DNA from: Agrobacterium tumefaciens
GTDB lineage: Bacteria > Pseudomonadota > Alphaproteobacteria > Rhizobiales > Rhizobiaceae
Assembly: GCF_017726655.1 (NCBI RefSeq)
Contig: NZ_CP072308.1
Span: 1,116,001 to 1,180,000 of the forward strand
DNA: 64,000 nt
Reading direction: 5' to 3'
How positions within the stretch are numbered: the stretch's first letter is position 1; each line of letters begins with the position of its first letter. A program made the translations under genes and the position numbers. Positions 1 through 64,000 of this stretch are shown in pieces. A model generated the notes under the pieces. The model did not search any database, was not told the origin of the DNA, and worked only from the letters and a program-made list of their open reading frames with translations.

Positions 1-207
1 GACGAGAAAACGCAAAGCCTGATCTACATTGGCATTCTGGCAGCGCTCCGACTGGAAAGCGGCATTGGTTTTCATGTGATGGAGGCCAAGGCCCACGGTG
101 CGACGCGCGACGACATTGTCAGCGCCATATTGACCGGCCTTCCCGCCGCGGGAAACGGCGTCATCGCAGCACTCGGCCCTGCCCTCGATGCCTTCGATGG
201 GATCTGA
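1..207 (+). CDS. Carboxymuconolactone decarboxylase-family protein (C-terminal part)
   Basis: The window opens inside this gene. Frame 1 is open for 68 codons up to a TGA at 205-207. The peptide has the helical pattern of the CMD/AhpD-like fold: a small-residue stretch GILAALRLESG, then FHVMEAKAHGATRDDIVSAI, in which HGAT-xx-EI/DI is typical of CMD proteins. Family members are small (about 110-190 residues) gamma-carboxymuconolactone decarboxylases or AhpD-like peroxidatic proteins. The N-terminal half, where a CxxC would lie in AhpD-type members, is outside the window, so decarboxylase-like and redox roles cannot be separated. Confidence 0.7.
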   Translation, partial: DEKTQSLIYIGILAALRLESGIGFHVMEAKAHGATRDDIVSAILTGLPAAGNGVIAALGPALDAFDGI

Positions 208-334
208 CGGTGCCCAAATCCTGTCCCTCAACAGCAGATAGCAGGGTGCCGGCCCACTGATTTTCTTCGCGAAACCCGGCTTGCGAGAAACGGTATCCAA
301 TTGTCCCGAAAAAATACGGAGTCGGTTCAAGGGG

Positions 335-349
335 TTAAAATTCTTTTAA
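335..349 (+). promoter_or_regulatory. CtrA-type binding site upstream of the PleC-like kinase gene
   Basis: TTAA at 335-338 and TTAA at 346-349 are separated by exactly 7 bases, the full CtrA consensus TTAA-N7-TTAA. The site lies in the 236-base gap between the CMD-family gene and the kinase gene, about 95 bases before its ATG at 444. CtrA is the master cell-cycle regulator of Alphaproteobacteria. Regulation here is inferred from the motif and the identity of the downstream gene. Confidence 0.6.
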
Positions 350-443
350 CTTTTGCCTCTGGACAGGGCGAATCGCATTTGATTCATTAGGCATATTCGA
401 GCGGCGGCGCTTCGAATCAGTGGGGATATCTAAAGGCGGGACA

Positions 444-2780
444 ATGACGAACGTGCGGCGGGCGACTGCGGGCGATGAGCGGCCGTATGCCAAATTTTCT
501 GATCTTGCGGCCTGGGGCGAAAGGCTTTCCAGCGACCTCATGGGTTTGATGAATGGCGCCGACCGTCCGGCGCCGCAGGTCGAGACCCTGTTGAAGCGTC
601 TCATTCCTATTCTCATCCTCGCCTTCCTCGTGGTCGTTGCGGCCTCGCGCATGCTCGGCATTGCGGCAGAATACGGCCGTATGGAAGAGGCCGCTCGCCA
701 CTCCACGGCGCTGACGGCACTCACCGCCAAGGCCGCGCTTCTCAACAAGGGCGCGGTCTTTGCCGCACAGGATCGCGCCGGTGCCGAAGCAAGCCTTGTC
801 GCTGCCCTTCCGTCCGGCAGCCTCGCTGATGGCACGATGGTGCTGCTTTCGGGCAGCAACGGCCGCATCTTCGCCGGTGCGGGCGAGGAAGCGATGCTGT
901 ATGTCGGCACCTCGCTGCCTGCCCTCCTGCCGGAGATCGCCATCGTACAGCGTTTTCCCGGTGCGCCCGGCACCATCGAGACCAATATCGATGGCCAGCA
1001 GCATTATGCGACGATGATCCCGTTTGGCGATGACGGCGCGATGGTGATCGCGGCGCGTTCGCTGCAGCCGATCCGCTCCTTCTGGCGCAGCGAAATCGCC
1101 ATGAACGTGACGCTGTTTGCCGGCATCTCCTCCATCCTGCTTGTCGTGCTTTATGCCTATTACATGCAGGTGAAGCGCGCCCGCGACGCGGACGATATCT
1201 TTGCGGAATCCAACTTGCGGGTGGAAACGGCGCTGTCGCGCGGCCGCTGCGGCCTGTGGGATTTCGATCTTTCCAGCCGCCGCATGTTCTGGTCCGGTTC
1301 GCTTTATGAAATTCTGGGTATGCCGCCAAAGGCAGCGCCGCTCTCCTTTTCAGACGCAGCCCGCATGATGCATTCCGAAGACGGTAATCTCTATGAACTT
1401 GCCCGCGCCGTCGGCTGCGGCAACCTGCGCCAGATCGACCAGATTTTCCGCATGCGCCATTCCAAGGGGCATTATGTCTGGCTGCGGGCCCGTGCGCAGG
1501 TCATCCGCACGAATAACGGTCCGCGTGTCATCGGCATCGCCATGGACGTCACCGAGCAGCACCGTCTTGCCCAGCGTTATGCAGAGGCCGACCAGCGCCT
1601 CGCAGACGCGATCGAATCCACCTCGGAAGCCTTCGTGCTGTGGGACAAGAACGATCGCCTCGTGATGTGCAACACCCACTACCAGAAGGCCTATGGCCTG
1701 CCGGACAGCGTGCTTGTGGCCGGGACCGAAAAAAGCACGGTCCATGCCGCCGCCGCCCGCCCTGTCGTCGAACGCCGCGTTGCCGATGCGGACCAGTCCG
1801 GCCTGTCCCGCACAACGGAAGTGCAGCTCGCCGATAATCGCTGGCTGCAGATCAACGAACGCCGCACCCGCGACGGTGGCCTCGTCTCTGTCGGCACCGA
1901 TATCACGCTTCTCAAGCGCCATCAGGAACGACTGCGCGATTCCGAGCGCCGGCTGATGGCTACCATTGGCGATCTCTCGGCCTCGCAGCACAAATTGGAG
2001 CGCCAGAAAACCGAGCTTTCCGACGCCAACGCCAATTACCTTGCCGAAAAAGAGCGCGCCCAGGCAGCAAACCGGGCGAAATCGGAATTCCTGGCCAATA
2101 TGAGCCACGAGTTGCGCACGCCGCTCAACGCCATCCTCGGTTTCTCCGAAATCCTGCTGAACGAGATGTTCGGCCCTGTCGGCTCACCGAAATATTCTGA
2201 ATATGCGCGCGATATCCATGACAGCGGCAAGCATCTGCTCAATGTCATCAACGATATTCTCGACATGTCGAAGATCGAGGCGGGCCACATGCGCATCAAC
2301 CGCGAGACAATCGATCTCGCGCCGCTGATCGAGGAAACCCTGCGGCTGACGGCCATCCAGGCCGAACAGAAGAACATCACCGTGCAGCAGAAGGTCTGCG
2401 CTGGCCTCACCATGCAGGGCGACCGCCGCGCCATGAAGCAGATCATGCTCAACCTGCTTTCCAACGCCGTGAAATTTACGGGCAATGGCGGCAGCATTGC
2501 GCTGCGCACCCACGTGCATGAGGCCGCAATGATCCTCACCATCGCCGATACCGGCATCGGCATTCCCACACAGGCGCTGGAAAAGATCGGCCAGCCCTTT
2601 GAACAGGTGCAGAGCCAATATGCCAAGAGCCAGGGAGGCTCGGGGCTTGGTCTTGCGATTTCCCGTTCGCTGGTGAAGCTGCATGGCGGGACGATGAAGA
2701 TACGCTCGTGTGAGGGGCGGGGTACGGTGGTGACGATCATTATTCCGCATTCGGCGGGGCGGTGCGGGACGGTGCATTGA
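444..2780 (+). CDS. pleC: PleC-like membrane sensor histidine kinase/phosphatase
   Basis: This 778-residue hybrid-free histidine kinase has a TM segment near residues 50-70, an extracytoplasmic region of about 150 residues, a second TM near 220-240, two PAS domains (about 265-375 and 385-495), a coiled linker, then HisKA and HATPase_c. The phosphoacceptor H555 sits in SHELRTPLNAILGFSEIL, the extended HisKA signature of the PleC/DivJ family that contacts DivK and PleD. The ATPase shows N (LLSNAVKF), G1 (DTGIGI) and G2 (GGSGLGL) boxes. PleC normally acts as DivK phosphatase at the new pole. The large periplasmic domain and the adjacency to glnE and the degP region favour PleC over DivJ. I chose ATG 444, preceded by AAAGGCGGGAC, over an upstream GTG at 420. 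A CtrA box lies upstream. The orthology is from memory of rhizobial synteny. Confidence 0.75.
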   Translation: MTNVRRATAGDERPYAKFSDLAAWGERLSSDLMGLMNGADRPAPQVETLLKRLIPILILAFLVVVAASRMLGIAAEYGRMEEAARHSTALTALTAKAALLNKGAVFAAQDRAGAEASLVAALPSGSLADGTMVLLSGSNGRIFAGAGEEAMLYVGTSLPALLPEIAIVQRFPGAPGTIETNIDGQQHYATMIPFGDDGAMVIAARSLQPIRSFWRSEIAMNVTLFAGISSILLVVLYAYYMQVKRARDADDIFAESNLRVETALSRGRCGLWDFDLSSRRMFWSGSLYEILGMPPKAAPLSFSDAARMMHSEDGNLYELARAVGCGNLRQIDQIFRMRHSKGHYVWLRARAQVIRTNNGPRVIGIAMDVTEQHRLAQRYAEADQRLADAIESTSEAFVLWDKNDRLVMCNTHYQKAYGLPDSVLVAGTEKSTVHAAAARPVVERRVADADQSGLSRTTEVQLADNRWLQINERRTRDGGLVSVGTDITLLKRHQERLRDSERRLMATIGDLSASQHKLERQKTELSDANANYLAEKERAQAANRAKSEFLANMSHELRTPLNAILGFSEILLNEMFGPVGSPKYSEYARDIHDSGKHLLNVINDILDMSKIEAGHMRINRETIDLAPLIEETLRLTAIQAEQKNITVQQKVCAGLTMQGDRRAMKQIMLNLLSNAVKFTGNGGSIALRTHVHEAAMILTIADTGIGIPTQALEKIGQPFEQVQSQYAKSQGGSGLGLAISRSLVKLHGGTMKIRSCEGRGTVVTIIIPHSAGRCGTVH

Positions 2781-2783
2781 AGC

Positions 2784-2967
2784 TTGGTGGGTGTGGTTTA
2801 CCCCCCTCTGCCCTGCCGGGCATCTCCCCCACAGGTGGGGAGATCAGCTAGAAGGATGCTCCCCGAGAAATTCACAACGTTTGAGATTATCGAGCGATTG
2901 CCGCTGGTCGATCTCCCCCTTGTGGGCGAGATGCCCGGCAGGGCAGAGGGGGTGTAGCACCCACCAA
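2784..2967. repeat. Large imperfect palindrome between convergent pleC and glnE
   Basis: The sequence folds back on itself over about 184 bases. TTGGTGGGTG at 2784-2793 pairs with CACCCACCAA at 2958-2967. CCCCCTCTGCCCTGCCGGGC, starting near 2802, pairs with GCCCGGCAGGGCAGAGGGGG ending near 2952. Inner arms containing GGGGGAGAT or its complement flank a unique core at about 2848-2908. It fills the gap between two convergent genes and could end transcription from both sides. The arm sequence matches a common rhizobial intergenic palindrome type; a related half-arm occurs at 53565-53587. Confidence 0.8.
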
Positions 2968-2969
2968 CC

Positions 2970-5939
2970 CTACCCGCCATTCTTCACCGCCGCCACAAAC
3001 GCCTTCCGCACCGCCTTCGACAGCCGCTTCACCTCGCCCTCAAGCGTCGCAATGTCAGGGCAATCCCCCGCCCGGCACACAAGATCGATCAATCCAGCCG
3101 GTGCATCCTTCGGGTTGAAGGCACCATCGATACACAGCCGCACGATCTGCGAAATTTCGGTGTAGAGCGAAATCGCCGCCATGCAGTCATCGAAGGCCTG
3201 CGGTTCCATGACGGGCGCGGCCAGCATCTGAAGCGCCTCGGCCGTGTTGCGGCCGGGTTCGTGCGCGGCAAGGCCCTTCACCGGGCCCACAAGCGTCAGA
3301 TATTGGGCGACGAATTCGAGGTCGATCAACCCGCCATTGATGAGTTTAAAGTCCCAGATGTTCTCCGGCGGTTTCTCCTGCTCGATGAGGTTGCGCATCT
3401 CCAGCACATCGGCGGAAACCTTCGCCAGATCGCGCTTCTGCGAAAGGATGGAGGCAATGATGCGGCGTGCATCCTCCATCAGTGTGTCTTCGCCGCAGAC
3501 GAGGCGGGCGCGCGACAGCGCCATATGCTCCCAGGTCCAGGCCTCCTCACGCTGGTATTTCTCGAAGGCGGAAATGCGGGTCGCCACCGGCCCCTTGTTG
3601 CCGGAGGGTCGAAGCCGCATGTCCACCTCATAGAGCACGCCTTCCGCCGTCGGCGCTGACAGGGCGGCAATCAGCCGCTGGGTGACGCGGGTGAAATAAC
3701 GCACCACATCCAGCGGCTTTGCGCCGGTGGATTCATGAGCGGTGTCGTCATAATCATAGAGCAGGATGAGATCGACGTCCGAACCGGCCGTCAGCTCGAA
3801 GGAGCCGAGCTTGCCCATGCCCATGACGGCAACGCGCCCGCCGGGATAGGTGCCGTGCGCCGCCTCCATCTCCGAAAGCACCGCATTCAGCGCCGCCTCG
3901 ATCACCAGATCGGCAAGGTGGGTGAAGGCGCGGGCGGCGACCTCGCCGCGGATCGCGCCCGTCAGCAGCCTGACACCGATGAGGAACCGCTGTTCGGCGG
4001 CGAAAATGCGCAGCCGGTCGAGAATATCCTCGTAATGACGGGCGTTGGAGAGGAAATTGCCCATGCGGTGGGCGAGATAATCGCGTGTCGGCACGTCGCT
4101 CATCAAAGCCGGGTCGAGCATGCCGTCGAAGACATGCGGGCGGGCGGCGATGATTTCGGCCAGACGCGGGGCCGACGACATGATCGTCACCAGCAGCGAC
4201 AGGAGTGCGGGATTGTTGCCGAGCAACGAGAAGAGCTGAATGCCCGCCGGCAGGCCTGAGAGGAAGTTATCGAAGCGCAGCAGCGCCTCGTCGGCCCGCT
4301 TGCTTTCGCCGAAGGCGCGCAGCAGGTCAGGCGTCAGTTCCGTCAGCCGCTCGCGCGCCTCGACCGATTGCGTCGCCCGGTAACGCCCATTGTGCCAGGT
4401 GCGGATGACACGGGAGATATCCTCCGGCCGCTGAAAGCCAAGCGTGGAGAGCGTCTTCAGCGTGTCTGGATCGTCCTTCTGGCCGGTGAAAACGAGATTG
4501 CCGGCCTCGCCAGACAGCTTCACCTCCTGCTCGAACAGCGCCGAATAGCGCCGCTCCACCAGCCGCAGCACCTCTTCCAGCTTGTCCGAGAAAGCCTTTG
4601 TGTCCTCGAAACCCAGCATGAAGGCGATGCGCTTCAATTCGGCTTCCGTGTCCGGCAGCACATGGGTCTGCTCGTCGCGCACCATCTGGATGCGGTGTTC
4701 CACCTCGCGCAGGAACCAATAGGCTTCCGTCAGGCTGTCGCGGGTTTCGGCGTCAATCCATTTTGCCTCGGTCAGTGCCGCCAGCGCCTCTTCGGTCGCG
4801 CGTACGCGTAGCGGCGGCATGCGCCCGCCGGCGATCAGCTGCTGGGTCTGGGCGAAAAACTCGATCTCACGGATGCCGCCGCGCCCGAGTTTGACATTAT
4901 GGCCCTTCACCGCAATCGCGCCATGGCCCTTATGGGCGTGGATCTGGCGCTTGATGGAGTGGATATCGGCAATTGCCGCATAATCGAGATATTTGCGGAA
5001 GATGAAGGGCGTTAACTCGCGCAGGAAGTTTTCGCCCGCCTTGATATCGCCTGCCACCGGCCGTGCCTTGATATAGGCTGCCCGTTCCCAGTTCTGGCCC
5101 CTGCCCTCGTAATAAAGCAGCGCCGCTTCCACGGGAATGGCGAGCGGCGTCGAGCCGGGGTCTGGCCGCAGCCGCAGATCGGTGCGGAAGACGTAACCAT
5201 CGGCCGTGCGTTCCTGCATGATGCGCACGAGCCGGCGCATCATGCGGCCGAAAATCTCCGTGGCATCATAGGGATCGTCCATGATGCCGGCCGAAGGCTC
5301 AAAGAACACGACGGCATCAATATCGGAGGAATAGTTGAGTTCGCGCGCGCCGAGCTTGCCCATGCCGAGCACGATCAGGCCGGAACCCTCGCTGGGCGCT
5401 GCGACATTTTTCAGCTTGAGCTTGCCGCTCTCATGAGCCGACAGCAGCAGGTGGTCGATGGTCGCCGAGAGCGAGGCATCCGCCATGTCGCTCAGCCAGC
5501 GTGTCGTATCGCGGGCGGTGAAGATGCGGGCGAGATCGGCAAGGGCGGCGATAAAAGACAGGCGCCTCTTGGCGATCCGTAACCGCGACATCACCTCGGC
5601 TTCGCTCGGTGTGCCACCGTCTTCCCGCGGCTTCCAGCAGTCGCGCGCCTCACGAACCAGATCGGTCAGCAGCGGCTCAAGCGGTTTCGACATTGCCAGC
5701 GACAGCAGGCCTTCATCCGCCGCTGCCATGTCGCGCAAGTAGGGAGAAAGAGTAAAGGCATTGGCAATGAAGTCCTTCAACGGGCCTTCTTCGGCCATCA
5801 GCGCGGCGACCGCCGGCTCTGCCTTGCCGATATCCTTCAGCGTCGAAAGAACGGATTTCAGTTCCGTCTGCGTATAGGGGCGGATCGCGCCCGGCAGAAC
5901 CTCGCTCAGCCGTCTTTCGACGGTTTCCCGTTTCGTCAC
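2970..5939 (-). CDS. glnE: Bifunctional glutamine synthetase adenylyltransferase/deadenylase
   Basis: GlnE reversibly adenylylates glutamine synthetase in response to PII state and so controls nitrogen assimilation. The 989-residue protein has the duplicated nucleotidyltransferase architecture: an N-terminal deadenylylase half with GMGKLGARELNYSSDIDAVV, and a C-terminal adenylyltransferase half with GMGKLGSFELTAGSDVDLIL. Each half carries the catalytic G/S-S-D-x-D motif. The length matches alphaproteobacterial GlnE. The GTG at 5939 (VTKRETVERR) is preferred because a GGGAGAGAGAC stretch precedes it; the frame is open further upstream without a good ribosome site. It converges with pleC across a long palindrome and diverges from the MipA-family gene. 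Confidence 0.95.
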   Translation of the reverse strand: MTKRETVERRLSEVLPGAIRPYTQTELKSVLSTLKDIGKAEPAVAALMAEEGPLKDFIANAFTLSPYLRDMAAADEGLLSLAMSKPLEPLLTDLVREARDCWKPREDGGTPSEAEVMSRLRIAKRRLSFIAALADLARIFTARDTTRWLSDMADASLSATIDHLLLSAHESGKLKLKNVAAPSEGSGLIVLGMGKLGARELNYSSDIDAVVFFEPSAGIMDDPYDATEIFGRMMRRLVRIMQERTADGYVFRTDLRLRPDPGSTPLAIPVEAALLYYEGRGQNWERAAYIKARPVAGDIKAGENFLRELTPFIFRKYLDYAAIADIHSIKRQIHAHKGHGAIAVKGHNVKLGRGGIREIEFFAQTQQLIAGGRMPPLRVRATEEALAALTEAKWIDAETRDSLTEAYWFLREVEHRIQMVRDEQTHVLPDTEAELKRIAFMLGFEDTKAFSDKLEEVLRLVERRYSALFEQEVKLSGEAGNLVFTGQKDDPDTLKTLSTLGFQRPEDISRVIRTWHNGRYRATQSVEARERLTELTPDLLRAFGESKRADEALLRFDNFLSGLPAGIQLFSLLGNNPALLSLLVTIMSSAPRLAEIIAARPHVFDGMLDPALMSDVPTRDYLAHRMGNFLSNARHYEDILDRLRIFAAEQRFLIGVRLLTGAIRGEVAARAFTHLADLVIEAALNAVLSEMEAAHGTYPGGRVAVMGMGKLGSFELTAGSDVDLILLYDYDDTAHESTGAKPLDVVRYFTRVTQRLIAALSAPTAEGVLYEVDMRLRPSGNKGPVATRISAFEKYQREEAWTWEHMALSRARLVCGEDTLMEDARRIIASILSQKRDLAKVSADVLEMRNLIEQEKPPENIWDFKLINGGLIDLEFVAQYLTLVGPVKGLAAHEPGRNTAEALQMLAAPVMEPQAFDDCMAAISLYTEISQIVRLCIDGAFNPKDAPAGLIDLVCRAGDCPDIATLEGEVKRLSKAVRKAFVAAVKNGG

Positions 5940-6157
5940 TGTCTCTCTCCCTCTTCCGCCCGACCAGCAAAGCAAGCCGACGCGCCTCTCTGGCGTTGTA
6001 ACAAATGCCGGACGCTTTGCGATCAGAAAACCGCCGACGGCGATGTTTTATCAGGCCCGGCACCACGTAATGTCTCCGCAATTGTGCCCGCGTAGCGTCA
6101 TCCTCAACGAAACCCGGTTCCCAGGTTTCCGAGGTGTGGTGCCGAACGGATTGGATC

Positions 6158-7015
6158 ATGACGAAGATTTTTAAGATGAAATTACAGAAGAACCTGCTGA
6201 CTGCGGCGCTTTGCCTTGCCGCGCTGCCGATAGCCGAGGCGGTCAACGCGCCTGCTTTCGCTGCCGATATCGGCAAGTCGGACCGCGTTGCGGATCCGGG
6301 CACGGGTTTCGACGATGCCCGCTACAGCAATTCCAGCGAATGGAAAATCACGCTCGGGGTCGGTGCGGCCTATGCGCCGAAATACGAGGGTTCCGACAAG
6401 CTGGAAATGGGGGCCGTGCCGATGGTTTTCGTCGATTACGGAGATTTCCTAAACATCAATTTCAGCGGCGTGACAGTCAACCTCCTCAACCAGAGCGGTT
6501 TCAGGCTTGGGATCAAAGGTGGCTGGGAAGCGGGCCGAAAGGAAAAGGACGACCGGAAGAACCTGCGTGGTCTCGGCGACGTCAAGGCCGGCGGCGTGAT
6601 CGGGGGCATCATCGCCTATGACGTCGAGCCCTTCGAAATCTATACCAAGGTCGACAAGACCATTGGCGGCAGCGAAGGCCTGACCGCGACCATCGGCGCA
6701 AGCGTGTCGCACAAGGTCGACCAGTTCATCCTCAGTGCCGACCTCTCCGCCACCTGGGCCGACGACAAACACATGAAATCCTATTTTGGCGTGACCTCGG
6801 CACAATCCGCCCGCTCCGGCCTGCGGCGCTATGACGCCAAGGCGGGATTTAAGCGCATCGATGCCAGCGCTTCCGTTTCCTATTTGCTGACGGAAAATTG
6901 GGCGATCACGGGAATGGGTGGCGTTGGTTTCCTGATTGGCGACGCCAAGGACAGTCCGCTGTCGAAGAAGGATATCCAGCCATTTGCCATGATCGGCATG
7001 TCCTATACTTTCTGA
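6158..7015 (+). CDS. MipA/OmpV-family outer-membrane protein
   Basis: This 285-residue exported protein has an N-terminal signal peptide (KLQKNLLTAALCLAALPIA, cleavage likely after AFA-A). The mature part is rich in alternating glycine/aromatic beta strands. The first strand (WKITLGVGAAYAPKYEGSD) is the typical MipA/OmpV opening, and the protein ends in a terminal aromatic (SYTF). The family forms outer-membrane barrels; MipA scaffolds murein enzymes in Escherichia coli, while others respond to osmotic or antibiotic stress. It lies beside a two-component pair and degP, so an envelope-stress role is plausible but inferred. ATG 6158 was chosen; an ATG at 6176 would shorten the signal peptide. 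Confidence 0.85.
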   Translation: MTKIFKMKLQKNLLTAALCLAALPIAEAVNAPAFAADIGKSDRVADPGTGFDDARYSNSSEWKITLGVGAAYAPKYEGSDKLEMGAVPMVFVDYGDFLNINFSGVTVNLLNQSGFRLGIKGGWEAGRKEKDDRKNLRGLGDVKAGGVIGGIIAYDVEPFEIYTKVDKTIGGSEGLTATIGASVSHKVDQFILSADLSATWADDKHMKSYFGVTSAQSARSGLRRYDAKAGFKRIDASASVSYLLTENWAITGMGGVGFLIGDAKDSPLSKKDIQPFAMIGMSYTF

Positions 7016-7188
7016 GCGGGGAAATCAGGCCACGCATGAGCGGGGGCGGGTTTTCAGAGCTTCAGGCACATGTTCTGCCCCCGCGCACCTGATATCAACG
7101 ACCGGATACCCGTCCCCATGTACCTGCGGCGGCCTCAAACATGTCTCCGCGCATGAATATGAGGGTGCTAAAACCGCAGGTATGCCCG

Positions 7189-8598
7189 CTAAGGCTTTGA
7201 AATGGGGAAAACCATCGAAATGGTCAGTCCCGGACAGGCCGTGTTGGTGGCATCCGTGTCCGAGAGCAGCAATGATCCGCCGTGCAGCTCCATCACGGCT
7301 TCCACCAGCGAGAGGCCAAGCCCCGTGCCCGGCTTGGAGCGGCTTTCATCCAGCCTGACGAACCGTTTCAGCACTTCGCCGCGCTTGTCGGCGGGGATGC
7401 CGGGACCGTTATCGGCAACGGAAAGCACGATCGCCTCCGGCTCTCTTGCCAGACGAACGACGAGTTTTTTGTCGCCCTCGGCCTCGCAGGCATATTTCAT
7501 GGCGTTGTCGATGAGGTTGGAGAGCGCCTGGCCGATCAGCTCACGATTTCCTTTTACGGAGAGCCCGTGCTCGATCTGGGTTTCCAATACGAGACCGGCA
7601 TCCTCGGCAACAGGCTCATAAAGTTCGGCGCTGTCGGCGGCAATCGCTGACACGTCGACATCGGTCATTTCGGCGGCAATCGAACCGGCCTCGACGCGGG
7701 AGATCATCAACAGCGCGTTGAAGGTGCGGATGAGCTGGTCTGATTCAGCGATGATGCCTTCCAGCGCGGCCCGCCGCTTGGTCTCGTCGGCGTCATCCAG
7801 GGCTGCCGCCGCCTTGTTGCGCAGGCGGGTCAGCGGGGTCTTCAGGTCATGGGCGATGTTGTCGGAGACCTGTCGCAGGCCCTCATTCAGTTTTTCGATG
7901 CGGCCGAGCATGGCGTTGAGCGAGCCAGACAGCCGGTCGAATTCATCGCCCGAGCGGCCTTCCGGCAGGCGCTGGGATAGATCACCCGCCATGATCTTCT
8001 TCGTCGCCGCCGACATGCGGTCGATGCGCTTCAAGGCATTGCGGCCAATGCCGAACCAGATGAGCAAAGCACCGCCACTCATGATCGCAAGAGCCACCAT
8101 CAGGGCGTTGCGCACCAGCGCCCGGAACTTCGTCGGTTCACCCAGATCGCGGCCGATCAGGATACGCAGGCCGTTATCAAGCACGAAGACATTTGCGGTG
8201 GCGAGGTGCTGCACGCTGTCGCCGCTTTCGGAATAGCGCTCATAGCGGAAGGGGAAACCCGTCCAGCCCTCCTTGTCGAAAACGCCCGGCTGCACGGACG
8301 CGACGTTGCCAGCGAGGATTTCGCCGTTCGGCCCCGCAATGATATAAAGGCTCGCCCCCGGCTGGCGGGCGCGGCGCTCCATCATCCGCAGCAGCGGATT
8401 GATGCCGCCACGATTATAGACGCGCTGAACATCGGAGACTTCCTGCAGCACGGCATCCCGCGTCTGCTGGTTCAACAGGCGTTCGGAAAGCGCTGTGACG
8501 TAAAAGACCAGAAATGCGGCACAGAGCGCGAAAAGCAGGATATAGAGCGCCGAAAGGCGCACTGCCGTCGATCTGAACAAAATTCTGAGGCGGGCCAT
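7189..8598 (-). CDS. Two-component sensor histidine kinase (OmpR-partner type)
   Basis: The 469-residue kinase has an N-terminal TM helix (LYILLFALCAAFLVFYV), a periplasmic loop of about 130 residues, a second TM (ALMVALAIMSGGALLIWFGI), then HAMP, HisKA and HATPase_c. The phosphoacceptor is in NIAHDLKTPLTRLRNK, a variant with D for E after the histidine. The N box is SNLIDNAMKY, G1 DNGPGI and G2 GTGLGLSL. It begins nine bases after the stop of the response-regulator gene, so the two are co-transcribed downstream of degP. The ATG at 8598 was chosen; a TTG at 8607 is possible. The stimulus is unknown. Confidence 0.9.
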   Translation of the reverse strand: MARLRILFRSTAVRLSALYILLFALCAAFLVFYVTALSERLLNQQTRDAVLQEVSDVQRVYNRGGINPLLRMMERRARQPGASLYIIAGPNGEILAGNVASVQPGVFDKEGWTGFPFRYERYSESGDSVQHLATANVFVLDNGLRILIGRDLGEPTKFRALVRNALMVALAIMSGGALLIWFGIGRNALKRIDRMSAATKKIMAGDLSQRLPEGRSGDEFDRLSGSLNAMLGRIEKLNEGLRQVSDNIAHDLKTPLTRLRNKAAAALDDADETKRRAALEGIIAESDQLIRTFNALLMISRVEAGSIAAEMTDVDVSAIAADSAELYEPVAEDAGLVLETQIEHGLSVKGNRELIGQALSNLIDNAMKYACEAEGDKKLVVRLAREPEAIVLSVADNGPGIPADKRGEVLKRFVRLDESRSKPGTGLGLSLVEAVMELHGGSLLLSDTDATNTACPGLTISMVFPISKP

Positions 8599-8607
8599 TT
8601 TCGCCAA

Positions 8608-9366
8608 TCAGCCCTCGTCCTTCATCATGTAACCCGCACCGCGAATTGTCTTCAGCAGCGGCTTCTCGAAATCTTTTTCGATCTTCGAGCGCAGACGCGA
8701 GACATGCACGTCGATGACGTTGGTCTGCGGGTCGAAATGGTAATCCCAGACGTTTTCCAGAAGCATGGTGCGGGTCACGACCTGCCCGGCATTCTTCATC
8801 AGATATTCGAGCAGGCGGAACTCGCGCGGCTGCAACAGGATTTCCTTGCCGCCACGCCGCACATCGTGGGACAGTCGGTCAAGCTCAAGATCGCCAACGC
8901 GATAAATCATGTCCTGCTCAGGCTTGCCCTTGCGGCGGCCAAGCACCTCGATGCGGGCGAGCAGTTCGGAAAAGGCATAGGGTTTTGGCAGATAATCGTC
9001 GCCGCCGGCACGCAGGCCAGTCACGCGGTCATCGACCTGACCCAGCGCCGACAGTATTAGCACCGGCGTCTCGATGCCGCGGCGGCGCAGCTCGCTGATG
9101 ACGGACAGTCCGTCGCGGCGCGGCAACATGCGGTCGATTACCATCACGTCATAGGCATTCTCGCAGCCCATGAACAGGCCGCTTTCGCCGTCGCTGGCAT
9201 GATCGGCAACGATCCCGACTTCGCGGAACGCCTTGGTCATATAGGCCGCAGCCTCGAGGTCGTCTTCAATGACAAGAATCTTCATGTGCGGGACAATAGC
9301 GCCCTCGCCCATTTCCGTACAACTGGAAACAGATGCGGGAGTAACTTCCTGAACTTTGTTTTCCAT
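8608..9366 (-). CDS. OmpR/PhoB-family response regulator (probable 27-residue N-terminal extension)
   Basis: A receiver domain (MKILVIEDD acidic pair, phospho-Asp in VMVIDRMLP, conserved Lys in LPKPYA) is followed by a winged-helix Trans_reg_C domain ending IRGAGYMMKDEG. The canonical regulator would start at ATG 9285, but that ATG has no convincing ribosome site. An in-frame ATG at 9366 is preceded by GGAGGAAACCTC, a near-perfect Shine-Dalgarno at good spacing. I therefore place the start at 9366, giving 252 residues and phospho-Asp 78 (51 from the short start). It is paired with the downstream kinase and follows degP after a palindromic repeat. An envelope-stress circuit is an inference from context. 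Confidence 0.85.
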   Translation of the reverse strand: MENKVQEVTPASVSSCTEMGEGAIVPHMKILVIEDDLEAAAYMTKAFREVGIVADHASDGESGLFMGCENAYDVMVIDRMLPRRDGLSVISELRRRGIETPVLILSALGQVDDRVTGLRAGGDDYLPKPYAFSELLARIEVLGRRKGKPEQDMIYRVGDLELDRLSHDVRRGGKEILLQPREFRLLEYLMKNAGQVVTRTMLLENVWDYHFDPQTNVIDVHVSRLRSKIEKDFEKPLLKTIRGAGYMMKDEG

Positions 9367-9450
9367 GAGGTTTCCTCCGAAGACCTGGTTTCTGGCACCA
9401 TTGCGCTTCAAGACGGGCAATCGTCTATGGATTGGGCGGGTGCGGCTGAG

Positions 9451-9574
9451 TTTCTTCTCCCCGCCGGGGAGAAAGTGGCCCGAAGGGTCGGATGAGGGGG
9501 TAACGTTGCCGAATATCTCTACCCTCGCCCCCTCATCCCGCTGCCGCGGACTTCTCCCCGGCGGGGAGAAGAAA
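9451..9574. repeat. RIME-like palindromic intergenic element, copy 1
   Basis: The left arm TTTCTTCTCCCCGCCGGGGA and right arm TTCTCCCCGGCGGGGAGAAG are each internally palindromic. They flank a GGCCCGAAGGGTCGGATGAG motif and a CCCCCTCATCCCGCTGCCGC motif. The same mosaic recurs at 29144, 41726 and 58654, with a half copy at 34551. Such mosaics are common in Rhizobiaceae intergenic DNA. This copy separates degP from the response-regulator gene. Confidence 0.85.
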
Positions 9575-9679
9575 CAAGCGGTGCGCATTCGCTCCACATT
9601 CCTTGTCTCGTTCCTATAGCGAGACATGTTCCGTAGCGACGCCGGCCTCCCAAGAAAGCCGGCATCGCGTTTCAGCCTA

Positions 9680-11233
9680 TCAACCCTGGTCGATGTCCAG
9701 AGCGATGAAGCGGCTGCCGTCATCCGTCTGGATTTGGAACAGCGCCTTGGAACGTCCGTCCTTCTTGGCCTGCTCGAGGATTTTCTCGATATCGGCGGCG
9801 GAGGTTACCTGCTGGTTGTTGATCGAGGTGATCTTCTCACCCGTCTTCAGACCACGGGCAGCGGCATCGCTGTCGGGATCGACATCGGTGATGGCAAGGC
9901 CATTTCCATCTTCAGCGGGTGCGACCGTCAGGCCGAGGCTCGAGAGAACCTTATCGCTGGAGGACTGGCCGCCCTTGTCGTCACCCTGGCTCGGTGCGGA
10001 CTTGGAGGCTTCATCGCTGGCCAGATCACCGAGCGTGACGTTGACGGACTGCGACTTGCCATTGCGCCATAGCGAAATCTCGACCTTGCTGTTCGGCGCC
10101 ATGGCACCGATGCGGCGCGAGAGGTCACGGGCGTCCTTGATCGTCTCACCATTGACGGCGGTGATGATGTCGCCCTGCTTGATACCGGCCTTGTCGCCCG
10201 GAGAGCCGGACTGCGGCGAAACGACGAGCGCGCCCTTGGCTTCGGAAAGGCCAAGCGATTCGGCAATGTCCTTGCTCACAGGCTGGATCTGCACGCCGAG
10301 CCAACCACGCTCGACCTTACCGTCCTTCTGCAGGTCGGCGATCACTTCCTTGGCAACGGACGATGGAATGGCGAAGGCAATGCCGACACTGCCACCCGAC
10401 GGCGAGAAGATCGCCGTGTTGATGCCGACAACCTCACCATTGAGATTGAAGGCCGGGCCACCCGAGTTACCGCGGTTCACGGCAGCGTCGATCTGCAGGT
10501 AGTCGTCGTAAGGGCCGGAGCCGATATCGCGGCCACGGGCCGAAATGATGCCCGAGGTGACCGTGCCGCCGAGACCGAACGGGTTGCCGACGGCGACGAC
10601 CCAGTCGCCGACGCGGATCTTGCTGTCATCGGCAAACTTCACATAGGTGAACTTGCGGTTCACATCGACCTTCAGCAGCGCCAGATCGGTGCGCGGATCA
10701 CGGCCGACCAGCTTGGCATCGAGTTCGGTGCCGTCATTCATGACGATGGTGTAAGCCGAGCCATCATCCACGACGTGGTTGTTGGTGACGACGTAACCGT
10801 CTTCGGAGATGAAGAAGCCGGAACCCTGAGCGACGGGGCGCAGCGGGCCCTTGCCGTCACGGTGGCGGTTCGGACCACGGTCCGAGCGATCCTGGTTCGG
10901 GCCGCCGAATTCCTTGAAGAAGCGCTTCAGCGGATGGTCGTCCGGGAGCTGGTCGAGGCCACGGCCGCCGAAGTTGAAGGAGAAGTTGCTGGAGTCATCG
11001 GAAGCAGGCTGCACGTTCGACTGCACGCGAACCGATACGACGGCGGGCGATACGGCATCGACCACATTGGCAAAGCTTGGAACCTGCGGCGCCGTGACTT
11101 CGACAGGGGCGGCGAAGGAATGCAGGATAGGCGCGGCAAGACCGGTCGAGAGCATCAGCGCAGCAAGACCGCCAACGGTCGTGGCCTTCAGGGCCGTCTT
11201 CAGCGAGGAATGGCCGTTTTGCGAATGAGACAT
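9680..11233 (-). CDS. degP: DegP/HtrA (Do-like) periplasmic serine protease
   Basis: The 517-residue protease/chaperone degrades or refolds misfolded periplasmic proteins. An N-terminal TM/signal region (about residues 17-42) precedes a trypsin-like domain with catalytic triad H153 (TNNHVVD), D183 (RTDLALLK) and S257 (GNSGGPAF). Two PDZ domains follow, at about 290-380 and 420-510. A Gly/Phe/Asp-rich linker near residues 80-130 is the LA loop of Do-type proteases. It is transcribed away from ccmH and toward the two-component pair, an arrangement that suggests joint envelope-stress control. The start ATG 11233 has AGAAGG upstream. Confidence 0.95.
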   Translation of the reverse strand: MSHSQNGHSSLKTALKATTVGGLAALMLSTGLAAPILHSFAAPVEVTAPQVPSFANVVDAVSPAVVSVRVQSNVQPASDDSSNFSFNFGGRGLDQLPDDHPLKRFFKEFGGPNQDRSDRGPNRHRDGKGPLRPVAQGSGFFISEDGYVVTNNHVVDDGSAYTIVMNDGTELDAKLVGRDPRTDLALLKVDVNRKFTYVKFADDSKIRVGDWVVAVGNPFGLGGTVTSGIISARGRDIGSGPYDDYLQIDAAVNRGNSGGPAFNLNGEVVGINTAIFSPSGGSVGIAFAIPSSVAKEVIADLQKDGKVERGWLGVQIQPVSKDIAESLGLSEAKGALVVSPQSGSPGDKAGIKQGDIITAVNGETIKDARDLSRRIGAMAPNSKVEISLWRNGKSQSVNVTLGDLASDEASKSAPSQGDDKGGQSSSDKVLSSLGLTVAPAEDGNGLAITDVDPDSDAAARGLKTGEKITSINNQQVTSAADIEKILEQAKKDGRSKALFQIQTDDGSRFIALDIDQG

Positions 11234-11386
11234 GGTGTACCTTCTTTCTTCATTCAGACTGGAACCCGAGTGACCGGGGAAGCGGTGGATGATGAAGATA
11301 TAGGAGGCGGCACCTTACAGCGAAGTGTCTGAGGAATGAAAAATCCGTAATGTTGAAAAAGAACCTATCCGAAAAAAGAAAAACGG

Positions 11387-11854
11387 TTATTTTTCAAGTA
11401 GATCTCTGATTTTCGCCTCTTCGTCAGCGCTGAGTTTTTTCGGTTGCTCCAGCGTGACCCGGCGGCGGGAAAAGATGAAGACCGCAAGAACGCCCGCAAG
11501 TGTGAGGCCGATCGGCGCGCCCCACAAAAGGATCGTGCGCAGGCTGAGGCGCGGCTTCAGAAGCACGAACTCGCCGTAGCGCGACACAACGTAATCGATG
11601 ACCGCCTCGTCGCTGTCACCTTCGACGATCCGCTCGCGCACCAGCACCCGCAGGTCTCTGGCGAGCTCCGCATTGCTATCGTCGATGGACTGGTTCTGGC
11701 AGACCATGCAGCGCAGCTGGGAGGTAAGATGACGGGCGCGCTGTTCGAGAACCGGTTCCTTCAGGACCTCGTCGGGGTTGAAGGCGCTGGCGGGCGAAAC
11801 GGCCGCGAACAGGACGGTCAGAAGAAAAGTCAGCTTGACGACGAGCCTGCTCAT
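11387..11854 (-). CDS. ccmH: Cytochrome c maturation protein CcmH (CycL)
   Basis: CcmH is the membrane thiol-redox subunit that reduces apocytochrome c CxxCH motifs for haem ligation. The 155-residue protein has a signal peptide (about 1-24), the diagnostic LRCMVCQNQ motif with redox cysteines C49 and C52, a single C-terminal TM segment (LWGAPIGLTLAGVLAVFIF) and a short cytoplasmic tail. Its start overlaps the end of ccmF by four bases, the last step of a tightly overlapping ccmI-ccmE-ccmF-ccmH operon. This is called cycHJKL in rhizobia. Confidence 0.95.
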   Translation of the reverse strand: MSRLVVKLTFLLTVLFAAVSPASAFNPDEVLKEPVLEQRARHLTSQLRCMVCQNQSIDDSNAELARDLRVLVRERIVEGDSDEAVIDYVVSRYGEFVLLKPRLSLRTILLWGAPIGLTLAGVLAVFIFSRRRVTLEQPKKLSADEEAKIRDLLEK

Positions 11855-13842
11855 TCCGCTGCTCCCGGCATCGCCGCCGGCACTGGCTTTGCCTTGCGGG
11901 TCGGCGCGCCAACCCTCAAGCGCCGGTCGGAGAGCGAGATGACGCCGCCCGCCATCATGAAAAGCGTGCCGCCCCAGATGCAGAGAATGAAGGGCTTCCA
12001 CCAGATACGCACCACCATGCCGCCATCCGCCATGGGGTCGCCCAGCGAGACATAGAGCTGGCTGAGACCGAAAGTCAGGATGCCTGCTTCTGTCGTCGGC
12101 ATGCGCCGGGCCGTGTAAAGCCGCTTGGACGACCAGACGTCGGCCACCTCCACGCCTGCCCTGCGGACGGTGAAATGGCCGCGATCTTCGGTGAAGTTCG
12201 GTCCGACGGCGTGGCGGATGCCATCGAATGTCAGGCTGTAACCGCCCGCCTCCGCCACCATTCCCTGCTTCATCTCCAGCACCGTTTCGGTCTCGAACGT
12301 GGTGACGATGACGATGCCAAGCACGGTGACGCCGAGGCCCATATGGGCGAGCGCCGTACCGAAAGCCGACCGCGGCAGGCCTTTCAGGCGGCGCAACGCG
12401 ATGCCGAAGGCGAGTTTGCCGAAATTGGCGCGATACCAGAGATCGGCAAATGCGCCGAGGATCAGCCAGAAACCGGCGGCGATACCGAGGGCTGCCAGCA
12501 CCGGACCGCCATTTTCGACATACCACAGCGTCAGCCCGGCCAGAGCCGCAATAGCAGCGGCCACATAAAGCCGCTGGAAAGCGCCGAGAAGATCGCCGCG
12601 CTTCCAGGCCAGCATCGGGCCGAATGGCGTCACGATCAGGATCGGGATCATCAGCAAGCCGAAGGTGAGGTTGAAGAAAGGCGCACCGACCGAGATTTTT
12701 TCGCCCGTCAGGGTTTCGAGGATGAGTGGATAAAGGGTGCCGATCAGGACGGTCGCGGTCGAAACCGTCAGGATAAGGTTGTTGAGGACAAGTGCACCTT
12801 CACGCGAGATCGGCGCGAAGAGGCCGCCGGCCTTCAGCGTCGGCGCCCGCCAGGCGAAAAGCGCGAAGGCGCCGCCGATGAAAACGGTGAGGATGCCCAG
12901 AATGAAAATGCCGCGGCTCGGATCGGTGGCGAAGGCATGGACCGAGGTCAGCACGCCGGAGCGCACGAGGAAGGTGCCGAGCAGCGACAGCGAAAAGGTC
13001 ATGATCGCCAGAAGCACGGTCCAGATCTTCAGCGCCTCTCGCTTTTCCATGACGAGCGCTGAATGCAAGAGCGCCGTGCCGGCAAGCCACGGCATGAAGG
13101 AGGCGTTTTCCACCGGATCCCAGAACCACCAGCCACCCCAGCCGAGCTCATAATAAGCCCAGTAGGAGCCCATGGAGATACCGGCCGTCAGGAAGGTCCA
13201 GGCAGCAAGCGTCCAAGGCCGCACCCAGCGAGCCCAGGCCGCATCGATGCGCCCTTCCAGAAGGGCGGCAACGGCAAAGGAGAAACAGACGGAAAAGCCG
13301 ACATAACCGAGATAGAGCAATGGCGGATGGATGGCGAGACCGAAATCCTGCAGGATCGGGTTCAGGTCCTGCCCCTCGGCCGGCACCCGGGCCAGCCGCA
13401 GGAAGGGGTTGGAGGTGAGCAGGATAAACAACAGGAAGGCGACGGAAATCCAGGCCTGAACGGCAAGCACATTGGCTTTGAGCGTTTCCGGCAGGTTGCG
13501 GCCGAAGGTGGCGACGAGTGCGCTGAAAAACACAAGGATGAGCAGCCACAGCAGCATTGATCCTTCATGGTTGCCCCACACGCCGGTCAGCTTGTAGAGC
13601 ATCGGCATCAGAGAATGCGAATTTTCCCAGACATTGCGCACGGAAAAATCCGAGACCGCATAAGCTCGCGTCAGCGCTGCAAAAGACAGACCGACCAAAA
13701 GGAACATCAGGACGGAGCCGATGGACGCAACATCCATCAAGGCACGATCATTGCGGCGCGCCCCGATGACGGGCAGGATCGAGACGATCATCCCGACGCC
13801 AAGCGCCAGAACAAGGACGTAATGGCCGATCTCGTTGATCAT
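11851..13842 (-). CDS. ccmF: Haem lyase subunit CcmF (CycK)
   Basis: CcmF is the polytopic haem-handling protein that moves haem from holo-CcmE to apocytochrome c. The 663-residue sequence has around 14-15 hydrophobic helices and the WWD haem-handling signature, seen here as [18 protein letters not shown], with conserved histidines nearby ([12 protein letters not shown] and the [10 protein letters not shown] region). A large periplasmic loop lies near the C-terminus before the last TM. The start overlaps the ccmE stop (ATGA), indicating translational coupling. Confidence 0.96.
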
Positions 13843-14348
13843 CGGGTCGCTCCGGTCTTGTCGGCGGAAGAGGCTGCGCCTGAGACCGCGTCGGCGGGCT
13901 GCTTTCCGCCCTCCTCTTGCTGCCATAGGCCCTTGTCCTTCAGCCTGTCCGCCACTTCCTTGGGCATGTAATTCTCGTCGTGCTTGGCCAGAACGCTGTC
14001 GGCTACAAAACCGTGCGTGGTGGCATCGAACATGCCCTCCGTCACCACGCCCTGCCCCTCACGGAAGAGATCCGGCAGGATGCCGGTATAGCTCACCGGC
14101 ACGGTCGCCTCGCCATCGGTGACGGTGAAACTGACCGTGCGTCCCTCGCCGCGCTTGATGGAGCCTTCGGCCACCAGACCGCCAAGACGAATACGCGTGC
14201 CGGGATTGACTGGCGTCTTTTCCAGATCGGCAGGCATGTAGAAATAGGCGATGGACTGCCCGAAAGCGAACATGACCAGCAGAACGGCCGCCACGATGAA
14301 ACTCATGCCGCCGCCGATGATCGCCAGCCGTTTCTGTTTGCGGGTCAT
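13839..14348 (-). CDS. ccmE: Haem chaperone CcmE (CycJ)
   Basis: CcmE binds haem covalently in the periplasm and passes it to CcmF. The 169-residue protein has a short cytoplasmic N-terminus, one TM helix (about 8-30), the OB-fold with RIRLGGLV, and the haem-attachment site [11 protein letters not shown] with covalent His123 and Tyr127. The C-terminal tail is Gly/Ala/Ser-rich and looks disordered. It overlaps ccmI by four bases at its start and ccmF by four at its end. Confidence 0.96.
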
Positions 14349-15499
14349 TGCGTCACTCCCTGCGGCGCGGCATCCTGTTGTCCGGTGGGGCGGATTGGCC
14401 CGGCGGAAACACCGAGTTGCTTTGCCAGCGCCAGAAGCTGCCTGCCCTCTTCGCCCTCCGGTGGGAAAGCCTGCAGGCCGTCCCGCAAGGCTTCACCAGC
14501 CTTGGCTTGGTTCTTCAGCACGGAATAAGCGCGCATGAGCCGCATCCACCCTTCAACATCATCAGGGTTCTCCTTCAGCTTGGCATCGAGGCTCGCAACC
14601 ATGCCCTCGATCATCGCCTGGCGGTCGGCTGGCGCCATGTCATTGGCAGCAGCCACATCGGCGGCAGTTGGCCCTGTCCCGGCTTTTCCGCCAGTACGGG
14701 CGATATGTTCCTGCACCAATGGCAGCCACGGAGCACCGGCGGGTGCAGCGGCGGCAAGTGCCGTAAAGGCCGACTGGGCGTCCGCAGACTTGCCGGATTG
14801 TTCGAGCGCCAGCGCCAGATAAAAACGGGTGCGCGGATTACCGGGGCTCAGCCGGTCGGCCTCTGCAAAGGCGTCCCTTGCAGCGTCAGTGACGACACCG
14901 TCATTGCCCGCCACCAGCGTTTCGCCAAGGCCCGTCAATCGCTCGGCACTTGGTCCGGCAATGCGCAACGCATTGCGATAGGCGAGCTCGGCGTCGCTAA
15001 GGCGCTGCATCTTGAAATAGATCGGCGCCAGAACGTCCCATCCGGCGCCATCCTCGGGGTTCTGCGCCAGATGCCGTTCCGCGCGGGCAACCAGAAGGTT
15101 CATGTCGTTGCCGGGGTTTGCGAGACGTGCCTCGAGCGGCATGTCCGGCGTCTCCGGACTGCCGTTCCAGATGTAAAGACAGAGACCGAGTGCCGGCAGA
15201 AGGGCGGTGATGAAGCCTGCGGCGAGATTGTATCGACGCGGCCGGTCCTCTTTTGCCGGCCTCTCCTCGGCTTCGGCGGCGGCCAACAGGCGACGGCCGA
15301 TTTCGGCGCGGGCGTATTCGGCCTCGGTTTCGCCGATCAGGCCAGCCTTGCGTTCGCGGTCGAGTTCGGCGAGCTGGTCGCGATAAACGGCAACCTCACC
15401 GTCGCGGCGCGTCTGCGACACTTCGGTTTTCCGCATCAGCGGATACATCAGGACGAGGGCAACAGCCGCCGTCAATATCGCAACGACAATCCAGAACAT
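14345..15499 (-). CDS. ccmI: Cytochrome c biogenesis protein CcmI (CycH)
   Basis: CcmI is the apocytochrome c chaperone of System I. The 384-residue protein has an N-terminal TM ([18 protein letters not shown]), a cytoplasmic charged loop with leucine-zipper-like heptads ([19 protein letters not shown], the typical CcmI sequence), a second TM ([16 protein letters not shown]) and periplasmic TPR repeats to the C-terminus. It is the first gene of the ccmIEFH operon. The ATG at 15499 was chosen; a TTG at 15508 in the same frame is possible and neither has a strong ribosome site. Confidence 0.93.
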
Positions 15500-15683
15500 C
15501 AGGCTCAATTACTCGAATGCGCGCGACATGGAAACATGAAGCGCGAGGATGACGCGAATTTGAGACATCACGCCGCACCGCAGATGCTGTTTCGGCTGTC
15601 GCGCCGCGCCCTTTTTCTCACCGTCGAAGGCCCGCGACCTTGATTTACGTCAAACTTGACAACACGCTTCGGCTGGAAATGCT

Positions 15684-16112
15684 CTAGGTGAGAGGCGACC
15701 AGCTTCCGTCGGCATTGCGGCAGGCAGCGCCGCGCGCCTTGATTTCGCGTCCATCGACCGTCAAGGTGTGGGAATATTGGCGGCAGTTCTGGTTGCCGAC
15801 CTGATAGGGCGCATTGGCAACCACCTGTCCTTTGACGTCATCGCCAGACCATGAGACCGGCGTGCCGACCGGTGCGGTTTCCAGCGCCTTATACTCCGCT
15901 TCAAGCGCTTTCGTCTGGTCGCCACGGTCAAGCTCAACGCCGCTTCGTCCGACAATACCGCCCTGCAGATTGGCAAGAATGGGGGTTGACGGTTGCGCTG
16001 ACCGACCGAACAGGCCACCGCCGGATGGGCGGGTGCCGGTGGTGGTGCAGGCGCTCAGCATCGAGACACACAGGATGGAGAGAAGTGCCGGGCGTGACAC
16101 CAGTGAACGCAT
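15684..16112 (-). CDS. Lipoprotein, RT0821/Lpp0805-like surface antigen family
   Basis: This 142-residue protein has a lipoprotein signal with lipobox LSAC (Cys at about residue 22). A glycine/serine-rich spacer follows, then a domain containing GVELDRGDQTKALEAEYKALETAPVGTPVSW and a C-terminal NCRQYSHTLTVDGREIKARGAACRNADGSW segment. That last pattern (Cys-Arg-x-Tyr/Phe, then G-x-AC-R-x-x-D-G-x-W) is typical of the rickettsial 17-kDa/RT0821 surface-antigen group. The function is unknown. It stands alone between ccmI and feuQ. Confidence 0.75.
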   Translation of the reverse strand: MRSLVSRPALLSILCVSMLSACTTTGTRPSGGGLFGRSAQPSTPILANLQGGIVGRSGVELDRGDQTKALEAEYKALETAPVGTPVSWSGDDVKGQVVANAPYQVGNQNCRQYSHTLTVDGREIKARGAACRNADGSWSPLT

Positions 16113-16216
16113 CGTCACGGAACGGCAGCCATCGTAAACGTCAACCAAACCCTGTCCTCTTTCTACTGCATCGCACCCAATATATCGGCATTGAATCTCT
16201 TGCCTTTTTTCGCGGC

Positions 16217-17617
16217 TCACGCAAGCTCTTTCGAAAGCCCGGGCAAAATCAGGTCGGCCTTCAGGCCGCCGATGTTGCTCCGCGACAGCGAGAAGCGGCC
16301 ATGGTACTCTGACACCACCTCGGAAACGATCGACAATCCGAGACCAGTTCCCGGCCGGCTCTCGTCAAGGCGGCGGCCGCGCTTCATGGCCTCGCTGATC
16401 TGCTCCGGCTCCAGCCCTGGCCCATCGTCTTCCACCGTCAGTTCCACCCAGGCGCGACGGGCGATTTCGGCATCGGAAGACGGGTGTGTCCCGGCGCCAA
16501 GCGTGATCACCACCCGCGTCTGCGCAAAGCGCGCGGCATTCTCCAGAAGATTACCGACGACCTCTTCCAGATCCTGCTGCTCCATGCCGAGCACCGCACC
16601 CGCCTGGTCTATGTTCAAAATGAACTGCTTGTCCGGGTTGAGGCGGCGCATCACCCGCACCAGTCTCTCCAGCGCCGGTTCAGCCTCCACGCGGGCAAGA
16701 ATGGAGCCGCGCTGGGCGGCGATGCGGGCACGCGAGAGGTAGGATTGCACCTGGGCCTGCATGGCATCCGCCTGAGCGCGCACGAGATCGCCATGCTGCG
16801 GATCGAGCGTGCGGGCTTCGTTCAGGAGAACGGCAATCGGCGTCTTCAGCGAATGGGCGAGATTGCCGACCTGCATGCGCGCGCGCTCCACGAGCCTTCG
16901 ATTGCTGTCGATCAGCGCATTGACCTCATTGGCAAGCGGCTGGATTTCACGCGGGAACTCGCCCTCGAGGCTTTCCGCCTCACCGCCCCGGATCTTGCCA
17001 AGCGCGACGCGGGCCTGATCGAGCGGCCGCAGACTGTAGAGAATGGCAAGGCCGTTGACGACGAGGCTGCCGACACCAAAGACGGCCAGCGCCAGATAAA
17101 GGCTGTTGGAAAAGTCGCGAACATCGTCTTCCACGACATTGAGATTGCCCGAGACGCGGAACCGCGCGGCACGGCCCTCGCCGTCCAGAACGACCTCGGT
17201 TTCCCCTACCCGCACCTGATTACCGGCCTCATCCGTCACCGTATAGAAGCGCTCGTACCTGTTGTCGAAGGGTGCATCGAGAATGCTCGGCACCGGCAGG
17301 GTGGAAACGCCGAGCGACGAAGACACCAGCGGTGCGGTCTGGAAATTGCCAAGCGGCTCCACGACCCAGTACCAGCCCGTATCAGGCTGCGAAAAACGAA
17401 GATCGCCAAGCTGCGGGCTGCCGGCGAGCGTGTTCTCGTTGGAGATCGTGACGGAGTTGATGACGTTGTAGAGCTGCGCCCTCAGAAGATCGGTAAAGCT
17501 GCGCTCCACCCCCTGCCGATATAGAGTCGAGATCACGACGGCGATCACCACCAGCGCCAGCACCGACCAAAGCGAGGCGAGCAGCAGCACGCGGGCGGTG
17601 AGAGAATTACTTCGCAT
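16217..17617 (-). CDS. feuQ: FeuQ-like sensor histidine kinase
   Basis: The 466-residue kinase has a TM (LLLASLWSVLALVVIAVVIS), a periplasmic domain of about 150 residues, a second TM (LYLALAVFGVGSLVVNGLAIL), a HAMP-like linker, a dimerisation domain with phosphoacceptor His in NLAHSLKTPIAVL, and HATPase_c with NLLENAARF, DDGPGL and GTGLGLSI. Its ATG overlaps the feuP stop by 11 bases. FeuPQ in Sinorhizobium meliloti and relatives controls cyclic-glucan export and hypo-osmotic adaptation; the assignment rests on the pair plus the location beside ccmIEFH. PhoQ-like kinases are close in sequence. Confidence 0.8.
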   Translation of the reverse strand: MRSNSLTARVLLLASLWSVLALVVIAVVISTLYRQGVERSFTDLLRAQLYNVINSVTISNENTLAGSPQLGDLRFSQPDTGWYWVVEPLGNFQTAPLVSSSLGVSTLPVPSILDAPFDNRYERFYTVTDEAGNQVRVGETEVVLDGEGRAARFRVSGNLNVVEDDVRDFSNSLYLALAVFGVGSLVVNGLAILYSLRPLDQARVALGKIRGGEAESLEGEFPREIQPLANEVNALIDSNRRLVERARMQVGNLAHSLKTPIAVLLNEARTLDPQHGDLVRAQADAMQAQVQSYLSRARIAAQRGSILARVEAEPALERLVRVMRRLNPDKQFILNIDQAGAVLGMEQQDLEEVVGNLLENAARFAQTRVVITLGAGTHPSSDAEIARRAWVELTVEDDGPGLEPEQISEAMKRGRRLDESRPGTGLGLSIVSEVVSEYHGRFSLSRSNIGGLKADLILPGLSKELA

Positions 17618-18278
17618 CTGCCGGCGCTTGCATCCGGTAACCGAGACCACGGATCGTCTCGATCAGATCAACCCCGAGCTTCTTGCGCAGACGTCCGACA
17701 AACACCTCGATCGTGTTGGAATCGCGGTCGAAATCCTGATCGTACATATGCTCCACCAGCTCGGTGCGCGAGACGACCTCGCCCATGTGATGCATGAGAT
17801 AGGACAGCAGACGGAACTCGTGCGAGGTGAGCTTCAGCGTCGTGCCGTTGACGGTCGCCTTGGAGGATTTGGTGTCGAGCCGCACCGGGCCGCAGACCAG
17901 CTCCGAGGAGGCATGGCCGGCAGCGCGGCGGATGAGCGCACGCACGCGGGCCAGCACTTCTTCGACATGGAACGGTTTGGTCACATAGTCATCGGCGCCG
18001 GCGTCGATGCCCGCCACCTTGTCGCTCCAGCGATCGCGCGCAGTCAAGATGAGCACCGGCATGGCTTTGCCGGCCGCCCGCCATTTTTCAACGACGGTAA
18101 TGCCATCCAGCTGCGGCAGGCCTATATCGAGAACGATGGCGTCATAGGGTTCGGTATCGCCGAGATAATGGCCTTCCTCGCCGTCAAATGCCTGATCGAC
18201 CACGTAACCGGCCTCTTTCAAGGCATCGGTCAGCTGACGATTGAGATTGGCATCGTCCTCAACAACGAGAATGCGCAT
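17607..18278 (-). CDS. feuP: FeuP-like OmpR-family response regulator
   Basis: The 223-residue regulator has a receiver domain with acidic pair EDD near residue 7, phospho-Asp51 (AIVLDIGLP), switch Thr (LILTARD) and Lys (YVTKPF). A winged helix follows, with the recognition region DFDRDSNTIEVFVGRLRKK and the C-terminal IRGLGYRM motif. It is co-transcribed and translationally overlapped with feuQ. FeuP homologues activate genes for periplasmic glucan export and envelope functions in rhizobia and Brucella. The FeuP label is based on synteny. Confidence 0.82.
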   Translation of the reverse strand: MRILVVEDDANLNRQLTDALKEAGYVVDQAFDGEEGHYLGDTEPYDAIVLDIGLPQLDGITVVEKWRAAGKAMPVLILTARDRWSDKVAGIDAGADDYVTKPFHVEEVLARVRALIRRAAGHASSELVCGPVRLDTKSSKATVNGTTLKLTSHEFRLLSYLMHHMGEVVSRTELVEHMYDQDFDRDSNTIEVFVGRLRKKLGVDLIETIRGLGYRMQAPADAK

Positions 18279-18371
18279 TATCCGCCCTTTCCTTCCGTCC
18301 CGGCCTGGATGTGCGGCCGGTCATGCTGCGTGTGTTCGCTTGTTCTCCGATATTTCGGCGATGCGGGCAAG

Positions 18372-18626
18372 CTACATCGGCACGCGCATCGTCACCTTGC
18401 GCGGGCGCTCTCCGTTGCCCTGCACAAGAACGGTGACGACACAGGACTGACCATCGCCAGAAGGATAGACAGAAAGAAGCTGACCGCCGGTTTCGCGCAC
18501 GACGCGGGCAACGGCTGCGCCACAGTCGCTGGCTGCGAGAATGTAATGGCCCTGCAGATCAGCCTCGGGCGCCGTGAAACCGGAAAGCCCGGCTGCAAGC
18601 GTCGCGATGATGAGAGGTGATGCCAT
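18372..18626 (-). CDS. Small exported protein of unknown function
   Basis: This 84-residue protein has a short signal peptide (MASPLIIATLAAGLSGFTA). Two cysteines in the mature part (SDCGAAVARVV and GQSCVVTVLVQG) could form a disulfide. The mature region is a predicted alpha/beta mini-domain ending KVTMRVPM, and no named family is recognised. It lies between feuP and the gene transfer agent cluster on the same strand as feuP, with a 93-base gap. Upstream GGAAGTTTG serves as a possible ribosome site. Confidence 0.6.
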   Translation of the reverse strand: MASPLIIATLAAGLSGFTAPEADLQGHYILAASDCGAAVARVVRETGGQLLSVYPSGDGQSCVVTVLVQGNGERPRKVTMRVPM

Positions 18627-18762
18627 TCTACAAACTTCCAAAAACCGGGTGCGTCTCGAACCTTATTGTGAGCGAATATGTAGCGCAAAGCGTCTGAATG
18701 GCAAATGAATGCCGCCCCCGCCGCCAAGGCAGGTGGTGGAGACGGCGTTTCGGATGACAACG

Positions 18763-18969
18763 TCAGCGGATGGTTCTGGTTGCCGAAAGCCGGCCGTAAA
18801 GGGCGATCAGCCCGCCAATTCCGCCTGCGACCGTCACCAGTCCGTCGGCAAGCTCGCCTTCCAGCCCTGCTGGCAGATGCAGTCCGGCGATGCCGAAGAG
18901 CGGAGCGAAAACCGCGACCAGCGCGCCCCAGATGGTGCGGGATTGATACCATGCTTTGGTACTGTCCAT
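18763..18969 (-). CDS. Small two-helix membrane protein at the GTA 3' end (holin-like candidate)
   Basis: This 68-residue protein begins with a charged WYQSRTIWG segment and then has two hydrophobic helices: ALVAVFAPLFGIAGLHL and GLVTVAGGIGGLIALYGRL. A short basic tail follows. It starts 34 bases after the g15 stop on the same strand, so it is probably the last gene of the gene transfer agent transcript. Proteins of this shape occur next to tail or lysis genes in phages and are often annotated as holin-like. That function is an inference and no lysis gene is adjacent here. Confidence 0.6.
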   Translation of the reverse strand: MDSTKAWYQSRTIWGALVAVFAPLFGIAGLHLPAGLEGELADGLVTVAGGIGGLIALYGRLSATRTIR

Positions 18970-19003
18970 AATCTTGTCCTTTTCGTTGTTTTTCAGGCAC
19001 ATG

Positions 19004-22000
19004 TCAGGTCGGCAGGACGGCCTGCGCCGCCATGCCCCAGGGCACCGCGCGGCCAAGCTGGCGGACACGCACGGAAATGTGATCCCGCAATGCCGGGAAA
19101 TCTGTGAGTTCGGCGGCGGTGGCGTAAAGCCAGAGCGGTTCTAAAACTTCCGCCACCCGCCGGACAGTTGCTCCGTCAAGCACCTCGATGCGGTAGGATT
19201 CAGAAGGTTCGTCCAGTGGAATTTCGCTCGCATCCCACCCATCGGCCTCCACCCGCCCGCGCCGTTTCCACCGCACAAGCACGCCTTCCCGGCGCCTCTC
19301 AGCAACAAGATGAACCGGCGAAAGCGGCGTCAGAGCCCGCAGGCCGCCCTCGAAGGCGAAGGGCCCACTCGGCGCGCGCGCCATGCCTGCGGCCTCCGCG
19401 ATCCAGTTCAGACGTCTCCCGCGCTCGCCGGCAGCAAGGCCGAGCGGCTGCACAGCCCCATCCAGAACCACCACCGGCGCGCCTTTTGGAGCCCCGGTGA
19501 CCAGAGCGTCTTCCGTGCCACCGAGCCCACGCAGCAGCGAGGAGAGCCGCCAGCGCGATGGCGCGATTTCCTCGGCGCGCGCGAAGGCGACGATTTCCCA
19601 CATGCCATTGGCGGCACGAATGGCAAGGCGGTTCTCGCCGTTCAGAACCGAAAGCTCCGGCACGGAGGCAAGTTCACCAGAGGACAAATCCACGATGATG
19701 CTGTTCTGCCGGTCGAAGCGGCCGGAGGGACCGCTCGCCAAGGGCTGTGACAGGGCGCCGATCGTCGCCGGTTGCGAAAGCAGGACGCGCTGCCGATAGC
19801 CTTCAGTCCCCGGCGAAGCCGAGACGATGATGGGGCGCCACGGCTTTGCGAAGGCCGCGATCCTCGCTGAATCTTCCGGCAGACTGCCGTCATGATAGGG
19901 TAGATCGAGGAACAACACTTCCGGCGCGAAACCTTGCGCGCCGCTCGACGCATTGCCGCCCCGCTCCTCCTCCGGGCCGCCGCTGAAGACCGAAAAGGCG
20001 GGAGAAAACGCCCGCGCCTCCACCTGCCTCACCGCGCCGTCCTCGATGCGGCTGACGAGAAAGCGCCCGGCAGGCGCTTGTGGAAATGCACCGCCCGGCA
20101 GGCGGATGCAATCGCCCGGCTCAAGGCCGATCTCCGTGGGCGGCACGGCAAAACGCAGGCTGCGGCGCGCCTGTCTGTTGTCTCGCAGCAGGGCTTCTGC
20201 TGCCGCCTGCGCGGTTTCCGCAGGCAAGGCGGCAGCGAGATCGAGCCGCATCACCCGGCTGCCGGCATTGTCGATGCGGCGGGACCGAACACTAGCCTGT
20301 TCATAATTGAGCGTGGGATTGAATGAGGTCAGCACCACCTCGGCGGCAAAATCGCTGTCGTGACCGCGGTTTTCCGACCAGAGCGGCTCGTCCTCTCCAT
20401 CCGCGAGAACGGCGATCTCCCGCACGGGCATGACTGCAGTGTTGCGCGAGCGAAAGCGGAGGAAGGCGCCATCTTCCGCCGCATCCACCTGAAACGCTGC
20501 CATCAAAGGCTCAAGCAGGTTGCGGGCGGAGGTCACGTCGCCCTGCACGTAGCCAGTGAGATCTCCGGTGACGGCGGAAACGTCGAAGGCGGAAAAGCCG
20601 TGATCGGTGAGGATCGCGGCGATGGTATCGGCCAGCGTCGCCGTCCCCAACCTTCCGTTCAGCCAGTGGCCGGTGCGCCAGTTTGCCCCATCGCTCCAGG
20701 CCGCGCCGTTTTGCGGAAAGGCCGGAAACGGTCGTGCATCCCAGGTCCACAGATAGATGCGGCGGGGGTCGACCATGGTCCCGCCGGCCATTTGCCAGTG
20801 ATCGAGATGGGCTTCCAGAAACCGCCGCTGCTGGCTGTCGGCACGGTTTTTACGGGAGAAATGGGGAAAAGCGTTTTCCGCCGATTTGGGATCAGGAAAG
20901 ACATTCGGGCGCGTCGCGCTCTTGTCCACTGCCGGGCAACCGAGCTCGGTAAACCAAATGGGCTTCGAGCCCGGGACCCATGCCGTGGGCGTCGGCTTTT
21001 CGATACCCTTCACCCGGTCGAAATGGCGGCTCCGCCACCAAGTGCCGATGTCCTTGTATCGATATACCCATGCCTTGCCCCTAAGCCCGTCGGAAATCGG
21101 CGTCCGCCGGCGGGCAGCACGATCGGCGTCGCTGGCATAATACCAGTCATAACCCTCGCCGGCCGTGATGGCGCGCCGGAATGCGGCGGCGTCGTCCGGG
21201 CCGGTCATGCCATCGGGATTGCCGCTTGCAGCATCCTCATCACGCCAGTCGGAGAGCGGCATGTAATTGTCGATGCCGATGGCGTCGATATCCGGGCTCG
21301 CCCAGAGTGCATCGAGATGAAAAAAGACGTCGCCCGAGCCATCCGCCGGCTGGTGGCCGAAATATTCGCTCCAGTCCGCCGCGTAGGTGAGCTTCACCTT
21401 TGGGCCCATCACGGCCCTTGCATCAGCGGCGAGCCGCACCAGTTCCTCGACGAAGGGAAAGGCGTTGTTTTCATCCCGAAGCGATGTCAGTCCGCGCAAC
21501 TCCGAGCCGATGAGGAAGGCGTCCACCCCGCCCGCGCGGGCGACAAGCGCCGCATAATGCAGGATCATGCGGCGGTATCCGTCGCTGCGATTGCAGAAGG
21601 CGGTAATCGTCGCCCGGGCCGCTGCGCTGCCATCCGGCGAGCCGGGCCGTCCCGGTGCGGGAAAGCAGGTGATGCGCCCGCGCCAGGCGTAGGGATCCTG
21701 TTCAGGCCTGCCGTAGGGATCGGGCAATCCGTTGCCCGCGGGCACATCCATCATCACGAAGGGGTAAAGGCACACCCGCAGCCCACGGGCCTTGAGATCG
21801 GCGATCGCCTGCAGCACGCTTTCGTCATTCGGGGTGCCGCCATAGGCAGGACCACCGGCGTGGCGGCTGATGACGTGCGCCTCCCCGCGCGAAACGCCGG
21901 CGACGGACCATGGGCTCGTTTCCCCGTCGCGTGCGGCCACCTCCACGCCGGGCAGAACGCGGCAATCGCCCGCGCGCATATCCGTGCCAAACCAGCTGAC

Positions 22001-22807
22001 TACCAGCGCCACGCTTTCGAGATTGGGGCAGAGCGCCTGCAATTCATCGATCGCCGCCTGCCAGTCGGTCGCTGCGGTCAAACCATTGCGGTTCATGATG
22101 CGGCTTTGGCCGACGCCCGTGCGCTCGCTGACCTGCGCCGTGGCGTAGCCGTGCTCCGTTGCACCGGGAATGACCGTGATGGCGCGGACGGTTTTTTCGA
22201 GCTTGCCGACCGGCCGCACCACTTCGAACTGCATCAGCGGAATGCGATTGCCGTAGGTGTCGAGCGGCAGGCGCTCAAACACCACATAAGCCAGTCCGCG
22301 AAAGGCGGGCGTGTTGCCCGCGCCCTGCTTCGCCTCGATGAGCGGATCGGGCAATTGCGTCTCGCTGCCGGGATAGAAACGCATCTCGACAGCGTTGAGA
22401 TCGAGTTCCCGACCATCGGCCCATACGCGCCGCACCATTGCCGCTTCGCCTTCGCAAAGACCGATGGCGACATTGGCGAAGTAGCGGAATGTTTCCGTTT
22501 TCGGGCCGCGGCCCGCCTTGCCGCCGCGCCTTTGAACCTCCGTCTGCTCCTCGAAACGCGTGGCCCAGATCAGCGTGCCGCCGATCCGCGCCGTGCCGTA
22601 GAGCCGGTTGACTGCAGCACCCTCATCCGCACCGGGAAGGCGCGCCGTCGAAAGGCGCGGGCCTGTCACCGTCCTGCCGTTCGAGAGAAGGGCGCGATCG
22701 ACCGCATTGCCGGCGAGCGCCCCGGCCGCACGGCCAATCACCGCACCGAGCGGACCAAAAACGCCGCCGAGGGCAGCACCAGCTGCCTGAAAAACGATCG
22801 TCGCCAT
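19004..22807 (-). CDS. GTA tail host-specificity/TIM-barrel protein (g15)
   Basis: The 1267-residue protein is the largest of the cluster and close to the roughly 1300 residues of the Rhodobacter GTA g15 product. An N-terminal hydrophobic glycine-rich segment (GGVFGPLGAVIGRAAGALAG) is followed by a baseplate-hub-like region. A glycoside-hydrolase-type TIM barrel of the GTA_TIM family spans about residues 430-730 (LIGSELRGLTSLRD, WFTELGCPAVDKS, YLWTWDARPFPAFP), then a phage-tail-3 domain and a C-terminal receptor-binding region. It forms the tail tip that contacts the recipient cell. It is intact and follows g14 by 15 bases. Confidence 0.93.
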   Translation of the reverse strand: MATIVFQAAGAALGGVFGPLGAVIGRAAGALAGNAVDRALLSNGRTVTGPRLSTARLPGADEGAAVNRLYGTARIGGTLIWATRFEEQTEVQRRGGKAGRGPKTETFRYFANVAIGLCEGEAAMVRRVWADGRELDLNAVEMRFYPGSETQLPDPLIEAKQGAGNTPAFRGLAYVVFERLPLDTYGNRIPLMQFEVVRPVGKLEKTVRAITVIPGATEHGYATAQVSERTGVGQSRIMNRNGLTAATDWQAAIDELQALCPNLESVALVVSWFGTDMRAGDCRVLPGVEVAARDGETSPWSVAGVSRGEAHVISRHAGGPAYGGTPNDESVLQAIADLKARGLRVCLYPFVMMDVPAGNGLPDPYGRPEQDPYAWRGRITCFPAPGRPGSPDGSAAARATITAFCNRSDGYRRMILHYAALVARAGGVDAFLIGSELRGLTSLRDENNAFPFVEELVRLAADARAVMGPKVKLTYAADWSEYFGHQPADGSGDVFFHLDALWASPDIDAIGIDNYMPLSDWRDEDAASGNPDGMTGPDDAAAFRRAITAGEGYDWYYASDADRAARRRTPISDGLRGKAWVYRYKDIGTWWRSRHFDRVKGIEKPTPTAWVPGSKPIWFTELGCPAVDKSATRPNVFPDPKSAENAFPHFSRKNRADSQQRRFLEAHLDHWQMAGGTMVDPRRIYLWTWDARPFPAFPQNGAAWSDGANWRTGHWLNGRLGTATLADTIAAILTDHGFSAFDVSAVTGDLTGYVQGDVTSARNLLEPLMAAFQVDAAEDGAFLRFRSRNTAVMPVREIAVLADGEDEPLWSENRGHDSDFAAEVVLTSFNPTLNYEQASVRSRRIDNAGSRVMRLDLAAALPAETAQAAAEALLRDNRQARRSLRFAVPPTEIGLEPGDCIRLPGGAFPQAPAGRFLVSRIEDGAVRQVEARAFSPAFSVFSGGPEEERGGNASSGAQGFAPEVLFLDLPYHDGSLPEDSARIAAFAKPWRPIIVSASPGTEGYRQRVLLSQPATIGALSQPLASGPSGRFDRQNSIIVDLSSGELASVPELSVLNGENRLAIRAANGMWEIVAFARAEEIAPSRWRLSSLLRGLGGTEDALVTGAPKGAPVVVLDGAVQPLGLAAGERGRRLNWIAEAAGMARAPSGPFAFEGGLRALTPLSPVHLVAERRREGVLVRWKRRGRVEADGWDASEIPLDEPSESYRIEVLDGATVRRVAEVLEPLWLYATAAELTDFPALRDHISVRVRQLGRAVPWGMAAQAVLPT

Positions 22808-22822
22808 GCCTGCCTCACGAAA

Positions 22823-23257
22823 TCAGGAATCGGGGAAACGGAAAACGCCGGCGATGCGCCGTCGCCAGCCCGGCACCAGCGCCGAGCGCACCACCGCCGC
22901 CTGTTCGTAGGCGTGGATGAAATGATCCGGGTCGGCGAGAATGCCCAGATGTTTGGCCGCGGCATCCGCCCGCCAGCGAAACAGCAGCACATCCCCGGGC
23001 CTTGCCTCGTCCAGGCTGGAAACCGCGCCAAAATGGCGCGTCGCCGCCGCCATCAGCCGATCCTCGCCGCCGCGTTCGGCCCAGTCAGGCGCATAGGGGG
23101 GCGGCGACTCGGGCTCTTCGCCATAGAGCTCGCGCCAGAGGCCGCGGATGAGGCCGAGGCAATCGCAGCCGACACCCTTCAGGGACGCCTGATGCCTGTA
23201 AGGCGTACCGATCCAGCTTTCGGCCAGCGCCAGCACTTTCTCGGCTGTGTCGCTCAT
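22823..23257 (-). CDS. GTA tail-associated NlpC/P60 peptidase (g14)
   Basis: This 144-residue cell-wall peptidase has catalytic Cys33 in VGCDCLGLIRG and His103 in AAKHLGIL, the NlpC/P60 arrangement, with GDVLLFRW between them. In the Rhodobacter GTA the g14 product sits in the tail hub and cuts peptidoglycan crosslinks during DNA entry. The start overlaps the g13 stop by four bases (ATGA), showing translational coupling, and g15 starts 15 bases after its end. Confidence 0.93.
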   Translation of the reverse strand: MSDTAEKVLALAESWIGTPYRHQASLKGVGCDCLGLIRGLWRELYGEEPESPPPYAPDWAERGGEDRLMAAATRHFGAVSSLDEARPGDVLLFRWRADAAAKHLGILADPDHFIHAYEQAAVVRSALVPGWRRRIAGVFRFPDS

Positions 23258-24138
23258 GGAATCAGCGCTCCACCATCATGGATTTGGCCGCCGCTTGCAT
23301 AGGAATAGGCGAAATCGGCACCCGGCATGTGCGGAAAACCGCGAAAATTCAGTTGATTGGCAAATTTCGCCTGGCACGCGGCAAAACTCTTGTCGCAGCC
23401 TGCAATGATCGAAAACGTATCCCCGGGCAAAGGAAGCGTTTCCGGCGGCAGCCAGAAAGAGAGGAGCGCACCGCCGGTGCGTCGCTCATGACCTTCGATA
23501 TCGAAGGCTTTGCCGGCGAGCCTGCCGCTTGCGAAATGCAGCTTTCCCCGCGCAAAGAAACCGTCCGCAAAGGCGTCGAGGCCGGACGCCAGAAGCGCGC
23601 CCGAGGTTTGCACCGCCGCGACGCGGCCGTGGCCGGTGAAACGGGAGAGATCAACGCGGCAACGCCTGTCTCCCAACGCGGCATCGCAGCGGCGACCATA
23701 GACCCTGCCCTGCGGCTGGCCGAGGCGATGGGCGATGCTGCGAAGCTCCGCGCGAAACGACCCACCCGCCCGCGTCACCTCGCCGATCTCGCGCGCATGA
23801 AGCAGCACGCGCTGGTCCGGCGCCTGCCAGTTGACGAGGAAAAGCTCCACCGTCGCGCCATCGAAGCGGCCGGCGGCGAGATCGTCCTGCGCGATGGCGT
23901 CGCTCGAAAAGCCTCCCGCCACTTCGCCGGCGCTTGCGCCAAGTCCGGTTTCGCTGTCGCTGTCGCTCGCCGAAAAGCCACTGGCAGCCAGGTAGACCGC
24001 GCCGCCAAAGGAGACCGGCTCGTCATGGTCGGTGAAGCCGATCACTGCGCCGTCTCTCAATGTCACCTTCCAGCAATGGCAAATGGTGGTCGCATCGGCG
24101 CCGAGATGCCCGGCGAGGGCAGCGGGAATGGTTTTCAT
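23254..24138 (-). CDS. GTA baseplate/tail protein, DUF2163 (g13)
   Basis: The 294-residue protein has an N-terminal DUF2163 domain (LAGHLGADATTICHCWKVTLRDG then IGFTDHDEPV) and a C-terminal domain with conserved cysteines: YGRRCDAALGDRRCRVDL, and IIAGCDKSFAACQAKFANQLNFRGFPHMPG. The latter is the hallmark of phage BR0599-type tail proteins. In the Rhodobacter GTA this hub protein binds an iron-sulfur cluster through cysteines, and the same cysteine-rich layout is seen here. It is coupled by ATGA overlaps to g12 upstream and g14 downstream. Confidence 0.93.
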   Translation of the reverse strand: MKTIPAALAGHLGADATTICHCWKVTLRDGAVIGFTDHDEPVSFGGAVYLAASGFSASDSDSETGLGASAGEVAGGFSSDAIAQDDLAAGRFDGATVELFLVNWQAPDQRVLLHAREIGEVTRAGGSFRAELRSIAHRLGQPQGRVYGRRCDAALGDRRCRVDLSRFTGHGRVAAVQTSGALLASGLDAFADGFFARGKLHFASGRLAGKAFDIEGHERRTGGALLSFWLPPETLPLPGDTFSIIAGCDKSFAACQAKFANQLNFRGFPHMPGADFAYSYASGGQIHDGGALIP

Positions 24139-24773
24139 GGCAAGATTTCCAAGAGGGGGATCGAGGGGATGCGACCTGCCTCGAAAGCGGTGAGGTTCAC
24201 CTCGATGCGATCGATCGCGAAACGGACCGGAACGTCGAATTCGAAACCGGCGCGAATGATTGCGCCGGGGCGCGGCAACCGCCCCGCCCGAAATGTTACG
24301 ATACCCGTCGTGTAGTCGACATCGGCATCGTCAGAGCCAGCCTTTGCCCCATCGACCGAAACGGTCACGGAACCTTCTGCCGGTTTTTCAATCCTGCGGG
24401 TGAAGGAACCGCCCGCATCGGCATAGGTCTTCAGCAGCTGAAATCCGGCCGTCGCCCCATCGCCTGTCCCGATTATCTGGTCGGTTGCAGCAGGTTTCTG
24501 GCCGGGCGGGCAGGATTTGAAATCGACGGGATCGCGGAAGCGAAAACCGTAAAGCTCGCCACGCCGTGCCTCGAAGAAGGCGAGGACGTCGTAGAGATCG
24601 GCGACGGAGCGAATGCCCGAGCCCGCGTCATAGGAGCGCCGTGCGTTTCTCCAGCGCTGGTTACGGTTCTCCCTGCCGTTCGAGAGGTTGACGATATCCG
24701 TCCGCCGCACCGGCCCACCGCTCACACCGAGCGCAAGCCGCAGCGGAAACCGCACTTCATGAAATGCCGCCAT
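24135..24773 (-). CDS. GTA distal tail protein, DUF2460 (g12)
   Basis: The 212-residue protein matches DUF2460/TIGR02217: AFHEVRFPLRLALGVSGGP at the N-terminus, then RTDIVNLSNGRENRNQRW, DLYDVLAFFEARRG, YGFRFRDPVDFKS and a C-terminal VPVRFAIDRIEVNL. The family forms the distal tail ring to which the hub attaches. ATG 24773 has AGGA nine bases upstream. The stop overlaps the start of g13. Confidence 0.94.
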   Translation of the reverse strand: MAAFHEVRFPLRLALGVSGGPVRRTDIVNLSNGRENRNQRWRNARRSYDAGSGIRSVADLYDVLAFFEARRGELYGFRFRDPVDFKSCPPGQKPAATDQIIGTGDGATAGFQLLKTYADAGGSFTRRIEKPAEGSVTVSVDGAKAGSDDADVDYTTGIVTFRAGRLPRPGAIIRAGFEFDVPVRFAIDRIEVNLTAFEAGRIPSIPLLEILP

Positions 24774-24845
24774 GTGATTGATCCTGGATTCTTTTTGATC
24801 GTCTGCGGAATCAGGCGCTGCCGAAGGCATGGGCTGAAGCTCGGC

Positions 24846-25427
24846 TCACAGGCCGCGCTGGCCCCGTCCGACGCTGCGCGCCAGCATCGCGGCGATCTGG
24901 CCTTCGCTTTTGCGGAAGCTCGCCGCATCCGTCGCGGTAACGTTGAAGACGATCTGCGCGCCGCCACCGCCTGCGGGTGCGGCGACACCAAGCGCGCCAT
25001 CGGAGCCACGCTTCAGCGGCAGGATTGCTTCCGCCCCCGCCTCGCCCATCAGGCCAAGCCCGCCGCCCATCGGAAAGAAGGCAGGACTGGAGACCACGCC
25101 ACCCTCGGCAAAGGGCGTGATGCTGCGCCCCGGCGCACCCCCGCCGGCAAAGGCAAACAAAGAACCGCCGCCGTTCAGCAGCCCGCTCACGGCGTTGCCG
25201 ATCATGCTTTCCAGTGGCTTCAGCCCGGCTGAAAGCGCCATTCCGGAAAGCCTCTGGCCAAGGCCGCGCAGCACATCATCCAGCCCCTTGCCGCCCGTCG
25301 TTGCCGCCTGAAGGGCCGTCGTCAAGGCCGCCCCGAACCGCTCGGACCGCCGTTCGAGATCGCTCATGACCTCAGACAAAGCCTCGGCCTCCTCGCGGTT
25401 CTCGGCAATCGATCTTTCTCCTGTCAT
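24846..25427 (-). CDS. GTA tail tape-measure protein (g11)
   Basis: This 193-residue protein is short for a tape measure but near the GTA norm, where the tail is short. A charged helical N-terminal half (EEAEALSEVMSDLERRSERF) is followed by a glycine-rich amphipathic region and the conserved tape-measure C-terminus. The last includes FAEGGVVSSPAFFPMGGG and LMGEAGAEAILPLKRG, the signature of lambda-like minor tail/tape-measure proteins. Neighbours g10.1 and g12 support the call. Confidence 0.9.
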   Translation of the reverse strand: MTGERSIAENREEAEALSEVMSDLERRSERFGAALTTALQAATTGGKGLDDVLRGLGQRLSGMALSAGLKPLESMIGNAVSGLLNGGGSLFAFAGGGAPGRSITPFAEGGVVSSPAFFPMGGGLGLMGEAGAEAILPLKRGSDGALGVAAPAGGGGAQIVFNVTATDAASFRKSEGQIAAMLARSVGRGQRGL

Positions 25428-25535
25428 GACGCTTGCCTTTCTGATTCAACTGACGAATCCAGGGTGCTGAAACATCTTTCAAAAATCCGCTATTTCAGTT
25501 CTTCAAAACCCGGCTGGAAAGATGCCCTGAGGCCG

Positions 25536-25745
25536 TCACCCATCCGGAAACTGCCGCATCAATGCCTCCATTGTCGGGCGGTCAGGGCAGCGTGGGGTCA
25601 TGTTTCCCCCGGTCATCGCGAAGAACTCCCTCGGCGTCATGCGCCAAAAGGTTTCGGAGGAAAGCCGCAGCAGGTGGAAGCCCGTATGAAGCACGGCCTG
25701 CCATGGGAAGGGCGGCGGTGTCGCCCCGCCTGCTGCGGCTATCAA
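25536..25745 (-). CDS. GTA tail assembly chaperone-like protein (g10.1, rcc01693 type)
   Basis: This 69-residue protein contains FPWQAVLHTGFHLLRLSSE, then FWRMTPREFFAMTGG. The W-x-M-T-P-x-E-F pattern is diagnostic of the small rcc01693/phage_TAC_6 family encoded between the major tail and tape-measure genes. The TTG start at 25745 overlaps the g10 stop (TTGA), implying coupled translation, possibly with re-initiation. No stronger start is visible. It is likely involved in tail assembly rather than the finished particle. Confidence 0.85.
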   Translation of the reverse strand: MIAAAGGATPPPFPWQAVLHTGFHLLRLSSETFWRMTPREFFAMTGGNMTPRCPDRPTMEALMRQFPDG

Positions 25746-26101
25746 GGGTCCGGTGACGGGTGACCTTTCGGGTATGCGAATGTGGCTGTCAGGAGATCGG
25801 CGACGATCGCGGCATGGCCGGAAACGCCGCCTTCCACGGTGGCGGCGGCGACGTCCTCATCCGAGAAGACATTGCCTGCACCACGAAGACCGGCACCTAT
25901 CACCCTGATCATATCCGCCGCCTTCATGCGCCCGCTTGCGAAACGCTGCGCGAGCGCGGTCAGGTCGTCGGCCTCAAAGGCGGTTTCGAGCTCGGCAAGC
26001 GCCCCGAGCGTCAGGCATAAAATGCGCCTTTCGCCATCGATCAGCGCTTCGATCTCGCCGCGGTGGCGGTTTGCCCGCCCGTAACGCAAACGCTCAGCCA
26101 T
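25742..26101 (-). CDS. GTA gene-10 family tail protein
   Basis: The 119-residue protein begins RYGRANRHRGEIEALIDGE and contains RILCLTLGALAELETAF and a MIRVIGAGLRGAG helix. This is the gene-transfer-agent gene 10 / phage_TAC_11-like family (tail assembly chaperone group). The ATG at 26101 overlaps the g9 stop, and its own stop overlaps the g10.1 start. The role in tail-tube assembly is inferred from position. Confidence 0.88.
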   Translation of the reverse strand: MAERLRYGRANRHRGEIEALIDGERRILCLTLGALAELETAFEADDLTALAQRFASGRMKAADMIRVIGAGLRGAGNVFSDEDVAAATVEGGVSGHAAIVADLLTATFAYPKGHPSPDP

Positions 26102-26508
26102 CACACCGCTCCAAATGTCAAAAGACCCGCCGATTCCAGCGCGATCTCGAATTGCACTTCGCCATCGTGACGCCCGGAATATTCGAGCGCGACGATCTGG
26201 AACGGCCCGGTAATCGTGCCGAAATCGGGAATGAGGATCTGCCAGCCGGGAATGGTGCCCGTAAAAAAGGCGCCCCGAACCAGCGCATCGCTCGCCGCAT
26301 CCTTGAAGATGCCCGACGCCGTCAGCGCAGCTCTCTGCACCCCGGCACCCGCCAGCAACTCGCGCCAACGCCCGGCGCTTTCCCCATCGGTTATGTCCAC
26401 CGCCTGGGCGTTAAAGGCCAGCCGCTGGGTTCTCAGCCCGGCAACAGTGACATATGTTCCGGCATTGCTGAATTTCAGCAGAAAATCCTTGCCCTTCTGC
26501 GCCACCAT
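26101..26508 (-). CDS. GTA major tail (tube) protein (g9)
   Basis: The 135-residue protein begins AQKGKDFLLKFSNAGTYVTVAGLRTQ and contains FNAQAVDITDGESAGRWRELL and FQIVALEYSGRHDGEVQFEIALESAG, the standard TP901-1/GTA major tail pattern. The ATG at 26508 follows an AAGGAAAAAGC ribosome site. The gene is separated from g8 by an MFS gene read on the other strand, so g9 to g15 may need its own promoter, which would lie in the 26509-26600 interval. Confidence 0.92.
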   Translation of the reverse strand: MVAQKGKDFLLKFSNAGTYVTVAGLRTQRLAFNAQAVDITDGESAGRWRELLAGAGVQRAALTASGIFKDAASDALVRGAFFTGTIPGWQILIPDFGTITGPFQIVALEYSGRHDGEVQFEIALESAGLLTFGAV

Positions 26509-26597
26509 GCTTTTTCCTTCCGTTTCGATTGCGGTTGCAGGGTATTGCGGGCCTGCCACCAAGAATGTTCCTTGCCCTTGCATTGTGCGGTCCTGCC

Positions 26598-27797
26598 ATG
26601 TCCGATGTTGCCTCCATGACATTCCGCACACGCCTTATCGGCGTGCTGGCGCTCGGGCAGGTCGTCAGCTGGGGTTCCGGCTTCGACATGCTGGCCATTC
26701 TCGGCCCGCCAATAGGACGCGAACTCGCCATTTCCAACGAAGTCGTCTTTGCCGGACTGACAGTCATGATGACCATCAGCGCGCTTTGCGGGCCACTGCT
26801 CGGGCGGATGCTCGTGCGCCATGGTGCCGCGCCCGTGCTGATCAGCGGCACGCTTCTTTTTGCCTGCGGCTTTGCACTGCTTGCTTTTGCAGGCGGCGTC
26901 ACCAGCTATCTGCTGGGCTGGGCGGTGATGGGCCTTGCCGGCACCTGCGGGCTGACGACGGCGGCACACACTGCCGTGGTCGAGCGTGTCGGCGCAGAGA
27001 GCAGCCGATCCCTGACGCTGCTGATGGTCTTTACCGGCCTTTCGGCGGCCGTGTTCCTGCCCGTTACAGCATTCGCGGACCAGCATCTCGGCTGGCGGGG
27101 CACGCTGATTTTTTACGGCTGTCTTCAGTTGTTCCTGCTGCTGCCGCTTTACATCTTCGTTCTTCCGCAAAGACAGGGCGCGGCTCCAGGCCAGAGCCTC
27201 CATCCTGGCGAAATCCCGGCCTCGCCTGTCGATACGCGGCGCGCCTTCCTGCTTCTGGCGGCGATGATTACGCTCAGCTCCTTCACCGCCTTCGGCTTCT
27301 CGCCGCTTCTGCCTTTGCTTCTGGTGCATTCAGGCGCATCGCAAGCGCTTGCGATCCAGCTGGCCTCGGTGCGCAGCGTGCTGGCGATTACTGCGCGCGG
27401 GCTCGATTTTCTGCTGGGAAAACGTGGCAATCCCTTCATCACATGCCTCATCGGGCTCTGTCTTCTCCTGATATCCTTCCTGGTCCTGCTCGTCTTTTCT
27501 CCGGCCATACCCGCCTTTGCCGGCTTCATCTGCCTGTTCGGTTTCGGCGCGGGTGTGCTCACGGTCAGCCGCGCCGTGCTGCCGCTTGCGGTGTTCTCTC
27601 CGCAGCAATACGGACTTCAGGCTGCGCGGATCTCGCTCCCGCAAAATCTCGCCATCGCCTTTGCGCCTGTCATCTTCACCATGGCGCTGGACCGCGGCGG
27701 TGTGGCCGTAATGCTCGGCATCGCTTCCATCCTGATCATCTGTTCCCTGCTGCTGCTGATCCTGCTTTGGAAAACCGTGGCGGCACAAAAGGCTTGA
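26598..27797 (+). CDS. MFS transporter inserted in the GTA cluster
   Basis: This is a 12-TM major facilitator protein of about 399 residues. TM1 is preceded by TFRTRLIGVLALGQVVSWGSGFD. A loop 2-3 motif-A variant reads GPLLGRMLVRHGAAPVL, and the central loop is at GQSLHPGEIPASP. The substrate is unknown. It lies opposite to all GTA genes, between g9 and g8, ending seven bases before the g8 stop. ATG 26598 was preferred; an upstream ATG at 26565 is in frame and neither has a strong ribosome site. It looks like a cargo gene inside an otherwise compact phage-type operon. Confidence 0.85.
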   Translation: MSDVASMTFRTRLIGVLALGQVVSWGSGFDMLAILGPPIGRELAISNEVVFAGLTVMMTISALCGPLLGRMLVRHGAAPVLISGTLLFACGFALLAFAGGVTSYLLGWAVMGLAGTCGLTTAAHTAVVERVGAESSRSLTLLMVFTGLSAAVFLPVTAFADQHLGWRGTLIFYGCLQLFLLLPLYIFVLPQRQGAAPGQSLHPGEIPASPVDTRRAFLLLAAMITLSSFTAFGFSPLLPLLLVHSGASQALAIQLASVRSVLAITARGLDFLLGKRGNPFITCLIGLCLLLISFLVLLVFSPAIPAFAGFICLFGFGAGVLTVSRAVLPLAVFSPQQYGLQAARISLPQNLAIAFAPVIFTMALDRGGVAVMLGIASILIICSLLLLILLWKTVAAQKA

Positions 27798-27804
27798 AAG
27801 CGGC

Positions 27805-28199
27805 TCACTCCGTTACCGCCCTGAAGCGCATTTCGAGGACGAAGTTCCGTGACTTCGGCTCACGGCGCGAGCGGCTGGACAGCAGCCGGAGATTGACGAG
27901 CGAGAAGCCGACGAGCGGCATCGCGGCGTCATCCAGCAAGGTTTTCAGCCTGGCAGCGATCTCACCCGACGCCCTGCGGCCGTTGGCATCGCCCCAGATG
28001 TGCAGCGTCAGGAAATGCTCCTCGGCTTTCTCCGTTGCGGTCGAATAATCGCGGGTGTCGAGTTCGTCGAAGACAATGCAAGGCAGATTCCCACGCGGCA
28101 GAAGCCTGTCGACAATGCCCCGGGGATGAGGGTCGTCAGCGCGACATCGCCGGCGAGCTTCTTGACGATGGCCCTCAGAAGCGGGTTTGCGGCGCTCAT
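27805..28199 (-). pseudogene. GTA tail-terminator gene g8 (DUF3168), frameshifted
   Basis: The first frame reads MSAANPLLRAIVKKLAGDV through LTTLIPG and then loses homology. The -1 frame continues GIVDRLLPRGNLPCIVFDEL, then HFLTLHIWGDANGRR, VGFSLVNLRLL and FVLEMRFRAVTE to a TGA at 27805. Together they give a 131-residue DUF3168 protein, the normal g8 length. The break is a single-base loss in the C4G4 tract at 28118-28125. The start overlaps the g7 stop (ATGA) as in an intact operon. Either the gene is broken, read by frameshifting, or the tract is miscalled. Confidence 0.88.
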
Positions 28200-28531
28200 C
28201 GGTTTTCCTCTTCGCAGCGGCAGACGATGAAGCGGCGCGTTTCGTCCGGGTCCATCACAGCGCGGATGGCGAGACTGCGGCGGCCCTTGCGAAAACGCAT
28301 GCCGGCCGCAATGTCTTCACGGTACACCAGCCACACGCGGTGCGTGATCGTCACGCCTTCGGCCGACGCCCGCTCATGCGATGTCTCCGACACCGGTTCG
28401 ATTGCGGCCCAGAGCGACAGGAGGAAATTCCAGCTTTGCGCAGCACCACCCTGCCCGTCCGGCGTTTCGGTCCGCACGTCCAGTTCCAGCCGTGCCGTCA
28501 GCTTGCCGGGGTCGAGAAAAACGAGGTTCAT
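28196..28531 (-). CDS. GTA head-tail adaptor / stopper (g7)
   Basis: The 111-residue protein contains LDPGKLTARLELDVRTETPD and WAAIEPVS, then VTITHRVWLVYREDIAAGMRF and a C-terminal DPDETRRFIVCRCEEENR. This is the phage head-tail joining (SPP1 gp16/HK97 gp7-like) family pattern. It is placed between the connector g6 and g8, with an ATGA overlap onto g8. It forms the ring that closes the head at the tail interface. Confidence 0.9.
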   Translation of the reverse strand: MNLVFLDPGKLTARLELDVRTETPDGQGGAAQSWNFLLSLWAAIEPVSETSHERASAEGVTITHRVWLVYREDIAAGMRFRKGRRSLAIRAVMDPDETRRFIVCRCEEENR

Positions 28532-28534
28532 GGC

Positions 28535-29104
28535 TCAAAGTCCCAGGCGGCAGAAGGGGGCCACCAGCCGCTCGTAACCGGCAGGAACCGCCGCAGGCTG
28601 GTTTTCCGGCGTGACAGCGCCGCGGAAGGCAAACATCTGTGCAACATGCGAGAGCATGGCGCGCTTCAGCGTGTCGGGCATATCCGTCCCCGCCTCGCCG
28701 TAACCGGCGATGAAATCGATCTCGATGCCGTTCATCACCCGCCCGGGGGACGGCGGATCGCGCAGCCAAAGCCGTGCCGGACGTGCCGCGCCATCGAGCA
28801 ATCTCTCGACGCCACGCAGGTTCTCTGCCTGGCCCGCGCCATCGAAAACCAGAATCGTTTCGATGGTTTGCACCGGTGTCTTGCCAAGCAGAATCACACC
28901 CGTTTGCGGCCAGCGATCGAGATAAAGCCGCCATGTCTGGCTGAGGAGGCAAAGGCCGGTGGTCCGCTCCAGATGCTCGCGCGCGGTGCGGATCAGCGCG
29001 GCAAGCAGCAGATCTTCTTCGCCGCTGTCGAGGCGCAGATGCGCCTTTACTTCGGCAAGCGTCAGCGGCTCCGCCTGCGGCGGATGAATGAGGGCATAGG
29101 TCAT
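28535..29104 (-). CDS. GTA head-tail connector protein (g6)
   Basis: The 189-residue protein starts HPPQAEPLTLAEVKAHLRL, the classic gp6-like connector opening, followed by LIRTAREHLERTTGLCLL, YLDRWP and EIDFIAGYGEAGTDMPD. Conserved aromatic and acidic residues at IDFIAGYG match the phage conserved hypothetical TIGR02215 family. It begins downstream of a RIME-like repeat that separates it from the capsid gene, and ends three bases before g7. Confidence 0.92.
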   Translation of the reverse strand: MTYALIHPPQAEPLTLAEVKAHLRLDSGEEDLLLAALIRTAREHLERTTGLCLLSQTWRLYLDRWPQTGVILLGKTPVQTIETILVFDGAGQAENLRGVERLLDGAARPARLWLRDPPSPGRVMNGIEIDFIAGYGEAGTDMPDTLKRAMLSHVAQMFAFRGAVTPENQPAAVPAGYERLVAPFCRLGL

Positions 29105-29143
29105 GGCGTCTCCGATGAAGAGGGCAAGCTGGTGCGTCTTTCG

Positions 29144-29264
29144 CCTTCTCCCCGAGGGGGAGAAGGTCGCGGCAGCGGGCTGAGAGGGCAAGGGCAGTGA
29201 TAGACCGAGAGCTTGTCCCCTCATCCGGCCCTTCGGGCCATTTTCTCCCCACGGGGAGAAGAAG
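29144..29264. repeat. RIME-like palindromic element, copy 2, inside the GTA operon
   Basis: The arms are CGCCTTCTCCCCGAGGGGGA and TTCTCCCCACGGGGAGAAG. Between them lie GCGGCAGCGGG and CCCCTCATCCGGCCCTTCGG, the same mosaic as the copies at 9451, 41726 and 58654. This copy sits between the capsid gene and g6, inside what should be a continuous late-gene transcript. It could act as an RNA processing or attenuation hairpin. Confidence 0.85.
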
Positions 29265-29283
29265 CTAGCGGCACCGTCGAGGC

Positions 29284-30552
29284 TCAGTTCACGCCGAATT
29301 TCACCAGCTTGATCGCCTCGAAATTCTGCACGCCGCCGCCCACGCGCTTGGTGGTGTAAAACAGCACGTAGGGCTTGGCCGAATAGGGATCACGCAGGAT
29401 GCGGACGCCGGTGCGGTCGACCACGAGATAACCTGCGCGGAAATCACCGAAGGCGATGGCAAAGCTGTTGGCCGCAACGTTCGGCATGTCTTCCGCTTCG
29501 GTGACCGGAAAGCCCATCAGCGAGGCGGGCTGGCCGGCTGCGGCTGGCGGATGCCAGAGATAGGCGCCTGTCGTGTCCTTGAAGCGACGCAGTGCGGACT
29601 GGGTTTTGCGGTTCATCAGGAAGTTTCCGTTCTGGCGGTGCCCCGCCTTCAGCCCGTAAACCGCGTCGAGGAGCACATCCATCGGTCCTCCCGACGCAAA
29701 GCCGGCGGAAACGCCGGTCGCGACATAGCCGATATTGCCCCAGCTCCAGCTGTCATTGGCAACGGCCGTGTAGGAGAGAAAACCCTTCGGCTTGTTGACG
29801 CCATCGCCGGCGATGAAGGCGGAGGCCTCCTGCTCGGCGAAGGCTATATCGACTTCCGAGGCGATCCACGTCTCGATATCAACCGCAGCATCGTCCAGCA
29901 GGGCCTGGGTGGCGGCGGGCATGGCGTAAAGTTCCATGGTCGGAAAGGTCAGCTCTGACAGCTTCGGCGTCGTCGTTTCGGGGCGAGCCGCGGTTTCCGC
30001 GACCCAACCGCTGGCCAGGCCGCTGGCGGAGAAAGGTTTTTTCAGAACGGCGGTGGAAACCTGCCGGACGGTTGCCAGCGCCCGGATCGGCGAAATCGCC
30101 GTCATGCGCCGGCCGATCTCGCCATCCGTTTCAGTCGGCAACAGGAAACCGCCATCAGCTCCCGCCGAACCGGAAAAGGCCTTGGCCTCGAGATCGCGCA
30201 GTCCCCCGTCTTCCCCGCGCCTGATATAGGCTTCGAAGGCCGCCTTATGCTCTTCGGCATCGTGAGACAAGACGTCCTTGCGTCCAAGCGCGGGGCGTGC
30301 CTTCTTGAGCGCCAGATCGTCCATGATCCTGCGGTTATCGTCGAGCGCCTTGTCGATGCGGTCGAGCTTATCACGGGTGACGACATCGGCGCCCATCTTG
30401 CGCTCGATATCGGCAAGCCGCTGGTCGTTGGTTTCCCGGAACGCCTCGAAGGCCTCCATGAAGTCGTCGAATGCCGCGGTCACCGTATCGGGCACAGCCT
30501 TCACCTGCGGCGCGACGGTCATCGGAGCCGGTTTCGTCGTCTGGTCTGTCAT
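29284..30552 (-). CDS. GTA major capsid protein, HK97 fold (g5)
   Basis: The 422-residue HK97-family capsid has an N-terminal helical scaffolding (delta) region with coiled-coil DDFMEAFEAFRETNDQRLADI. The mature coat begins near FSGSAGADGGFLLPTETDGEI and contains FPTMELYAMPAATQALLDDA, EQEASAFIAGDGVNKPKGFL and the C-terminal FRAGYLVVDRTGVRILRDPY. Cleavage by the g4 protease is expected just before the mature region. In GTAs this coat packs random host DNA of a few kilobases. Confidence 0.95.
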   Translation of the reverse strand: MTDQTTKPAPMTVAPQVKAVPDTVTAAFDDFMEAFEAFRETNDQRLADIERKMGADVVTRDKLDRIDKALDDNRRIMDDLALKKARPALGRKDVLSHDAEEHKAAFEAYIRRGEDGGLRDLEAKAFSGSAGADGGFLLPTETDGEIGRRMTAISPIRALATVRQVSTAVLKKPFSASGLASGWVAETAARPETTTPKLSELTFPTMELYAMPAATQALLDDAAVDIETWIASEVDIAFAEQEASAFIAGDGVNKPKGFLSYTAVANDSWSWGNIGYVATGVSAGFASGGPMDVLLDAVYGLKAGHRQNGNFLMNRKTQSALRRFKDTTGAYLWHPPAAAGQPASLMGFPVTEAEDMPNVAANSFAIAFGDFRAGYLVVDRTGVRILRDPYSAKPYVLFYTTKRVGGGVQNFEAIKLVKFGVN

Positions 30553-30583
30553 GTCGTTTCCTTGTTGGTTGGTGCCTGAAGGT

Positions 30584-31174
30584 TCAGCGTTTGAAGCTTG
30601 TGTCGAACAGCGAGCGGGCGGCGCGACGCATGATGCGCACCAGTTCGGTCTCACGGTCGCGGAAGAAGCGGGCGTGCTTGACGTCGGAGACGCGCGCGGA
30701 CGGCAGCATCGGAAAGGTAACGACCGAGATTTCCCAGAGATCGGCTTCCAGAATGCGCCGGACACCGGCTTTGGTCGCCTTGCGAGCGCGCGCCTCTTTA
30801 CTGGAACGGACTGTGCGGAAGCCGATCGACAGCCCGTCCAGCGCGCCGGCCTTCATCAGCGAATGCACCTCGCGGGCACGGGCAACACCGGGCGCCAGCA
30901 TGCCCTCGACATAAAGTCCGCGCTCATCCTCGCGGATGGTACGCCAGGCGCCGATGGGCTCGGCTGGATCATGCTGGTAAAGCATGCGGATACCGCCAGC
31001 GCCCCGCTCCTCGATGGATCGGCGGAAGGCGCCGCGCTCGATCATGTCCTGACCGAGATCGACCTCCCCGAAGACGCTGGCGTAACCGGAAAAGGTGCCG
31101 TCACTGGTGATGCCGCGCAGTTCCAGACTGGCGAATTTGCGCGTGGCGGGGCGTGGCCCGCGATAGACGTGCAT
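30584..31174 (-). CDS. GTA prohead protease, HK97 family (g4)
   Basis: The 196-residue U35 prohead protease contains FSGYASVFGEVDLGQDMIERGAF, the usual N-terminal motif. The catalytic His lies in MLYQHDPAEPIG and the Ser in GALDGLSIGFRTV, followed by ILEADLWEISVVTFPM. An AGGAG ribosome site precedes ATG 31174. It matures the capsid encoded immediately downstream. Confidence 0.94.
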   Translation of the reverse strand: MHVYRGPRPATRKFASLELRGITSDGTFSGYASVFGEVDLGQDMIERGAFRRSIEERGAGGIRMLYQHDPAEPIGAWRTIREDERGLYVEGMLAPGVARAREVHSLMKAGALDGLSIGFRTVRSSKEARARKATKAGVRRILEADLWEISVVTFPMLPSARVSDVKHARFFRDRETELVRIMRRAARSLFDTSFKR

Positions 31175-31203
31175 GGGAAACTCCTGCGATGTGGACGCTG
31201 ATG

Positions 31204-31524
31204 TCAGACGCGCGGACGGGCGCTGTAGCGTTCGGCGATACGCACCAGGACGCCAAGTCCCCACCACGCGCCCATGCTGGCGGCCGCCGAGCCCGCCACC
31301 ATGATTTCCCGCCCCGAAAGGGCACCGGCAATGTCGAGCTGCTGCACGATCCACAGGCCGATCGGCCCGCCGAAGATCATGCCGCAGGAAACGCCGGTAA
31401 TGAAACGGCTCGCGGCTTCCCGCCTGCTTTTCGGCAGCAGGTAAACAAGCGATACGCCGGCACCCGCGACGGCGCCGGTAATGCGGGCGGCCCAGATGCC
31501 GGCCTCGTTGGCGAATTCAGACAT
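31204..31524 (-). CDS. Small membrane protein between portal and protease (g3.5 position)
   Basis: This 106-residue protein has three or so hydrophobic stretches: ARITGAVAGAGVSLVYLL, FITGVSCGMIFGGPIGLWIV and IMVAGSAAASMGAWWGLGVLVRI. Basic residues separate them. It occupies the place of orfg3.5 in Rhodobacter-type clusters. The shape resembles class I/II holins and the rhizobial DUF6107-like small proteins, so a membrane or lysis role is possible but unproven. It runs with the GTA genes and ends 30 bases before the protease start. Confidence 0.75.
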   Translation of the reverse strand: MSEFANEAGIWAARITGAVAGAGVSLVYLLPKSRREAASRFITGVSCGMIFGGPIGLWIVQQLDIAGALSGREIMVAGSAAASMGAWWGLGVLVRIAERYSARPRV

Positions 31525-31721
31525 GGGTAATCATTCCGTTCTAGGATGTTGAAATCGGGCGCACGCATGGCGACGCCCGCAGGTGGCGTTTGCGCGCCTG
31601 CGACGGGACATTTTTCGAATCTTCGGAATCGCTTGGGCGGAGAACCTCAGAAAGAGAATCCGCGACTTCAGAGATCGCTTTAAGGCGGACGCCAAGCGCT
31701 CCGCGAGCGCGTCCTGCCTCT

Positions 31722-32888
31722 TCAGTAGCCGACCGCTTCGCGTTTTTCCTCGTCACTGAGGAAAGATGCGGCTCCGATGCGGGACCACAGCGCGTCCCGC
31801 TCGCCCGCCAGTCCGGCAATTTTGTCGAGATCCGGTTCGAGCCGCAGCCCCGCCCCGAAGACCGGAGCGAGCCAGCCGCATAGCCTTGCCGCCGTACGGT
31901 TCACCAGCGGCAACACGGTCAAGCGGTAGAAGGCGCGGTTTGCCTCCTGATAGTTGGCGTAGGTGTTGTCGCCGGGGATGCCGATCAGCATGGGCGGCAC
32001 GCCGAGCGAGAGCGCGATATCGCGCGCAGCACCGTTGCGCGCCTCCAGAAAATCCATGTCGCGCGGCGAAAGGCCCATGGCCTTCCAATCCAGCCCGCCT
32101 TCCAGAAGCAACGGCCGGCCGGCATTCATCGCGCCCTGATAACCCTCCTCCAGCTCCCGCTTCAGCCGCTCATATTGCTCCGTCGAAAGATTGCCGCCCT
32201 CCTTCGGCTGGTAGACCAGCGCGCCTGAGGGCCGAGCGGAGTTGTCGAGCAGGCGCTTGTTCCACTGGCTTGCGGCATTGTGCAGATCGAGTGCGGCGCC
32301 CGCGGATGCAAGCGGCGCAAACCCGGTCCGGTCATCCAGCGGGTGGAACAGCTTGAGATGCAGCAGGCCCAGGCCATCGCGCTCGGCCGCGATACGCCGG
32401 GTCGTGCGTCCTTCGGCCCGGTACTCGTAAGCGACAGGCCAGCCATCCGCCCCCTCGACGATGCTGACCCGGTCGGGCCGCAGCAGATGCAGTTCGCGCA
32501 ACCGCCCGCTGATAACGAGCGGTTCGACATAGGCGTTCCCGGCAAGCAGCAGATGACCGTAAAGCGCCTCGAAAAAATCAGGGCCGCTCATATGGCCGCT
32601 CGGCTTTGCAAGCAATGCCAGCAGCGGATGGTCGGCCAGTTCGTCGTCGCCGTCATAGAGCAGCCAGCTGACGGCGGCAGACGCTTCCGCAACCATGCGC
32701 GCCGCGCGGTGGGCGACCGGGTTCTTCATAAAGCCTTCGCGGGACAGCGCGGCATAAGACCGGCCGGACCAGAAAGCCTGTCCGCCCTGCACTGCCACCG
32801 CCATGAAGCCATCAGCCATTTTCCGGTTTTCAGGCACGGCTCTGCCGTCCACCGGGCGCAGCCACGGCAGGGAGAAGGGAAGTCGCAT
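31722..32888 (-). CDS. GTA portal protein, HK97 family (g3)
   Basis: The 388-residue portal has NPVAHRAARMVAEASAAVSW near the N-terminus, LLALLAKPSGHMSGPDFFEALYG, then AGNAYVEPLV and a C-terminal region with PPMLIGIPGDNTYANYQEAN. The I-P-G-D-N-T-Y-x-N-Y motif is typical of HK97/GTA portals. It forms the dodecameric ring for DNA packaging. Here it is separated from the terminase by a lysozyme gene, a Dabb gene and a repeat, whereas GTA g2 and g3 are usually adjacent. Confidence 0.94.
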   Translation of the reverse strand: MRLPFSLPWLRPVDGRAVPENRKMADGFMAVAVQGGQAFWSGRSYAALSREGFMKNPVAHRAARMVAEASAAVSWLLYDGDDELADHPLLALLAKPSGHMSGPDFFEALYGHLLLAGNAYVEPLVISGRLRELHLLRPDRVSIVEGADGWPVAYEYRAEGRTTRRIAAERDGLGLLHLKLFHPLDDRTGFAPLASAGAALDLHNAASQWNKRLLDNSARPSGALVYQPKEGGNLSTEQYERLKRELEEGYQGAMNAGRPLLLEGGLDWKAMGLSPRDMDFLEARNGAARDIALSLGVPPMLIGIPGDNTYANYQEANRAFYRLTVLPLVNRTAARLCGWLAPVFGAGLRLEPDLDKIAGLAGERDALWSRIGAASFLSDEEKREAVGY

Positions 32889-33002
32889 TGGGTTGTCCTT
32901 GTGTTGATGGCTTACTGTGCGCCTATGTCGTCACCCGGGACCAGATCCACGACTGTCCGGTTCAAATTGAGATTGCGACCGGCAGCGCAAGACACATAGA
33001 TC

Positions 33003-33119
33003 CCGTCATTCCGGCCTCGAGCCGGAATAGAGCCGACGTGAGTCTGCACGGCGAAGAACCTCTTTCAGCCCAAAGACTCGGGCAGGCTGGATGCCGGATC
33101 GGGTCCGGCATGACGGAAT
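33003..33119. repeat. Second palindromic repeat family, copy A
   Basis: The ends are CCGTCATTCCGGCCTCGAGC and GGTCCGGCATGACGG, giving an overall inverted repeat with internal dyads (CCGGCCTCGAGCCGG; GATGCCGGATCGGGTCCGGC). It matches the copy at 36482 in its outer arms (GTCATTCCG) and in a GGCTGGATG stretch. The gap from 32889 to 33184 holds this element and no gene that I can support. Confidence 0.75.
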
Positions 33120-33184
33120 AAAGGGGTTCGGGTGTTGTCCGCAGTCCGTTCGCCAGGCCTTGCGGTCGTCGCGGCGGTAACGGC

Positions 33185-33493
33185 CTATCGGATCGGCGCT
33201 TTCACCGCCCTGTCGCTGTCGAAATCGGCGGCAATGCGGGTGTCGCGCAGCGGCTTTACCGTGCGGGTCGAAAGATCATAAGCGGGATCGGCCTTGTACG
33301 CCGCAAGCGCCGCCTCGTTTTCGAACTCGCCATAGACGATGAAATCGACCGAGTTGCCCCATTGGTCCTTCTTGACGTTCTCGCCGATTTCCAGCTTCAG
33401 CGCGTGCGGGATGGCGGTGAGGCCGGAGAGGCCCTTGCGCACGGCATCGCGGTTTTCCTCGGGAACGGTGAAGAAGACGATATGGCGGATCAC
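33185..33493 (-). CDS. Dabb-family stress-responsive alpha/beta barrel protein
   Basis: The 102-residue protein begins VIRHIVFFTVPEENRDAVRKGL. The I-R-H-I-V-F-F opening plus VDFIVYGEFENEAALAAYKADPAY is diagnostic of the Dabb ferredoxin-like fold, which dimerises and is often linked to stress or aromatic metabolism. The GTG at 33493, with AGGTG upstream, fits the usual start of the family; an in-frame ATG at 33508 would add five residues. It is not a known GTA gene, so it is probably cargo. Confidence 0.85.
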   Translation of the reverse strand: MIRHIVFFTVPEENRDAVRKGLSGLTAIPHALKLEIGENVKKDQWGNSVDFIVYGEFENEAALAAYKADPAYDLSTRTVKPLRDTRIAADFDSDRAVKAPIR

Positions 33494-33548
33494 GGTGTCA
33501 CCTGTCATGCAAAGTTCAACGATGGCCGGTTGGCGGTGGTAGGGGTTA

Positions 33549-34187
33549 TCATCTGGCTGGCGCGGGTTCAATCCGCGCCGCGACAAGGGCCGCATGAAAT
33601 GCACGGCCATAGCCCGCGACCAGCCGCGCCCTGTCGCTGCCATTGATGATTGCCCGCGCACCTTCCCAATCTTCGCTGGCCCCGCTCAGGAAATGCGAAA
33701 GCCGGCGGCCGGTGAAGCTGCCACGCACCATGCCAAGGATCAGGATCGCCGTCGCCACGTCAAGCGCCATGGCGCGTTCCGGCCGATCGAGAAGGTCGAC
33801 GCCTGTGATCGCCGACATGGTCTCATAGTTGCGGCGATGGGTGAGTTGCACGAAACCCCGGCCGAGCCAGCTTTTTCCTTCGGCATCCGGGCGCCAATAG
33901 GGTTTGCGTACCATGGGCAACCGTCCGGCCGTAAAAGCCCGGTCGAGCCGCGCAATCGCTTCGGCATCGCTCGCCGCCATGGTCTCGCGCACCGGCTGCA
34001 TGGTCGCCGCCGTTTCGTGAAAAGCCGTCGCCAGCATGTAGGCGAGCCAGCGCGTGTCACCCTGAGGGAGTTGCTTTTCGAAACCGGAAACGATCGCTTT
34101 CGTGCCAGCGAGCTGCTCCCCGAGCAGACGACCGTCGAAGACCGACAGGCGTATCGACGCGACGAATCGTGCCTCGTGGTATGGCAT
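33549..34187 (-). CDS. GH19-type lysozyme/chitinase-like endolysin within the GTA cluster
   Basis: This 212-residue enzyme has no signal peptide. The catalytic Glu58 lies in YMLATAFHETAATM and the substrate-groove motif is GRGFVQLTHRRNYE, both characteristic of GH19 phage-type endolysins. A C-terminal helical part carries DWEGARAIINGSDRA. AGGAG sits five bases before ATG 34187. Lying between terminase and portal and oriented with the GTA genes, it could release particles by cell lysis. In Rhodobacter capsulatus the endolysin is encoded away from the structural cluster. Confidence 0.85.
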   Translation of the reverse strand: MPYHEARFVASIRLSVFDGRLLGEQLAGTKAIVSGFEKQLPQGDTRWLAYMLATAFHETAATMQPVRETMAASDAEAIARLDRAFTAGRLPMVRKPYWRPDAEGKSWLGRGFVQLTHRRNYETMSAITGVDLLDRPERAMALDVATAILILGMVRGSFTGRRLSHFLSGASEDWEGARAIINGSDRARLVAGYGRAFHAALVAARIEPAPAR

Positions 34188-34254
34188 ATAGGCTCCTGAA
34201 AATGAGAGGCATCGTGGCGGCCGGAATTGTCCACATGACGACCGTCGGGACTAA

Positions 34255-34285
34255 ATCGATTTGAAAAAATCTTAATCGATTTTAA
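34255..34285. promoter_or_regulatory. Tandem ATCGATTT boxes upstream of the lysozyme gene
   Basis: ATCGATTT occurs at 34255-34262 and again at 34275-34282. The two are exactly 20 bases apart (two helical turns) and embedded in A/T-rich DNA unlike the GC-rich surroundings. They lie 68 bases or more before the lysozyme ATG (minus) and 115 bases before the small plus-strand gene at 34400. A cooperative regulator site is possible. TTAA pairs at 34272 and 34282 are separated by 6, not 7, so this is not a canonical CtrA box. Confidence 0.4.
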
Positions 34286-34399
34286 TTCGCACGCGCCGGT
34301 TTAGGGGTAAAAAATTCCTTGAATTTCGGAACCTTACGGCGCTTACTCCGTTCATCGCGCAGCCCTGCAGCGTTAACCATTCTAAGGAGGAATGCCACC

Positions 34400-34507
34400 A
34401 TGACAGCGACAATCCCCCAGACCGTTTATGACCGTCTCGAAAACGAGTGGCGCCAGATGCGTGAAACCGGTTCCCAGCCGAAACCATCCCAGTCGCCCAA
34501 GAAGTGA
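34400..34507 (+). CDS. 35-residue small protein antisense to the GTA operon
   Basis: This short reading frame encodes MTATIPQTVYDRLENEWRQM, then a charged Pro/Gln/Ser/Lys tail (about 15 residues). It is supported by a strong ribosome site, TAAGGAGG, nine bases before ATG 34400, and by a helical, codon-biased sequence. An ATG at 34392 is out of frame. It reads against the flanking terminase and lysozyme genes. The function is unknown. Confidence 0.6.
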   Translation: MTATIPQTVYDRLENEWRQMRETGSQPKPSQSPKK

Positions 34508-34550
34508 TAGCCGTCAGCCGCCTGATTTTCGGCCACTGACGATGCCTCGT

Positions 34551-34577
34551 TTCTTCTCCCTCGCGGGGAGAAGAAAC
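34551..34577. repeat. Half copy of the RIME-like repeat
   Basis: TTCTTCTCCCTCGCGGGGAG plus AAGAAAC reproduces one internally palindromic arm of the element seen at 9451 and elsewhere, without the second arm. It lies between the small plus-strand gene and the terminase 3' end. It can form a stem-loop that may stop transcription from either side. Confidence 0.65.
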
Positions 34578-34636
34578 TGGCAGCCTGCGCCAGACCTCGT
34601 TCAGCCTGCGCCCGCATAAGCTCATCAGCGAAAGCG

Positions 34637-35896
34637 TTACATTCCCCGCACCTTCGGTTCACTCGTTACCAGCGTCGTCAGCGCCGTCATCGCCCAGACA
34701 AGCGCATCCAGCCGGTCTGGGGAGCGACCCGACGAGAGGCCATCGGCTGTAAAATCGGTCATCTGGTCTTCCAGTTTTTCAAATCGGGCGGCGTGACGCA
34801 CGCGGCCCTGTTCGTAGAGGGCCGCCACGGGCTCGGCGCGGGCGAATTTGCCCCGGCTTGCGCGCACCAGCGTCAGCGGCAGGTGTGCATCGATGCTCTG
34901 CAGCATGGCGCGCACCATCTCGCCGCCCTGATTGATTTCCGCCACCACCCGGTCGGCCTCGTGCCGGCGAAAAGCGGCCACAACCGCGCGGGCCCAGCCT
35001 GCCGGCGTTTCGGCTTCCACGGAGGAGTCGGAGAGCACCACAAGACGACCGGACATGCCCTGCCCTGCCACAACGATGCCGCAGCAGGAATGTTCACCGG
35101 CGCCCGAGGGCGGATCGACCGCGACCACCACACGCGAGAGAGGCTCGTGGTCGGCGTCGGTGATTGCCTCCAGGTCGGCCCGTTTCCAGAGCGCCCCCTC
35201 GCGATCATCGATCAGTTCGCCGCCGATTTCCTGCCGCCCCAGCCGGGTGCCGCCGTAGCGGTCCTCGATAGCTTTCAGGAAGTCCGGAGACAGATTGCGT
35301 GCGTTCATCGCGGTCGGCATCCTCGCCACGCGCGCCGTCGGATCGGCAAGTAGGGCCTTCAGCAGCGGAATGGGCCGGGGGGTCGTGGTGACGAGTTGCC
35401 GCGGCGCCTCCCCCAGCCTCAGACCGAATTGCAGCATGTCCCAGGTTTCCTGCGGATATTTCCATTTGCCGAGCTCATCCGCCCAGGCCATATGAAACTG
35501 CGGCCCGCGCAGGCTTTCCGGGTCTTCCGAGGAAAACACCTGCGCCACCGCGCCATTCGGCCAGAGAAGGCGACGCCGCGACACTTCGAAAACCGGACGA
35601 CGCCTGCGGGCGATGCGGCATATGCCGGAGATACCGTCGATCATCACCTCGCGGGCATCACCCAGCGTTTCCGCCACAAGCGCGATGCGCAGCTCCGACT
35701 GCCTGCCGGAGGAAGCGACTGCGTGTATCCATTCGGCTCCCGCCCGGGTCTTGCCGGAACCACGTCCGCCGATCAGCAGCCATGTGCGCCAATCCCCTTT
35801 TGGCGGCTGCTGCGGCAGGTTACCGACAAAACGCCAGTCTCGCTGGAGAGCGCGAAGCTGCGTCTGCAGATGGAGTTCATCGCAAAGGTCCTGCAT
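34637..35896 (-). CDS. GTA large terminase subunit (g2)
   Basis: The 419-residue packaging ATPase/nuclease has a Walker A at residues 43-50 (GGRGSGKT), a Walker B in FHMAWADELGKWKYP and a coupling motif TTTPRPIPLL. The C-terminal RNase H-like nuclease has acidic residues in VVVAVDPPSG, VVAEINQGG and RLDALVWAM. It cuts and packs DNA into capsids; in GTAs packaging is largely sequence-independent. ATG 35896 begins three bases after the g1 stop. Confidence 0.95.
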   Translation of the reverse strand: MQDLCDELHLQTQLRALQRDWRFVGNLPQQPPKGDWRTWLLIGGRGSGKTRAGAEWIHAVASSGRQSELRIALVAETLGDAREVMIDGISGICRIARRRRPVFEVSRRRLLWPNGAVAQVFSSEDPESLRGPQFHMAWADELGKWKYPQETWDMLQFGLRLGEAPRQLVTTTPRPIPLLKALLADPTARVARMPTAMNARNLSPDFLKAIEDRYGGTRLGRQEIGGELIDDREGALWKRADLEAITDADHEPLSRVVVAVDPPSGAGEHSCCGIVVAGQGMSGRLVVLSDSSVEAETPAGWARAVVAAFRRHEADRVVAEINQGGEMVRAMLQSIDAHLPLTLVRASRGKFARAEPVAALYEQGRVRHAARFEKLEDQMTDFTADGLSSGRSPDRLDALVWAMTALTTLVTSEPKVRGM

Positions 35897-35899
35897 CCG

Positions 35900-36424
35900 T
35901 CACTCACCAGCCGCCGGACCGTTCGATGCGACAAGCGCCTCCTGCCAAGCGCGGCACTTCTGCTCCGCCAGTTCATCGATACGGTTGAGAAAATGCGCGA
36001 CCGCCGTTTCGTAAGCTTCAGCCTCCGCATCGTCCTCGATGACGAGCGCCTCACGCTCTTCAGCCAGCACCCGCTGCAAGGCGTCGATCCGCTCCAGCGT
36101 GCGCACAATGAGCGACAACTGGTCGGTCGCGGCTTTGACATCGGCCCGCGCTAACTTGGCCGACGTGTCCTCCGGCGCACCCAGCAAGGCCGCCTCACCC
36201 GCCTGCCGGAGATTGCGGTAGAGCCCGACCTCGTCGCGCATCTCGTCCGTCAGCTCGTTCAGCAGCTCTCGCAGACGACCGTTGCGCACCGCATCTTCGG
36301 CAATCAGCTTATTGGCCCGCGACTTCGTTTCCGGCGCGGTGTCCAGAGTGCCCTCGCCCGTACCGGTGGGCCGTTCCGGCCACGCGCTGTGGAGAGCCGG
36401 GTCGCAAGTGTCTGATTTCGTCAT
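35900..36424 (-). CDS. GTA gene 1, putative small terminase subunit
   Basis: The 174-residue protein is strongly helical and acidic, with coiled-coil-like segments (LRELLNELTDEMRDEVGLYR, RTLERIDALQRVLAEEREAL) and a Pro/Thr-rich N-terminus. It is the first gene of the cluster, immediately before the terminase, in the position of GTA g1. That product has been shown in Rhodobacter to act as a small terminase lacking specific DNA binding. The assignment is by position and composition more than by a sharp motif. The main GTA promoter should lie upstream of 36424. Confidence 0.8.
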   Translation of the reverse strand: MTKSDTCDPALHSAWPERPTGTGEGTLDTAPETKSRANKLIAEDAVRNGRLRELLNELTDEMRDEVGLYRNLRQAGEAALLGAPEDTSAKLARADVKAATDQLSLIVRTLERIDALQRVLAEEREALVIEDDAEAEAYETAVAHFLNRIDELAEQKCRAWQEALVASNGPAAGE

Positions 36425-36481
36425 GGGATCGAGCCTGAGATGGAAATGGCAGTGATGACGGTTGTGTAACGGAACATCTTC

Positions 36482-36592
36482 CGTCATTCCGACCCTGAGC
36501 CGGAATTCAGCCAGCCCGAGTCATCGGACTGAAAGGTCTTTTCGCGGCAGACCCCGCGACGGCTGGATGGCGGGTCAAGCCCGGAATGATCA
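36482..36592. repeat. Second palindromic repeat family, copy B
   Basis: The element runs from CCGTCATTCCGACCCTGAGC to AAGCCCGGAATGATCAGG, with matching outer arms (GTCATTCCG / CGGAATGAT) and a GGCTGGATGGCGGGTC block shared with the copy at 33003. It lies just upstream of GTA g1. The two copies therefore flank the terminase, lysozyme and Dabb block. Confidence 0.7.
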
Positions 36593-36882
36593 GGAGAGGG
36601 TTCTGGCCCCGGAGAACAAAACCGAACGTCCGCTGGACAGGCAACAATATGGCGCCGTGTGTCAGGGAACCTCACCGACAACCCGGAAAAACCTCTTGGA
36701 TCGTTTCCCGTCCGTCAGCCGCAAATCTCCGACTGTAACCAAACACTACCAAACCACCGTCACGGTGTAAAGGATTATTTTCCTATTTCTTTGATTTTTT
36801 TCCTTCAGCATGGGATTTGCACCCATGCCCATCGCATATTACACTACGCACGGACACGGGGCATAAGGGGCATGCTGAGTTG
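36593..36882. other. Intergenic region upstream of GTA g1 and the membrane hydrolase gene
   Basis: This 290-base stretch has no supported gene. It is A/T-rich from about 36770 (runs of T at 36794-36803). It contains a perfect small palindrome, CACCGTCACGGTG, at 36755-36767, about 330 bases upstream of g1 and 115 before the hydrolase start. Promoters for both directions are expected here or near 36430-36480, but I cannot place -35/-10 elements with confidence. Confidence 0.5.
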
Positions 36883-38544
36883 GTGAAACAATGGGTTAAG
36901 CGGTTGTTTGCGGGCCTTTCGGCAACCGGCATCGTCTTTGGCACCCTGCTATTCTGCGCCTCTCTCACCCCGTCGCTTCTGCCGCGCACCTGGGTGATGC
37001 AGGGCGTGCTTTGCGGCTTTTCCTTCGCAATCGGCTACCTGATAGGGGTCGCACTCCATGCCGTCTGGGCTTATCTGGAGCTGCCAGAACCCTCGCGTCA
37101 CAATATGCGTGGCATTCGCTTTCTGATCGGACTTGCTGCGGCGATCACGGCGATTGCGTTTTTATGGCAGGCAAAGGACTGGCAAAACTCGATCCGCGTG
37201 GTGATGGAGCTTGATCCGCTCCCGAGCGCCCATCCCACCAGGACGGGGGGCCTTGCCGTACTGGTTGCGGCGGTTCTGATCGGCGCGGGCCGGCTGTTCC
37301 AGCTGATCCGGCGGTTCTTTGCCGCACGCAGCCGGCATTTCCTGCCGCGTCGCCTGGCCAATGTTCTCGGCATCGCAGCCGCCGTCATCGTATCATGGAT
37401 GCTGCTCAACGGGCTGATCTTCGATATCGGGCTGCGCTTTGCGGATTCGTCACTGAAACAGGTCGACGCCTTGATCGAGCCGGATGTGCCGCGCCCTTCC
37501 GATCCGTTGAAGACCGGCAGCGACGCCTCGCTGATGACGTGGGAATCGCTCGGCCGGCGTGGACGCGAGTTTGTCGCGGAAGGTCCTCGGGGCGAGACCA
37601 TAGCAGCCTTCACCGGCCGCGCCGCCAAGGAGCCGCTGCGGGTTTATGCGGGGCTGAACTCCGCCGCGACGCCCGAGGAACGGGCGGCTCTCGCGCTTTC
37701 GGAACTGAAGCGTGTCGGCGGCTTTGAACGCAAGGTGCTTCTCGTCGTCATTCCGACCGGCACCGGGTGGATCGATCCGGAAGCGCTCGATACGGTCGAG
37801 TATCTGCATGATGGCGATATCGCCAGCGTCGCGGTGCAATATTCCTATCTCTCCAGCTGGATCGCCCTGCTGACGGAGCCGGATTACGGTGTCGAGACGG
37901 CCCGCGCCCTGTTCGAAGCCATCTATGGTTATTGGACGACCCTGCCCAAGGAAACGCGACCGAAACTGTACCTGCATGGCCTGAGCCTCGGTTCGCTCAA
38001 CTCGCAGAAGTCCTCCGATCTCTACGATGTGCTGGCCGATCCCTTCCAGGGTGCCTTGTGGAGCGGCCCGCCCTTTTCCAGCCCCACATGGCGCATGGCC
38101 ACAAACGGCCGGGTGAAGGGCACGCCGGAATGGCTCCCACGCTTCCGCGATTCCTCCGTCATCCGCTTCGCCAATCAATATACAACGGCGCATATGCCCG
38201 ATGCGGCATGGGGGCCGATGCGGATCGTCTATCTGCAATATGCGAGTGACCCGATCACTTTCTTCGAGGCCGCCTCGCTTTACCGGCGGCCGCAATGGAT
38301 GGCGCATCACGGACCCGATGTCTCCACCTCGTTCCGCTGGTTTCCGGTCGTCACCCTGCTGCAGCTCGGCCTTGATGTCGCGGCGGCGACGACGGCACCC
38401 ATCGGTTACGGCCATGTCTACGCGCCGGAGCATTACATCGATGCGTGGACGGAGGTGACGGCGCCACAAGGCTGGAGCGCCGAGGACATTCAGCGGCTGA
38501 AAATGTTCTTCAAGGCCCGCCGCGGCTCCACCGATCCGGCTTGA
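36883..38544 (+). CDS. Membrane alpha/beta-hydrolase (Abhydrolase_9 family)
   Basis: The protein of about 553 residues has four N-terminal TM helices (FAGLSATGIVFGTLLFCASL, GVLCGFSFAIGYLIG, FLIGLAAAITAIAFLW, LAVLVAAVLIGAGRLFQLI plus one more). A C-terminal alpha/beta-hydrolase domain has nucleophile elbow HGLSLGSLNSQK and preceding LLVVIPTGTGWIDPEALDTV. These match the Abhydrolase_9_N/Abhydrolase_9 pair, inner-membrane proteins of unknown substrate. The start is uncertain: TTG 36880 and GTG 36883 both follow AAGGGG; no ATG in frame is convincing. Confidence 0.85.
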   Translation: MKQWVKRLFAGLSATGIVFGTLLFCASLTPSLLPRTWVMQGVLCGFSFAIGYLIGVALHAVWAYLELPEPSRHNMRGIRFLIGLAAAITAIAFLWQAKDWQNSIRVVMELDPLPSAHPTRTGGLAVLVAAVLIGAGRLFQLIRRFFAARSRHFLPRRLANVLGIAAAVIVSWMLLNGLIFDIGLRFADSSLKQVDALIEPDVPRPSDPLKTGSDASLMTWESLGRRGREFVAEGPRGETIAAFTGRAAKEPLRVYAGLNSAATPEERAALALSELKRVGGFERKVLLVVIPTGTGWIDPEALDTVEYLHDGDIASVAVQYSYLSSWIALLTEPDYGVETARALFEAIYGYWTTLPKETRPKLYLHGLSLGSLNSQKSSDLYDVLADPFQGALWSGPPFSSPTWRMATNGRVKGTPEWLPRFRDSSVIRFANQYTTAHMPDAAWGPMRIVYLQYASDPITFFEAASLYRRPQWMAHHGPDVSTSFRWFPVVTLLQLGLDVAAATTAPIGYGHVYAPEHYIDAWTEVTAPQGWSAEDIQRLKMFFKARRGSTDPA

Positions 38545-38566
38545 TCGCGGCGGGCATCGTAACGAC

Positions 38567-39406
38567 TCAGCCCTTCAGCCGGTCCAGATTGTCGGCGATG
38601 TAGGTCTCCAGCGAACGCGGCGCATGGCCGGTCAGCGTTTCGACGTCGCCGGTCACCACGGCTGTCCAGCCTTTGCGCACGGGATAGAAGATCGATGCGA
38701 GAAAGGCGGCGTAATCTTGCGGTACACCCGCACCGGTGAGAATGCCGATGAAGACATCATCCGAAACCGCGCTGTAGGAGACCGGTTTGCCGATCGCCTG
38801 AGAAATCAGCGCGGCTGCCTCGCCATAGCCCAGGGTTTTTGGCCCGGTCAGGTTAAAGGCCCTGCCGTCAAAGGCATTGGACGTCAGCGCGGCGGCTGCG
38901 CTATCGGCGATATCGCGCACGTCGATGAAGCTGGACTTGCCCTCACCCGCCGGCACGGCGATCTGGCCGTGGTCGATGCCAGCCTTCCAGTAGCTGTGGA
39001 AATTATCGGCGAACCAGTTCGGGCGCAGGATGACGTAAGGCGTGCCTGACGCGATGATTTTCAATTCGATCTGACGATAGGGAATGGAATCATCCGCGTC
39101 GACGCCGAGGACGCTGAGGAAAACGATCTTGACCTTGCGGCGCGCGGCCTCTTCGACAACAGGCGTCAGCGCATCGATGGCGTCCAGACGCCCGCCGGAA
39201 AGAAGCAGGAACAGGCGGTCAACGCCGTCAAATGCCCCCGCATAGGTCGACGCGTCGGTGTAATCGAAACGCACCCCTTCCGCGCCGTCCGCCGGCTTGC
39301 CGCTGCGCGACGCGGCCTTCACGCTTTCGCCCCTGGCAACCAGCGCCTTGACCAGCGGTGTGCCGATGGTGCCGGTGGAACCGATCACAAGTATCTTGCC
39401 TGCCAT
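38567..39406 (-). CDS. NmrA-like NAD(P)-binding reductase, QorB/YtfG type
   Basis: The 279-residue Rossmann protein has the dinucleotide motif VIGSTGTIGTPLV at the N-terminus, an R-S-G-K stretch after beta2, and DRLFLLLSGGRLDAIDAL. It lacks the classical YxxxK SDR pair, as expected of the atypical NmrA/QorB group. E. coli QorB is an NADPH:quinone oxidoreductase, and ytfG/qorB is divergent from the HxlR gene ytfH, the same arrangement as here. The ribosome site AAGGAG precedes ATG 39406. The substrate is inferred only. Confidence 0.82.
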   Translation of the reverse strand: MAGKILVIGSTGTIGTPLVKALVARGESVKAASRSGKPADGAEGVRFDYTDASTYAGAFDGVDRLFLLLSGGRLDAIDALTPVVEEAARRKVKIVFLSVLGVDADDSIPYRQIELKIIASGTPYVILRPNWFADNFHSYWKAGIDHGQIAVPAGEGKSSFIDVRDIADSAAAALTSNAFDGRAFNLTGPKTLGYGEAAALISQAIGKPVSYSAVSDDVFIGILTGAGVPQDYAAFLASIFYPVRKGWTAVVTGDVETLTGHAPRSLETYIADNLDRLKG

Positions 39407-39430
39407 CTCAAATCTCCTTAGTATCTAATG

Positions 39431-39443
39431 GAAACCATGTTTC
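39431..39443. promoter_or_regulatory. Candidate HxlR operator, box 1
   Basis: GAAAC-CAT-GTTTC is a perfect inverted repeat with five-base arms, 25 bases before the reductase ATG on the minus strand. Its half-site GTTTC/GAAAC is shared with a second palindrome at 39501. Both lie in the divergent gap between the reductase gene and the HxlR regulator, where an autoregulating HxlR protein would bind. Confidence 0.45.
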
Positions 39444-39500
39444 GAAAACACAGATACTGCGTTGGAGAAATCATGAAAAGAGAGCACTTTTCGGTTAGCT

Positions 39501-39518
39501 GGTTTCCTTGCGGAAACC
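39501..39518. promoter_or_regulatory. Candidate HxlR operator, box 2
   Basis: GGTTTCC-TTGC-GGAAACC is a perfect inverted repeat with seven-base arms, 28 bases before the regulator ATG at 39547. It shares the GTTTC half-site with box 1, 70 bases away. Binding here would block the regulator's own promoter. Confidence 0.5.
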
Positions 39519-39546
39519 CTCCTGGCCTGAACGACGGAGCGTAGAG

Positions 39547-39915
39547 ATGGAACATGCCTATGACGTCTATGAGGATCGCTGCCCAACGCGCATGGTGCTG
39601 GATCGGATCGCCGACAAGTGGGCGCTGTTGATCCTCGACAAGCTGCGGCGTGATGCCGTTCGCTTCAACCTGCTACGACGCGAGATCAAGGGCATTTCGC
39701 AGAAGGTGTTGTCGCAGACGCTGAAGAAGCTCGAGCGTGACGGGCTGATTTCCCGGCAGGCCTTTCCGACGGTTCCTGTCACGGTCGAATATTCACTCAC
39801 GCCGCTGGGACGCACGCTGACCGATACCGTGGCGGCGCTTGCCCATTGGGCGGAAGGCAATATGGACGCGGTGATGGCGGCGCAGCGGGCTTATGACGAG
39901 AGGGCGGTGATCTAG
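39547..39915 (+). CDS. HxlR-family transcriptional regulator, YtfH-like
   Basis: The 122-residue winged-helix protein has the N-terminal conserved Cys of redox-sensing HxlR proteins (EDRCPTRMVLDRIADKWALL), followed by FNLLRREIKGISQKVLSQTL, LERDGLISRQAF and VPVTVEYSLTPLGRTL. The pattern is very close to what I recall of E. coli YtfH. It is divergent from the QorB-like gene with two shared palindromes between them, suggesting electrophile- or quinone-responsive repression. ATG 39547 was chosen over an upstream start because it fits the family N-terminus. Confidence 0.9.
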   Translation: MEHAYDVYEDRCPTRMVLDRIADKWALLILDKLRRDAVRFNLLRREIKGISQKVLSQTLKKLERDGLISRQAFPTVPVTVEYSLTPLGRTLTDTVAALAHWAEGNMDAVMAAQRAYDERAVI

Positions 39916-40042
39916 ACGGCTTCGCTTTCGCGTAGCAATGGAAGCGTGGGAGCGGCAAGCTCCCTTGTTGTTTCGTTTTGCAGACCGTCGCGTCCGGCAT
40001 ACGGAATTGGGTTTCGCGTATCTTCCACTCCCTCAAACGCTT

Positions 40043-40474
40043 TTACCGCGAAATCCGCGTCGACAGAATAATCGAAGACAGCGTGCGCTCCACGCCATCG
40101 AGCGCGCCGATGCGGTCGATCAGCCGGTCGAGCTCCAGGATCGACGGCGCGGACAGAATCGCAATCAGGTCGAAGGTGCCGCTGACCGAATGCAGTGTGA
40201 TGACCTCCTTGATCGCGGCAAGTGCGGCAGTGACCGACGGCAGGGCCTTCGGGCCGATGGTAATCAACACATGGGCGCGCACCAGCCCGGAGAGATAGGT
40301 CTCAGACAGCCTCAGACCATAACCCGCGATCACCCCGTCCGTCTCCAGCCGCTCGATGCGGGCCTGCACCGTGGTGCGGGAAAGGCCGAGCCGGCGCGCC
40401 AGTTCCGCCACCGGCATGCGGGCGTTTTCAGACAGCAGCGCAAGCAGCGCCCGATCCTTATCCGTTATTGCCAT
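40043..40474 (-). CDS. Lrp/AsnC-family transcriptional regulator
   Basis: This 143-residue protein has an N-terminal helix-turn-helix (LLSENARMPVAELARRLGLS, then RTTVQARIERLETDGVIAGY) and a C-terminal RAM ligand domain (VRAHVLITIGPKALPSV, then SVSGTFDLIAILSA). It is divergent from the saccharopine-dehydrogenase-family gene with 125 bases between start codons, implying that it controls it, probably with an amino acid as effector. The ATG at 40474 was chosen over a TTG nine bases upstream. Confidence 0.92.
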   Translation of the reverse strand: MAITDKDRALLALLSENARMPVAELARRLGLSRTTVQARIERLETDGVIAGYGLRLSETYLSGLVRAHVLITIGPKALPSVTAALAAIKEVITLHSVSGTFDLIAILSAPSILELDRLIDRIGALDGVERTLSSIILSTRISR

Positions 40475-40599
40475 AATGACCAATCCTGTCGTCTAACTGC
40501 TTAATAATATCGGGCGTTCTGCACAAAGTGAAGCTCTGAATCGCAGCGAAGCCGCAATATGATTGTGCCCGATGAATTTTTTCTGCGGGGAACAAAAAC

Positions 40600-41700
40600 A
40601 TGAAAAACATTGTCGTCATCGGCGCGGGTAATATCGGCTCGGCCATCGCCTGGATGCTGGCGGCATCAGGCGATTATCGCATTACAGTCGCCGATCGCTC
40701 GGCCGATCAGCTGGCCAATGTGCCTGCTCATGAACGCGTCGATACGGAGATCGTCGACATCACGGACCGGCCTGCGCTCGAAGCGCTGCTCAAAGGCAAG
40801 TTTGCCGTGCTCTCCGCCGCGCCGTTTCATCTGACGGCAGGTATCGCCGAGGCGGCCGTCGCCGTCGGCACACACTACCTCGATCTGACCGAGGACGTCG
40901 AATCCACCCGCAAGGTCAAGGCGTTGGCGGAAACCTCCGCGACGGCCCTCATTCCACAGTGCGGCCTCGCCCCCGGCTTCATCTCCATCGTCGCTGCCGA
41001 TCTTGCCGGCAAGTTCGACAAGCTCGATAGCGTCAGGATGCGCGTCGGCGCGCTGCCGCAATATCCGTCCAATGCGCTCAACTACAACCTCACCTGGAGC
41101 ACGGACGGGCTGATCAACGAGTATATCGAACCCTGCGAGGCCATCGTCGAAGGTCGCCTCACCGCCGTTCCGGCTCTGGAGGAGCGGGAGGAGTTTTCGC
41201 TCGATGGCGTTACCTATGAGGCCTTCAACACCTCGGGCGGCCTCGGCACGCTCTGCGCCACGCTGGAGGGCAAAGTACGGACGATGAATTACCGCACCAT
41301 CCGTTACCCCGGCCACGTGGCGATCATGAAGGCGCTTTTGAACGACCTCAATCTGCGCAACCGACGCGACGTGCTGAAGGACCTGTTCGAGAACGCGCTG
41401 CCCGGCACCATGCAGGATGTGGTCATCGTCTTCGTCACGGTTTGCGGCACCCGCAACGGCCGCTTCCTGCAGGAAACCTATGCCAACAAGGTCTATGCCG
41501 GCCCGGTTTCCGGCCGAATGATGAGCGCCATCCAGATCACCACGGCGTCAGGCATCTGCACGGTTCTCGATCTGCTTGCCGAGGGCGCGCTGCCGCAGAA
41601 GGGCTTCGTGCGACAGGAGGAAGTGGCATTGCCGAAGTTCCTCGACAACCGGTTCGGCCGGTATTATGGCGCGCATGAGCCGCTGGCAAAGGTTGGGTGA
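40600..41700 (+). CDS. Saccharopine dehydrogenase-family oxidoreductase
   Basis: The 366-residue protein has the N-terminal NAD(P) motif VVIGAGNIGSAIAWMLAASG and the family continuation HYLDLTEDVESTRKVKALAE, then LIPQCGLAPGFISIVAADLA, where C-G-x-x-P-G is characteristic. The C-terminal saccharopine-dehydrogenase domain contains MNYRTIRYPGHVAIMKALL. The family includes lysine-pathway enzymes and carboxyspermidine dehydrogenases. Divergence from an AsnC regulator supports an amino-acid substrate, possibly lysine-derived, but the reaction is not established from sequence. Confidence 0.88.
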   Translation: MKNIVVIGAGNIGSAIAWMLAASGDYRITVADRSADQLANVPAHERVDTEIVDITDRPALEALLKGKFAVLSAAPFHLTAGIAEAAVAVGTHYLDLTEDVESTRKVKALAETSATALIPQCGLAPGFISIVAADLAGKFDKLDSVRMRVGALPQYPSNALNYNLTWSTDGLINEYIEPCEAIVEGRLTAVPALEEREEFSLDGVTYEAFNTSGGLGTLCATLEGKVRTMNYRTIRYPGHVAIMKALLNDLNLRNRRDVLKDLFENALPGTMQDVVIVFVTVCGTRNGRFLQETYANKVYAGPVSGRMMSAIQITTASGICTVLDLLAEGALPQKGFVRQEEVALPKFLDNRFGRYYGAHEPLAKVG

Positions 41701-41725
41701 TTTAAAGGCACAGCATTGCCGCCGG

Positions 41726-41852
41726 TTTCTTCTCCCCGCCGGGGAGAAGGTGGCCCGAAGGGTCGGATGAGGGGGCAACCTCTCGATCTATCGCTAATGT
41801 CCCCCCCTTCATCCCGCTGCCGCGACCTTCTCCCCCTCGGGAGAAGGCGAAA
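41726..41852. repeat. RIME-like palindromic element, copy 3
   Basis: The arms are TTTCTTCTCCCCGCCGGGGA and TTCTCCCCCTCGGGAGAAGG. GGCCCGAAGGGTCGGATGAG and CATCCCGCTGCCGCGACC lie between them, as in copies 1, 2 and 4. It sits between the convergent saccharopine-dehydrogenase-family gene and selO and may serve as a bidirectional terminator. Confidence 0.85.
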
Positions 41853-41893
41853 CAGGCACCCGCTCGCTCCGGCGCTGCGGATCAGCGCTACGC

Positions 41894-43354
41894 TTACGTC
41901 CCGCAAAACGTCCTGAACACCCGCTCGTGGCTCATCGGCGGCTGCATGTAGACGGCATTGTCCGGCCGCTCGTCAAAGGGTGTCCCGATCGCCTTCAGCA
42001 TGGCGTGGAAGGGCTCGAAATCATCCTCTTCCACCGCAGCCTCGATCAGCTCCTCGATACGGTGGTTGCGTGGGATGATCGCGGGATTAACCGAGAGCAT
42101 TGCCGCCGATCTGTCTCGATCCGAAAGCCCCTCACGGCCAGCTCTTTCGCGCCAGCGCGCGAGGAACGCGTCCGCTCCGGCAAGGTCGATGAACATGCCG
42201 CGGAACGGTTCCACGTCGCCTTCAGCCGCATGGGAAAGACGCCGGAAGGTGAGCGTATAATCCGCCTCCGACGCCTGCATCAGCCCAAGCAGAGCCTGCA
42301 CCAGATCCATGTCGCCCTCTTCCTCGGTGGTCAGGCCGAGCTTCTCGCGCATGCCGGAAAGCCAGCGTTTGGGAAAGGCGGCGGCAAAATCGGCAAGAAC
42401 GGTATTGGCGAGTTCTGCGGCTTTTTCAACCTCGTGATCGAGCAGCGGCAGCAGGCATTCCGCCAGCCTCGCGACGTTCCACTGGGCGATGCCGGGCTGA
42501 TTGTTGTAGGCGTAGCGTCCCTGCGCATCGATGGAGGAAAAGACCTTGTTGGGGTGATATTCATCCAGGAAAGCGCAGGGGCCGAAATCGATGGTTTCGC
42601 CCGACACCGCCATATTGTCGGTATTCATCACGCCGTGGATGAAGCCCACCATCATCCAGCGGGCGATGAGGTCGCATTGCCGCTGCGCAATGCCCTGCAG
42701 CAAGGCGAGATAGGGATTATCCGCCAGTCTTGCCTCGGGATAATGCCGATCGATGACGTAATCCGCGAGGTGTCCGATCGCCTCGTTGTCTTCCCGCGCG
42801 GCAAAGAACTGGAACGTGCCGACACGGATGTGGCTTGCCGCAACGCGGGTAAACACGCCACCCGGCAGGCCGACCTCTCGCTGCACTCTCTCGCCCGTCA
42901 CGACTGCCGCCATTGCCCGCGTGGCGGGAATGCCCAGCGCAAACATCGCCTCCGACACGATATATTCGCGCAGCACAGGACCGAGCGCCGCGCGCCCGTC
43001 GCCCCTTCGCGAAAATGGTGTCGGGCCGGAGCCCTTGAGCTGAATGTCGCGACGCTTGCCGTTCCTGTCGACCACTTCGCCGAGCAGGATGGCACGCCCG
43101 TCACCGAGTTGCGGCACGAAACCGCCGAACTGGTGGCCGGCATAGGCCATCGCCAGCGGCTCAGCCCCCTGCGGCACGACATTGCCCGAAAAGATCGCCG
43201 CCAGCCTGTCGTCATCGAGGCCTTCAACATCAAGATCAAGCTCGTCTGCCAGCGCGCGATTGAAAGCGATGAGACGCGGAGCCTTGACCGGCGTCGGCAG
43301 CACGGCGGCGCTGAAGCGCTCCGGCAGGCGCGCATAGGAATTGTCGAATTTCAT
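41894..43354 (-). CDS. selO: Protein adenylyltransferase SelO (YdiU family)
   Basis: The 486-residue pseudokinase transfers AMP to Ser/Thr/Tyr of substrate proteins and is linked to oxidative stress. Visible signatures are MAYAGHQFGGFVPQLGDGRA near the N-terminus, LKGSGPTPFSRRGDGRA (ATP-binding glycine-rich region with inverted nucleotide), FIHGVMNTDNMAVSGETIDF (metal-binding N and D) and FGPCAFLDEYHP. Full length compared with E. coli YdiU (478). The C-terminal Cys (FCGT) matches the redox-active Cys reported for SelO. Confidence 0.96.
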   Translation of the reverse strand: MKFDNSYARLPERFSAAVLPTPVKAPRLIAFNRALADELDLDVEGLDDDRLAAIFSGNVVPQGAEPLAMAYAGHQFGGFVPQLGDGRAILLGEVVDRNGKRRDIQLKGSGPTPFSRRGDGRAALGPVLREYIVSEAMFALGIPATRAMAAVVTGERVQREVGLPGGVFTRVAASHIRVGTFQFFAAREDNEAIGHLADYVIDRHYPEARLADNPYLALLQGIAQRQCDLIARWMMVGFIHGVMNTDNMAVSGETIDFGPCAFLDEYHPNKVFSSIDAQGRYAYNNQPGIAQWNVARLAECLLPLLDHEVEKAAELANTVLADFAAAFPKRWLSGMREKLGLTTEEEGDMDLVQALLGLMQASEADYTLTFRRLSHAAEGDVEPFRGMFIDLAGADAFLARWRERAGREGLSDRDRSAAMLSVNPAIIPRNHRIEELIEAAVEEDDFEPFHAMLKAIGTPFDERPDNAVYMQPPMSHERVFRTFCGT

Positions 43355-43523
43355 CACGGTTAAACTCCCTGCTTTGCCCCTATATGGGGCGGGGAGACCT
43401 TGGATGCGAGCGATAAATGCCCTGTCGTTCCAATAGCCGCATTGAATTTTGCGCAATGAACTTTCCCGCGCCATCATCGTTGCTATGCTTGACCCGCAGA
43501 ATGCCGAAAGGAAAGGAAAAGCA

Positions 43524-45242
43524 ATGACCGTTGTTGAAGCCGTGACCGCCGAACCGGAAAGCGCCATCCGCACCATTCACATGGATCTGCCCGTCAACGC
43601 CACCTTCCATGTCTGGCTGAAGGCGAAAAAAGCGGCCGAGCCGGGGGCGGTTTCCTTTTCCAACCAGAATGGAAAATTTGCTGAAGTTTCAAGCATCAAC
43701 ACGGAAGAGTACGGATTTCGAATCTACCAGATCTTCGGCGGCGGCCACGTTGAACTAAGCTATGATACCGTCACGACTGCCGTGTCGGTCATCTACTGGT
43801 TCACCGCGTCCGATGTGCTGGAGACGGGTATTACGGTGGTTCATACCAAGCCTGATAATGCAGCGCCCGAACTACCCGGCAGCTATCATTTCCGCCCACC
43901 CTTCGGCTGGATGAACGATCCCAACGGCTTTGGCCGGTTCGAGGGACGACCGCATCTTTTCTATCAGCATTATTCGCATGGCCTGCGCTGGAACACGATG
44001 CATTGGGGTCACGCCGTCTCGTCCGACTACCTGCGCTGGCGGCATCTGCCGATCTTCCTGTTTCCGTCAGAGGATCTGACAACGCGGCCGGACAAGCGCG
44101 GCGGCGCCTATTCCGGCTCCACCATTCCGCTGGTCGAAGGGACAGGCATCCGGGTGTTTTTCACCGAGCAGGTGCAGGACCGCGTTCCCGAACAGCAAAT
44201 CCAGCTGACGGCGACATCTTCCGATCTCATCATGGCGGGCCAGGCCGAGGTCATCCTGGGCCACCGCCCGGACGGACAGGGGCTGACGCCGGATTTTCGC
44301 GATCCTTACGTTTTCCGCGGTCCGGATGGCCTGTGGAAGATGGTGCTTGGCAGCCAGAGCGACGGCGGCGGCGTCATCCTGCTTTACGAAACGCTCGATC
44401 CCACCGCCGCTTCCGGCTGGACCTATGTCGGCAAGCTGTGGGTAGAAACCCGCTACAAGACCACGGCCATCGAGTGCCCCTGCCTGCTGCCGCTCGACGG
44501 CCCGGCCAATGCGCGCTCCACCCGATGGGTGCTTGTCTACGGTCTGATGCATTCCGAAGATCCGGAAACCGGCCGCAAGAACCTGACCATGGCCGATGTG
44601 GGCTGGTTCGACGGCAAGACATTCACCAAGGAATTCGGCCAGGAACTTGACTTCGGCACGGATAACTATGCCTTCCAGGCGTTTCTGGATGGTGACAGCA
44701 TCATCGGCATCGGCTGGCTGGCCAACTGGGCCGACGCCAATCCCGAGATTGATTTCCCGACCTCGATGACGCTGCCGCGCCGGATTCATTACGCGAATGG
44801 CGAGCTTCTGACCCCGCCCATCGGCGCGGCGGAAAGCCTGCGCAGCCACATCCTCGACCGCACACGCCTGGCCAATGGCGAACGCGTTCCCTTCACGACC
44901 GGTGCGGTGGAAATCCTGTTCGAGCTCACCTCCCCCGGTGCGCCCTTCGAACTGGAACTGGACCATCCCACGGTCAAGCTCGGCGTCGTGTCCGATGAAA
45001 CCGGGCTATGGATCCGCCATGAGGATGGGCGCACCGGCCCCTCTCCGCATTACATCGCCAGGGGCGCCAAGGCCTCCCGTGTCCGCATCTTCCTTGATTA
45101 CGGCTCCATCGAGGTTTTTGCCAATCGCGGGCGCTATGTCGGCACCAAGCGGATCGAGGGATTCGAGCCCGTGCGTTCGGCATTGCTGAAGGCTGCTCCC
45201 GATACGGTCGCGCATGCGACCAGCTGGGCGCTGAAGCCGTGA
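43524..45242 (+). CDS. GH32 beta-fructosidase (sucrose/levan hydrolase type)
   Basis: The 572-residue enzyme has the GH32 five-bladed propeller beginning PPFGWMNDPNG (nucleophile Asp132). FRDPYVFRG carries the transition-state Asp and IECPCLLPL the acid/base Glu. A C-terminal beta-sandwich contains VRIFLDYGSIEVFANRGR. There is no signal peptide, so it should act in the cytoplasm on imported sucrose or fructosides. Residues 1-115 form an extra N-terminal beta-rich domain before the catalytic module, not the standard start of bacterial invertases. AAAGGAAAAGC precedes ATG 43524. No sugar transporter is adjacent. Confidence 0.9.
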   Translation: MTVVEAVTAEPESAIRTIHMDLPVNATFHVWLKAKKAAEPGAVSFSNQNGKFAEVSSINTEEYGFRIYQIFGGGHVELSYDTVTTAVSVIYWFTASDVLETGITVVHTKPDNAAPELPGSYHFRPPFGWMNDPNGFGRFEGRPHLFYQHYSHGLRWNTMHWGHAVSSDYLRWRHLPIFLFPSEDLTTRPDKRGGAYSGSTIPLVEGTGIRVFFTEQVQDRVPEQQIQLTATSSDLIMAGQAEVILGHRPDGQGLTPDFRDPYVFRGPDGLWKMVLGSQSDGGGVILLYETLDPTAASGWTYVGKLWVETRYKTTAIECPCLLPLDGPANARSTRWVLVYGLMHSEDPETGRKNLTMADVGWFDGKTFTKEFGQELDFGTDNYAFQAFLDGDSIIGIGWLANWADANPEIDFPTSMTLPRRIHYANGELLTPPIGAAESLRSHILDRTRLANGERVPFTTGAVEILFELTSPGAPFELELDHPTVKLGVVSDETGLWIRHEDGRTGPSPHYIARGAKASRVRIFLDYGSIEVFANRGRYVGTKRIEGFEPVRSALLKAAPDTVAHATSWALKP

Positions 45243-45309
45243 GGAACCTTTTGACGGACTGGGCGGTTGATAGACTGAAACAGCCCGTTCCGCCGAAAGG
45301 AGAGAAGGC

Positions 45310-45483
45310 ATGACCAAAATTCGCGATACCAGCGACCCGATCCTGTTTCCCACCGAAGCCAATGAAAACAAGACCGAGAAAAAACGAGCAGGCAAGGGCA
45401 TCGTCATCATCATTGGCGCGATCGCCATCATGGCATTTGTCGTCTATCTGGTGGCTATTACCATCGCTACCACTCAGTCTTAA
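45310..45483 (+). CDS. 57-residue single-TM membrane protein
   Basis: The short frame starts at ATG 45310 after GGAGAGAAGGC, a good ribosome site. It encodes a polar N-terminal half (TKIRDTSDPILFPTEANENK, then a basic EKKRAGKG stop-transfer flank) and one TM helix (IVIIIGAIAIMAFVVYLVAI) ending TIATTQS at a TAA. It follows the GH32 gene by 67 bases on the same strand. The function is unknown; the composition is that of a genuine small membrane protein. Confidence 0.7.
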   Translation: MTKIRDTSDPILFPTEANENKTEKKRAGKGIVIIIGAIAIMAFVVYLVAITIATTQS

Positions 45484-45512
45484 AAGACTTGACCAGAGGG
45501 GCGCGGGGCGGC

Positions 45513-46895
45513 CTAAGGCCGCTCGCCCCTGAGCCCGCTGGTTGCCATAACCGCGAGCACGGACACAACAACCCCGATCCCGTAAAGATAGATCATCGGC
45601 ATCGTCACATCGCCCAGCTCGATGTTCTCAACAAGGCTGCTTGCAGCAGCGACCGTGCCGCTTGCGCCGGCGCCGGCTGCCGAACCGAGGGTCGCGACTG
45701 TCGGCAGCAGCGCGCCGGTCATCTTGCGCTCTTCCTCTGGCGCAGCCTCCATGGCCGCTTGGCTGATGCCCGCCCACGACATGCCGAAGGCGGAGCCGAT
45801 CAAAATCTGGCCAAGCAACATTTCGCCCCAGTTTCCGGATGCAAGCCCCAATCCCAACAGGATGCAGCCCGGCACCATCTGATAAGGGCCATAATGCAGG
45901 CAGATTTCCCGCAGGCGGGCGGATCGGAGACTACCGATCAGCATTGCGACGAAACTCCAGGCAAGCGGCATCGTCACCACAATGAAACCTGCAAAAGTTG
46001 GCTCATGGTTCCATAGATTGATGGCGACGTAAGCGAGATAGACGCTGCCGAGTGCATGCGCATAGGACATCAGGAACAGCACCCAGAAGCCGCTGCCGAG
46101 CACCGTCTTCAACCGGAAGGAATCCTTCGGGAACAGACCGACGGAGGGTTGAATTCCAGCGCGCAGCGATGCCCAGAGCAGTGCCGCCCCGGCGAGCAAC
46201 GCGGCCGCCCGCAAGCCTGCACCCTCAAACGCGGATGGCGCGGAGAAGGCCAGCGCCCCGGCAAGGCAAAGCAACAGTGGCACCAGCGGTTTACGCGGCG
46301 CCACAACCGGGCGCTCGGCGGAAACGGCGATGGTGGTATAGGCCACCAGCAGCACGATCAGCGGCGCCGACAGCAGAAAGGTCGCGCGCCACGAGACATG
46401 TTCGGTGGCATAGCCGCCGGTGAGCGGGCCGACGAAGGAGGCGACCGCCCAGATTCCCGCCTCGATGGCGAAGACTTTCGGCAGAAGGCCCGAGCGGAAG
46501 CCTGCGGGTATGAGGCTGTAGCAGACGGCGACGATCAATCCATCAGCCAGACCCTGCAAGGCGCGGCCGACGACAACCCACAAAAATTCCGACGCAATGG
46601 CCGAGAGAACCGACCCGAGCGAAAACAGCAGGCAGCAGAGAAGCAGCACCCCACGCGCGCCAAACCTTTCGCGAAACAGCACGGCCGTGACCCCGCCAGC
46701 AACCGATCCGACGAAATAAAGACTGTAGGCCCAGCTATAGAAGGCGGCGCCACCAATCTCCTTGACGGCGACCGGCAGGGCCGTCACCACCGCGAACTGA
46801 TTAAAGGCGTGCAGGCCAATTCCGGAGGAGATGACGGTCAGAAGCGAGAGATTCGCCCCACTCAACAATTCACTCCAGCCGTTTTTCTCCGCCAT
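45513..46895 (-). CDS. MFS transporter, multidrug-exporter-like (DHA2-type)
   Basis: The protein of about 460 residues has 12-14 TM helices. The first loop has ALPVAVKEIGGAAFYSW, a motif-A-like region is AVLFRERFGARGVLLLCC, and motif C is reminiscent in AVASFVGPLTGGY. The substrate is unknown. The start is unclear: ATG 46895, GTG 46901 or TTG 46910, the last having AAAGGA at ideal spacing. It converges with the 57-residue gene; a GC-rich dyad (GGCGGCCTAAGGCCGC) spans the stop and may form part of a terminator. Confidence 0.88.
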   Translation of the reverse strand: MAEKNGWSELLSGANLSLLTVISSGIGLHAFNQFAVVTALPVAVKEIGGAAFYSWAYSLYFVGSVAGGVTAVLFRERFGARGVLLLCCLLFSLGSVLSAIASEFLWVVVGRALQGLADGLIVAVCYSLIPAGFRSGLLPKVFAIEAGIWAVASFVGPLTGGYATEHVSWRATFLLSAPLIVLLVAYTTIAVSAERPVVAPRKPLVPLLLCLAGALAFSAPSAFEGAGLRAAALLAGAALLWASLRAGIQPSVGLFPKDSFRLKTVLGSGFWVLFLMSYAHALGSVYLAYVAINLWNHEPTFAGFIVVTMPLAWSFVAMLIGSLRSARLREICLHYGPYQMVPGCILLGLGLASGNWGEMLLGQILIGSAFGMSWAGISQAAMEAAPEEERKMTGALLPTVATLGSAAGAGASGTVAAASSLVENIELGDVTMPMIYLYGIGVVVSVLAVMATSGLRGERP

Positions 46896-47073
46896 TTCCA
46901 CACTCGACAAAGCCGTATCCTTTCCACTTCCGTGACACGGCGGGGAAACTAGAACCTCAAGCGTGATTGAGGTCAAGACGCCTTTTGCAGCTCAGGTGAA
47001 AGTAATCGTCGGGCAGCAGGAACCTGCCGCCCGGCCAGTCGTTTGACCACTGAACAGACGAAAGGAAACCCTC

Positions 47074-47322
47074 ATGGACCCCAAGAAAATCCTGCCCGGC
47101 ACCGAAGATGCGATGAATGAGGATCTGATCGATCTCGACATCGACGCCCTGCCCGCCAAGGGCGAAATTCCACAGTCCATCGAACACGACATCGAGGAAG
47201 AGGAAGCTGAGAGCGAGGACGACCCCTATCAGGAAAGCGACGAAGCACTCCCTGACGATGACGAGGAACGGGTGATCAACCGCAATCCGTCGCGTGAAGG
47301 CGGGGCGTTCGACGAGGTTTAA
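47074..47322 (+). CDS. Small highly acidic protein
   Basis: This 82-residue protein is rich in Asp/Glu (for example EHDIEEEEAESEDDPYQESD) and is predicted to be disordered, with pI well below 5. It begins DPKKILPGTEDAMNEDLIDL. GAAAGGAAACCCTC precedes ATG 47074. No family is recognised. It overlaps the 3' end of the broken ParE gene on the other strand by four bases. Confidence 0.65.
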   Translation: MDPKKILPGTEDAMNEDLIDLDIDALPAKGEIPQSIEHDIEEEEAESEDDPYQESDEALPDDDEERVINRNPSREGGAFDEV

Positions 47323-47676
47323 GCGTCTGGCGGGCGGGCTGCGAGACGTTTCAACATGTGACGTTGATGGTCCTGCCCGCCGAAGAACACAGCCAGAATA
47401 CGCACCATTTCTTTCGGCTCATCAACATCGAAATAGAATATCGCCTGATGTTTTGTTACCCGGCGAAGGCCGGGCAACACGTTGGGCAACAACGTCCCCT
47501 GGAAGGACGCGGTACCGAGCGACTTCATGTCGCCTCAATCGCGGTGATACGCTGGACTGCCCTTTCGAAGGCGTCCGCCAGTTCATCGCCAATGTCGAGG
47601 TAGGACTGAACGAGATGATCGAGAATGAGGCCTATGTCCTCATCGGTCTGTGTTGAGCGCCAGACCTTAAAGGCCA
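47319..47676 (-). pseudogene. parE: RelE/ParE-family toxin, frameshifted
   Basis: The first frame from ATG 47676 reads MAFKVWRSTQTDEDIGLILD, then LADAFERAVQRITAIEAT and a TGA. The next frame starts at an overlapping ATG and reads MKSLGTASFQGTLLPNVLPG, then FYFDVDEPKEMVRILAVFFG and HQRHMLKRL to a TAA. Joined, they make a normal-length (about 118-residue) ParE-type toxin with the C-terminal GGQDH-QRHML pattern. A single base is missing around 47527. The ATGA at the junction could allow re-initiation but would yield two half-proteins. It is preceded by an also-broken parD. Confidence 0.8.
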
Positions 47677-47935
47677 TAAGCCGACTTTCGGTCAGCCATC
47701 ATCGCACCGGTTCGCTTTTCGCCCTCTTCCACCGCTACAAAACCGCCTTGTCTACGGTTATCAAGCAGATCTTGGAGAACCGCAAGCTCCGCTTCTTTGA
47801 GTTCTGTTTCCTGTCGGACCAACTCCAGCCCCGCTGCACGACTGCGCTAAAGCTAGCATATCGTCCTTCTTCCACAAGCTTACGGGCGAAGATGTCCTGT
47901 TGGTTAGAAATAGACGCGGAGGCCTTGATGGACAT
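47667..47935 (-). pseudogene. parD: ParD-family antitoxin, frameshifted
   Basis: The first frame reads MSIKASASISNQQDIFARKL, then VEEGRYASFSAVVQRG, a ParD N-terminal ribbon-helix-helix. The -1 frame then gives LELVRQETELKEAELAVLQD and FVAVEEGEKRTGAMMADRK to a TAA at 47667. One G is missing from the GGGG tract in the RGLEL codons. The remade gene is about 89 residues and overlaps the toxin start by 10 bases, the usual TA operon layout. The module therefore carries lesions in both partners. Confidence 0.8.
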
Positions 47936-48004
47936 TGCGAACTCCCTTCGCTGTGGATGCTACTCCGCAGCACATTTCTGCTGATTCAACCAGCATCTAC
48001 CTCT

Positions 48005-48205
48005 TCAAAACTCCCGCTCCGGCGAATAACCCGCCTCGCGGATAGCCGCTTCTGCGGTCGCGGCGTCGCCCGTTACGGTGAGTTTATGAGCGTTGAGGTC
48101 GATGCTGACCGACGCGCCGGGAAGCACTTCGGCAAGCGCGCCACGCAGGGTCTTTTCGCAATGGCCGCAGGTCATGTCGGGGATGAGGAAGGTGGTTGCA
48201 GTCAT
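48005..48205 (-). CDS. copZ: CopZ-like copper chaperone (HMA domain)
   Basis: This 66-residue ferredoxin-like HMA protein has the metal site PDMTCGHCEKTL (Cys13-x-x-Cys16 region). ASVSIDLNAHKLTVTGDA and AIREAGYSPE match the standard HMA pattern. It follows the HmrR regulator in the same direction with a 52-base gap. Such chaperones pass Cu(I) to CopA ATPases or CueR-type regulators. No CopA gene is adjacent in this window. Confidence 0.9.
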   Translation of the reverse strand: MTATTFLIPDMTCGHCEKTLRGALAEVLPGASVSIDLNAHKLTVTGDAATAEAAIREAGYSPEREF

Positions 48206-48257
48206 GGTCTTCTCCTTTGACCGGCGTCGAGTTTTCGCGCCGGCTCTTTTTTCACGG

Positions 48258-48680
48258 TCAATGGGTACTGGTGAGCTTGCCGTCTGTCTTGTCGGCGCCT
48301 GCGAGATCATCAAGGATGGGGCAATCGGGGCGGTGATCGCCGCCGCAGCAATGGGCGAGATGGGAGAGCGTTTTCACCATGCTTTTCATCTCGGCGATTT
48401 TCTGCTCGAGATCCGCGATATGGCCGAGTGCGATATCCTTGACCGCTGAACTCTCGCGGCTCTTGTCCTGCCAGAGTTTCAACAGCGTTTCGGTTTCTTC
48501 CAGCGAAAAACCGAGCGTTCGCGCCCGCTTGATGAAGCGTAGATTATGCACATCCTGCGTGCCATAGACGCGGTAATTATTGCCGGTGCGCGCCGCGGGC
48601 GTGATCAGCCCGATCTGTTCGTAGTAGCGGATCATCTTGGCGGAAACGCCCGATGCCTCCGATGCCTGGCCGATATTCAT
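48258..48680 (-). CDS. hmrR: HmrR/CueR-type MerR-family copper-responsive regulator
   Basis: The 140-residue MerR protein has an N-terminal winged helix (MIRYYEQIGLI, NNYRVYGTQDVHNLRFI), a dimerisation helix and the metal loop HCCGGDHRPDC. Cys112 and Cys120 align with the Cu(I)-binding cysteines of E. coli CueR. GAGGTGACGAC precedes ATG 48680. The frame is open upstream to another ATG at 48806 that has its own ribosome site and a MerR-type promoter, so a 182-residue form with a 42-residue leader is possible. Confidence 0.93.
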   Translation of the reverse strand: MNIGQASEASGVSAKMIRYYEQIGLITPAARTGNNYRVYGTQDVHNLRFIKRARTLGFSLEETETLLKLWQDKSRESSAVKDIALGHIADLEQKIAEMKSMVKTLSHLAHCCGGDHRPDCPILDDLAGADKTDGKLTSTH

Positions 48681-48827
48681 GTCGTCACCTCTTTCGTCGC
48701 AACCTGTTCCCGCTTCCACGTCGGCACGCCGGGGCCTGATGTTGAAACCCGGCAAGATACTGTCACTGATGTTGCCGATGGCAGGACGATTGTCTGTCTC
48801 GGTCATGGGAAATCCCCTTTCAACCCC

Positions 48828-48858
48828 TATGTAGGGATTCCCATGATGGGAAGGTCAA
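48828..48858 (-). promoter_or_regulatory. MerR-type (HmrR/CueR) promoter with 19-base spacer
   Basis: On the minus strand TTGACC (48858-48853) and TACATA (48833-48828) are separated by exactly 19 bases, the overlong spacer that MerR-family activators correct. The spacer contains the dyad TTCCCATCATGGGAA (48852-48838). AAAGGGG and an ATG at 48806 follow about 20 bases downstream. In rhizobia such a promoter normally drives the copper ATPase gene copA; here it leads into hmrR and copZ. Confidence 0.7.
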
Positions 48859-48956
48859 GAGAAGAAGGATTTTTTTGCTGCGAATAAAATCGCGAGCGCC
48901 GCTACCAACCAAAGGCCGATGAATACGGCAGCCGCCGCGCGGCTGACGGGACGCAT
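48855..48956 (-). CDS. 33-residue putative membrane peptide
   Basis: The frame from ATG 48956 encodes MRPVSRAAAAVFIGLWLVAA, then LAILFAAKKSFFS and a TGA at 48855. It has a basic N-terminus and one TM helix. GAGGG lies about ten bases upstream. Its stop overlaps the -35 of the HmrR-type promoter. Single-TM peptides of this kind occur near metal-transport genes, but evidence is limited to composition and a weak ribosome site. Confidence 0.35.
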   Translation of the reverse strand: MRPVSRAAAAVFIGLWLVAALAILFAAKKSFFS

Positions 48957-49023
48957 GGGGACTGCCCTCAAAAAGAGTGTCTGCAGACCCTATGCTTGAT
49001 CTGTCACGGCTAGGCAATGGTTT

Positions 49024-49632
49024 CTAAGACACCACGCGTCTGGCCAGATAAATCGTTGTCCCGCCGCATTGCGGATCGCTGCTGACGTGATCGAGAAGGC
49101 GGAAATCATGCGCGCGCAGCAAACCTTCATACTCTTCACGCGAAAGGCTCGCGTGATAAAGGGGCTCCCCGCGAAGGGTGCCTAATGCTTCGCCATGTTC
49201 GGGACCCGCAGTAAACATCAACGCCGCACGCTCATTGGCGTGAAGATGGAAGACGTCAAACATTCGCCGTTGATCGTCGGGTTTCAGATGGAAAAAGCTG
49301 TTCCAGGCAATCAGACCATCGAACCGCCGCCCGAGGCCCAATTCGCGCATATCGGCCACCGCCCAGAAATTTGCGGGAAACCGGCCGCGGCAAAGTGCGA
49401 TCAGCGGCATCGACGCATCGATCCCGCTGACATCGTAGCCCTTAGAAATGAGGTAGCCCGCGATTGGCTCTCCGGAGCCGCAACCTATGTCGAGGATCGA
49501 GCCGCCGTCGGGCAAAAGCGAGGTAAACCTGTCGAGCCAGTTTTTTTCGACAAGAGACCGATCGCGCTGTTTATCGAAATCAGCGCCGTGTTCGGTATAG
49601 AGCCTGATGACGTTACGAGAGGCGTCACACAT
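49024..49632 (-). CDS. Class I SAM-dependent methyltransferase
   Basis: The 202-residue protein has motif I in GGSILDIGCGSGEPIAGYL, the acidic residue of motif post-I in VSGIDASMPLI, and ADMRELGLGRRFDGLIAWNS (motifs II-III). FFHLKPDDQRRMF follows. The Rossmann-type methyltransferase fold is clear; the substrate is not. It lies upstream of nothing else on its strand and follows the beta-lactamase gene by 30 bases, so the two may be co-transcribed. Confidence 0.88.
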   Translation of the reverse strand: MCDASRNVIRLYTEHGADFDKQRDRSLVEKNWLDRFTSLLPDGGSILDIGCGSGEPIAGYLISKGYDVSGIDASMPLIALCRGRFPANFWAVADMRELGLGRRFDGLIAWNSFFHLKPDDQRRMFDVFHLHANERAALMFTAGPEHGEALGTLRGEPLYHASLSREEYEGLLRAHDFRLLDHVSSDPQCGGTTIYLARRVVS

Positions 49633-49662
49633 GGGCCCATCCCTCCCTTTATGATTTTTCCG

Positions 49663-50520
<858 letters not shown>

Positions 50521-50600
50521 TCATTTGCCGGAATGGTGAAAAGCGGTTTAGGAAAACGATGGGGCAGGAATAGGACCAAGACGAAATTTGCCGTTTTTGA

Positions 50601-51080
50601 TCACGTCCGCTCTTTTTCCGCCGCCTTCTCGCCAACTGTCAGCGGCCAGTCGACCACATAATCCTCGAAGTCGTCAACATCCACATCGGCCTCGCTGACC
50701 GTGCGTCCGCGCGCGGAAATGCCCGCCTGATGCACCGTTTCCGTGTCGCCGGAAACGAGATAGTGCCACCAGTACAAATCCTTGCCATCGCGCACCAGTG
50801 CATAGGCGCAGGTGGGTGGTAGCCAGCCGATCTCGTGAACCTTCTTCAGGTCGAGCTGGATACAGTCAGGCACGGTGGCGCGGCGGTTTTCGTAATCGGA
50901 GCACCGACAGCTCTCACCGTCGAGCAGCACGCAGCGCACCGAGGTGAATACGACTTCGCCGGTGTCCCAGTCTTCCAGCTTGTTGAGACAGCAAAGCCCG
51001 CAGCCGTCGCACAGGCTTTCCCATTCCTCGCCGGTCATCTCCGTGAGTGTTTTGGTTTTCCAGAACGGCGCGTCATTCAT
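50601..51080 (-). CDS. YcgN/UPF0260-family cysteine-cluster protein
   Basis: This 159-residue protein has a cysteine cluster [15 protein letters not shown], then [17 protein letters not shown] and PDCIQL, and [19 protein letters not shown]. The C-x2-C-x2-CC pattern and the W-L-P-x-T-C-A-Y segment identify the YcgN/YkgJ cysteine-cluster group, which may bind iron-sulfur or zinc. The function is unknown. ATG 51080 is preferred with CGGAA nine bases before; another ATG nine bases upstream is too close to that site. Confidence 0.9.
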
Positions 51081-51334
51081 CGTTAACATTTCCGTTTCAT
51101 TTTGATCGCTGGACCGGTGGGTTTAACCAGTCCCTAATCCATTATATCGTATCGCCAAAGGCTGGTTTGTACGATATTTTAGCATTTTGGCAGGCAGCGA
51201 AGGGGTCATTGGCCCGCGAACTACCGCCACGTCAAGCAATTCCGACATAACCATGCCACGGTTTTGCGTCGGGAATGGGTTGAAGCGCAGAAATACCGAC
51301 GGCCGCATTGCCTTGAACAGGAAAACATCGCCAG

Positions 51335-53524
51335 GTGCAGGACGAAAAAGACGATAAAAAAGGCCGGAAAAAACGGCACATCCTGCTCCGGATCGATAGC
51401 TTCATCGATAGCGGCCTGTGGACGGCTGGCGCGCGGCTGGTTGATTTCTGGGAAGATGTCACCATCGCCTCGCGCAAGCTGCATGTCCGCGGCTGGAAGA
51501 AGCTCCTTGTCAATCTCACCTGCGACGCGCTGACTTTCGGAACCGCTGGCTCCGTCGTGCTGCTGGCTCTGGCCATGCCAGCCTTTGAGGAAACCAAGAA
51601 GGACTGGCGTTATAGGGGTGATTTCGCCGTCACCTTTCTCGACCGTTATGGCAACACCATCGGCCATCGCGGGATCATCCATGAAGATTCCGTGCCGATC
51701 GACCAGATGCCCGATCATTTCATCAAGGCGGTGCTGGCGACCGAGGACCGGCGCTTCTTCGACCATTTCGGCATCGACTTCATCGGCCTTGCCCGCGCCA
51801 TGAGCGAAAACGCCCGTGCCGGCGGCGTGGTGCAGGGCGGCTCGACGCTGACGCAGCAGCTCGCCAAGAACTTGTTTCTGACCAATGAGCGCTCGCTGGA
51901 GCGCAAGATCAAGGAAGCCTTCCTCGCGCTGTGGCTCGAGACCAACATGTCGAAGAAGGAAATCCTCTCCCTCTATCTCGACCGCGCCTACATGGGCGGC
52001 GGCACCTTCGGTGCTGCTGCGGCGGCGCAGTTTTACTTTGGCAAGAACCTGACCGACGTGACGCTGGCCGAATCCGCCATCCTTGCGGGCCTGTTCAAGG
52101 CGCCGGCCAAATATGCGCCGCACGTCAACCTGCCGGCGGCGCGCGCCCGCGCGAATACCGTTCTTTCCAACCTCGTGCAGAGCGGGCTGATGACTGAGGG
52201 CCAAGTGGTCGGCGCACGGCGCAATCCCGCTACCGTCATCGACCGCGAAGACGTCAAGGCGCCCGATTATTTCCTCGACTGGGCTTTCGACGAGGTGCAG
52301 CGTCTGGCCGCCGAGGGCAAGTTCAGGGATCACACCGTCGTTGTGCGCACCACCATCGATACCGGCTTGCAGCAGGCGGCGGAACAGGCGATGGAAATGG
52401 AGCTCCGCGAATATGGCGAGGGTTACCGCGTCAAGCAGGGCGCGATCGTGATGATCGAAAATGGCGGCGGCATTCGCGCCATGGTCGGTGGGCGGGACTA
52501 TGGCGAAAGCCAGTTCAACCGCGCCACGGCGGCGCTGCGCCAGCCGGGTTCGTCGTTCAAGGTCTATACCTATTCGGCCGCCATGGAAAAGGGCATGAAG
52601 CCGGAAACGCTGATCTCGGATGCGCCGGTGACGTGGCGTGGCTGGTCGCCGCAGAATTACGGCCGCTCCTATGCCGGCAAGGTCACGCTGCAGATGGCGC
52701 TTGCCAAGTCCTATAACACCGTGCCGGTGCGGCTCGCCAAGGACGTGCTCGGCACGCAGGTCATCGTCGATACCGCAAAAGCAATGGGCGTCGCTACGCC
52801 GCTGCGCAGCGACAAGACCATTCCGCTCGGCACGTCCGAAGTAACGGTTCTCGATCAGGCCACCGCCTATGCCGTGTTCCCGGCCGGTGGCATGCAGTCG
52901 CGCCGCCACGGCATCGAGCAGGTCCTGGATTATGAGGGCAACGTCCTTTACGATTTCAGCCATAACGAGCCGCCCGCCAAGCGCGTGCTGTCCGAAGATG
53001 CCAATGCGAAGATGAACCAGATGCTGGTAACCATCCCGGTCATGGGCACGGCCCGGCGGGGCGCGCTTGAGAACGGCATTGTCTCCGGCGGCAAGACCGG
53101 CACCTCGCAGGCCTATCGCGATGCCTGGTACGTGGGTTTTACGGGCAATTACACGACCGCCGTCTGGTTCGGCAACGACGAATTCACCCCGATGAATAAC
53201 ATGACCGGTGGCGCCCTGCCCGCTATGACCTTCAAGCGGCTGATGGATTACGCCCATCAGGGCATGGAGCTGCGCCCCATTCCCGGTATCCAGAACCCGC
53301 TGCCGACGGGCGCGCGCCCGCAGCCCTCTGCCGAAGTGGCGGCCGCCTCAACGAATACGCCGACCATGCCGGCGCTCACGCGCCCTCGCTCGCTTTCAGC
53401 CGAAGCCACGCGCGTCATTCGCTCCATCGGACGGAAGATGAAGGAGGCGACAGCGCTGAGCGTGACGACGCAGAAGGTGGCGGATGCTTCATCGCATGAA
53501 GGCGGCGATGCCACGCGGCGGTGA
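51335..53524 (+). CDS. Class A penicillin-binding protein (PBP1A family)
   Basis: The 729-residue bifunctional peptidoglycan synthase has a basic cytoplasmic N-terminus (KDDKKGRKKRH), a TM near 66-82 and a GT51 glycosyltransferase with catalytic Glu137 in LATEDRRFFDHFG. The second GT51 motif is QGGSTLTQQLAKNL, followed by KIKEAFLALWLE. The transpeptidase has S406-S-F-K409 (QPGSSFK), S-Y-N (AKSYNTVP) and KTGTSQ. The C-terminal tail is Pro/Ala/Thr-rich. The start is GTG 51335, with AGGAAAA about ten bases upstream. It builds the cell wall at the inner membrane. Confidence 0.95.
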   Translation: MQDEKDDKKGRKKRHILLRIDSFIDSGLWTAGARLVDFWEDVTIASRKLHVRGWKKLLVNLTCDALTFGTAGSVVLLALAMPAFEETKKDWRYRGDFAVTFLDRYGNTIGHRGIIHEDSVPIDQMPDHFIKAVLATEDRRFFDHFGIDFIGLARAMSENARAGGVVQGGSTLTQQLAKNLFLTNERSLERKIKEAFLALWLETNMSKKEILSLYLDRAYMGGGTFGAAAAAQFYFGKNLTDVTLAESAILAGLFKAPAKYAPHVNLPAARARANTVLSNLVQSGLMTEGQVVGARRNPATVIDREDVKAPDYFLDWAFDEVQRLAAEGKFRDHTVVVRTTIDTGLQQAAEQAMEMELREYGEGYRVKQGAIVMIENGGGIRAMVGGRDYGESQFNRATAALRQPGSSFKVYTYSAAMEKGMKPETLISDAPVTWRGWSPQNYGRSYAGKVTLQMALAKSYNTVPVRLAKDVLGTQVIVDTAKAMGVATPLRSDKTIPLGTSEVTVLDQATAYAVFPAGGMQSRRHGIEQVLDYEGNVLYDFSHNEPPAKRVLSEDANAKMNQMLVTIPVMGTARRGALENGIVSGGKTGTSQAYRDAWYVGFTGNYTTAVWFGNDEFTPMNNMTGGALPAMTFKRLMDYAHQGMELRPIPGIQNPLPTGARPQPSAEVAAASTNTPTMPALTRPRSLSAEATRVIRSIGRKMKEATALSVTTQKVADASSHEGGDATRR

Positions 53525-53591
53525 GGTTATGGCGCGGTAAAGACGTTGGGGGAGCCTGTGGCTCACCCCCTCTGCCCTACCGGGCGACGCC

Positions 53592-54491
53592 TCACACCAC
53601 CAACACCGCCCTCGCGGTCCCCACGACCGCATCCGTCAGTCCTTTCAGCCGCTCGGCCGCAAGCCGGTTGACCTGCCAGTAGAGAGGCGTATCAAGTGGC
53701 GTGCCGGGGACGACCTCGACCAGCCGCTGCGCCGTTAAATGCTCTGCGACAAGCTGCACGGGATTGAGGCCCCAGCCCATGCCGGCAAGGCTTGCCTTCA
53801 CGAAACCGTCTGTCGAAGGCAGCCAATGGGTGGGATAAGAGACGTCCTTGCCCAAAACCTTTCTGATCCAGTTCGCTTGAAGACGGTCCTTCTGGTTGAA
53901 AGTGAGCCCCGGCGCACGGGAAAGCGATGCTGATGTCACGCCCTCGGCGAAATGGCGGGCCATGAAATCGGGGCTGGCTGTCGCGTGGTAGCGCAGCACG
54001 CCGAGCGGCGTCACGCGGCAGCCCTGCACGGGCTTGTCATGGGCGGTGACGGCGGCGAGCACCCTGCCCGCGCGCAGCCACTCCACCGTGTGATCCTGAT
54101 CATCCACCGCAATGTTCACGAGATAGTCGCTCCCGCCGGTGAATTTCGATACCGCATCAAGAAACCACGTACCGAGGCTGTCTGCGTTGGTGGCAATGTT
54201 GAGCGTGACGGGCTCGCGTGCCACGCCGGAATCGGCAAGCGCCGGAAGCCGTTGGAACAACTCGCTCTCCAGCATGCCGACATGGTCCATGTGGCGACAC
54301 AGCCATTCGCCCTTTTCCGTCGCCACACAGGGGTTGCCACGCACGATCAGCACCACGCCCATCCGCTCCTCCAGCTGCTTGATGCGCTGGGAAACGGCGG
54401 AAGGCGTGACGTGCATGGCTTGCGCCGCCTTCTCGAAGCTGCCGGTCCGGGCGACAAGCGCAACGGCGCGCAGGGAAGAATAGTCCAACAT
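53592..54491 (-). CDS. argP: LysR-family regulator ArgP (IciA)
   Basis: The 299-residue regulator has an N-terminal winged helix (YSSLRAVALVARTGSFEKAA, then HVTPSAVSQRIKQLEERMG) and a periplasmic-binding-like effector domain with NIATNADSLGTWFL, the ArgP hallmark, and VDDQDHTVEWLRAGRVLAAVT. It is divergent from a LysE-family exporter, the classical argP/argO (lysG/lysE) pair in which arginine or lysine sets exporter expression. The intergenic 54492-54616 holds A/T-rich DNA with a TTAATTTGATTAA dyad at 54519-54531. Confidence 0.94.
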   Translation of the reverse strand: MLDYSSLRAVALVARTGSFEKAAQAMHVTPSAVSQRIKQLEERMGVVLIVRGNPCVATEKGEWLCRHMDHVGMLESELFQRLPALADSGVAREPVTLNIATNADSLGTWFLDAVSKFTGGSDYLVNIAVDDQDHTVEWLRAGRVLAAVTAHDKPVQGCRVTPLGVLRYHATASPDFMARHFAEGVTSASLSRAPGLTFNQKDRLQANWIRKVLGKDVSYPTHWLPSTDGFVKASLAGMGWGLNPVQLVAEHLTAQRLVEVVPGTPLDTPLYWQVNRLAAERLKGLTDAVVGTARAVLVV

Positions 54492-54616
54492 TAGCGCTGC
54501 TTATCCTGATTGAGATGGTTTAATTTGATTAATCCATACCGCGCGAATATCCAAGGTCTCAGGCGAGCGACGGATGCGGCGATGGCTTGCTTCAGCCGTG
54601 ACAACGAAAGGCAGCA

Positions 54617-55231
54617 ATGCGCATGAACATGCAGATCTTCTTCACCGGGCTCACCATGGGTCTCAGTCTGATCGTTGCCATCGGCGCGCAGAATGCCTTC
54701 GTGCTGAAACAGGGGCTCGCCCGCTCGCATGTCTTTGCCGTCTGCGCCACCTGCGCGATCGCAGATGCACTGCTGATTACCGTCGGTGTGTTCGGTTTTC
54801 AGCGGATCAGCGCGATCATGCCGGCACTCGATCCCGTCATGCGCTATGCAGGAGCCGCCTTCCTCCTCTGGTACGGCGCCAAAAGCCTGCATTCGGCGCT
54901 ACGTTCATCCGAAGTGCTTTCCATCAGGGAGCGGCAGGAGACGAGCCTGTGGCAGACGCTCGCCATTTGTCTCGCGCTCACCTTCCTCAATCCACATGTC
55001 TATCTGGATACCGTCGTGCTGCTCGGCACCATTTCCACGCAGTTTCCCGGTTTCGAAAAGACTTTTGCGGCAGGTGCCGCCACCGGTTCGCTGCTGTTCT
55101 TCTTTTCGCTGGGTTACGGCGCGCGCTGGCTGCGGCCGATCTTTGAGAAGCCATCGGCCTGGCGCACGCTCGAAGGCGTGGTCGCCGTCACCATGTGGGC
55201 CATCGCCTTCAAGCTCGTCATGGGTGCCTGA
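54617..55231 (+). CDS. LysE/ArgO-family basic amino acid exporter
   Basis: The 204-residue protein has about six TM helices: FTGLTMGLSLIVAIGAQNAFVLKQGL is the LysE signature (A-I-G-x-Q-N-A-F-V-L-x-Q-G). LTFLNPHVYLDTVVLLGTI is the second conserved block. It exports arginine and/or lysine and should be activated by the divergent ArgP. AAAGGCAGCA precedes ATG 54617; in-frame ATGs at 54623 and 54629 are alternatives. Confidence 0.94.
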   Translation: MRMNMQIFFTGLTMGLSLIVAIGAQNAFVLKQGLARSHVFAVCATCAIADALLITVGVFGFQRISAIMPALDPVMRYAGAAFLLWYGAKSLHSALRSSEVLSIRERQETSLWQTLAICLALTFLNPHVYLDTVVLLGTISTQFPGFEKTFAAGAATGSLLFFFSLGYGARWLRPIFEKPSAWRTLEGVVAVTMWAIAFKLVMGA

Positions 55232-55342
55232 AGCCCGGAATGGGAGACGCCACGCACTTTCAAGAGGACTAAACAAGCGGCGCCATTTTCCAAACGGGGA
55301 ATCAGTGATAGTCCTCGACCTGTTCGAAAATGGGAAAGCAGC

Positions 55343-55930
55343 GTGTTTCGAGTTCCATTCCTTGTTGGCATTGCCCTTCTGATCGCCTTTGGCGGCGGCA
55401 TTGCCGCGACGATGGCGGCGCTTGAAGCCACGTCCGGCTTTGGATCGATCCGCATCGGCTCCTGGGATGCGTTTCCCGAAGCGCAGACGATTGAGGCCGA
55501 TCCTTATGCCAAGTCGCACCGGGCCGATGCCGGCCGGCTGCTTTATGGAACCGCCGAAGGCTTGTCTTTTACAGCCGCGGTGGATAGCGACGGCCAGCGC
55601 CTGACCGGCGAATGCCGCTACCGGCTGGCGGGCACCGTGCCGCCCGCGCGTTTCTGGACGATTTACACGGCCGATCAGCAGGGTAACGTTCTGGCTGAAG
55701 ATGCCGGGCGGCCCTTCGCGCTGAACTCCCGCACGCTGCTGCGCAGCGCCGATGGCGGCATCGACATCACCATCGCTGCGGACGCTCAAACCTATAATTG
55801 GCTGGCGGTGCCGCAGGGTCAGACCTTCAAGCTCGTGATGACCCTGCTCGACACGCCGATTGCCGGCAGTTCCGGACTGATCGACATCACCATGCCGCAA
55901 ATTCGCAAGCTGGGGTGTGGCAATGCTTAG
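55343..55930 (+). CDS. DUF1214-domain exported protein
   Basis: The 195-residue protein has an N-terminal TM/signal anchor (VPFLVGIALLIAFGGGIAAT) followed by a beta-rich domain with RIGSWDAFPEAQTIEADPYA and ECRYRLAGTVPPARFWTIYT, then YNWLAVPQGQTFKLVMTLLD. These are typical of DUF1214, usually paired with DUF1254. The GTG start at 55343 follows GGGAAAGC. It overlaps the next gene by eight bases, so they form a two-gene operon. The function is unknown, at the cell envelope. Confidence 0.88.
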   Translation: MFRVPFLVGIALLIAFGGGIAATMAALEATSGFGSIRIGSWDAFPEAQTIEADPYAKSHRADAGRLLYGTAEGLSFTAAVDSDGQRLTGECRYRLAGTVPPARFWTIYTADQQGNVLAEDAGRPFALNSRTLLRSADGGIDITIAADAQTYNWLAVPQGQTFKLVMTLLDTPIAGSSGLIDITMPQIRKLGCGNA

Positions 55931-56471
55931 GGTCCTGCTCGCCATCGTCACCGGTCTCGTCGGCGCGGCTGTGCTGCATGTCATCATTCTTCTGGCGATA
56001 CCGCATTTCAGTAACCGCGACGCCTATACGCGCGCCGTGGCGGAAGGAAAGCCGCATGTCTTTCACCTGCTGGAGGAGACGACGGAGAAAAAGACCCTCG
56101 GCAGCGGCGATCCCTTCATGCGCGTCGCGGTCTGCACCTTCAATATCGAAGAACAGCCGATCCGCCTGACGGCCATCGGTGCTGTGCCCTTCTGGTCGGT
56201 TGCTGTTTACGACAAGGCGTCGAACGAGGTCTTCAGCATGAACGACCGCACGTCTGCAGGTGGCGAAATGGATATTCTTGTCGCCGATGCGGTTCAGATC
56301 GCGGCGATCCGCAAGGCGCAGCCGCCCGCGCTTGCGCAGGCCATTCTGGCGGAATCGGATCAGACGGAAGGATATGTGGTGTTGCGGACCATGGTGCCGC
56401 AGCCGAGTTTCGGCGAAGAGGCCGAGCGGTTCTTAAGCGAAGCAAAGTGCCAGCCGACACCGTGGAAATAG
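55923..56471 (+). CDS. DUF1254-domain membrane protein
   Basis: The 182-residue protein has one N-terminal TM helix (LLAIVTGLVGAAVLHVIILLA). A domain beginning SNRDAYTRAVAEGKPHVFHL follows, with CTFNIEEQPIRLTAIGAVPFWSV and VYDKASNEVFSMNDRTSAGG. This is the short rhizobial DUF1254-type partner of the DUF1214 gene. ATG 55923 overlaps the upstream stop; a GTG at 55917 is possible. Envelope location is inferred from the single TM. Confidence 0.82.
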   Translation: MLRVLLAIVTGLVGAAVLHVIILLAIPHFSNRDAYTRAVAEGKPHVFHLLEETTEKKTLGSGDPFMRVAVCTFNIEEQPIRLTAIGAVPFWSVAVYDKASNEVFSMNDRTSAGGEMDILVADAVQIAAIRKAQPPALAQAILAESDQTEGYVVLRTMVPQPSFGEEAERFLSEAKCQPTPWK

Positions 56472-56491
56472 CCCCGCGTCATTGCTGATAA

Positions 56492-56680
56492 TCACGACGT
56501 GAGGGCGGTGTCCGTCGTGGCGTTGCCGTTGCGCACGACCTTGCCTGCCGGCTCGGTATCGCGTTTTTCATATCGAACGCCGGTGAACAGCACGACCTTC
56601 GCCGGGCCAATCATCCGCTCCGCAAGCTCTGCCGGACGCAGATTCCGCTTTGCCGCGGCTATTGGAATAATCTCTGCCAT
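56492..56680 (-). CDS. Conserved-looking 62-residue protein
   Basis: The frame reads MAEIIPIAAAKRNLRPAELA, then RMIGPAKVVLFTGVRYEKRD and a Thr/Asn-rich tail. A strong ribosome site (GAGGAGA eight bases before ATG 56680) supports translation. There is no signal peptide or TM. No family is recognised. It converges with the DUF1254 gene. Confidence 0.6.
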   Translation of the reverse strand: MAEIIPIAAAKRNLRPAELAERMIGPAKVVLFTGVRYEKRDTEPAGKVVRNGNATTDTALTS

Positions 56681-56943
56681 GCTTCATCTCCTCTTCGGGA
56701 CATGAGTGTCAATGTTGCCCATGGGAACCGCGCAGGCCTCATCCTGCGTCGGGAATGTCATCACCATCACATTGCGCATAGGCCAGCCCACAGACTGGTA
56801 TGTGCACGATCCAAAATTACGAGAGCGTCTTAGAACGGGATCGTGCGCAGATTCAGGCTTCGCATGCCATTTTTGTATTTATTCCGTCTGTTAGAATAAC
56901 ATGGAATCCTAATACTGCCCATGAAATTACAAACAGACAGAGG

Positions 56944-56958
56944 TTAATGTTTCGTTAA
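56944..56958 (+). promoter_or_regulatory. CtrA-type binding site upstream of the DUF2336 gene
   Basis: TTAA at 56944-56947 and TTAA at 56955-56958 are separated by TGTTTCG (7 bases), a perfect CtrA consensus, followed by CC as is common in CtrA sites. The next start codon downstream is 57242, so the site is about 285 bases upstream; a second near-match lies closer. Confidence 0.55.
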
Positions 56959-57110
56959 CCCTAATTGCTGCAGCCTCATTTCTTTCCCGTTGGGCCACAC
57001 CCGTTGAAAACTAGGGCGATGCGGCAAAGTTCCATCGCTTTTCCGGCATCATCAAGGATTTAAAATTTCCTTGTTGAAAGTGTCGGATTCCCCCTTGCCG
57101 ACCCCCATAG

Positions 57111-57125
57111 TTAACAGGACGTCAA
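57111..57125 (+). promoter_or_regulatory. Second, near-consensus CtrA-type site
   Basis: TTAA at 57111-57114 and TCAA at 57122-57125 are 7 bases apart, one mismatch from the CtrA consensus. It lies about 117 bases before the DUF2336 ATG. Together with the perfect site at 56944 it suggests cell-cycle control of this gene. Confidence 0.45.
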
Positions 57126-57241
57126 CGCATTTGCTCTAATTTGAGCCGATATTGTGTTTGCGTTTGTTGGGTAGTGCGTTGACCGACCGGTTTCGAGAAC
57201 TTGAGAGGCCAAGAGCCGTGAGGAAGAAAGATGTGGTGCTT

Positions 57242-58189
57242 ATGGCCACGGTGACGAATTTCGAGACTATTTCCCATCCGTCAAAAACGGACCTTCGGCA
57301 GTTCGCAGAACTCTTCATGCCGCTTTTCAATGCCTCCACGGATGAAGCAAAGCGGGAGGCAATCGCCGCGCTGTCCCAGCATCCAGCCGTGCCTTCCGCC
57401 GTCGCTTTCTTCATCGCCTGCCAGCCTATTTCGCTTGCGGCGCCCTTCCTCATTTCCTCCAAATGCCTTGATGACGATACGCTGATAACTGTTGCCCGCA
57501 CGCAAGGGGCAGCCCATGCGCGCGCCATCGTCCGGCGCGAGGACCTCTCCCCCACCGTTATCGACGCGCTTGTCGGCCTTCGCCACGCGGAAGATCTGAA
57601 GCGGCCAGAAGAGCCGACGCCAAAGACGGAGATAGATACGGAGACGCAGGCAGCTGCCACAGGTCCCGCCGAGCCGCCGGCCGAACTCGAAACGGACAAG
57701 ACTGCCGCCGCTTCCGCGCTCGAGGAAGACATGCGCCAGCGGATCAAGCAGATGGCCCGCCACCTCCACCGCCCGGAGACCGACACGCTCGGCCTGCGCC
57801 GTCTGACCGAGGTGCAGGAGGCGTTGCTGGTGCGCTTCGCGCGCGAGCGCAACGCCCGGCAATTCGCGGTGGCGCTGGCAGACTCGCTTTCCTCCAGCTA
57901 CTGGCTGTCTGAGCGCATCATGCTCGACATTTCCGGTGCGCAACTCGCAACGACGCTGACTGGGCTCGGCATGGAGTTTTCCGAGGCGGCCTTCGTGCTG
58001 CAATGCTTCTATCCGCATCTCTCCGCCGCCGAAGGCGACATGAGCCGTGCCGAAGCGCTGCTGGACCGCCTGAACATCATTGAAAGCGAAGAGCGGCTGG
58101 AAAGCTGGCGCCGGGCCGACAGCTATACGCATGGACGCGAGCGTAACGCCCACGCGCCCGCGGCGCAGAAGACCGGCACACGGGGATAA
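57242..58189 (+). CDS. DUF2336-domain protein
   Basis: The 315-residue soluble protein is mostly helical. The N-terminal domain (LRQFAELFMPLFNASTDEAK, REAIAALSQHPAVPSAVAFF, RAIVRREDLSPTVIDALVGL) is the HEAT-like DUF2336 repeat. A low-complexity acidic linker (about residues 120-160) is followed by a helical C-terminal half with MEFSEAAFVLQCFYPHLSAA and RAEALLDRLNII. ATG 57242 was chosen with AGGAAGAAAG upstream. CtrA boxes in the promoter and the nearby divJ suggest a cell-cycle role, which is inference only. Confidence 0.85.
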   Translation: MATVTNFETISHPSKTDLRQFAELFMPLFNASTDEAKREAIAALSQHPAVPSAVAFFIACQPISLAAPFLISSKCLDDDTLITVARTQGAAHARAIVRREDLSPTVIDALVGLRHAEDLKRPEEPTPKTEIDTETQAAATGPAEPPAELETDKTAAASALEEDMRQRIKQMARHLHRPETDTLGLRRLTEVQEALLVRFARERNARQFAVALADSLSSSYWLSERIMLDISGAQLATTLTGLGMEFSEAAFVLQCFYPHLSAAEGDMSRAEALLDRLNIIESEERLESWRRADSYTHGRERNAHAPAAQKTGTRG

Positions 58190-58256
58190 TGCGCCTGCCC
58201 TGCGGCGGGAGCCACAACAGGCTTCGTGGCCGCAGAAGCGGGGCCGTGGTCTGCCT

Positions 58257-58610
58257 CTAAGACCTGGGCTGATCCACCAGCGTCAACAGCGTCCCGATCT
58301 CGTCGGTCTCTATTTCGACAACCCACAGATCGCTGTCGAAGCGACGCTCCTTTTCCAGCAGCGCAGCGCTTTCGTCGGCCTCCACGCCGGAAAGACGCGT
58401 TTCGAAACGCCGCTCGGCACGGATTTCCTCGTCATCGGCGAAACTCTGCGGTGCGGGGCCATAGAGGTTCTCGCGGCCATCGCGCAGCCGCTGGCGAACG
58501 AAAATAGCGCCCGCCTCCTCCGCACCCTTCTTTTCGACAGCCGCAAATCCACCGGCCGTGAAGACGCGGCGGATGAGGGCTGAGACGAACATTTCAGATT
58601 TGAGGCGCAT
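58257..58610 (-). CDS. DUF1491-family protein
   Basis: This 117-residue protein reads MRLKSEMFVSALIRRVFTAG, then GAIFVRQRLRDGRENLYGPA and DSDLWVVEIE. The R-L-K-S-x-x-x-V-S-A-L-x-R opening and the G-A-I-F-V-R stretch are typical of alphaproteobacterial DUF1491, a small protein of unknown function usually about 110 residues. It follows the peptidoglycan-binding gene on the minus strand after a RIME-like element and may be co-transcribed. Confidence 0.85.
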   Translation of the reverse strand: MRLKSEMFVSALIRRVFTAGGFAAVEKKGAEEAGAIFVRQRLRDGRENLYGPAPQSFADDEEIRAERRFETRLSGVEADESAALLEKERRFDSDLWVVEIETDEIGTLLTLVDQPRS

Positions 58611-58653
58611 GGGCTTGCTTTCGAACAGGTGATAGGCGCAGAGCGCGCCGCTT

Positions 58654-58778
58654 GTTTCTTCTCCCCGCCGGGGAGAAGTCCGCGGCAGCGGGATGAGGGG
58701 GCCCGGCCAGCGAGATTCGGAGAGCTTGCCCCCTCATCCGGCCCTTCGGGCCACCTTCTCCCCGGCGGGGAGAAGAAA
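58654..58778. repeat. RIME-like palindromic element, copy 4
   Basis: The arms are GTTTCTTCTCCCCGCCGGGG and TTCTCCCCGGCGGGGAGAAG, with GTCCGCGGCAGCGGGATGAG and CCTCATCCGGCCCTTCGGGC between them. It matches copy 1 in inverted orientation. It separates the peptidoglycan-binding gene from the DUF1491 gene. Confidence 0.85.
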
Positions 58779-58802
58779 TATGCCGTGACCGCTGCTATAT
58801 CT

Positions 58803-59705
58803 CTAAAGCGCCCCGATCGACTTCAGCTTCTTCAGCACGGCCTCGCTCGGCTCACCGGTTTCCGGCAGACGGTAATGCTTCTCAAACGCCCTGATGGCAT
58901 TGCGGGTCTGCTGGCCGGCCACGCCGTCCACCTTCACATCGGCATAGGCGATATTGATCAGGCCCTGCTGGATCTTTGCGATGAGATCACGGCTTGCAGG
59001 CTTGGACGCGCTGCTGAGAGAAATCGGCTCCGCCTTTGGATGCGGCGCTTCCGCCTTGCGGATGGCAGCGGCGACGGGGTCGATTTCGACGCCGCCGCTG
59101 GTATCAGCCGGGCGGTCCTTCGGGATTGCGGCAACCGTTGCACCGTCGATCCTGAGCGCCGCCAGCACCCGTGTCGTCGGTTCGCCGGTCTGTTCCATGC
59201 CGAGCGTTTCTTCAAAGAACATGATGGCGGCGGCCGTCTTTGGGCCCATTCGACCGTCTGCCTCGCCCTCGTAAAGCCCGCGCTTCTTCAGTTCGCCCTG
59301 GATATCGGCGACGATCTGCTGTGGTCTTGCAGCATCGGCGGCAGGTTGCGCCGGGGCCGCTGCAGCCGTCTGTTGGGGTGCCGTCTCAGGCTCCGCTGGC
59401 CGCTCAATGCGGAAAGTGGTGACATTGCCGTGGGTGCCGAGCGGTTCGGCCGGGCGATAACCGGCGATGCCGTTCGGGTTCTCAGCGTCGCGCGTGCGAA
59501 GGAATGGCGTCGGATGAACGCCCGGCTGATACCACAGCGCATTGGCGGCGACAAAGCCGAAAACGACCGCAAAGGCACCGCAGCCGCCGACCAGTTTCGG
59601 ATGGCGCAGGATTTCGCGCCCGATGGCCGAAACCACCAAGGAAACAATGCCGACACCAAGCTGGGCCGCTGTTTTCTTAGGCGATTTTCGCTTTCGCGGG
59701 GCCAT
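58803..59705 (-). CDS. Membrane-anchored peptidoglycan-binding protein
   Basis: The 300-residue protein has a very basic N-terminus (PRKRKSPKK), one TM (about 45-60, LVGGCGAFAVVFGFVAANAL), an Ala/Pro/Gln-rich linker and two PG_binding_1 domains. These are IQGELKKRGLYEGEADGRMG at about residues 130-185 and IQQGLINIAYADVKVDGVAG near the C-terminus. The AAAGGA site is eight bases before ATG 59705. It overlaps the end of the DivJ-like kinase gene by 29 bases, so the pair is co-transcribed. A wall-anchoring or polar role is plausible from context. Confidence 0.88.
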   Translation of the reverse strand: MAPRKRKSPKKTAAQLGVGIVSLVVSAIGREILRHPKLVGGCGAFAVVFGFVAANALWYQPGVHPTPFLRTRDAENPNGIAGYRPAEPLGTHGNVTTFRIERPAEPETAPQQTAAAAPAQPAADAARPQQIVADIQGELKKRGLYEGEADGRMGPKTAAAIMFFEETLGMEQTGEPTTRVLAALRIDGATVAAIPKDRPADTSGGVEIDPVAAAIRKAEAPHPKAEPISLSSASKPASRDLIAKIQQGLINIAYADVKVDGVAGQQTRNAIRAFEKHYRLPETGEPSEAVLKKLKSIGAL

Positions 59706-61209
59706 CGTCACCGTCCTTTCTCATTCTTGCGGCCATCTCGCCGAGCTGCCGGATGCGGGGTGGAAACTCCACCATGCTTTCGGCTTCAGCGCTTTCACCG
59801 CCACCCGCCATGCCTGAACCGTCGGCAGGCAGGGTGATCGTTACGACCGTCCCCTCGCCGGGCTTGCTGGCGATGGCGAACGTGCCGCCATGCAGAGCCA
59901 CAAGCCCCTTGACCAGGGACAATCCCAGACCCGTGCCTTCATAGCGACGGGTATATTCATTCTGAACCTGCATGAAAGGCTGGCCCAGGAGCTCGATCTT
60001 GTCTTCGGCAATGCCGATACCGGTGTCGCTCACTGTCAGCTTCAGCATCGTGCCCTCACGCGCGGCGTCGATCGACACAACACCACCCGCATCGGTAAAT
60101 TTTATGGCATTGCCGGCGAGATTGATGAGAACCTGCCGGATGGCGCGCTGATCGGCAGCGATTTCGCCAATGCCGCGCTGGATGCGGCTCGTCAGCGTCA
60201 GGCCCTTTTCCTTGGCCTGGAGGCCGAGCATGGCTTCGCAGGAGGAGATCGTTTCGGCAATCGGGAAGCTTTCCATCATCAGCTCGTAGCGGCCGGCTTC
60301 CAGTTTGCTCATGTCGAGCATGGTGTTGACGACGGAGAGAAGATGCGCGCCCGACTGGCGGATGAGGCCGACATATTCCCGCTGGCGGTCGTTTTCCAGC
60401 CGGCCGAAATATTCGCCGGCGAGGATGTCGGAAAAACCGAGGACGGCGTTGAGCGGTGTGCGCAGCTCATGGCTGACGGCGGCGAGGAAACGCGACTTGG
60501 CGTCGTTGGCGGATTCCGCCTCGGCCGCCTTGCGGGCGACATCGCGGCGCAGGCGCTCCATCTCGGTGATATCGGTCAGCTGGGCGACGATACGGCGCAG
60601 GCGTCCGGTCGCGCCGCGAATGGCCGTCATCTCGATCCGTGCGTGCATGAACTGCGCCTGGCGCGATTTCGCACCGGTCTCGAAGCGGAGTTCGGCCGTT
60701 GCCGTGTCCTCGCCCTGCCTCAGCGCGTCGAAAGCCTGCATCAGGTCGATACGGTCAGAGACATAGACATATTCGACGAGGATATGCCCCTTGCTGGCCT
60801 GAAGATCGGCCGGGAAGGTTGAGACATCGCGGCCGGAAACGTGTTCGACAAAGCCGGTCTCCCCGATGACCAGCATCAGCCCCGGCACCTGCGAGGCCGC
60901 GATCAGATCCTCGTTCGCCGACGCGGTCGCATTGGCGGATGCACCGCGCGACTTGTGGGAAAAGGCGATGAGCACTGCAGCAGCGGCCAAAAATAATGCC
61001 AGCACCAGAGCGGCGCCAATCGGCAGTGCGATGGCGGGGCTGACGATCAGGCTGAAAAGGGCTGGTACAACCAGAAGGCCGACGGCGCTGAAGGCAATCA
61101 GCCAGCGCAGGCGCGCAACGGTCTCAGTCCGCCTTTCGGCGTCCTCTTCCATACGCGCAAGCCACCTGCCCGCTGCATGGTCAACCAGTGCGACCGCTTT
61201 TTCTCTCAT
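59677..61209 (-). CDS. divJ: DivJ-like membrane sensor histidine kinase
   Basis: The 510-residue kinase has two closely spaced TM helices (WLIAFSAVGLLVVPALFSLI, GAALVLALFLAAAAVLIAF) with no periplasmic domain. A PAS-like region lies at about 105-220, and the phosphoacceptor His247 is in AVSHELRTPLNAVLGFSDIL, the extended PleC/DivJ-family signature. HATPase_c has LAGNAIKF, DTGIGI and GTGLGLSL. DivJ normally phosphorylates DivK and PleD at the old pole, opposing PleC. The architecture and the rhizobial location favour DivJ. ATG 61209 has no strong ribosome site; a TTG at 61236 is an alternative. Confidence 0.75.
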   Translation of the reverse strand: MREKAVALVDHAAGRWLARMEEDAERRTETVARLRWLIAFSAVGLLVVPALFSLIVSPAIALPIGAALVLALFLAAAAVLIAFSHKSRGASANATASANEDLIAASQVPGLMLVIGETGFVEHVSGRDVSTFPADLQASKGHILVEYVYVSDRIDLMQAFDALRQGEDTATAELRFETGAKSRQAQFMHARIEMTAIRGATGRLRRIVAQLTDITEMERLRRDVARKAAEAESANDAKSRFLAAVSHELRTPLNAVLGFSDILAGEYFGRLENDRQREYVGLIRQSGAHLLSVVNTMLDMSKLEAGRYELMMESFPIAETISSCEAMLGLQAKEKGLTLTSRIQRGIGEIAADQRAIRQVLINLAGNAIKFTDAGGVVSIDAAREGTMLKLTVSDTGIGIAEDKIELLGQPFMQVQNEYTRRYEGTGLGLSLVKGLVALHGGTFAIASKPGEGTVVTITLPADGSGMAGGGESAEAESMVEFPPRIRQLGEMAARMRKDGDDGPAKAKIA

Positions 61210-61696
61210 ATTACGCAATACCAAACCCGAATCCAAAAGGCGGTTCCAATGGCTCCGACAATAGAAGGCGGCGGCTTAAGGAATGGATAAAAAGAATGAC
61301 CTCAAAGCACCCTCAAAGGCGCCGCAGTCCCAATACGGAGCATTTATTCGAGGCTTTGCCAATCATGGTTAATGACGGGTAAGCGACGGATTTCGCTTCA
61401 TTTTTGCCATCATGTTAACTTTTGTGGCAGGGCAGGCGCCAGCTTTGCCCGGGAACGCCCGGCCTCTGTCGCAATTATGCTTAACATGGACCGTTAAAAT
61501 GCGAATGAATTCGTTGCAGGTGTCCCGGGGTGCGGAGAATAGATACAATTTGAATTAAATTGCGCCGCTTTTTGCAATCGGCTGTTCGCCGGTCGGCTGT
61601 AGCGTCTTCACAAGCCCGACAAACGGGACAAAGGCCAATGACCCGGAACCGGGCGGGGCTTTAGAAAACAAAGATCATCTGGCAGGGTGTCTGACA
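61210..61696. other. Intergenic region between divJ and the DUF5330 gene
   Basis: This 487-base divergent gap has no gene I can support. A 29-codon frame at 61283-61372 has AAGGA directly against its ATG and is not convincing. The DNA is A/T-rich at 61400-61430 and 61490-61560, where promoters for both directions are expected. Palindromes GTTAAC (61412) and a TTAA-N9-TTAA pair (61481-61497) are present. Confidence 0.5.
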
Positions 61697-62122
61697 ATGT
61701 GGTTTCTGATCAAAGGAACATTCTGGTTTTCGCTGGTGCTGGTGGCGCTGTCCTATTTCGGCAGCTACAACGACCCAACCAAGGAACCTTCGGCATTTGA
61801 TCTTCCCAGCGCCGTGTCGGCCGCCGGTGAAGCCTATCGTTATGTCAGCGCCATCTGCATTGAAAAGCCCGACGTCTGCGTCAAGGGCGCCGAAACCTTC
61901 CACGCGCTCGGCGAGCGCGCAAAGGAAGGCGCCAAGGTTGCCTATGAGCTGCTGGACAAGCAGCTCGCCTCCGGTGACAAACCTGCTGACGTCGCTGACG
62001 TTGCTGCGGAAGCCGAGACGCTGGCAGCAGCACCCGTCGTCAGTGTCGAATTTCCCGGCAAGCCCGATCCGCTGAAGACCGGCACCGTCATTCCCCTGCC
62101 GCAGAAGCGCCCTGCTCCCTGA
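61697..62122 (+). CDS. DUF5330-family small membrane protein
   Basis: The 141-residue protein begins MWFLIKGTFWFSLVLVALSY, an N-terminal TM anchor and the typical DUF5330 opening. A helical periplasmic part follows with AVSAAGEAYRYVSAICIEKPDVC and ALGERAKEGAKVAYELLDKQ, and a proline-rich C-terminus. Two cysteines flank EKPDV and could pair. A strong hairpin terminator follows. The function is unknown; it is found in Rhizobiales. Confidence 0.85.
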   Translation: MWFLIKGTFWFSLVLVALSYFGSYNDPTKEPSAFDLPSAVSAAGEAYRYVSAICIEKPDVCVKGAETFHALGERAKEGAKVAYELLDKQLASGDKPADVADVAAEAETLAAAPVVSVEFPGKPDPLKTGTVIPLPQKRPAP

Positions 62123-62198
62123 TATTGCGGCCCTGAACCCTTCTGTCGCTCCCTTTTGGCAGACGGAGATATCCGTCCACCCACTGCCTGCCTGACTT

Positions 62199-62232
62199 GC
62201 CCACGGAAACCTGTTTTCCGTGGGCTTTTTTT
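62199..62232 (+). terminator. Rho-independent terminator after the DUF5330 gene
   Basis: An 11-base perfect stem, GCCCACGGAAA (62199-62209) with TTTCCGTGGGC (62215-62225), has a five-base loop and is followed by seven T residues. It ends transcription of the DUF5330 gene about 75 bases after its stop and before sufE. Confidence 0.9.
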
Positions 62233-62309
62233 CGCTCATGGTTCAAAACCGCGGACACTTCGCCTATATGCTGGGCAAGACATTGAAAAACGGATGATAC
62301 GGCGTGCCC

Positions 62310-62726
62310 ATGGCCTCTCTTGAAACGATCCTCGACGACTTCGCTTTCCTCGATGACTGGGAGGACCGCTATCGTTATGTCATCGAACTCGGAAAAGCGC
62401 TCCCCGATCTGCCCGAGGACAAGCGCACCGCTGAAAACAAGGTGCAGGGCTGTGCAAGCCAGGTCTGGCTCGTCAGCCACAGTGACGGCGCGGAGGATCC
62501 TCTTCTGACCTTCGAGGGCGATTCGGATGCACATATCGTGCGCGGGCTCGTCGCCATCGTGCTCGCCGTCTATTCCGGCAAAAAAGCCTCCGAGATCGTC
62601 AATCTCGATGCCATTGAGGTCTTCGACAAGATCGGACTTGTGGAGCATCTCTCCGCGCAGCGCGCCAATGGCCTTCGCTCCATGATCAAGCGTATTCGCG
62701 AGGAAGCTCGCCTGCTTGCCGCCTGA
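62310..62726 (+). CDS. sufE: SufE-family Fe-S cluster assembly sulfur acceptor
   Basis: The 138-residue protein accepts persulfide sulfur from the cysteine desulfurase SufS. The active Cys48 lies in ENKVQGCASQVWL, the SufE/CsdE motif. DDWEDRYRYVIELGKALPDL at the N-terminus and HLSAQRANGLRSMIKRI at the C-terminus match the family. It stands apart from a suf operon, as often in rhizobia. ATG 62310 was chosen; GTG 62304 is two codons upstream. Confidence 0.94.
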   Translation: MASLETILDDFAFLDDWEDRYRYVIELGKALPDLPEDKRTAENKVQGCASQVWLVSHSDGAEDPLLTFEGDSDAHIVRGLVAIVLAVYSGKKASEIVNLDAIEVFDKIGLVEHLSAQRANGLRSMIKRIREEARLLAA

Positions 62727-62729
62727 GCT

Positions 62730-63557
62730 TCATCGCGTTATCGACGGGCGATAATCCGTGTCGCCCCAATGGTGGCTCCCGCTGCGTGTTTTACGCTCGG
62801 GTGGCGCGTAGTGGCGGGCAAGCGCCAGAAGCGCTGCCCGCAACAGCAGTTTTGCCGAGCGGGCCGGCCACTGCCGCTCCCGTTCCACCGTCTCGAGGCC
62901 CTTTTCGAAACAGCAGACATCGATGGCGACGCCCGCCAGTTCCGGTCCCATCGCATCCGCCGCGCGGGAAAAGCGATCCCTGGCCGCCATCGCCGCCTCG
63001 GTAATATCGAGGATGCCTCCCGCCTCACCTTTCGTGCGGCTCGCAATCCTCGGCTCCCACGTCGCCGTCACCTTCGGGTTCAGGTGCCCCCGGTGGAAAT
63101 CGCCGGCAAGTCGCTCGCCGGCCTCCAGCGCCTCAGCCGGGAAAAAGACGCCGCCGCACCGCTCTTTCAGCCTGGCAAGACTGCTGAGCGGCGAGCTGTT
63201 GAGATTGCGGCGCGCGCGCTGTCTCGCATCGTCAACCTCCACGACAACGGTCTGCATGTCCCGATGCTGTTCCTGGAATATCTCGTCTCGGTCTTTCGCA
63301 ATCGCCCGCTTCAGATAAGAGGTCAGCGGCGGCGCCGCGTAGAGCGTGCTCCCGCGCTGCTCGACCAGCCCGGAAGACACCGCAAGCCGGACCACCTCCG
63401 CTGCAAACCGCACCCTGACCTGCCCTCCCCGCGCCGGGTGCAGGATGATCTCGCCGCCCTCTTCCAGGAGCTCGGCCGGCCCGGCCGCGATTGAACGCAG
63501 CAGTCGCAGCACCTGGGGATTGGGAGACGACGCGTGAATGCGCTTTTGCTCACTCAT
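62730..63557 (-). CDS. DUF6456-domain protein
   Basis: The 275-residue protein has an N-terminal winged-helix-like part (LRLLRSIAAGPAELLEEGGE, VVRLAVSSGLVEQRGSTLYA). The C-terminal domain contains SSLARLKERCGGVFFPAEAL, AGERLAGDFHRGHLNPKVTA and AIDVCCFEKGLETVERERQW, which I recognise as DUF6456. This is an alphaproteobacterial DNA-binding-like family of unknown role. AGGGG lies eight bases before ATG 63557. The gene overlaps the end of the DnaA-domain gene by eight bases and is probably co-transcribed. Confidence 0.8.
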   Translation of the reverse strand: MSEQKRIHASSPNPQVLRLLRSIAAGPAELLEEGGEIILHPARGGQVRVRFAAEVVRLAVSSGLVEQRGSTLYAAPPLTSYLKRAIAKDRDEIFQEQHRDMQTVVVEVDDARQRARRNLNSSPLSSLARLKERCGGVFFPAEALEAGERLAGDFHRGHLNPKVTATWEPRIASRTKGEAGGILDITEAAMAARDRFSRAADAMGPELAGVAIDVCCFEKGLETVERERQWPARSAKLLLRAALLALARHYAPPERKTRSGSHHWGDTDYRPSITR

Positions 63558-63972
63558 CCCGCACACCCCTCAACACATTGAGAATGCCGGCGGCAAGCCG
63601 CTCTAGCGTAGCGACGAAGGCATCGAATGCCGGCTCGTCACGGCGGTCCTCGACCACCTGGCAGGCATGACCGACCGTCGTCCGGTCCCGGCCGAAGCAG
63701 CCCCCAATATCGGACATGGCGATGCCGAGCTGCACATGGCAGACATACATGGCGATCTGGCGGATGTGACAATCCATGCGTCTCATGTCACGGCGCGGCA
63801 GGGTCCGGTCGCCCGTCAGTTGCACCATCTCGACGGTGAGTTGCCGCACCAGACGGCAAAGACGGGTAACCTCCTCCCTGCCGACCGCCGGTGGCCGGGG
63901 ATGGAAAGGCGGGTGACCAAGCCGCCGGCAAGGCCGCGCGGCGGCAGACAGAACGTGAGAATCCGACGGCAT
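63550..63972 (-). CDS. Small protein with DnaA C-terminal (domain IV-like) helix-turn-helix
   Basis: The 140-residue protein has an internal helical region RRDMRRMDCHIRQIAMYVCH and the signature FGRDRTTVGHACQVVEDRR, which matches the DnaA domain IV recognition motif G-R-D-H-T-T-V-x-H-A. The AAA+ domain is absent, so it is not an initiator. It may bind DnaA-box-like DNA or regulate transcription. GAGGAG lies six bases before ATG 63972; a TTG at 63978 overlaps that site. It starts 28 bases from the end of the window. Confidence 0.85.
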   Translation of the reverse strand: MPSDSHVLSAAARPCRRLGHPPFHPRPPAVGREEVTRLCRLVRQLTVEMVQLTGDRTLPRRDMRRMDCHIRQIAMYVCHVQLGIAMSDIGGCFGRDRTTVGHACQVVEDRRDEPAFDAFVATLERLAAGILNVLRGVRDE

Positions 63973-64000
63973 ATGCAACTCCTCTACGAATAGGAATTAT

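Follow-up and report, generated by a model that had tools for sequence, protein, structure and literature searches.

Across the window, the 64,000-nucleotide stretch of Agrobacterium tumefaciens DNA analysed here, comparison with Pfam, PHROGs and NCBIfam places a large terminase gene (TerL) and an HK97-type capsid gene, together with head-tail genes, in the order of the gene transfer agent (GTA) of Rhodobacter capsulatus, RcGTA (Table 1). The labels g1 to g15 are our own assignments.

Table 1. Genes of the cluster, activator-like genes and promoter-like block, with positions in the window.
Feature	Position	Strand	Evidence
Holin-like small membrane protein, weak	18763..18969	-	phrog_34682 holin E 0.0096, phrog_29088 1e-5; no Pfam match; kept after g15 in relatives
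g15, baseplate megatron with GTA TIM barrel	19004..22807	-	PF13547 1e-134; NF048004 GTA_megatron 1686 bits; RcGTA 6tba_8A 4e-253
g14, NlpC/P60 peptidase	22823..23257	-	TIGR02219 3e-70
g13, hub protein	23254..24138	-	PF09931 1e-57; RcGTA 6tba_7A 1e-60
g12, distal tail protein	24135..24773	-	PF09343 2e-80; RcGTA 6tba_6B 5e-67
g11, short tape measure protein, 193 aa	24846..25427	-	tape-measure PHROGs; no Pfam match
g10.1, tail assembly chaperone	25536..25745	-	PF09550 8e-16
g10	25742..26101	-	PF11836 GTA-gp10 1e-29
g9, major tail tube protein	26101..26508	-	PF06199 2e-42; RcGTA 6tba_5A 4e-43
MFS transporter gene, antisense between g8 and g9	26598..27797	+	PF07690 7e-23
g8, frame-broken	27805..28199	-	63 aa, then conserved remainder in another frame
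g7, head closure	28196..28531	-	PF05521 3e-23; TIGR01563 6e-25
g6, head-tail connector	28535..29104	-	TIGR02215 7e-81
g5, HK97 major capsid protein	29284..30552	-	PF05065 2e-88; RcGTA 6tb9 9e-102
g4, prohead protease	30584..31174	-	PF04586 3e-35
g3.5 position, DUF6107	31204..31524	-	PF19602 4e-55
g3, portal	31722..32888	-	PF04860 4e-83; RcGTA 6te8 4e-121
Dabb-domain host gene embedded in cluster	33185..33508	-	PF07876 4e-21
GH19-type endolysin inside cluster	33549..34187	-	phrog_181 endolysin 3e-27; PF00182 7.6e-5, under its cut-off
g2, large terminase	34637..35896	-	PF03237 1e-30, PF17289 2e-23
g1, putative small terminase by position	35900..36424	-	kept before TerL in relatives
Promoter-like block of GTA operon	36743..36771	-	TTTACA, 17-nt spacer with palindrome ACCGTGACGGT, TAGTGT
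gafZ-like gene (DUF6456)	62730..63566	-	PF20057 6e-40
gafY-like gene (DnaA-type HTH), overlaps gafZ-like gene	63550..63978	-	PF08299 5e-10; NF004687 6e-68

Comparison with PDB sequences matched six of the eight proteins queried to RcGTA chains of solved structures (capsid, portal, g9, g12, g13 and g15; E values in Table 1), with zero matches for g11 and g14. The original prediction had proposed a profile search against RcGTA families; g15 lies above the cut-off of the NCBIfam GTA_megatron equivalog (1686 bits against 800), and g11 reaches 156 bits with NF058675 (RcGTA_tape), under the cut-off of 220, which counts against it. The placement of minus-strand genes in RcGTA order thus holds in the Pfam, PHROG, NCBIfam and PDB-sequence comparisons, but the g1 to g15 series is interrupted: an MFS gene of the opposite strand separates g8 from g9, and an endolysin gene and a Dabb gene lie between TerL and portal. 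For g1 as the small terminase, zero family matches were obtained in Pfam, PHROG and NCBIfam, and it is the position and the conservation upstream of TerL in relatives that argue for the assignment; the predicted model of the protein has two long helices (mean pLDDT 78). The lower boundary set at 18763 takes in a holin-like ORF whose PHROG match is weak. An Rfam scan of the window gave 0 matches at gathering scores, and a PADLOC scan of five proteins gave 0 hits.

The cluster occupies a fixed chromosomal site, common to relatives, with an alpha/beta-hydrolase gene on one side and a response-regulator/kinase pair on the other. Among the flank genes the Pfam comparison covered the hydrolase, and the names chvI/chvG, ccm and degP are those that we take to apply. 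The closest relatives found lie in Rhizobiales chromosomes, with capsid identities of 90–93% in Agrobacterium-clade loci and 66–81% in most other Rhizobiaceae loci listed. An HK97-type head and siphovirus-like tail genes would also fit an ordinary temperate prophage, a reading that we reject as extremely unlikely: no tRNA and no exact direct repeat above 15 nt was found (the latter among the 20 of 24 families listed), the same site is occupied across genera with host genes inside the cluster, and g15 matches an RcGTA equivalog. As had been predicted, there is no integrase, the genome having ten PF00589 matches and the window none. Matches in a phage collection fall below 60% identity for all 349 TerL records, 457 of 458 capsid records and 9 of 11 g9 records. 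The two nearest records for all three proteins are GTA-like loci themselves, in which the GTA-like genes are followed by homologs of the response regulator (82–84% identity) and kinase (47–48%) that flank the cluster in the window. We regard the GTA locus as vertically inherited at this fixed position. The RcGTA chain matches, the GTA_megatron match, the shared site and the absence of an integrase all bear out the RcGTA-type interpretation, and it is very probable that the cluster is an RcGTA-type GTA under GafYZ-type control in an Agrobacterium-group chromosome. The original prediction was right in this identity, and overlooked the g8 break, the embedded genes, the activator pair and the promoter-like block.

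Not all core genes of the cluster are intact. The g8 ORF, which begins at 28199, is cut short at 63 aa, and the rest of the conserved sequence runs off-frame to a stop at 27805. An intact g8 ORF of 131–144 aa is present in 17 of 18 clade-1 relatives, the 18th giving a tblastn match at 81% (in relatives L042 and L057 ORF picking had chosen a longer ORF in the wrong frame). A programmed frameshift is disfavoured, because the relatives read g8 in a single frame. If the break in g8 does not come from an error of the assembly, tails may remain incomplete in this strain, and for this assembly the break speaks against particle formation.

The loss of frame in a gene that relatives keep intact could mark g8 as a recent pseudogene in a decaying GTA that no longer makes particles, and three inferred GTA losses within the genus (see below) indicate that a GTA is dispensable. 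We nevertheless find such decay in this strain rather unlikely, as both halves of g8 are still conserved, the remaining cluster ORFs and both the gafY-like and the gafZ-like gene are open, and a one-base assembly error in g8 is possible. Decay is also at odds with selection in the clade: cluster genes are under purifying selection in clade 1, with median dN/dS values of 0.07–0.25 for the 18 cluster genes tested, a set that includes the holin-like and endolysin genes and leaves out g8 (the row g8C, with a median of 2.59, comes from a wrong-frame query and is no g8 value).

The MFS and Dabb genes are host genes that outlast the GTA at the site. The MFS protein scores 140 bits with NCBIfam ArsK, under the cut-off of 400. 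Its gene was found in 26 of 80 named-genome loci (the 80 best among 147 capsid matches) and is antisense in 26 of those 26. In 20 of the 38 other genomes of the genus it is present together with the GTA, and in 2 more it is present without it. The Dabb gene has a median dN/dS of 0.027 in clade 1. Both genes might instead be functional components of the GTA, or its cargo, and not lodged host genes, considering their long co-residence across genera and the close tracking of capsid distances by MFS distances (Mantel r 0.968, 35 loci). This is very unlikely, as the MFS gene is antisense, a close copy of it is absent from 12 of the 33 GTA-bearing genomes of the genus, and in the six GTA-less genomes Dabb is still at the site in all six and MFS in two, both of which fall in the MFS-bearing clade of the flank-gene tree. 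A literature search found no paper combining 'gene transfer agent', 'Agrobacterium' and 'MFS transporter'.

About 26 kb upstream, outside the cluster, lies a gafY/gafZ-like gene pair. GTA_TIM and DUF6456, the domain of the gafZ-like protein, occur together in the identical 33 of 39 genomes of the genus and are both absent from the other 6; DUF6456 is thus present in 33/33 GTA-bearing and 0/6 GTA-less genomes. On the flank-gene tree this split corresponds to three changes. Removal of the doubtful ccmH query, which contains four internal stops and matched in 28 of 39 genomes, left the result unchanged, with three GTA changes and one MFS change. Cluster and activator have presumably disappeared some three times within the genus, with embedded host genes staying behind. 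Outside the genus the pairing is imperfect, because in a family sample of 199 genomes 20 carry DUF6456 without GTA_TIM and 5 the reverse (145 carry both, 29 neither).

Approximately 320 bp before g1 we find a promoter-like block, with a palindrome between its -35-like and -10-like elements; the block surrounding the palindrome is conserved. The pattern TTKACNNCGTGACGGT, derived from some of the same loci in which it was later counted, occurs with at most one mismatch upstream of g1/g2 in 84 of 110 loci, a set with some redundancy, compared to 0 of 110 shuffled ones, and the remaining 26 have at least two mismatches. The 110 loci derive from 121, of which 11 were dropped because their upstream sequence was too short or a g1/g2 match was missing; by subset the counts are 28/38, 53/69 for named stretches and 3/3 (L076, L212 and L213), with many genomes present twice, and the misses include L165, L188 and L193, for which the upstream slice was misplaced. 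No block was found beside the hydrolase gene in the six GTA-less loci at up to three mismatches, and the g1 block is missing from the output of a simple sigma-70 scan. In its own genome the exact 15-mer of the block occurs once; a regulon of further copies was not called, with 23 one-mismatch sites genome-wide against 13 in a reversed control. Overall, the block may be a GafZ-binding element with a putative promoter function.

On this basis we propose a model in which the GafY/GafZ-like pair would act at the single promoter-like block before g1, with the palindrome as the candidate loading point for GafZ. GafZ would then render RNA polymerase resistant to terminators, giving one transcript from g1 to g15. 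This transcript would cross approximately 1.3 kb between g8 and g9 that is antisense to MFS and presumably encodes none of the GTA proteins. MFS would be silenced by antisense transcription in the small number of cells that produce the GTA, whereas in all other cells MFS and Dabb would work as ordinary host genes. We infer that the block is a promoter, that GafYZ acts on it, that antitermination and silencing of MFS by antisense transcription take place and that random DNA is packaged; the antitermination step taken by itself has an even chance at best. Extended to several Rhizobiaceae genera, the proposal is a tentative one, to which we give less than an even chance: the GTA would be a noncontiguous operon, held together by GafZ antitermination through an antisense transporter gene, and GTA production and transporter expression would be mutually exclusive in each cell.

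The stop codons of g8 and MFS lie 5–16 bp apart in all 19 clade-1 relatives (19/19) and 7 bp apart in the window, and the g8–g9 interval of the window contains no terminator-like site on the GTA strand. That this stretch is untranslated is an assumption, because the GTA strand has a stop-free frame of 273 codons (a mechanical ORF of 284 aa). The cluster might instead consist of two transcription units, with g1–g8 read from the upstream promoter and g9–g15 from a second promoter in the ~90–120 bp that separate the start of MFS from g9, in which case the antisense gene would need no antitermination. A promoter would fit into this gap, and the gap contains a stretch conserved in 20 aligned clade-1 sequences, which could be a separate promoter for g9–g15; the same stretch may equally be the divergent promoter of MFS, and the single exact occurrence of the g1-type 15-mer in the genome argues against a second block. 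The sigma-70 scan lists nothing in the gap either, a result that weighs little, because the scan misses the g1 block too. We consider two units possible, if somewhat doubtful.

GTAs are common in alphaproteobacteria. The locus bears on why they persist and on the way in which so large a cluster is transcribed as one unit. In several genera a host gene persists within the cluster in reverse orientation. The roughly three losses of cluster and activator in one genus, with the embedded host genes kept, offer natural presence/absence comparisons, and the antisense MFS layout allows a direct test of whether antitermination holds the operon together.

In a noncontiguous operon, the genes of one operon flank a gene of the opposite direction. 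The cluster resembles the noncontiguous operon or excludon (PMC7154746) in having an opposite-direction gene between the genes of one proposed operon. The likeness here is one of gene layout alone. With RcGTA (Rhodogtaviriformidae, alphaproteobacterial type I GTA) the cluster shares the g1 to g15 order and the capsid, portal, g9, g12, g13 and g15 matches. Unlike RcGTA, whose lysis genes are located elsewhere, it has an endolysin gene, Dabb and the antisense MFS gene inside, a holin-like ORF after g15 and a broken g8. It further differs in its split gafY/gafZ-like pair, R. capsulatus having one GafA according to the text available of PMC11150451. In this it is like CcGTA of Caulobacter crescentus, which is controlled by GafY, GafZ and IHF and, in the same text, also has a promoter palindrome between -35 and -10, of a different sequence (PMC11150451). 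Caulobacter GafZ antiterminates and needs that palindrome, and the available text makes no mention of an antisense gene inside the Caulobacter cluster (PMC11150451). A GTA-Hunter survey counts RcGTA-like clusters in 155 of 300 Rhizobiales OTUs, going by its table rows, and the present cluster is one of that kind (PMC6821227). The portion of that survey available to us has nothing on embedded antisense genes, and the words 'insertion' and 'Agrobacterium' are absent from its main text (PMC6821227). The GTA type is one already known in Rhizobiales (PMC6821227).

The genome containing the window comprises 5.08 Mb in two contigs. Profile matches bear out the original prediction that g1-g15 of an RcGTA-type gene transfer agent (GTA) lie on the window's minus strand (table). 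The g15 product scored 1686 bits against the NCBIfam equivalog GTA_megatron, above the cut-off of 800, and g11 scored 156 bits against RcGTA_tape, under its cut-off of 220. When eight cluster proteins were compared with PDB sequences, six matched RcGTA chains, and g11 and g14 matched only other chains. Named loci matched by the capsid belong to Agrobacterium and other Rhizobiaceae, and the window's genus is probably Agrobacterium in the GTDB sense. Membership of the cluster in the RcGTA-type kind is well supported; this kind is already known in Rhizobiales, for which a published survey gives RcGTA-like clusters in 155 of 300 OTUs (PMC6821227).

Features of the GTA cluster and of the rest of the window (window positions)
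Feature	Position	Strand	Support
g1-g15	36424 to 18763	minus	Pfam, PHROGs, NCBIfam profile matches
Portal			RcGTA chain, E 4e-121
Capsid			RcGTA chain, E 9e-102
g9			RcGTA chain, E 4e-43
g12			RcGTA chain, E 5e-67
g13			RcGTA chain, E 1e-60
g15			RcGTA chain, E 4e-253
g8	start 28199; stop of conserved remainder 27805	minus	frame lost after 63 aa; remainder in another frame
GH19-type endolysin	between TerL and portal		profile match
Dabb gene	between TerL and portal		profile match
Holin-like ORF	after g15		weak profile support
MFS transporter gene	between g8 and g9	plus (antisense to GTA)	
ORF resembling a class D beta-lactamase	49663-50487	minus	by eye, from motifs
Overlapping pair, DnaA-type HTH and DUF6456	62730-63978		profile matches

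The cluster had been described as a near-complete g1-g15 series; the gene order stands, an intact g8 does not. The break in g8, the endolysin, Dabb and MFS genes and the holin-like ORF had no place in that description. Among 18 relatives in clade 1 (close relatives in the genus with an MFS gene inside the cluster), 17 have a g8-frame ORF of 131-144 aa; in the 18th (L042), missing from this count because the ORF picker took another frame there, g8 of a relative has an 81% tblastn match. The break may be recent and real, or an assembly error, and it is a specific ground for doubting particle production in the window's strain. For 18 cluster genes other than g8, median pairwise dN/dS in clade 1 was 0.07-0.25; it was 0.18 for the MFS gene and 0.027 for Dabb. 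The in-cluster endolysin has no match in two loci (L032, L038) and a partial one in L041, the remaining GTA being kept. Five loci (L054, L055, L063, L064, L067) carry about 1 to 14 kb of additional DNA between GTA genes; in L064, about 14 kb splits the portal match. Two genomes of the genus each have a second TerL match at 50-53% identity (G003:C4:41747-42952 and G005:C1:298807-300015), possibly belonging to prophages.

The closest NCBIfam model of the MFS gene is ArsK, below cut-off. Of the 147 named capsid-matched loci, the best 80 include 26 with an MFS match between g7/g8 and g9, antisense in every case: 11 from the Agrobacterium clade and 15 from other Rhizobiaceae, the latter including Rhizobium, Neorhizobium, Endobacterium, Ferirhizobium, Ciceribacter and two of three A. 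vitis loci. Among these 80, the A. rubi group, Shinella, Martelella and others gave no match, and of the 33 genomes in the genus that carry the GTA, 12 have no close copy. MFS distances correlate with capsid distances (Mantel r of 0.968 for 35 loci and 0.637 for 20 clade-1 loci) and, in clade 1, with those of g3, g12 and g9 (r 0.51-0.60). The g8 and MFS stop codons are 7 bp apart in the window, 5-7 bp in 18 of 19 clade-1 relatives and 16 bp in one. For 14 of the 15 MFS loci of other genera (L152 left out), 12 lie between an overlap of 56 bp and a gap of 25 bp, and the other two have gaps of 203 and 305 bp. The MFS segment (26500-28000) shares 86-90% DNA identity with A. pusense G008 (L040) and 72-80% with the four other relatives compared; outside it, G008 is 72-86% identical to the window, except for g9 and Dabb (91%). 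This identity pattern suggests a local recombination tract.

On a flank-protein tree of the genus (39 genomes, counting the one that contains the window), the six GTA-less genomes fall in three places. Fitch parsimony requires three changes in GTA presence (mean 5.7, minimum 4, in 1000 label shuffles), also without the one doubtful flank gene; because outgroup genera carry GTAs, we read these changes as losses. Possible independent GTA losses in nodulating lineages are already in print (PMC7363004). All six GTA-less genomes retain the order hydrolase, Dabb, response regulator at the site, and two (G028, G062) also retain the MFS gene, order and orientation unchanged; in an MFS tree these two copies form the sister group of those from clade 1, in agreement with the flank tree. 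Since host genes are kept at GTA-less sites, stepwise deletion around them explains the pattern better than excision as one unit. Two public 'phage' records, MW091529.1 (L212) and MW462191.1 (L213), are GTA-like loci. Downstream of the GTA genes they encode proteins homologous to the response regulator (82-84% identity) and the kinase (47-48%) that flank the cluster in the window; the records label them antibiotic efflux or PhoP-like.

The overlapping gene pair resembles GafY and GafZ. Within the genus, GTA_TIM (the g15 marker domain) and DUF6456 occur together in 33 of 39 genomes and are both missing from the same six; in a family sample of 199 genomes, 145 have both, 29 have neither, 5 have GTA_TIM alone and 20 have DUF6456 alone. 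The five with GTA_TIM alone (G074, G176 and G245 of genus g37; G109 and G201 of genus g72) may use another activator or carry another kind of element. Published work has linked gafA homologs with GTAs in 196 of 208 GTA genomes (PMC9765227); the within-genus losses are further cases of this link.

Caulobacter GafZ is described as enabling RNA polymerase passage through terminators (PMC11150451). By analogy, and from gene layout, the cluster may depend on antitermination; a credible alternative is a second promoter ahead of g9. The g8-g9 stretch measures 1296 bp on the GTA strand; our scan of the window found no terminator-like site there on that strand, and a stop-free frame of 273 codons makes its untranslated status an assumption. 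Within the literature searched, two things appear to be new: an antisense gene that has persisted for long within such a cluster, and the proposed antitermination dependence.

In the window, the region upstream of g1 contains TTTACA and TAGTGT, separated by a 17-nt spacer that includes the palindrome ACCGTGACGGT; a simple sigma-70 scan did not report this block. The pattern TTKACNNCGTGACGGT, derived from some of the same loci as those counted, occurs with at most one mismatch in 84 of 110 loci, a partly redundant set in which 53 of the 69 named loci carry it, and in none of 110 shuffled sequences. Beside the hydrolase it is absent from the six GTA-less loci at up to 3 mismatches; L086 and L088 have single weak matches away from that gene, and the neighbouring AGGAAAATAATCCT stretch persists in GTA-less G028 and G062. 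Caulobacter GafZ is reported to require a palindrome located between the -10 and -35 elements (PMC11150451); the palindrome upstream of g1 in the window is a candidate for a comparable site.
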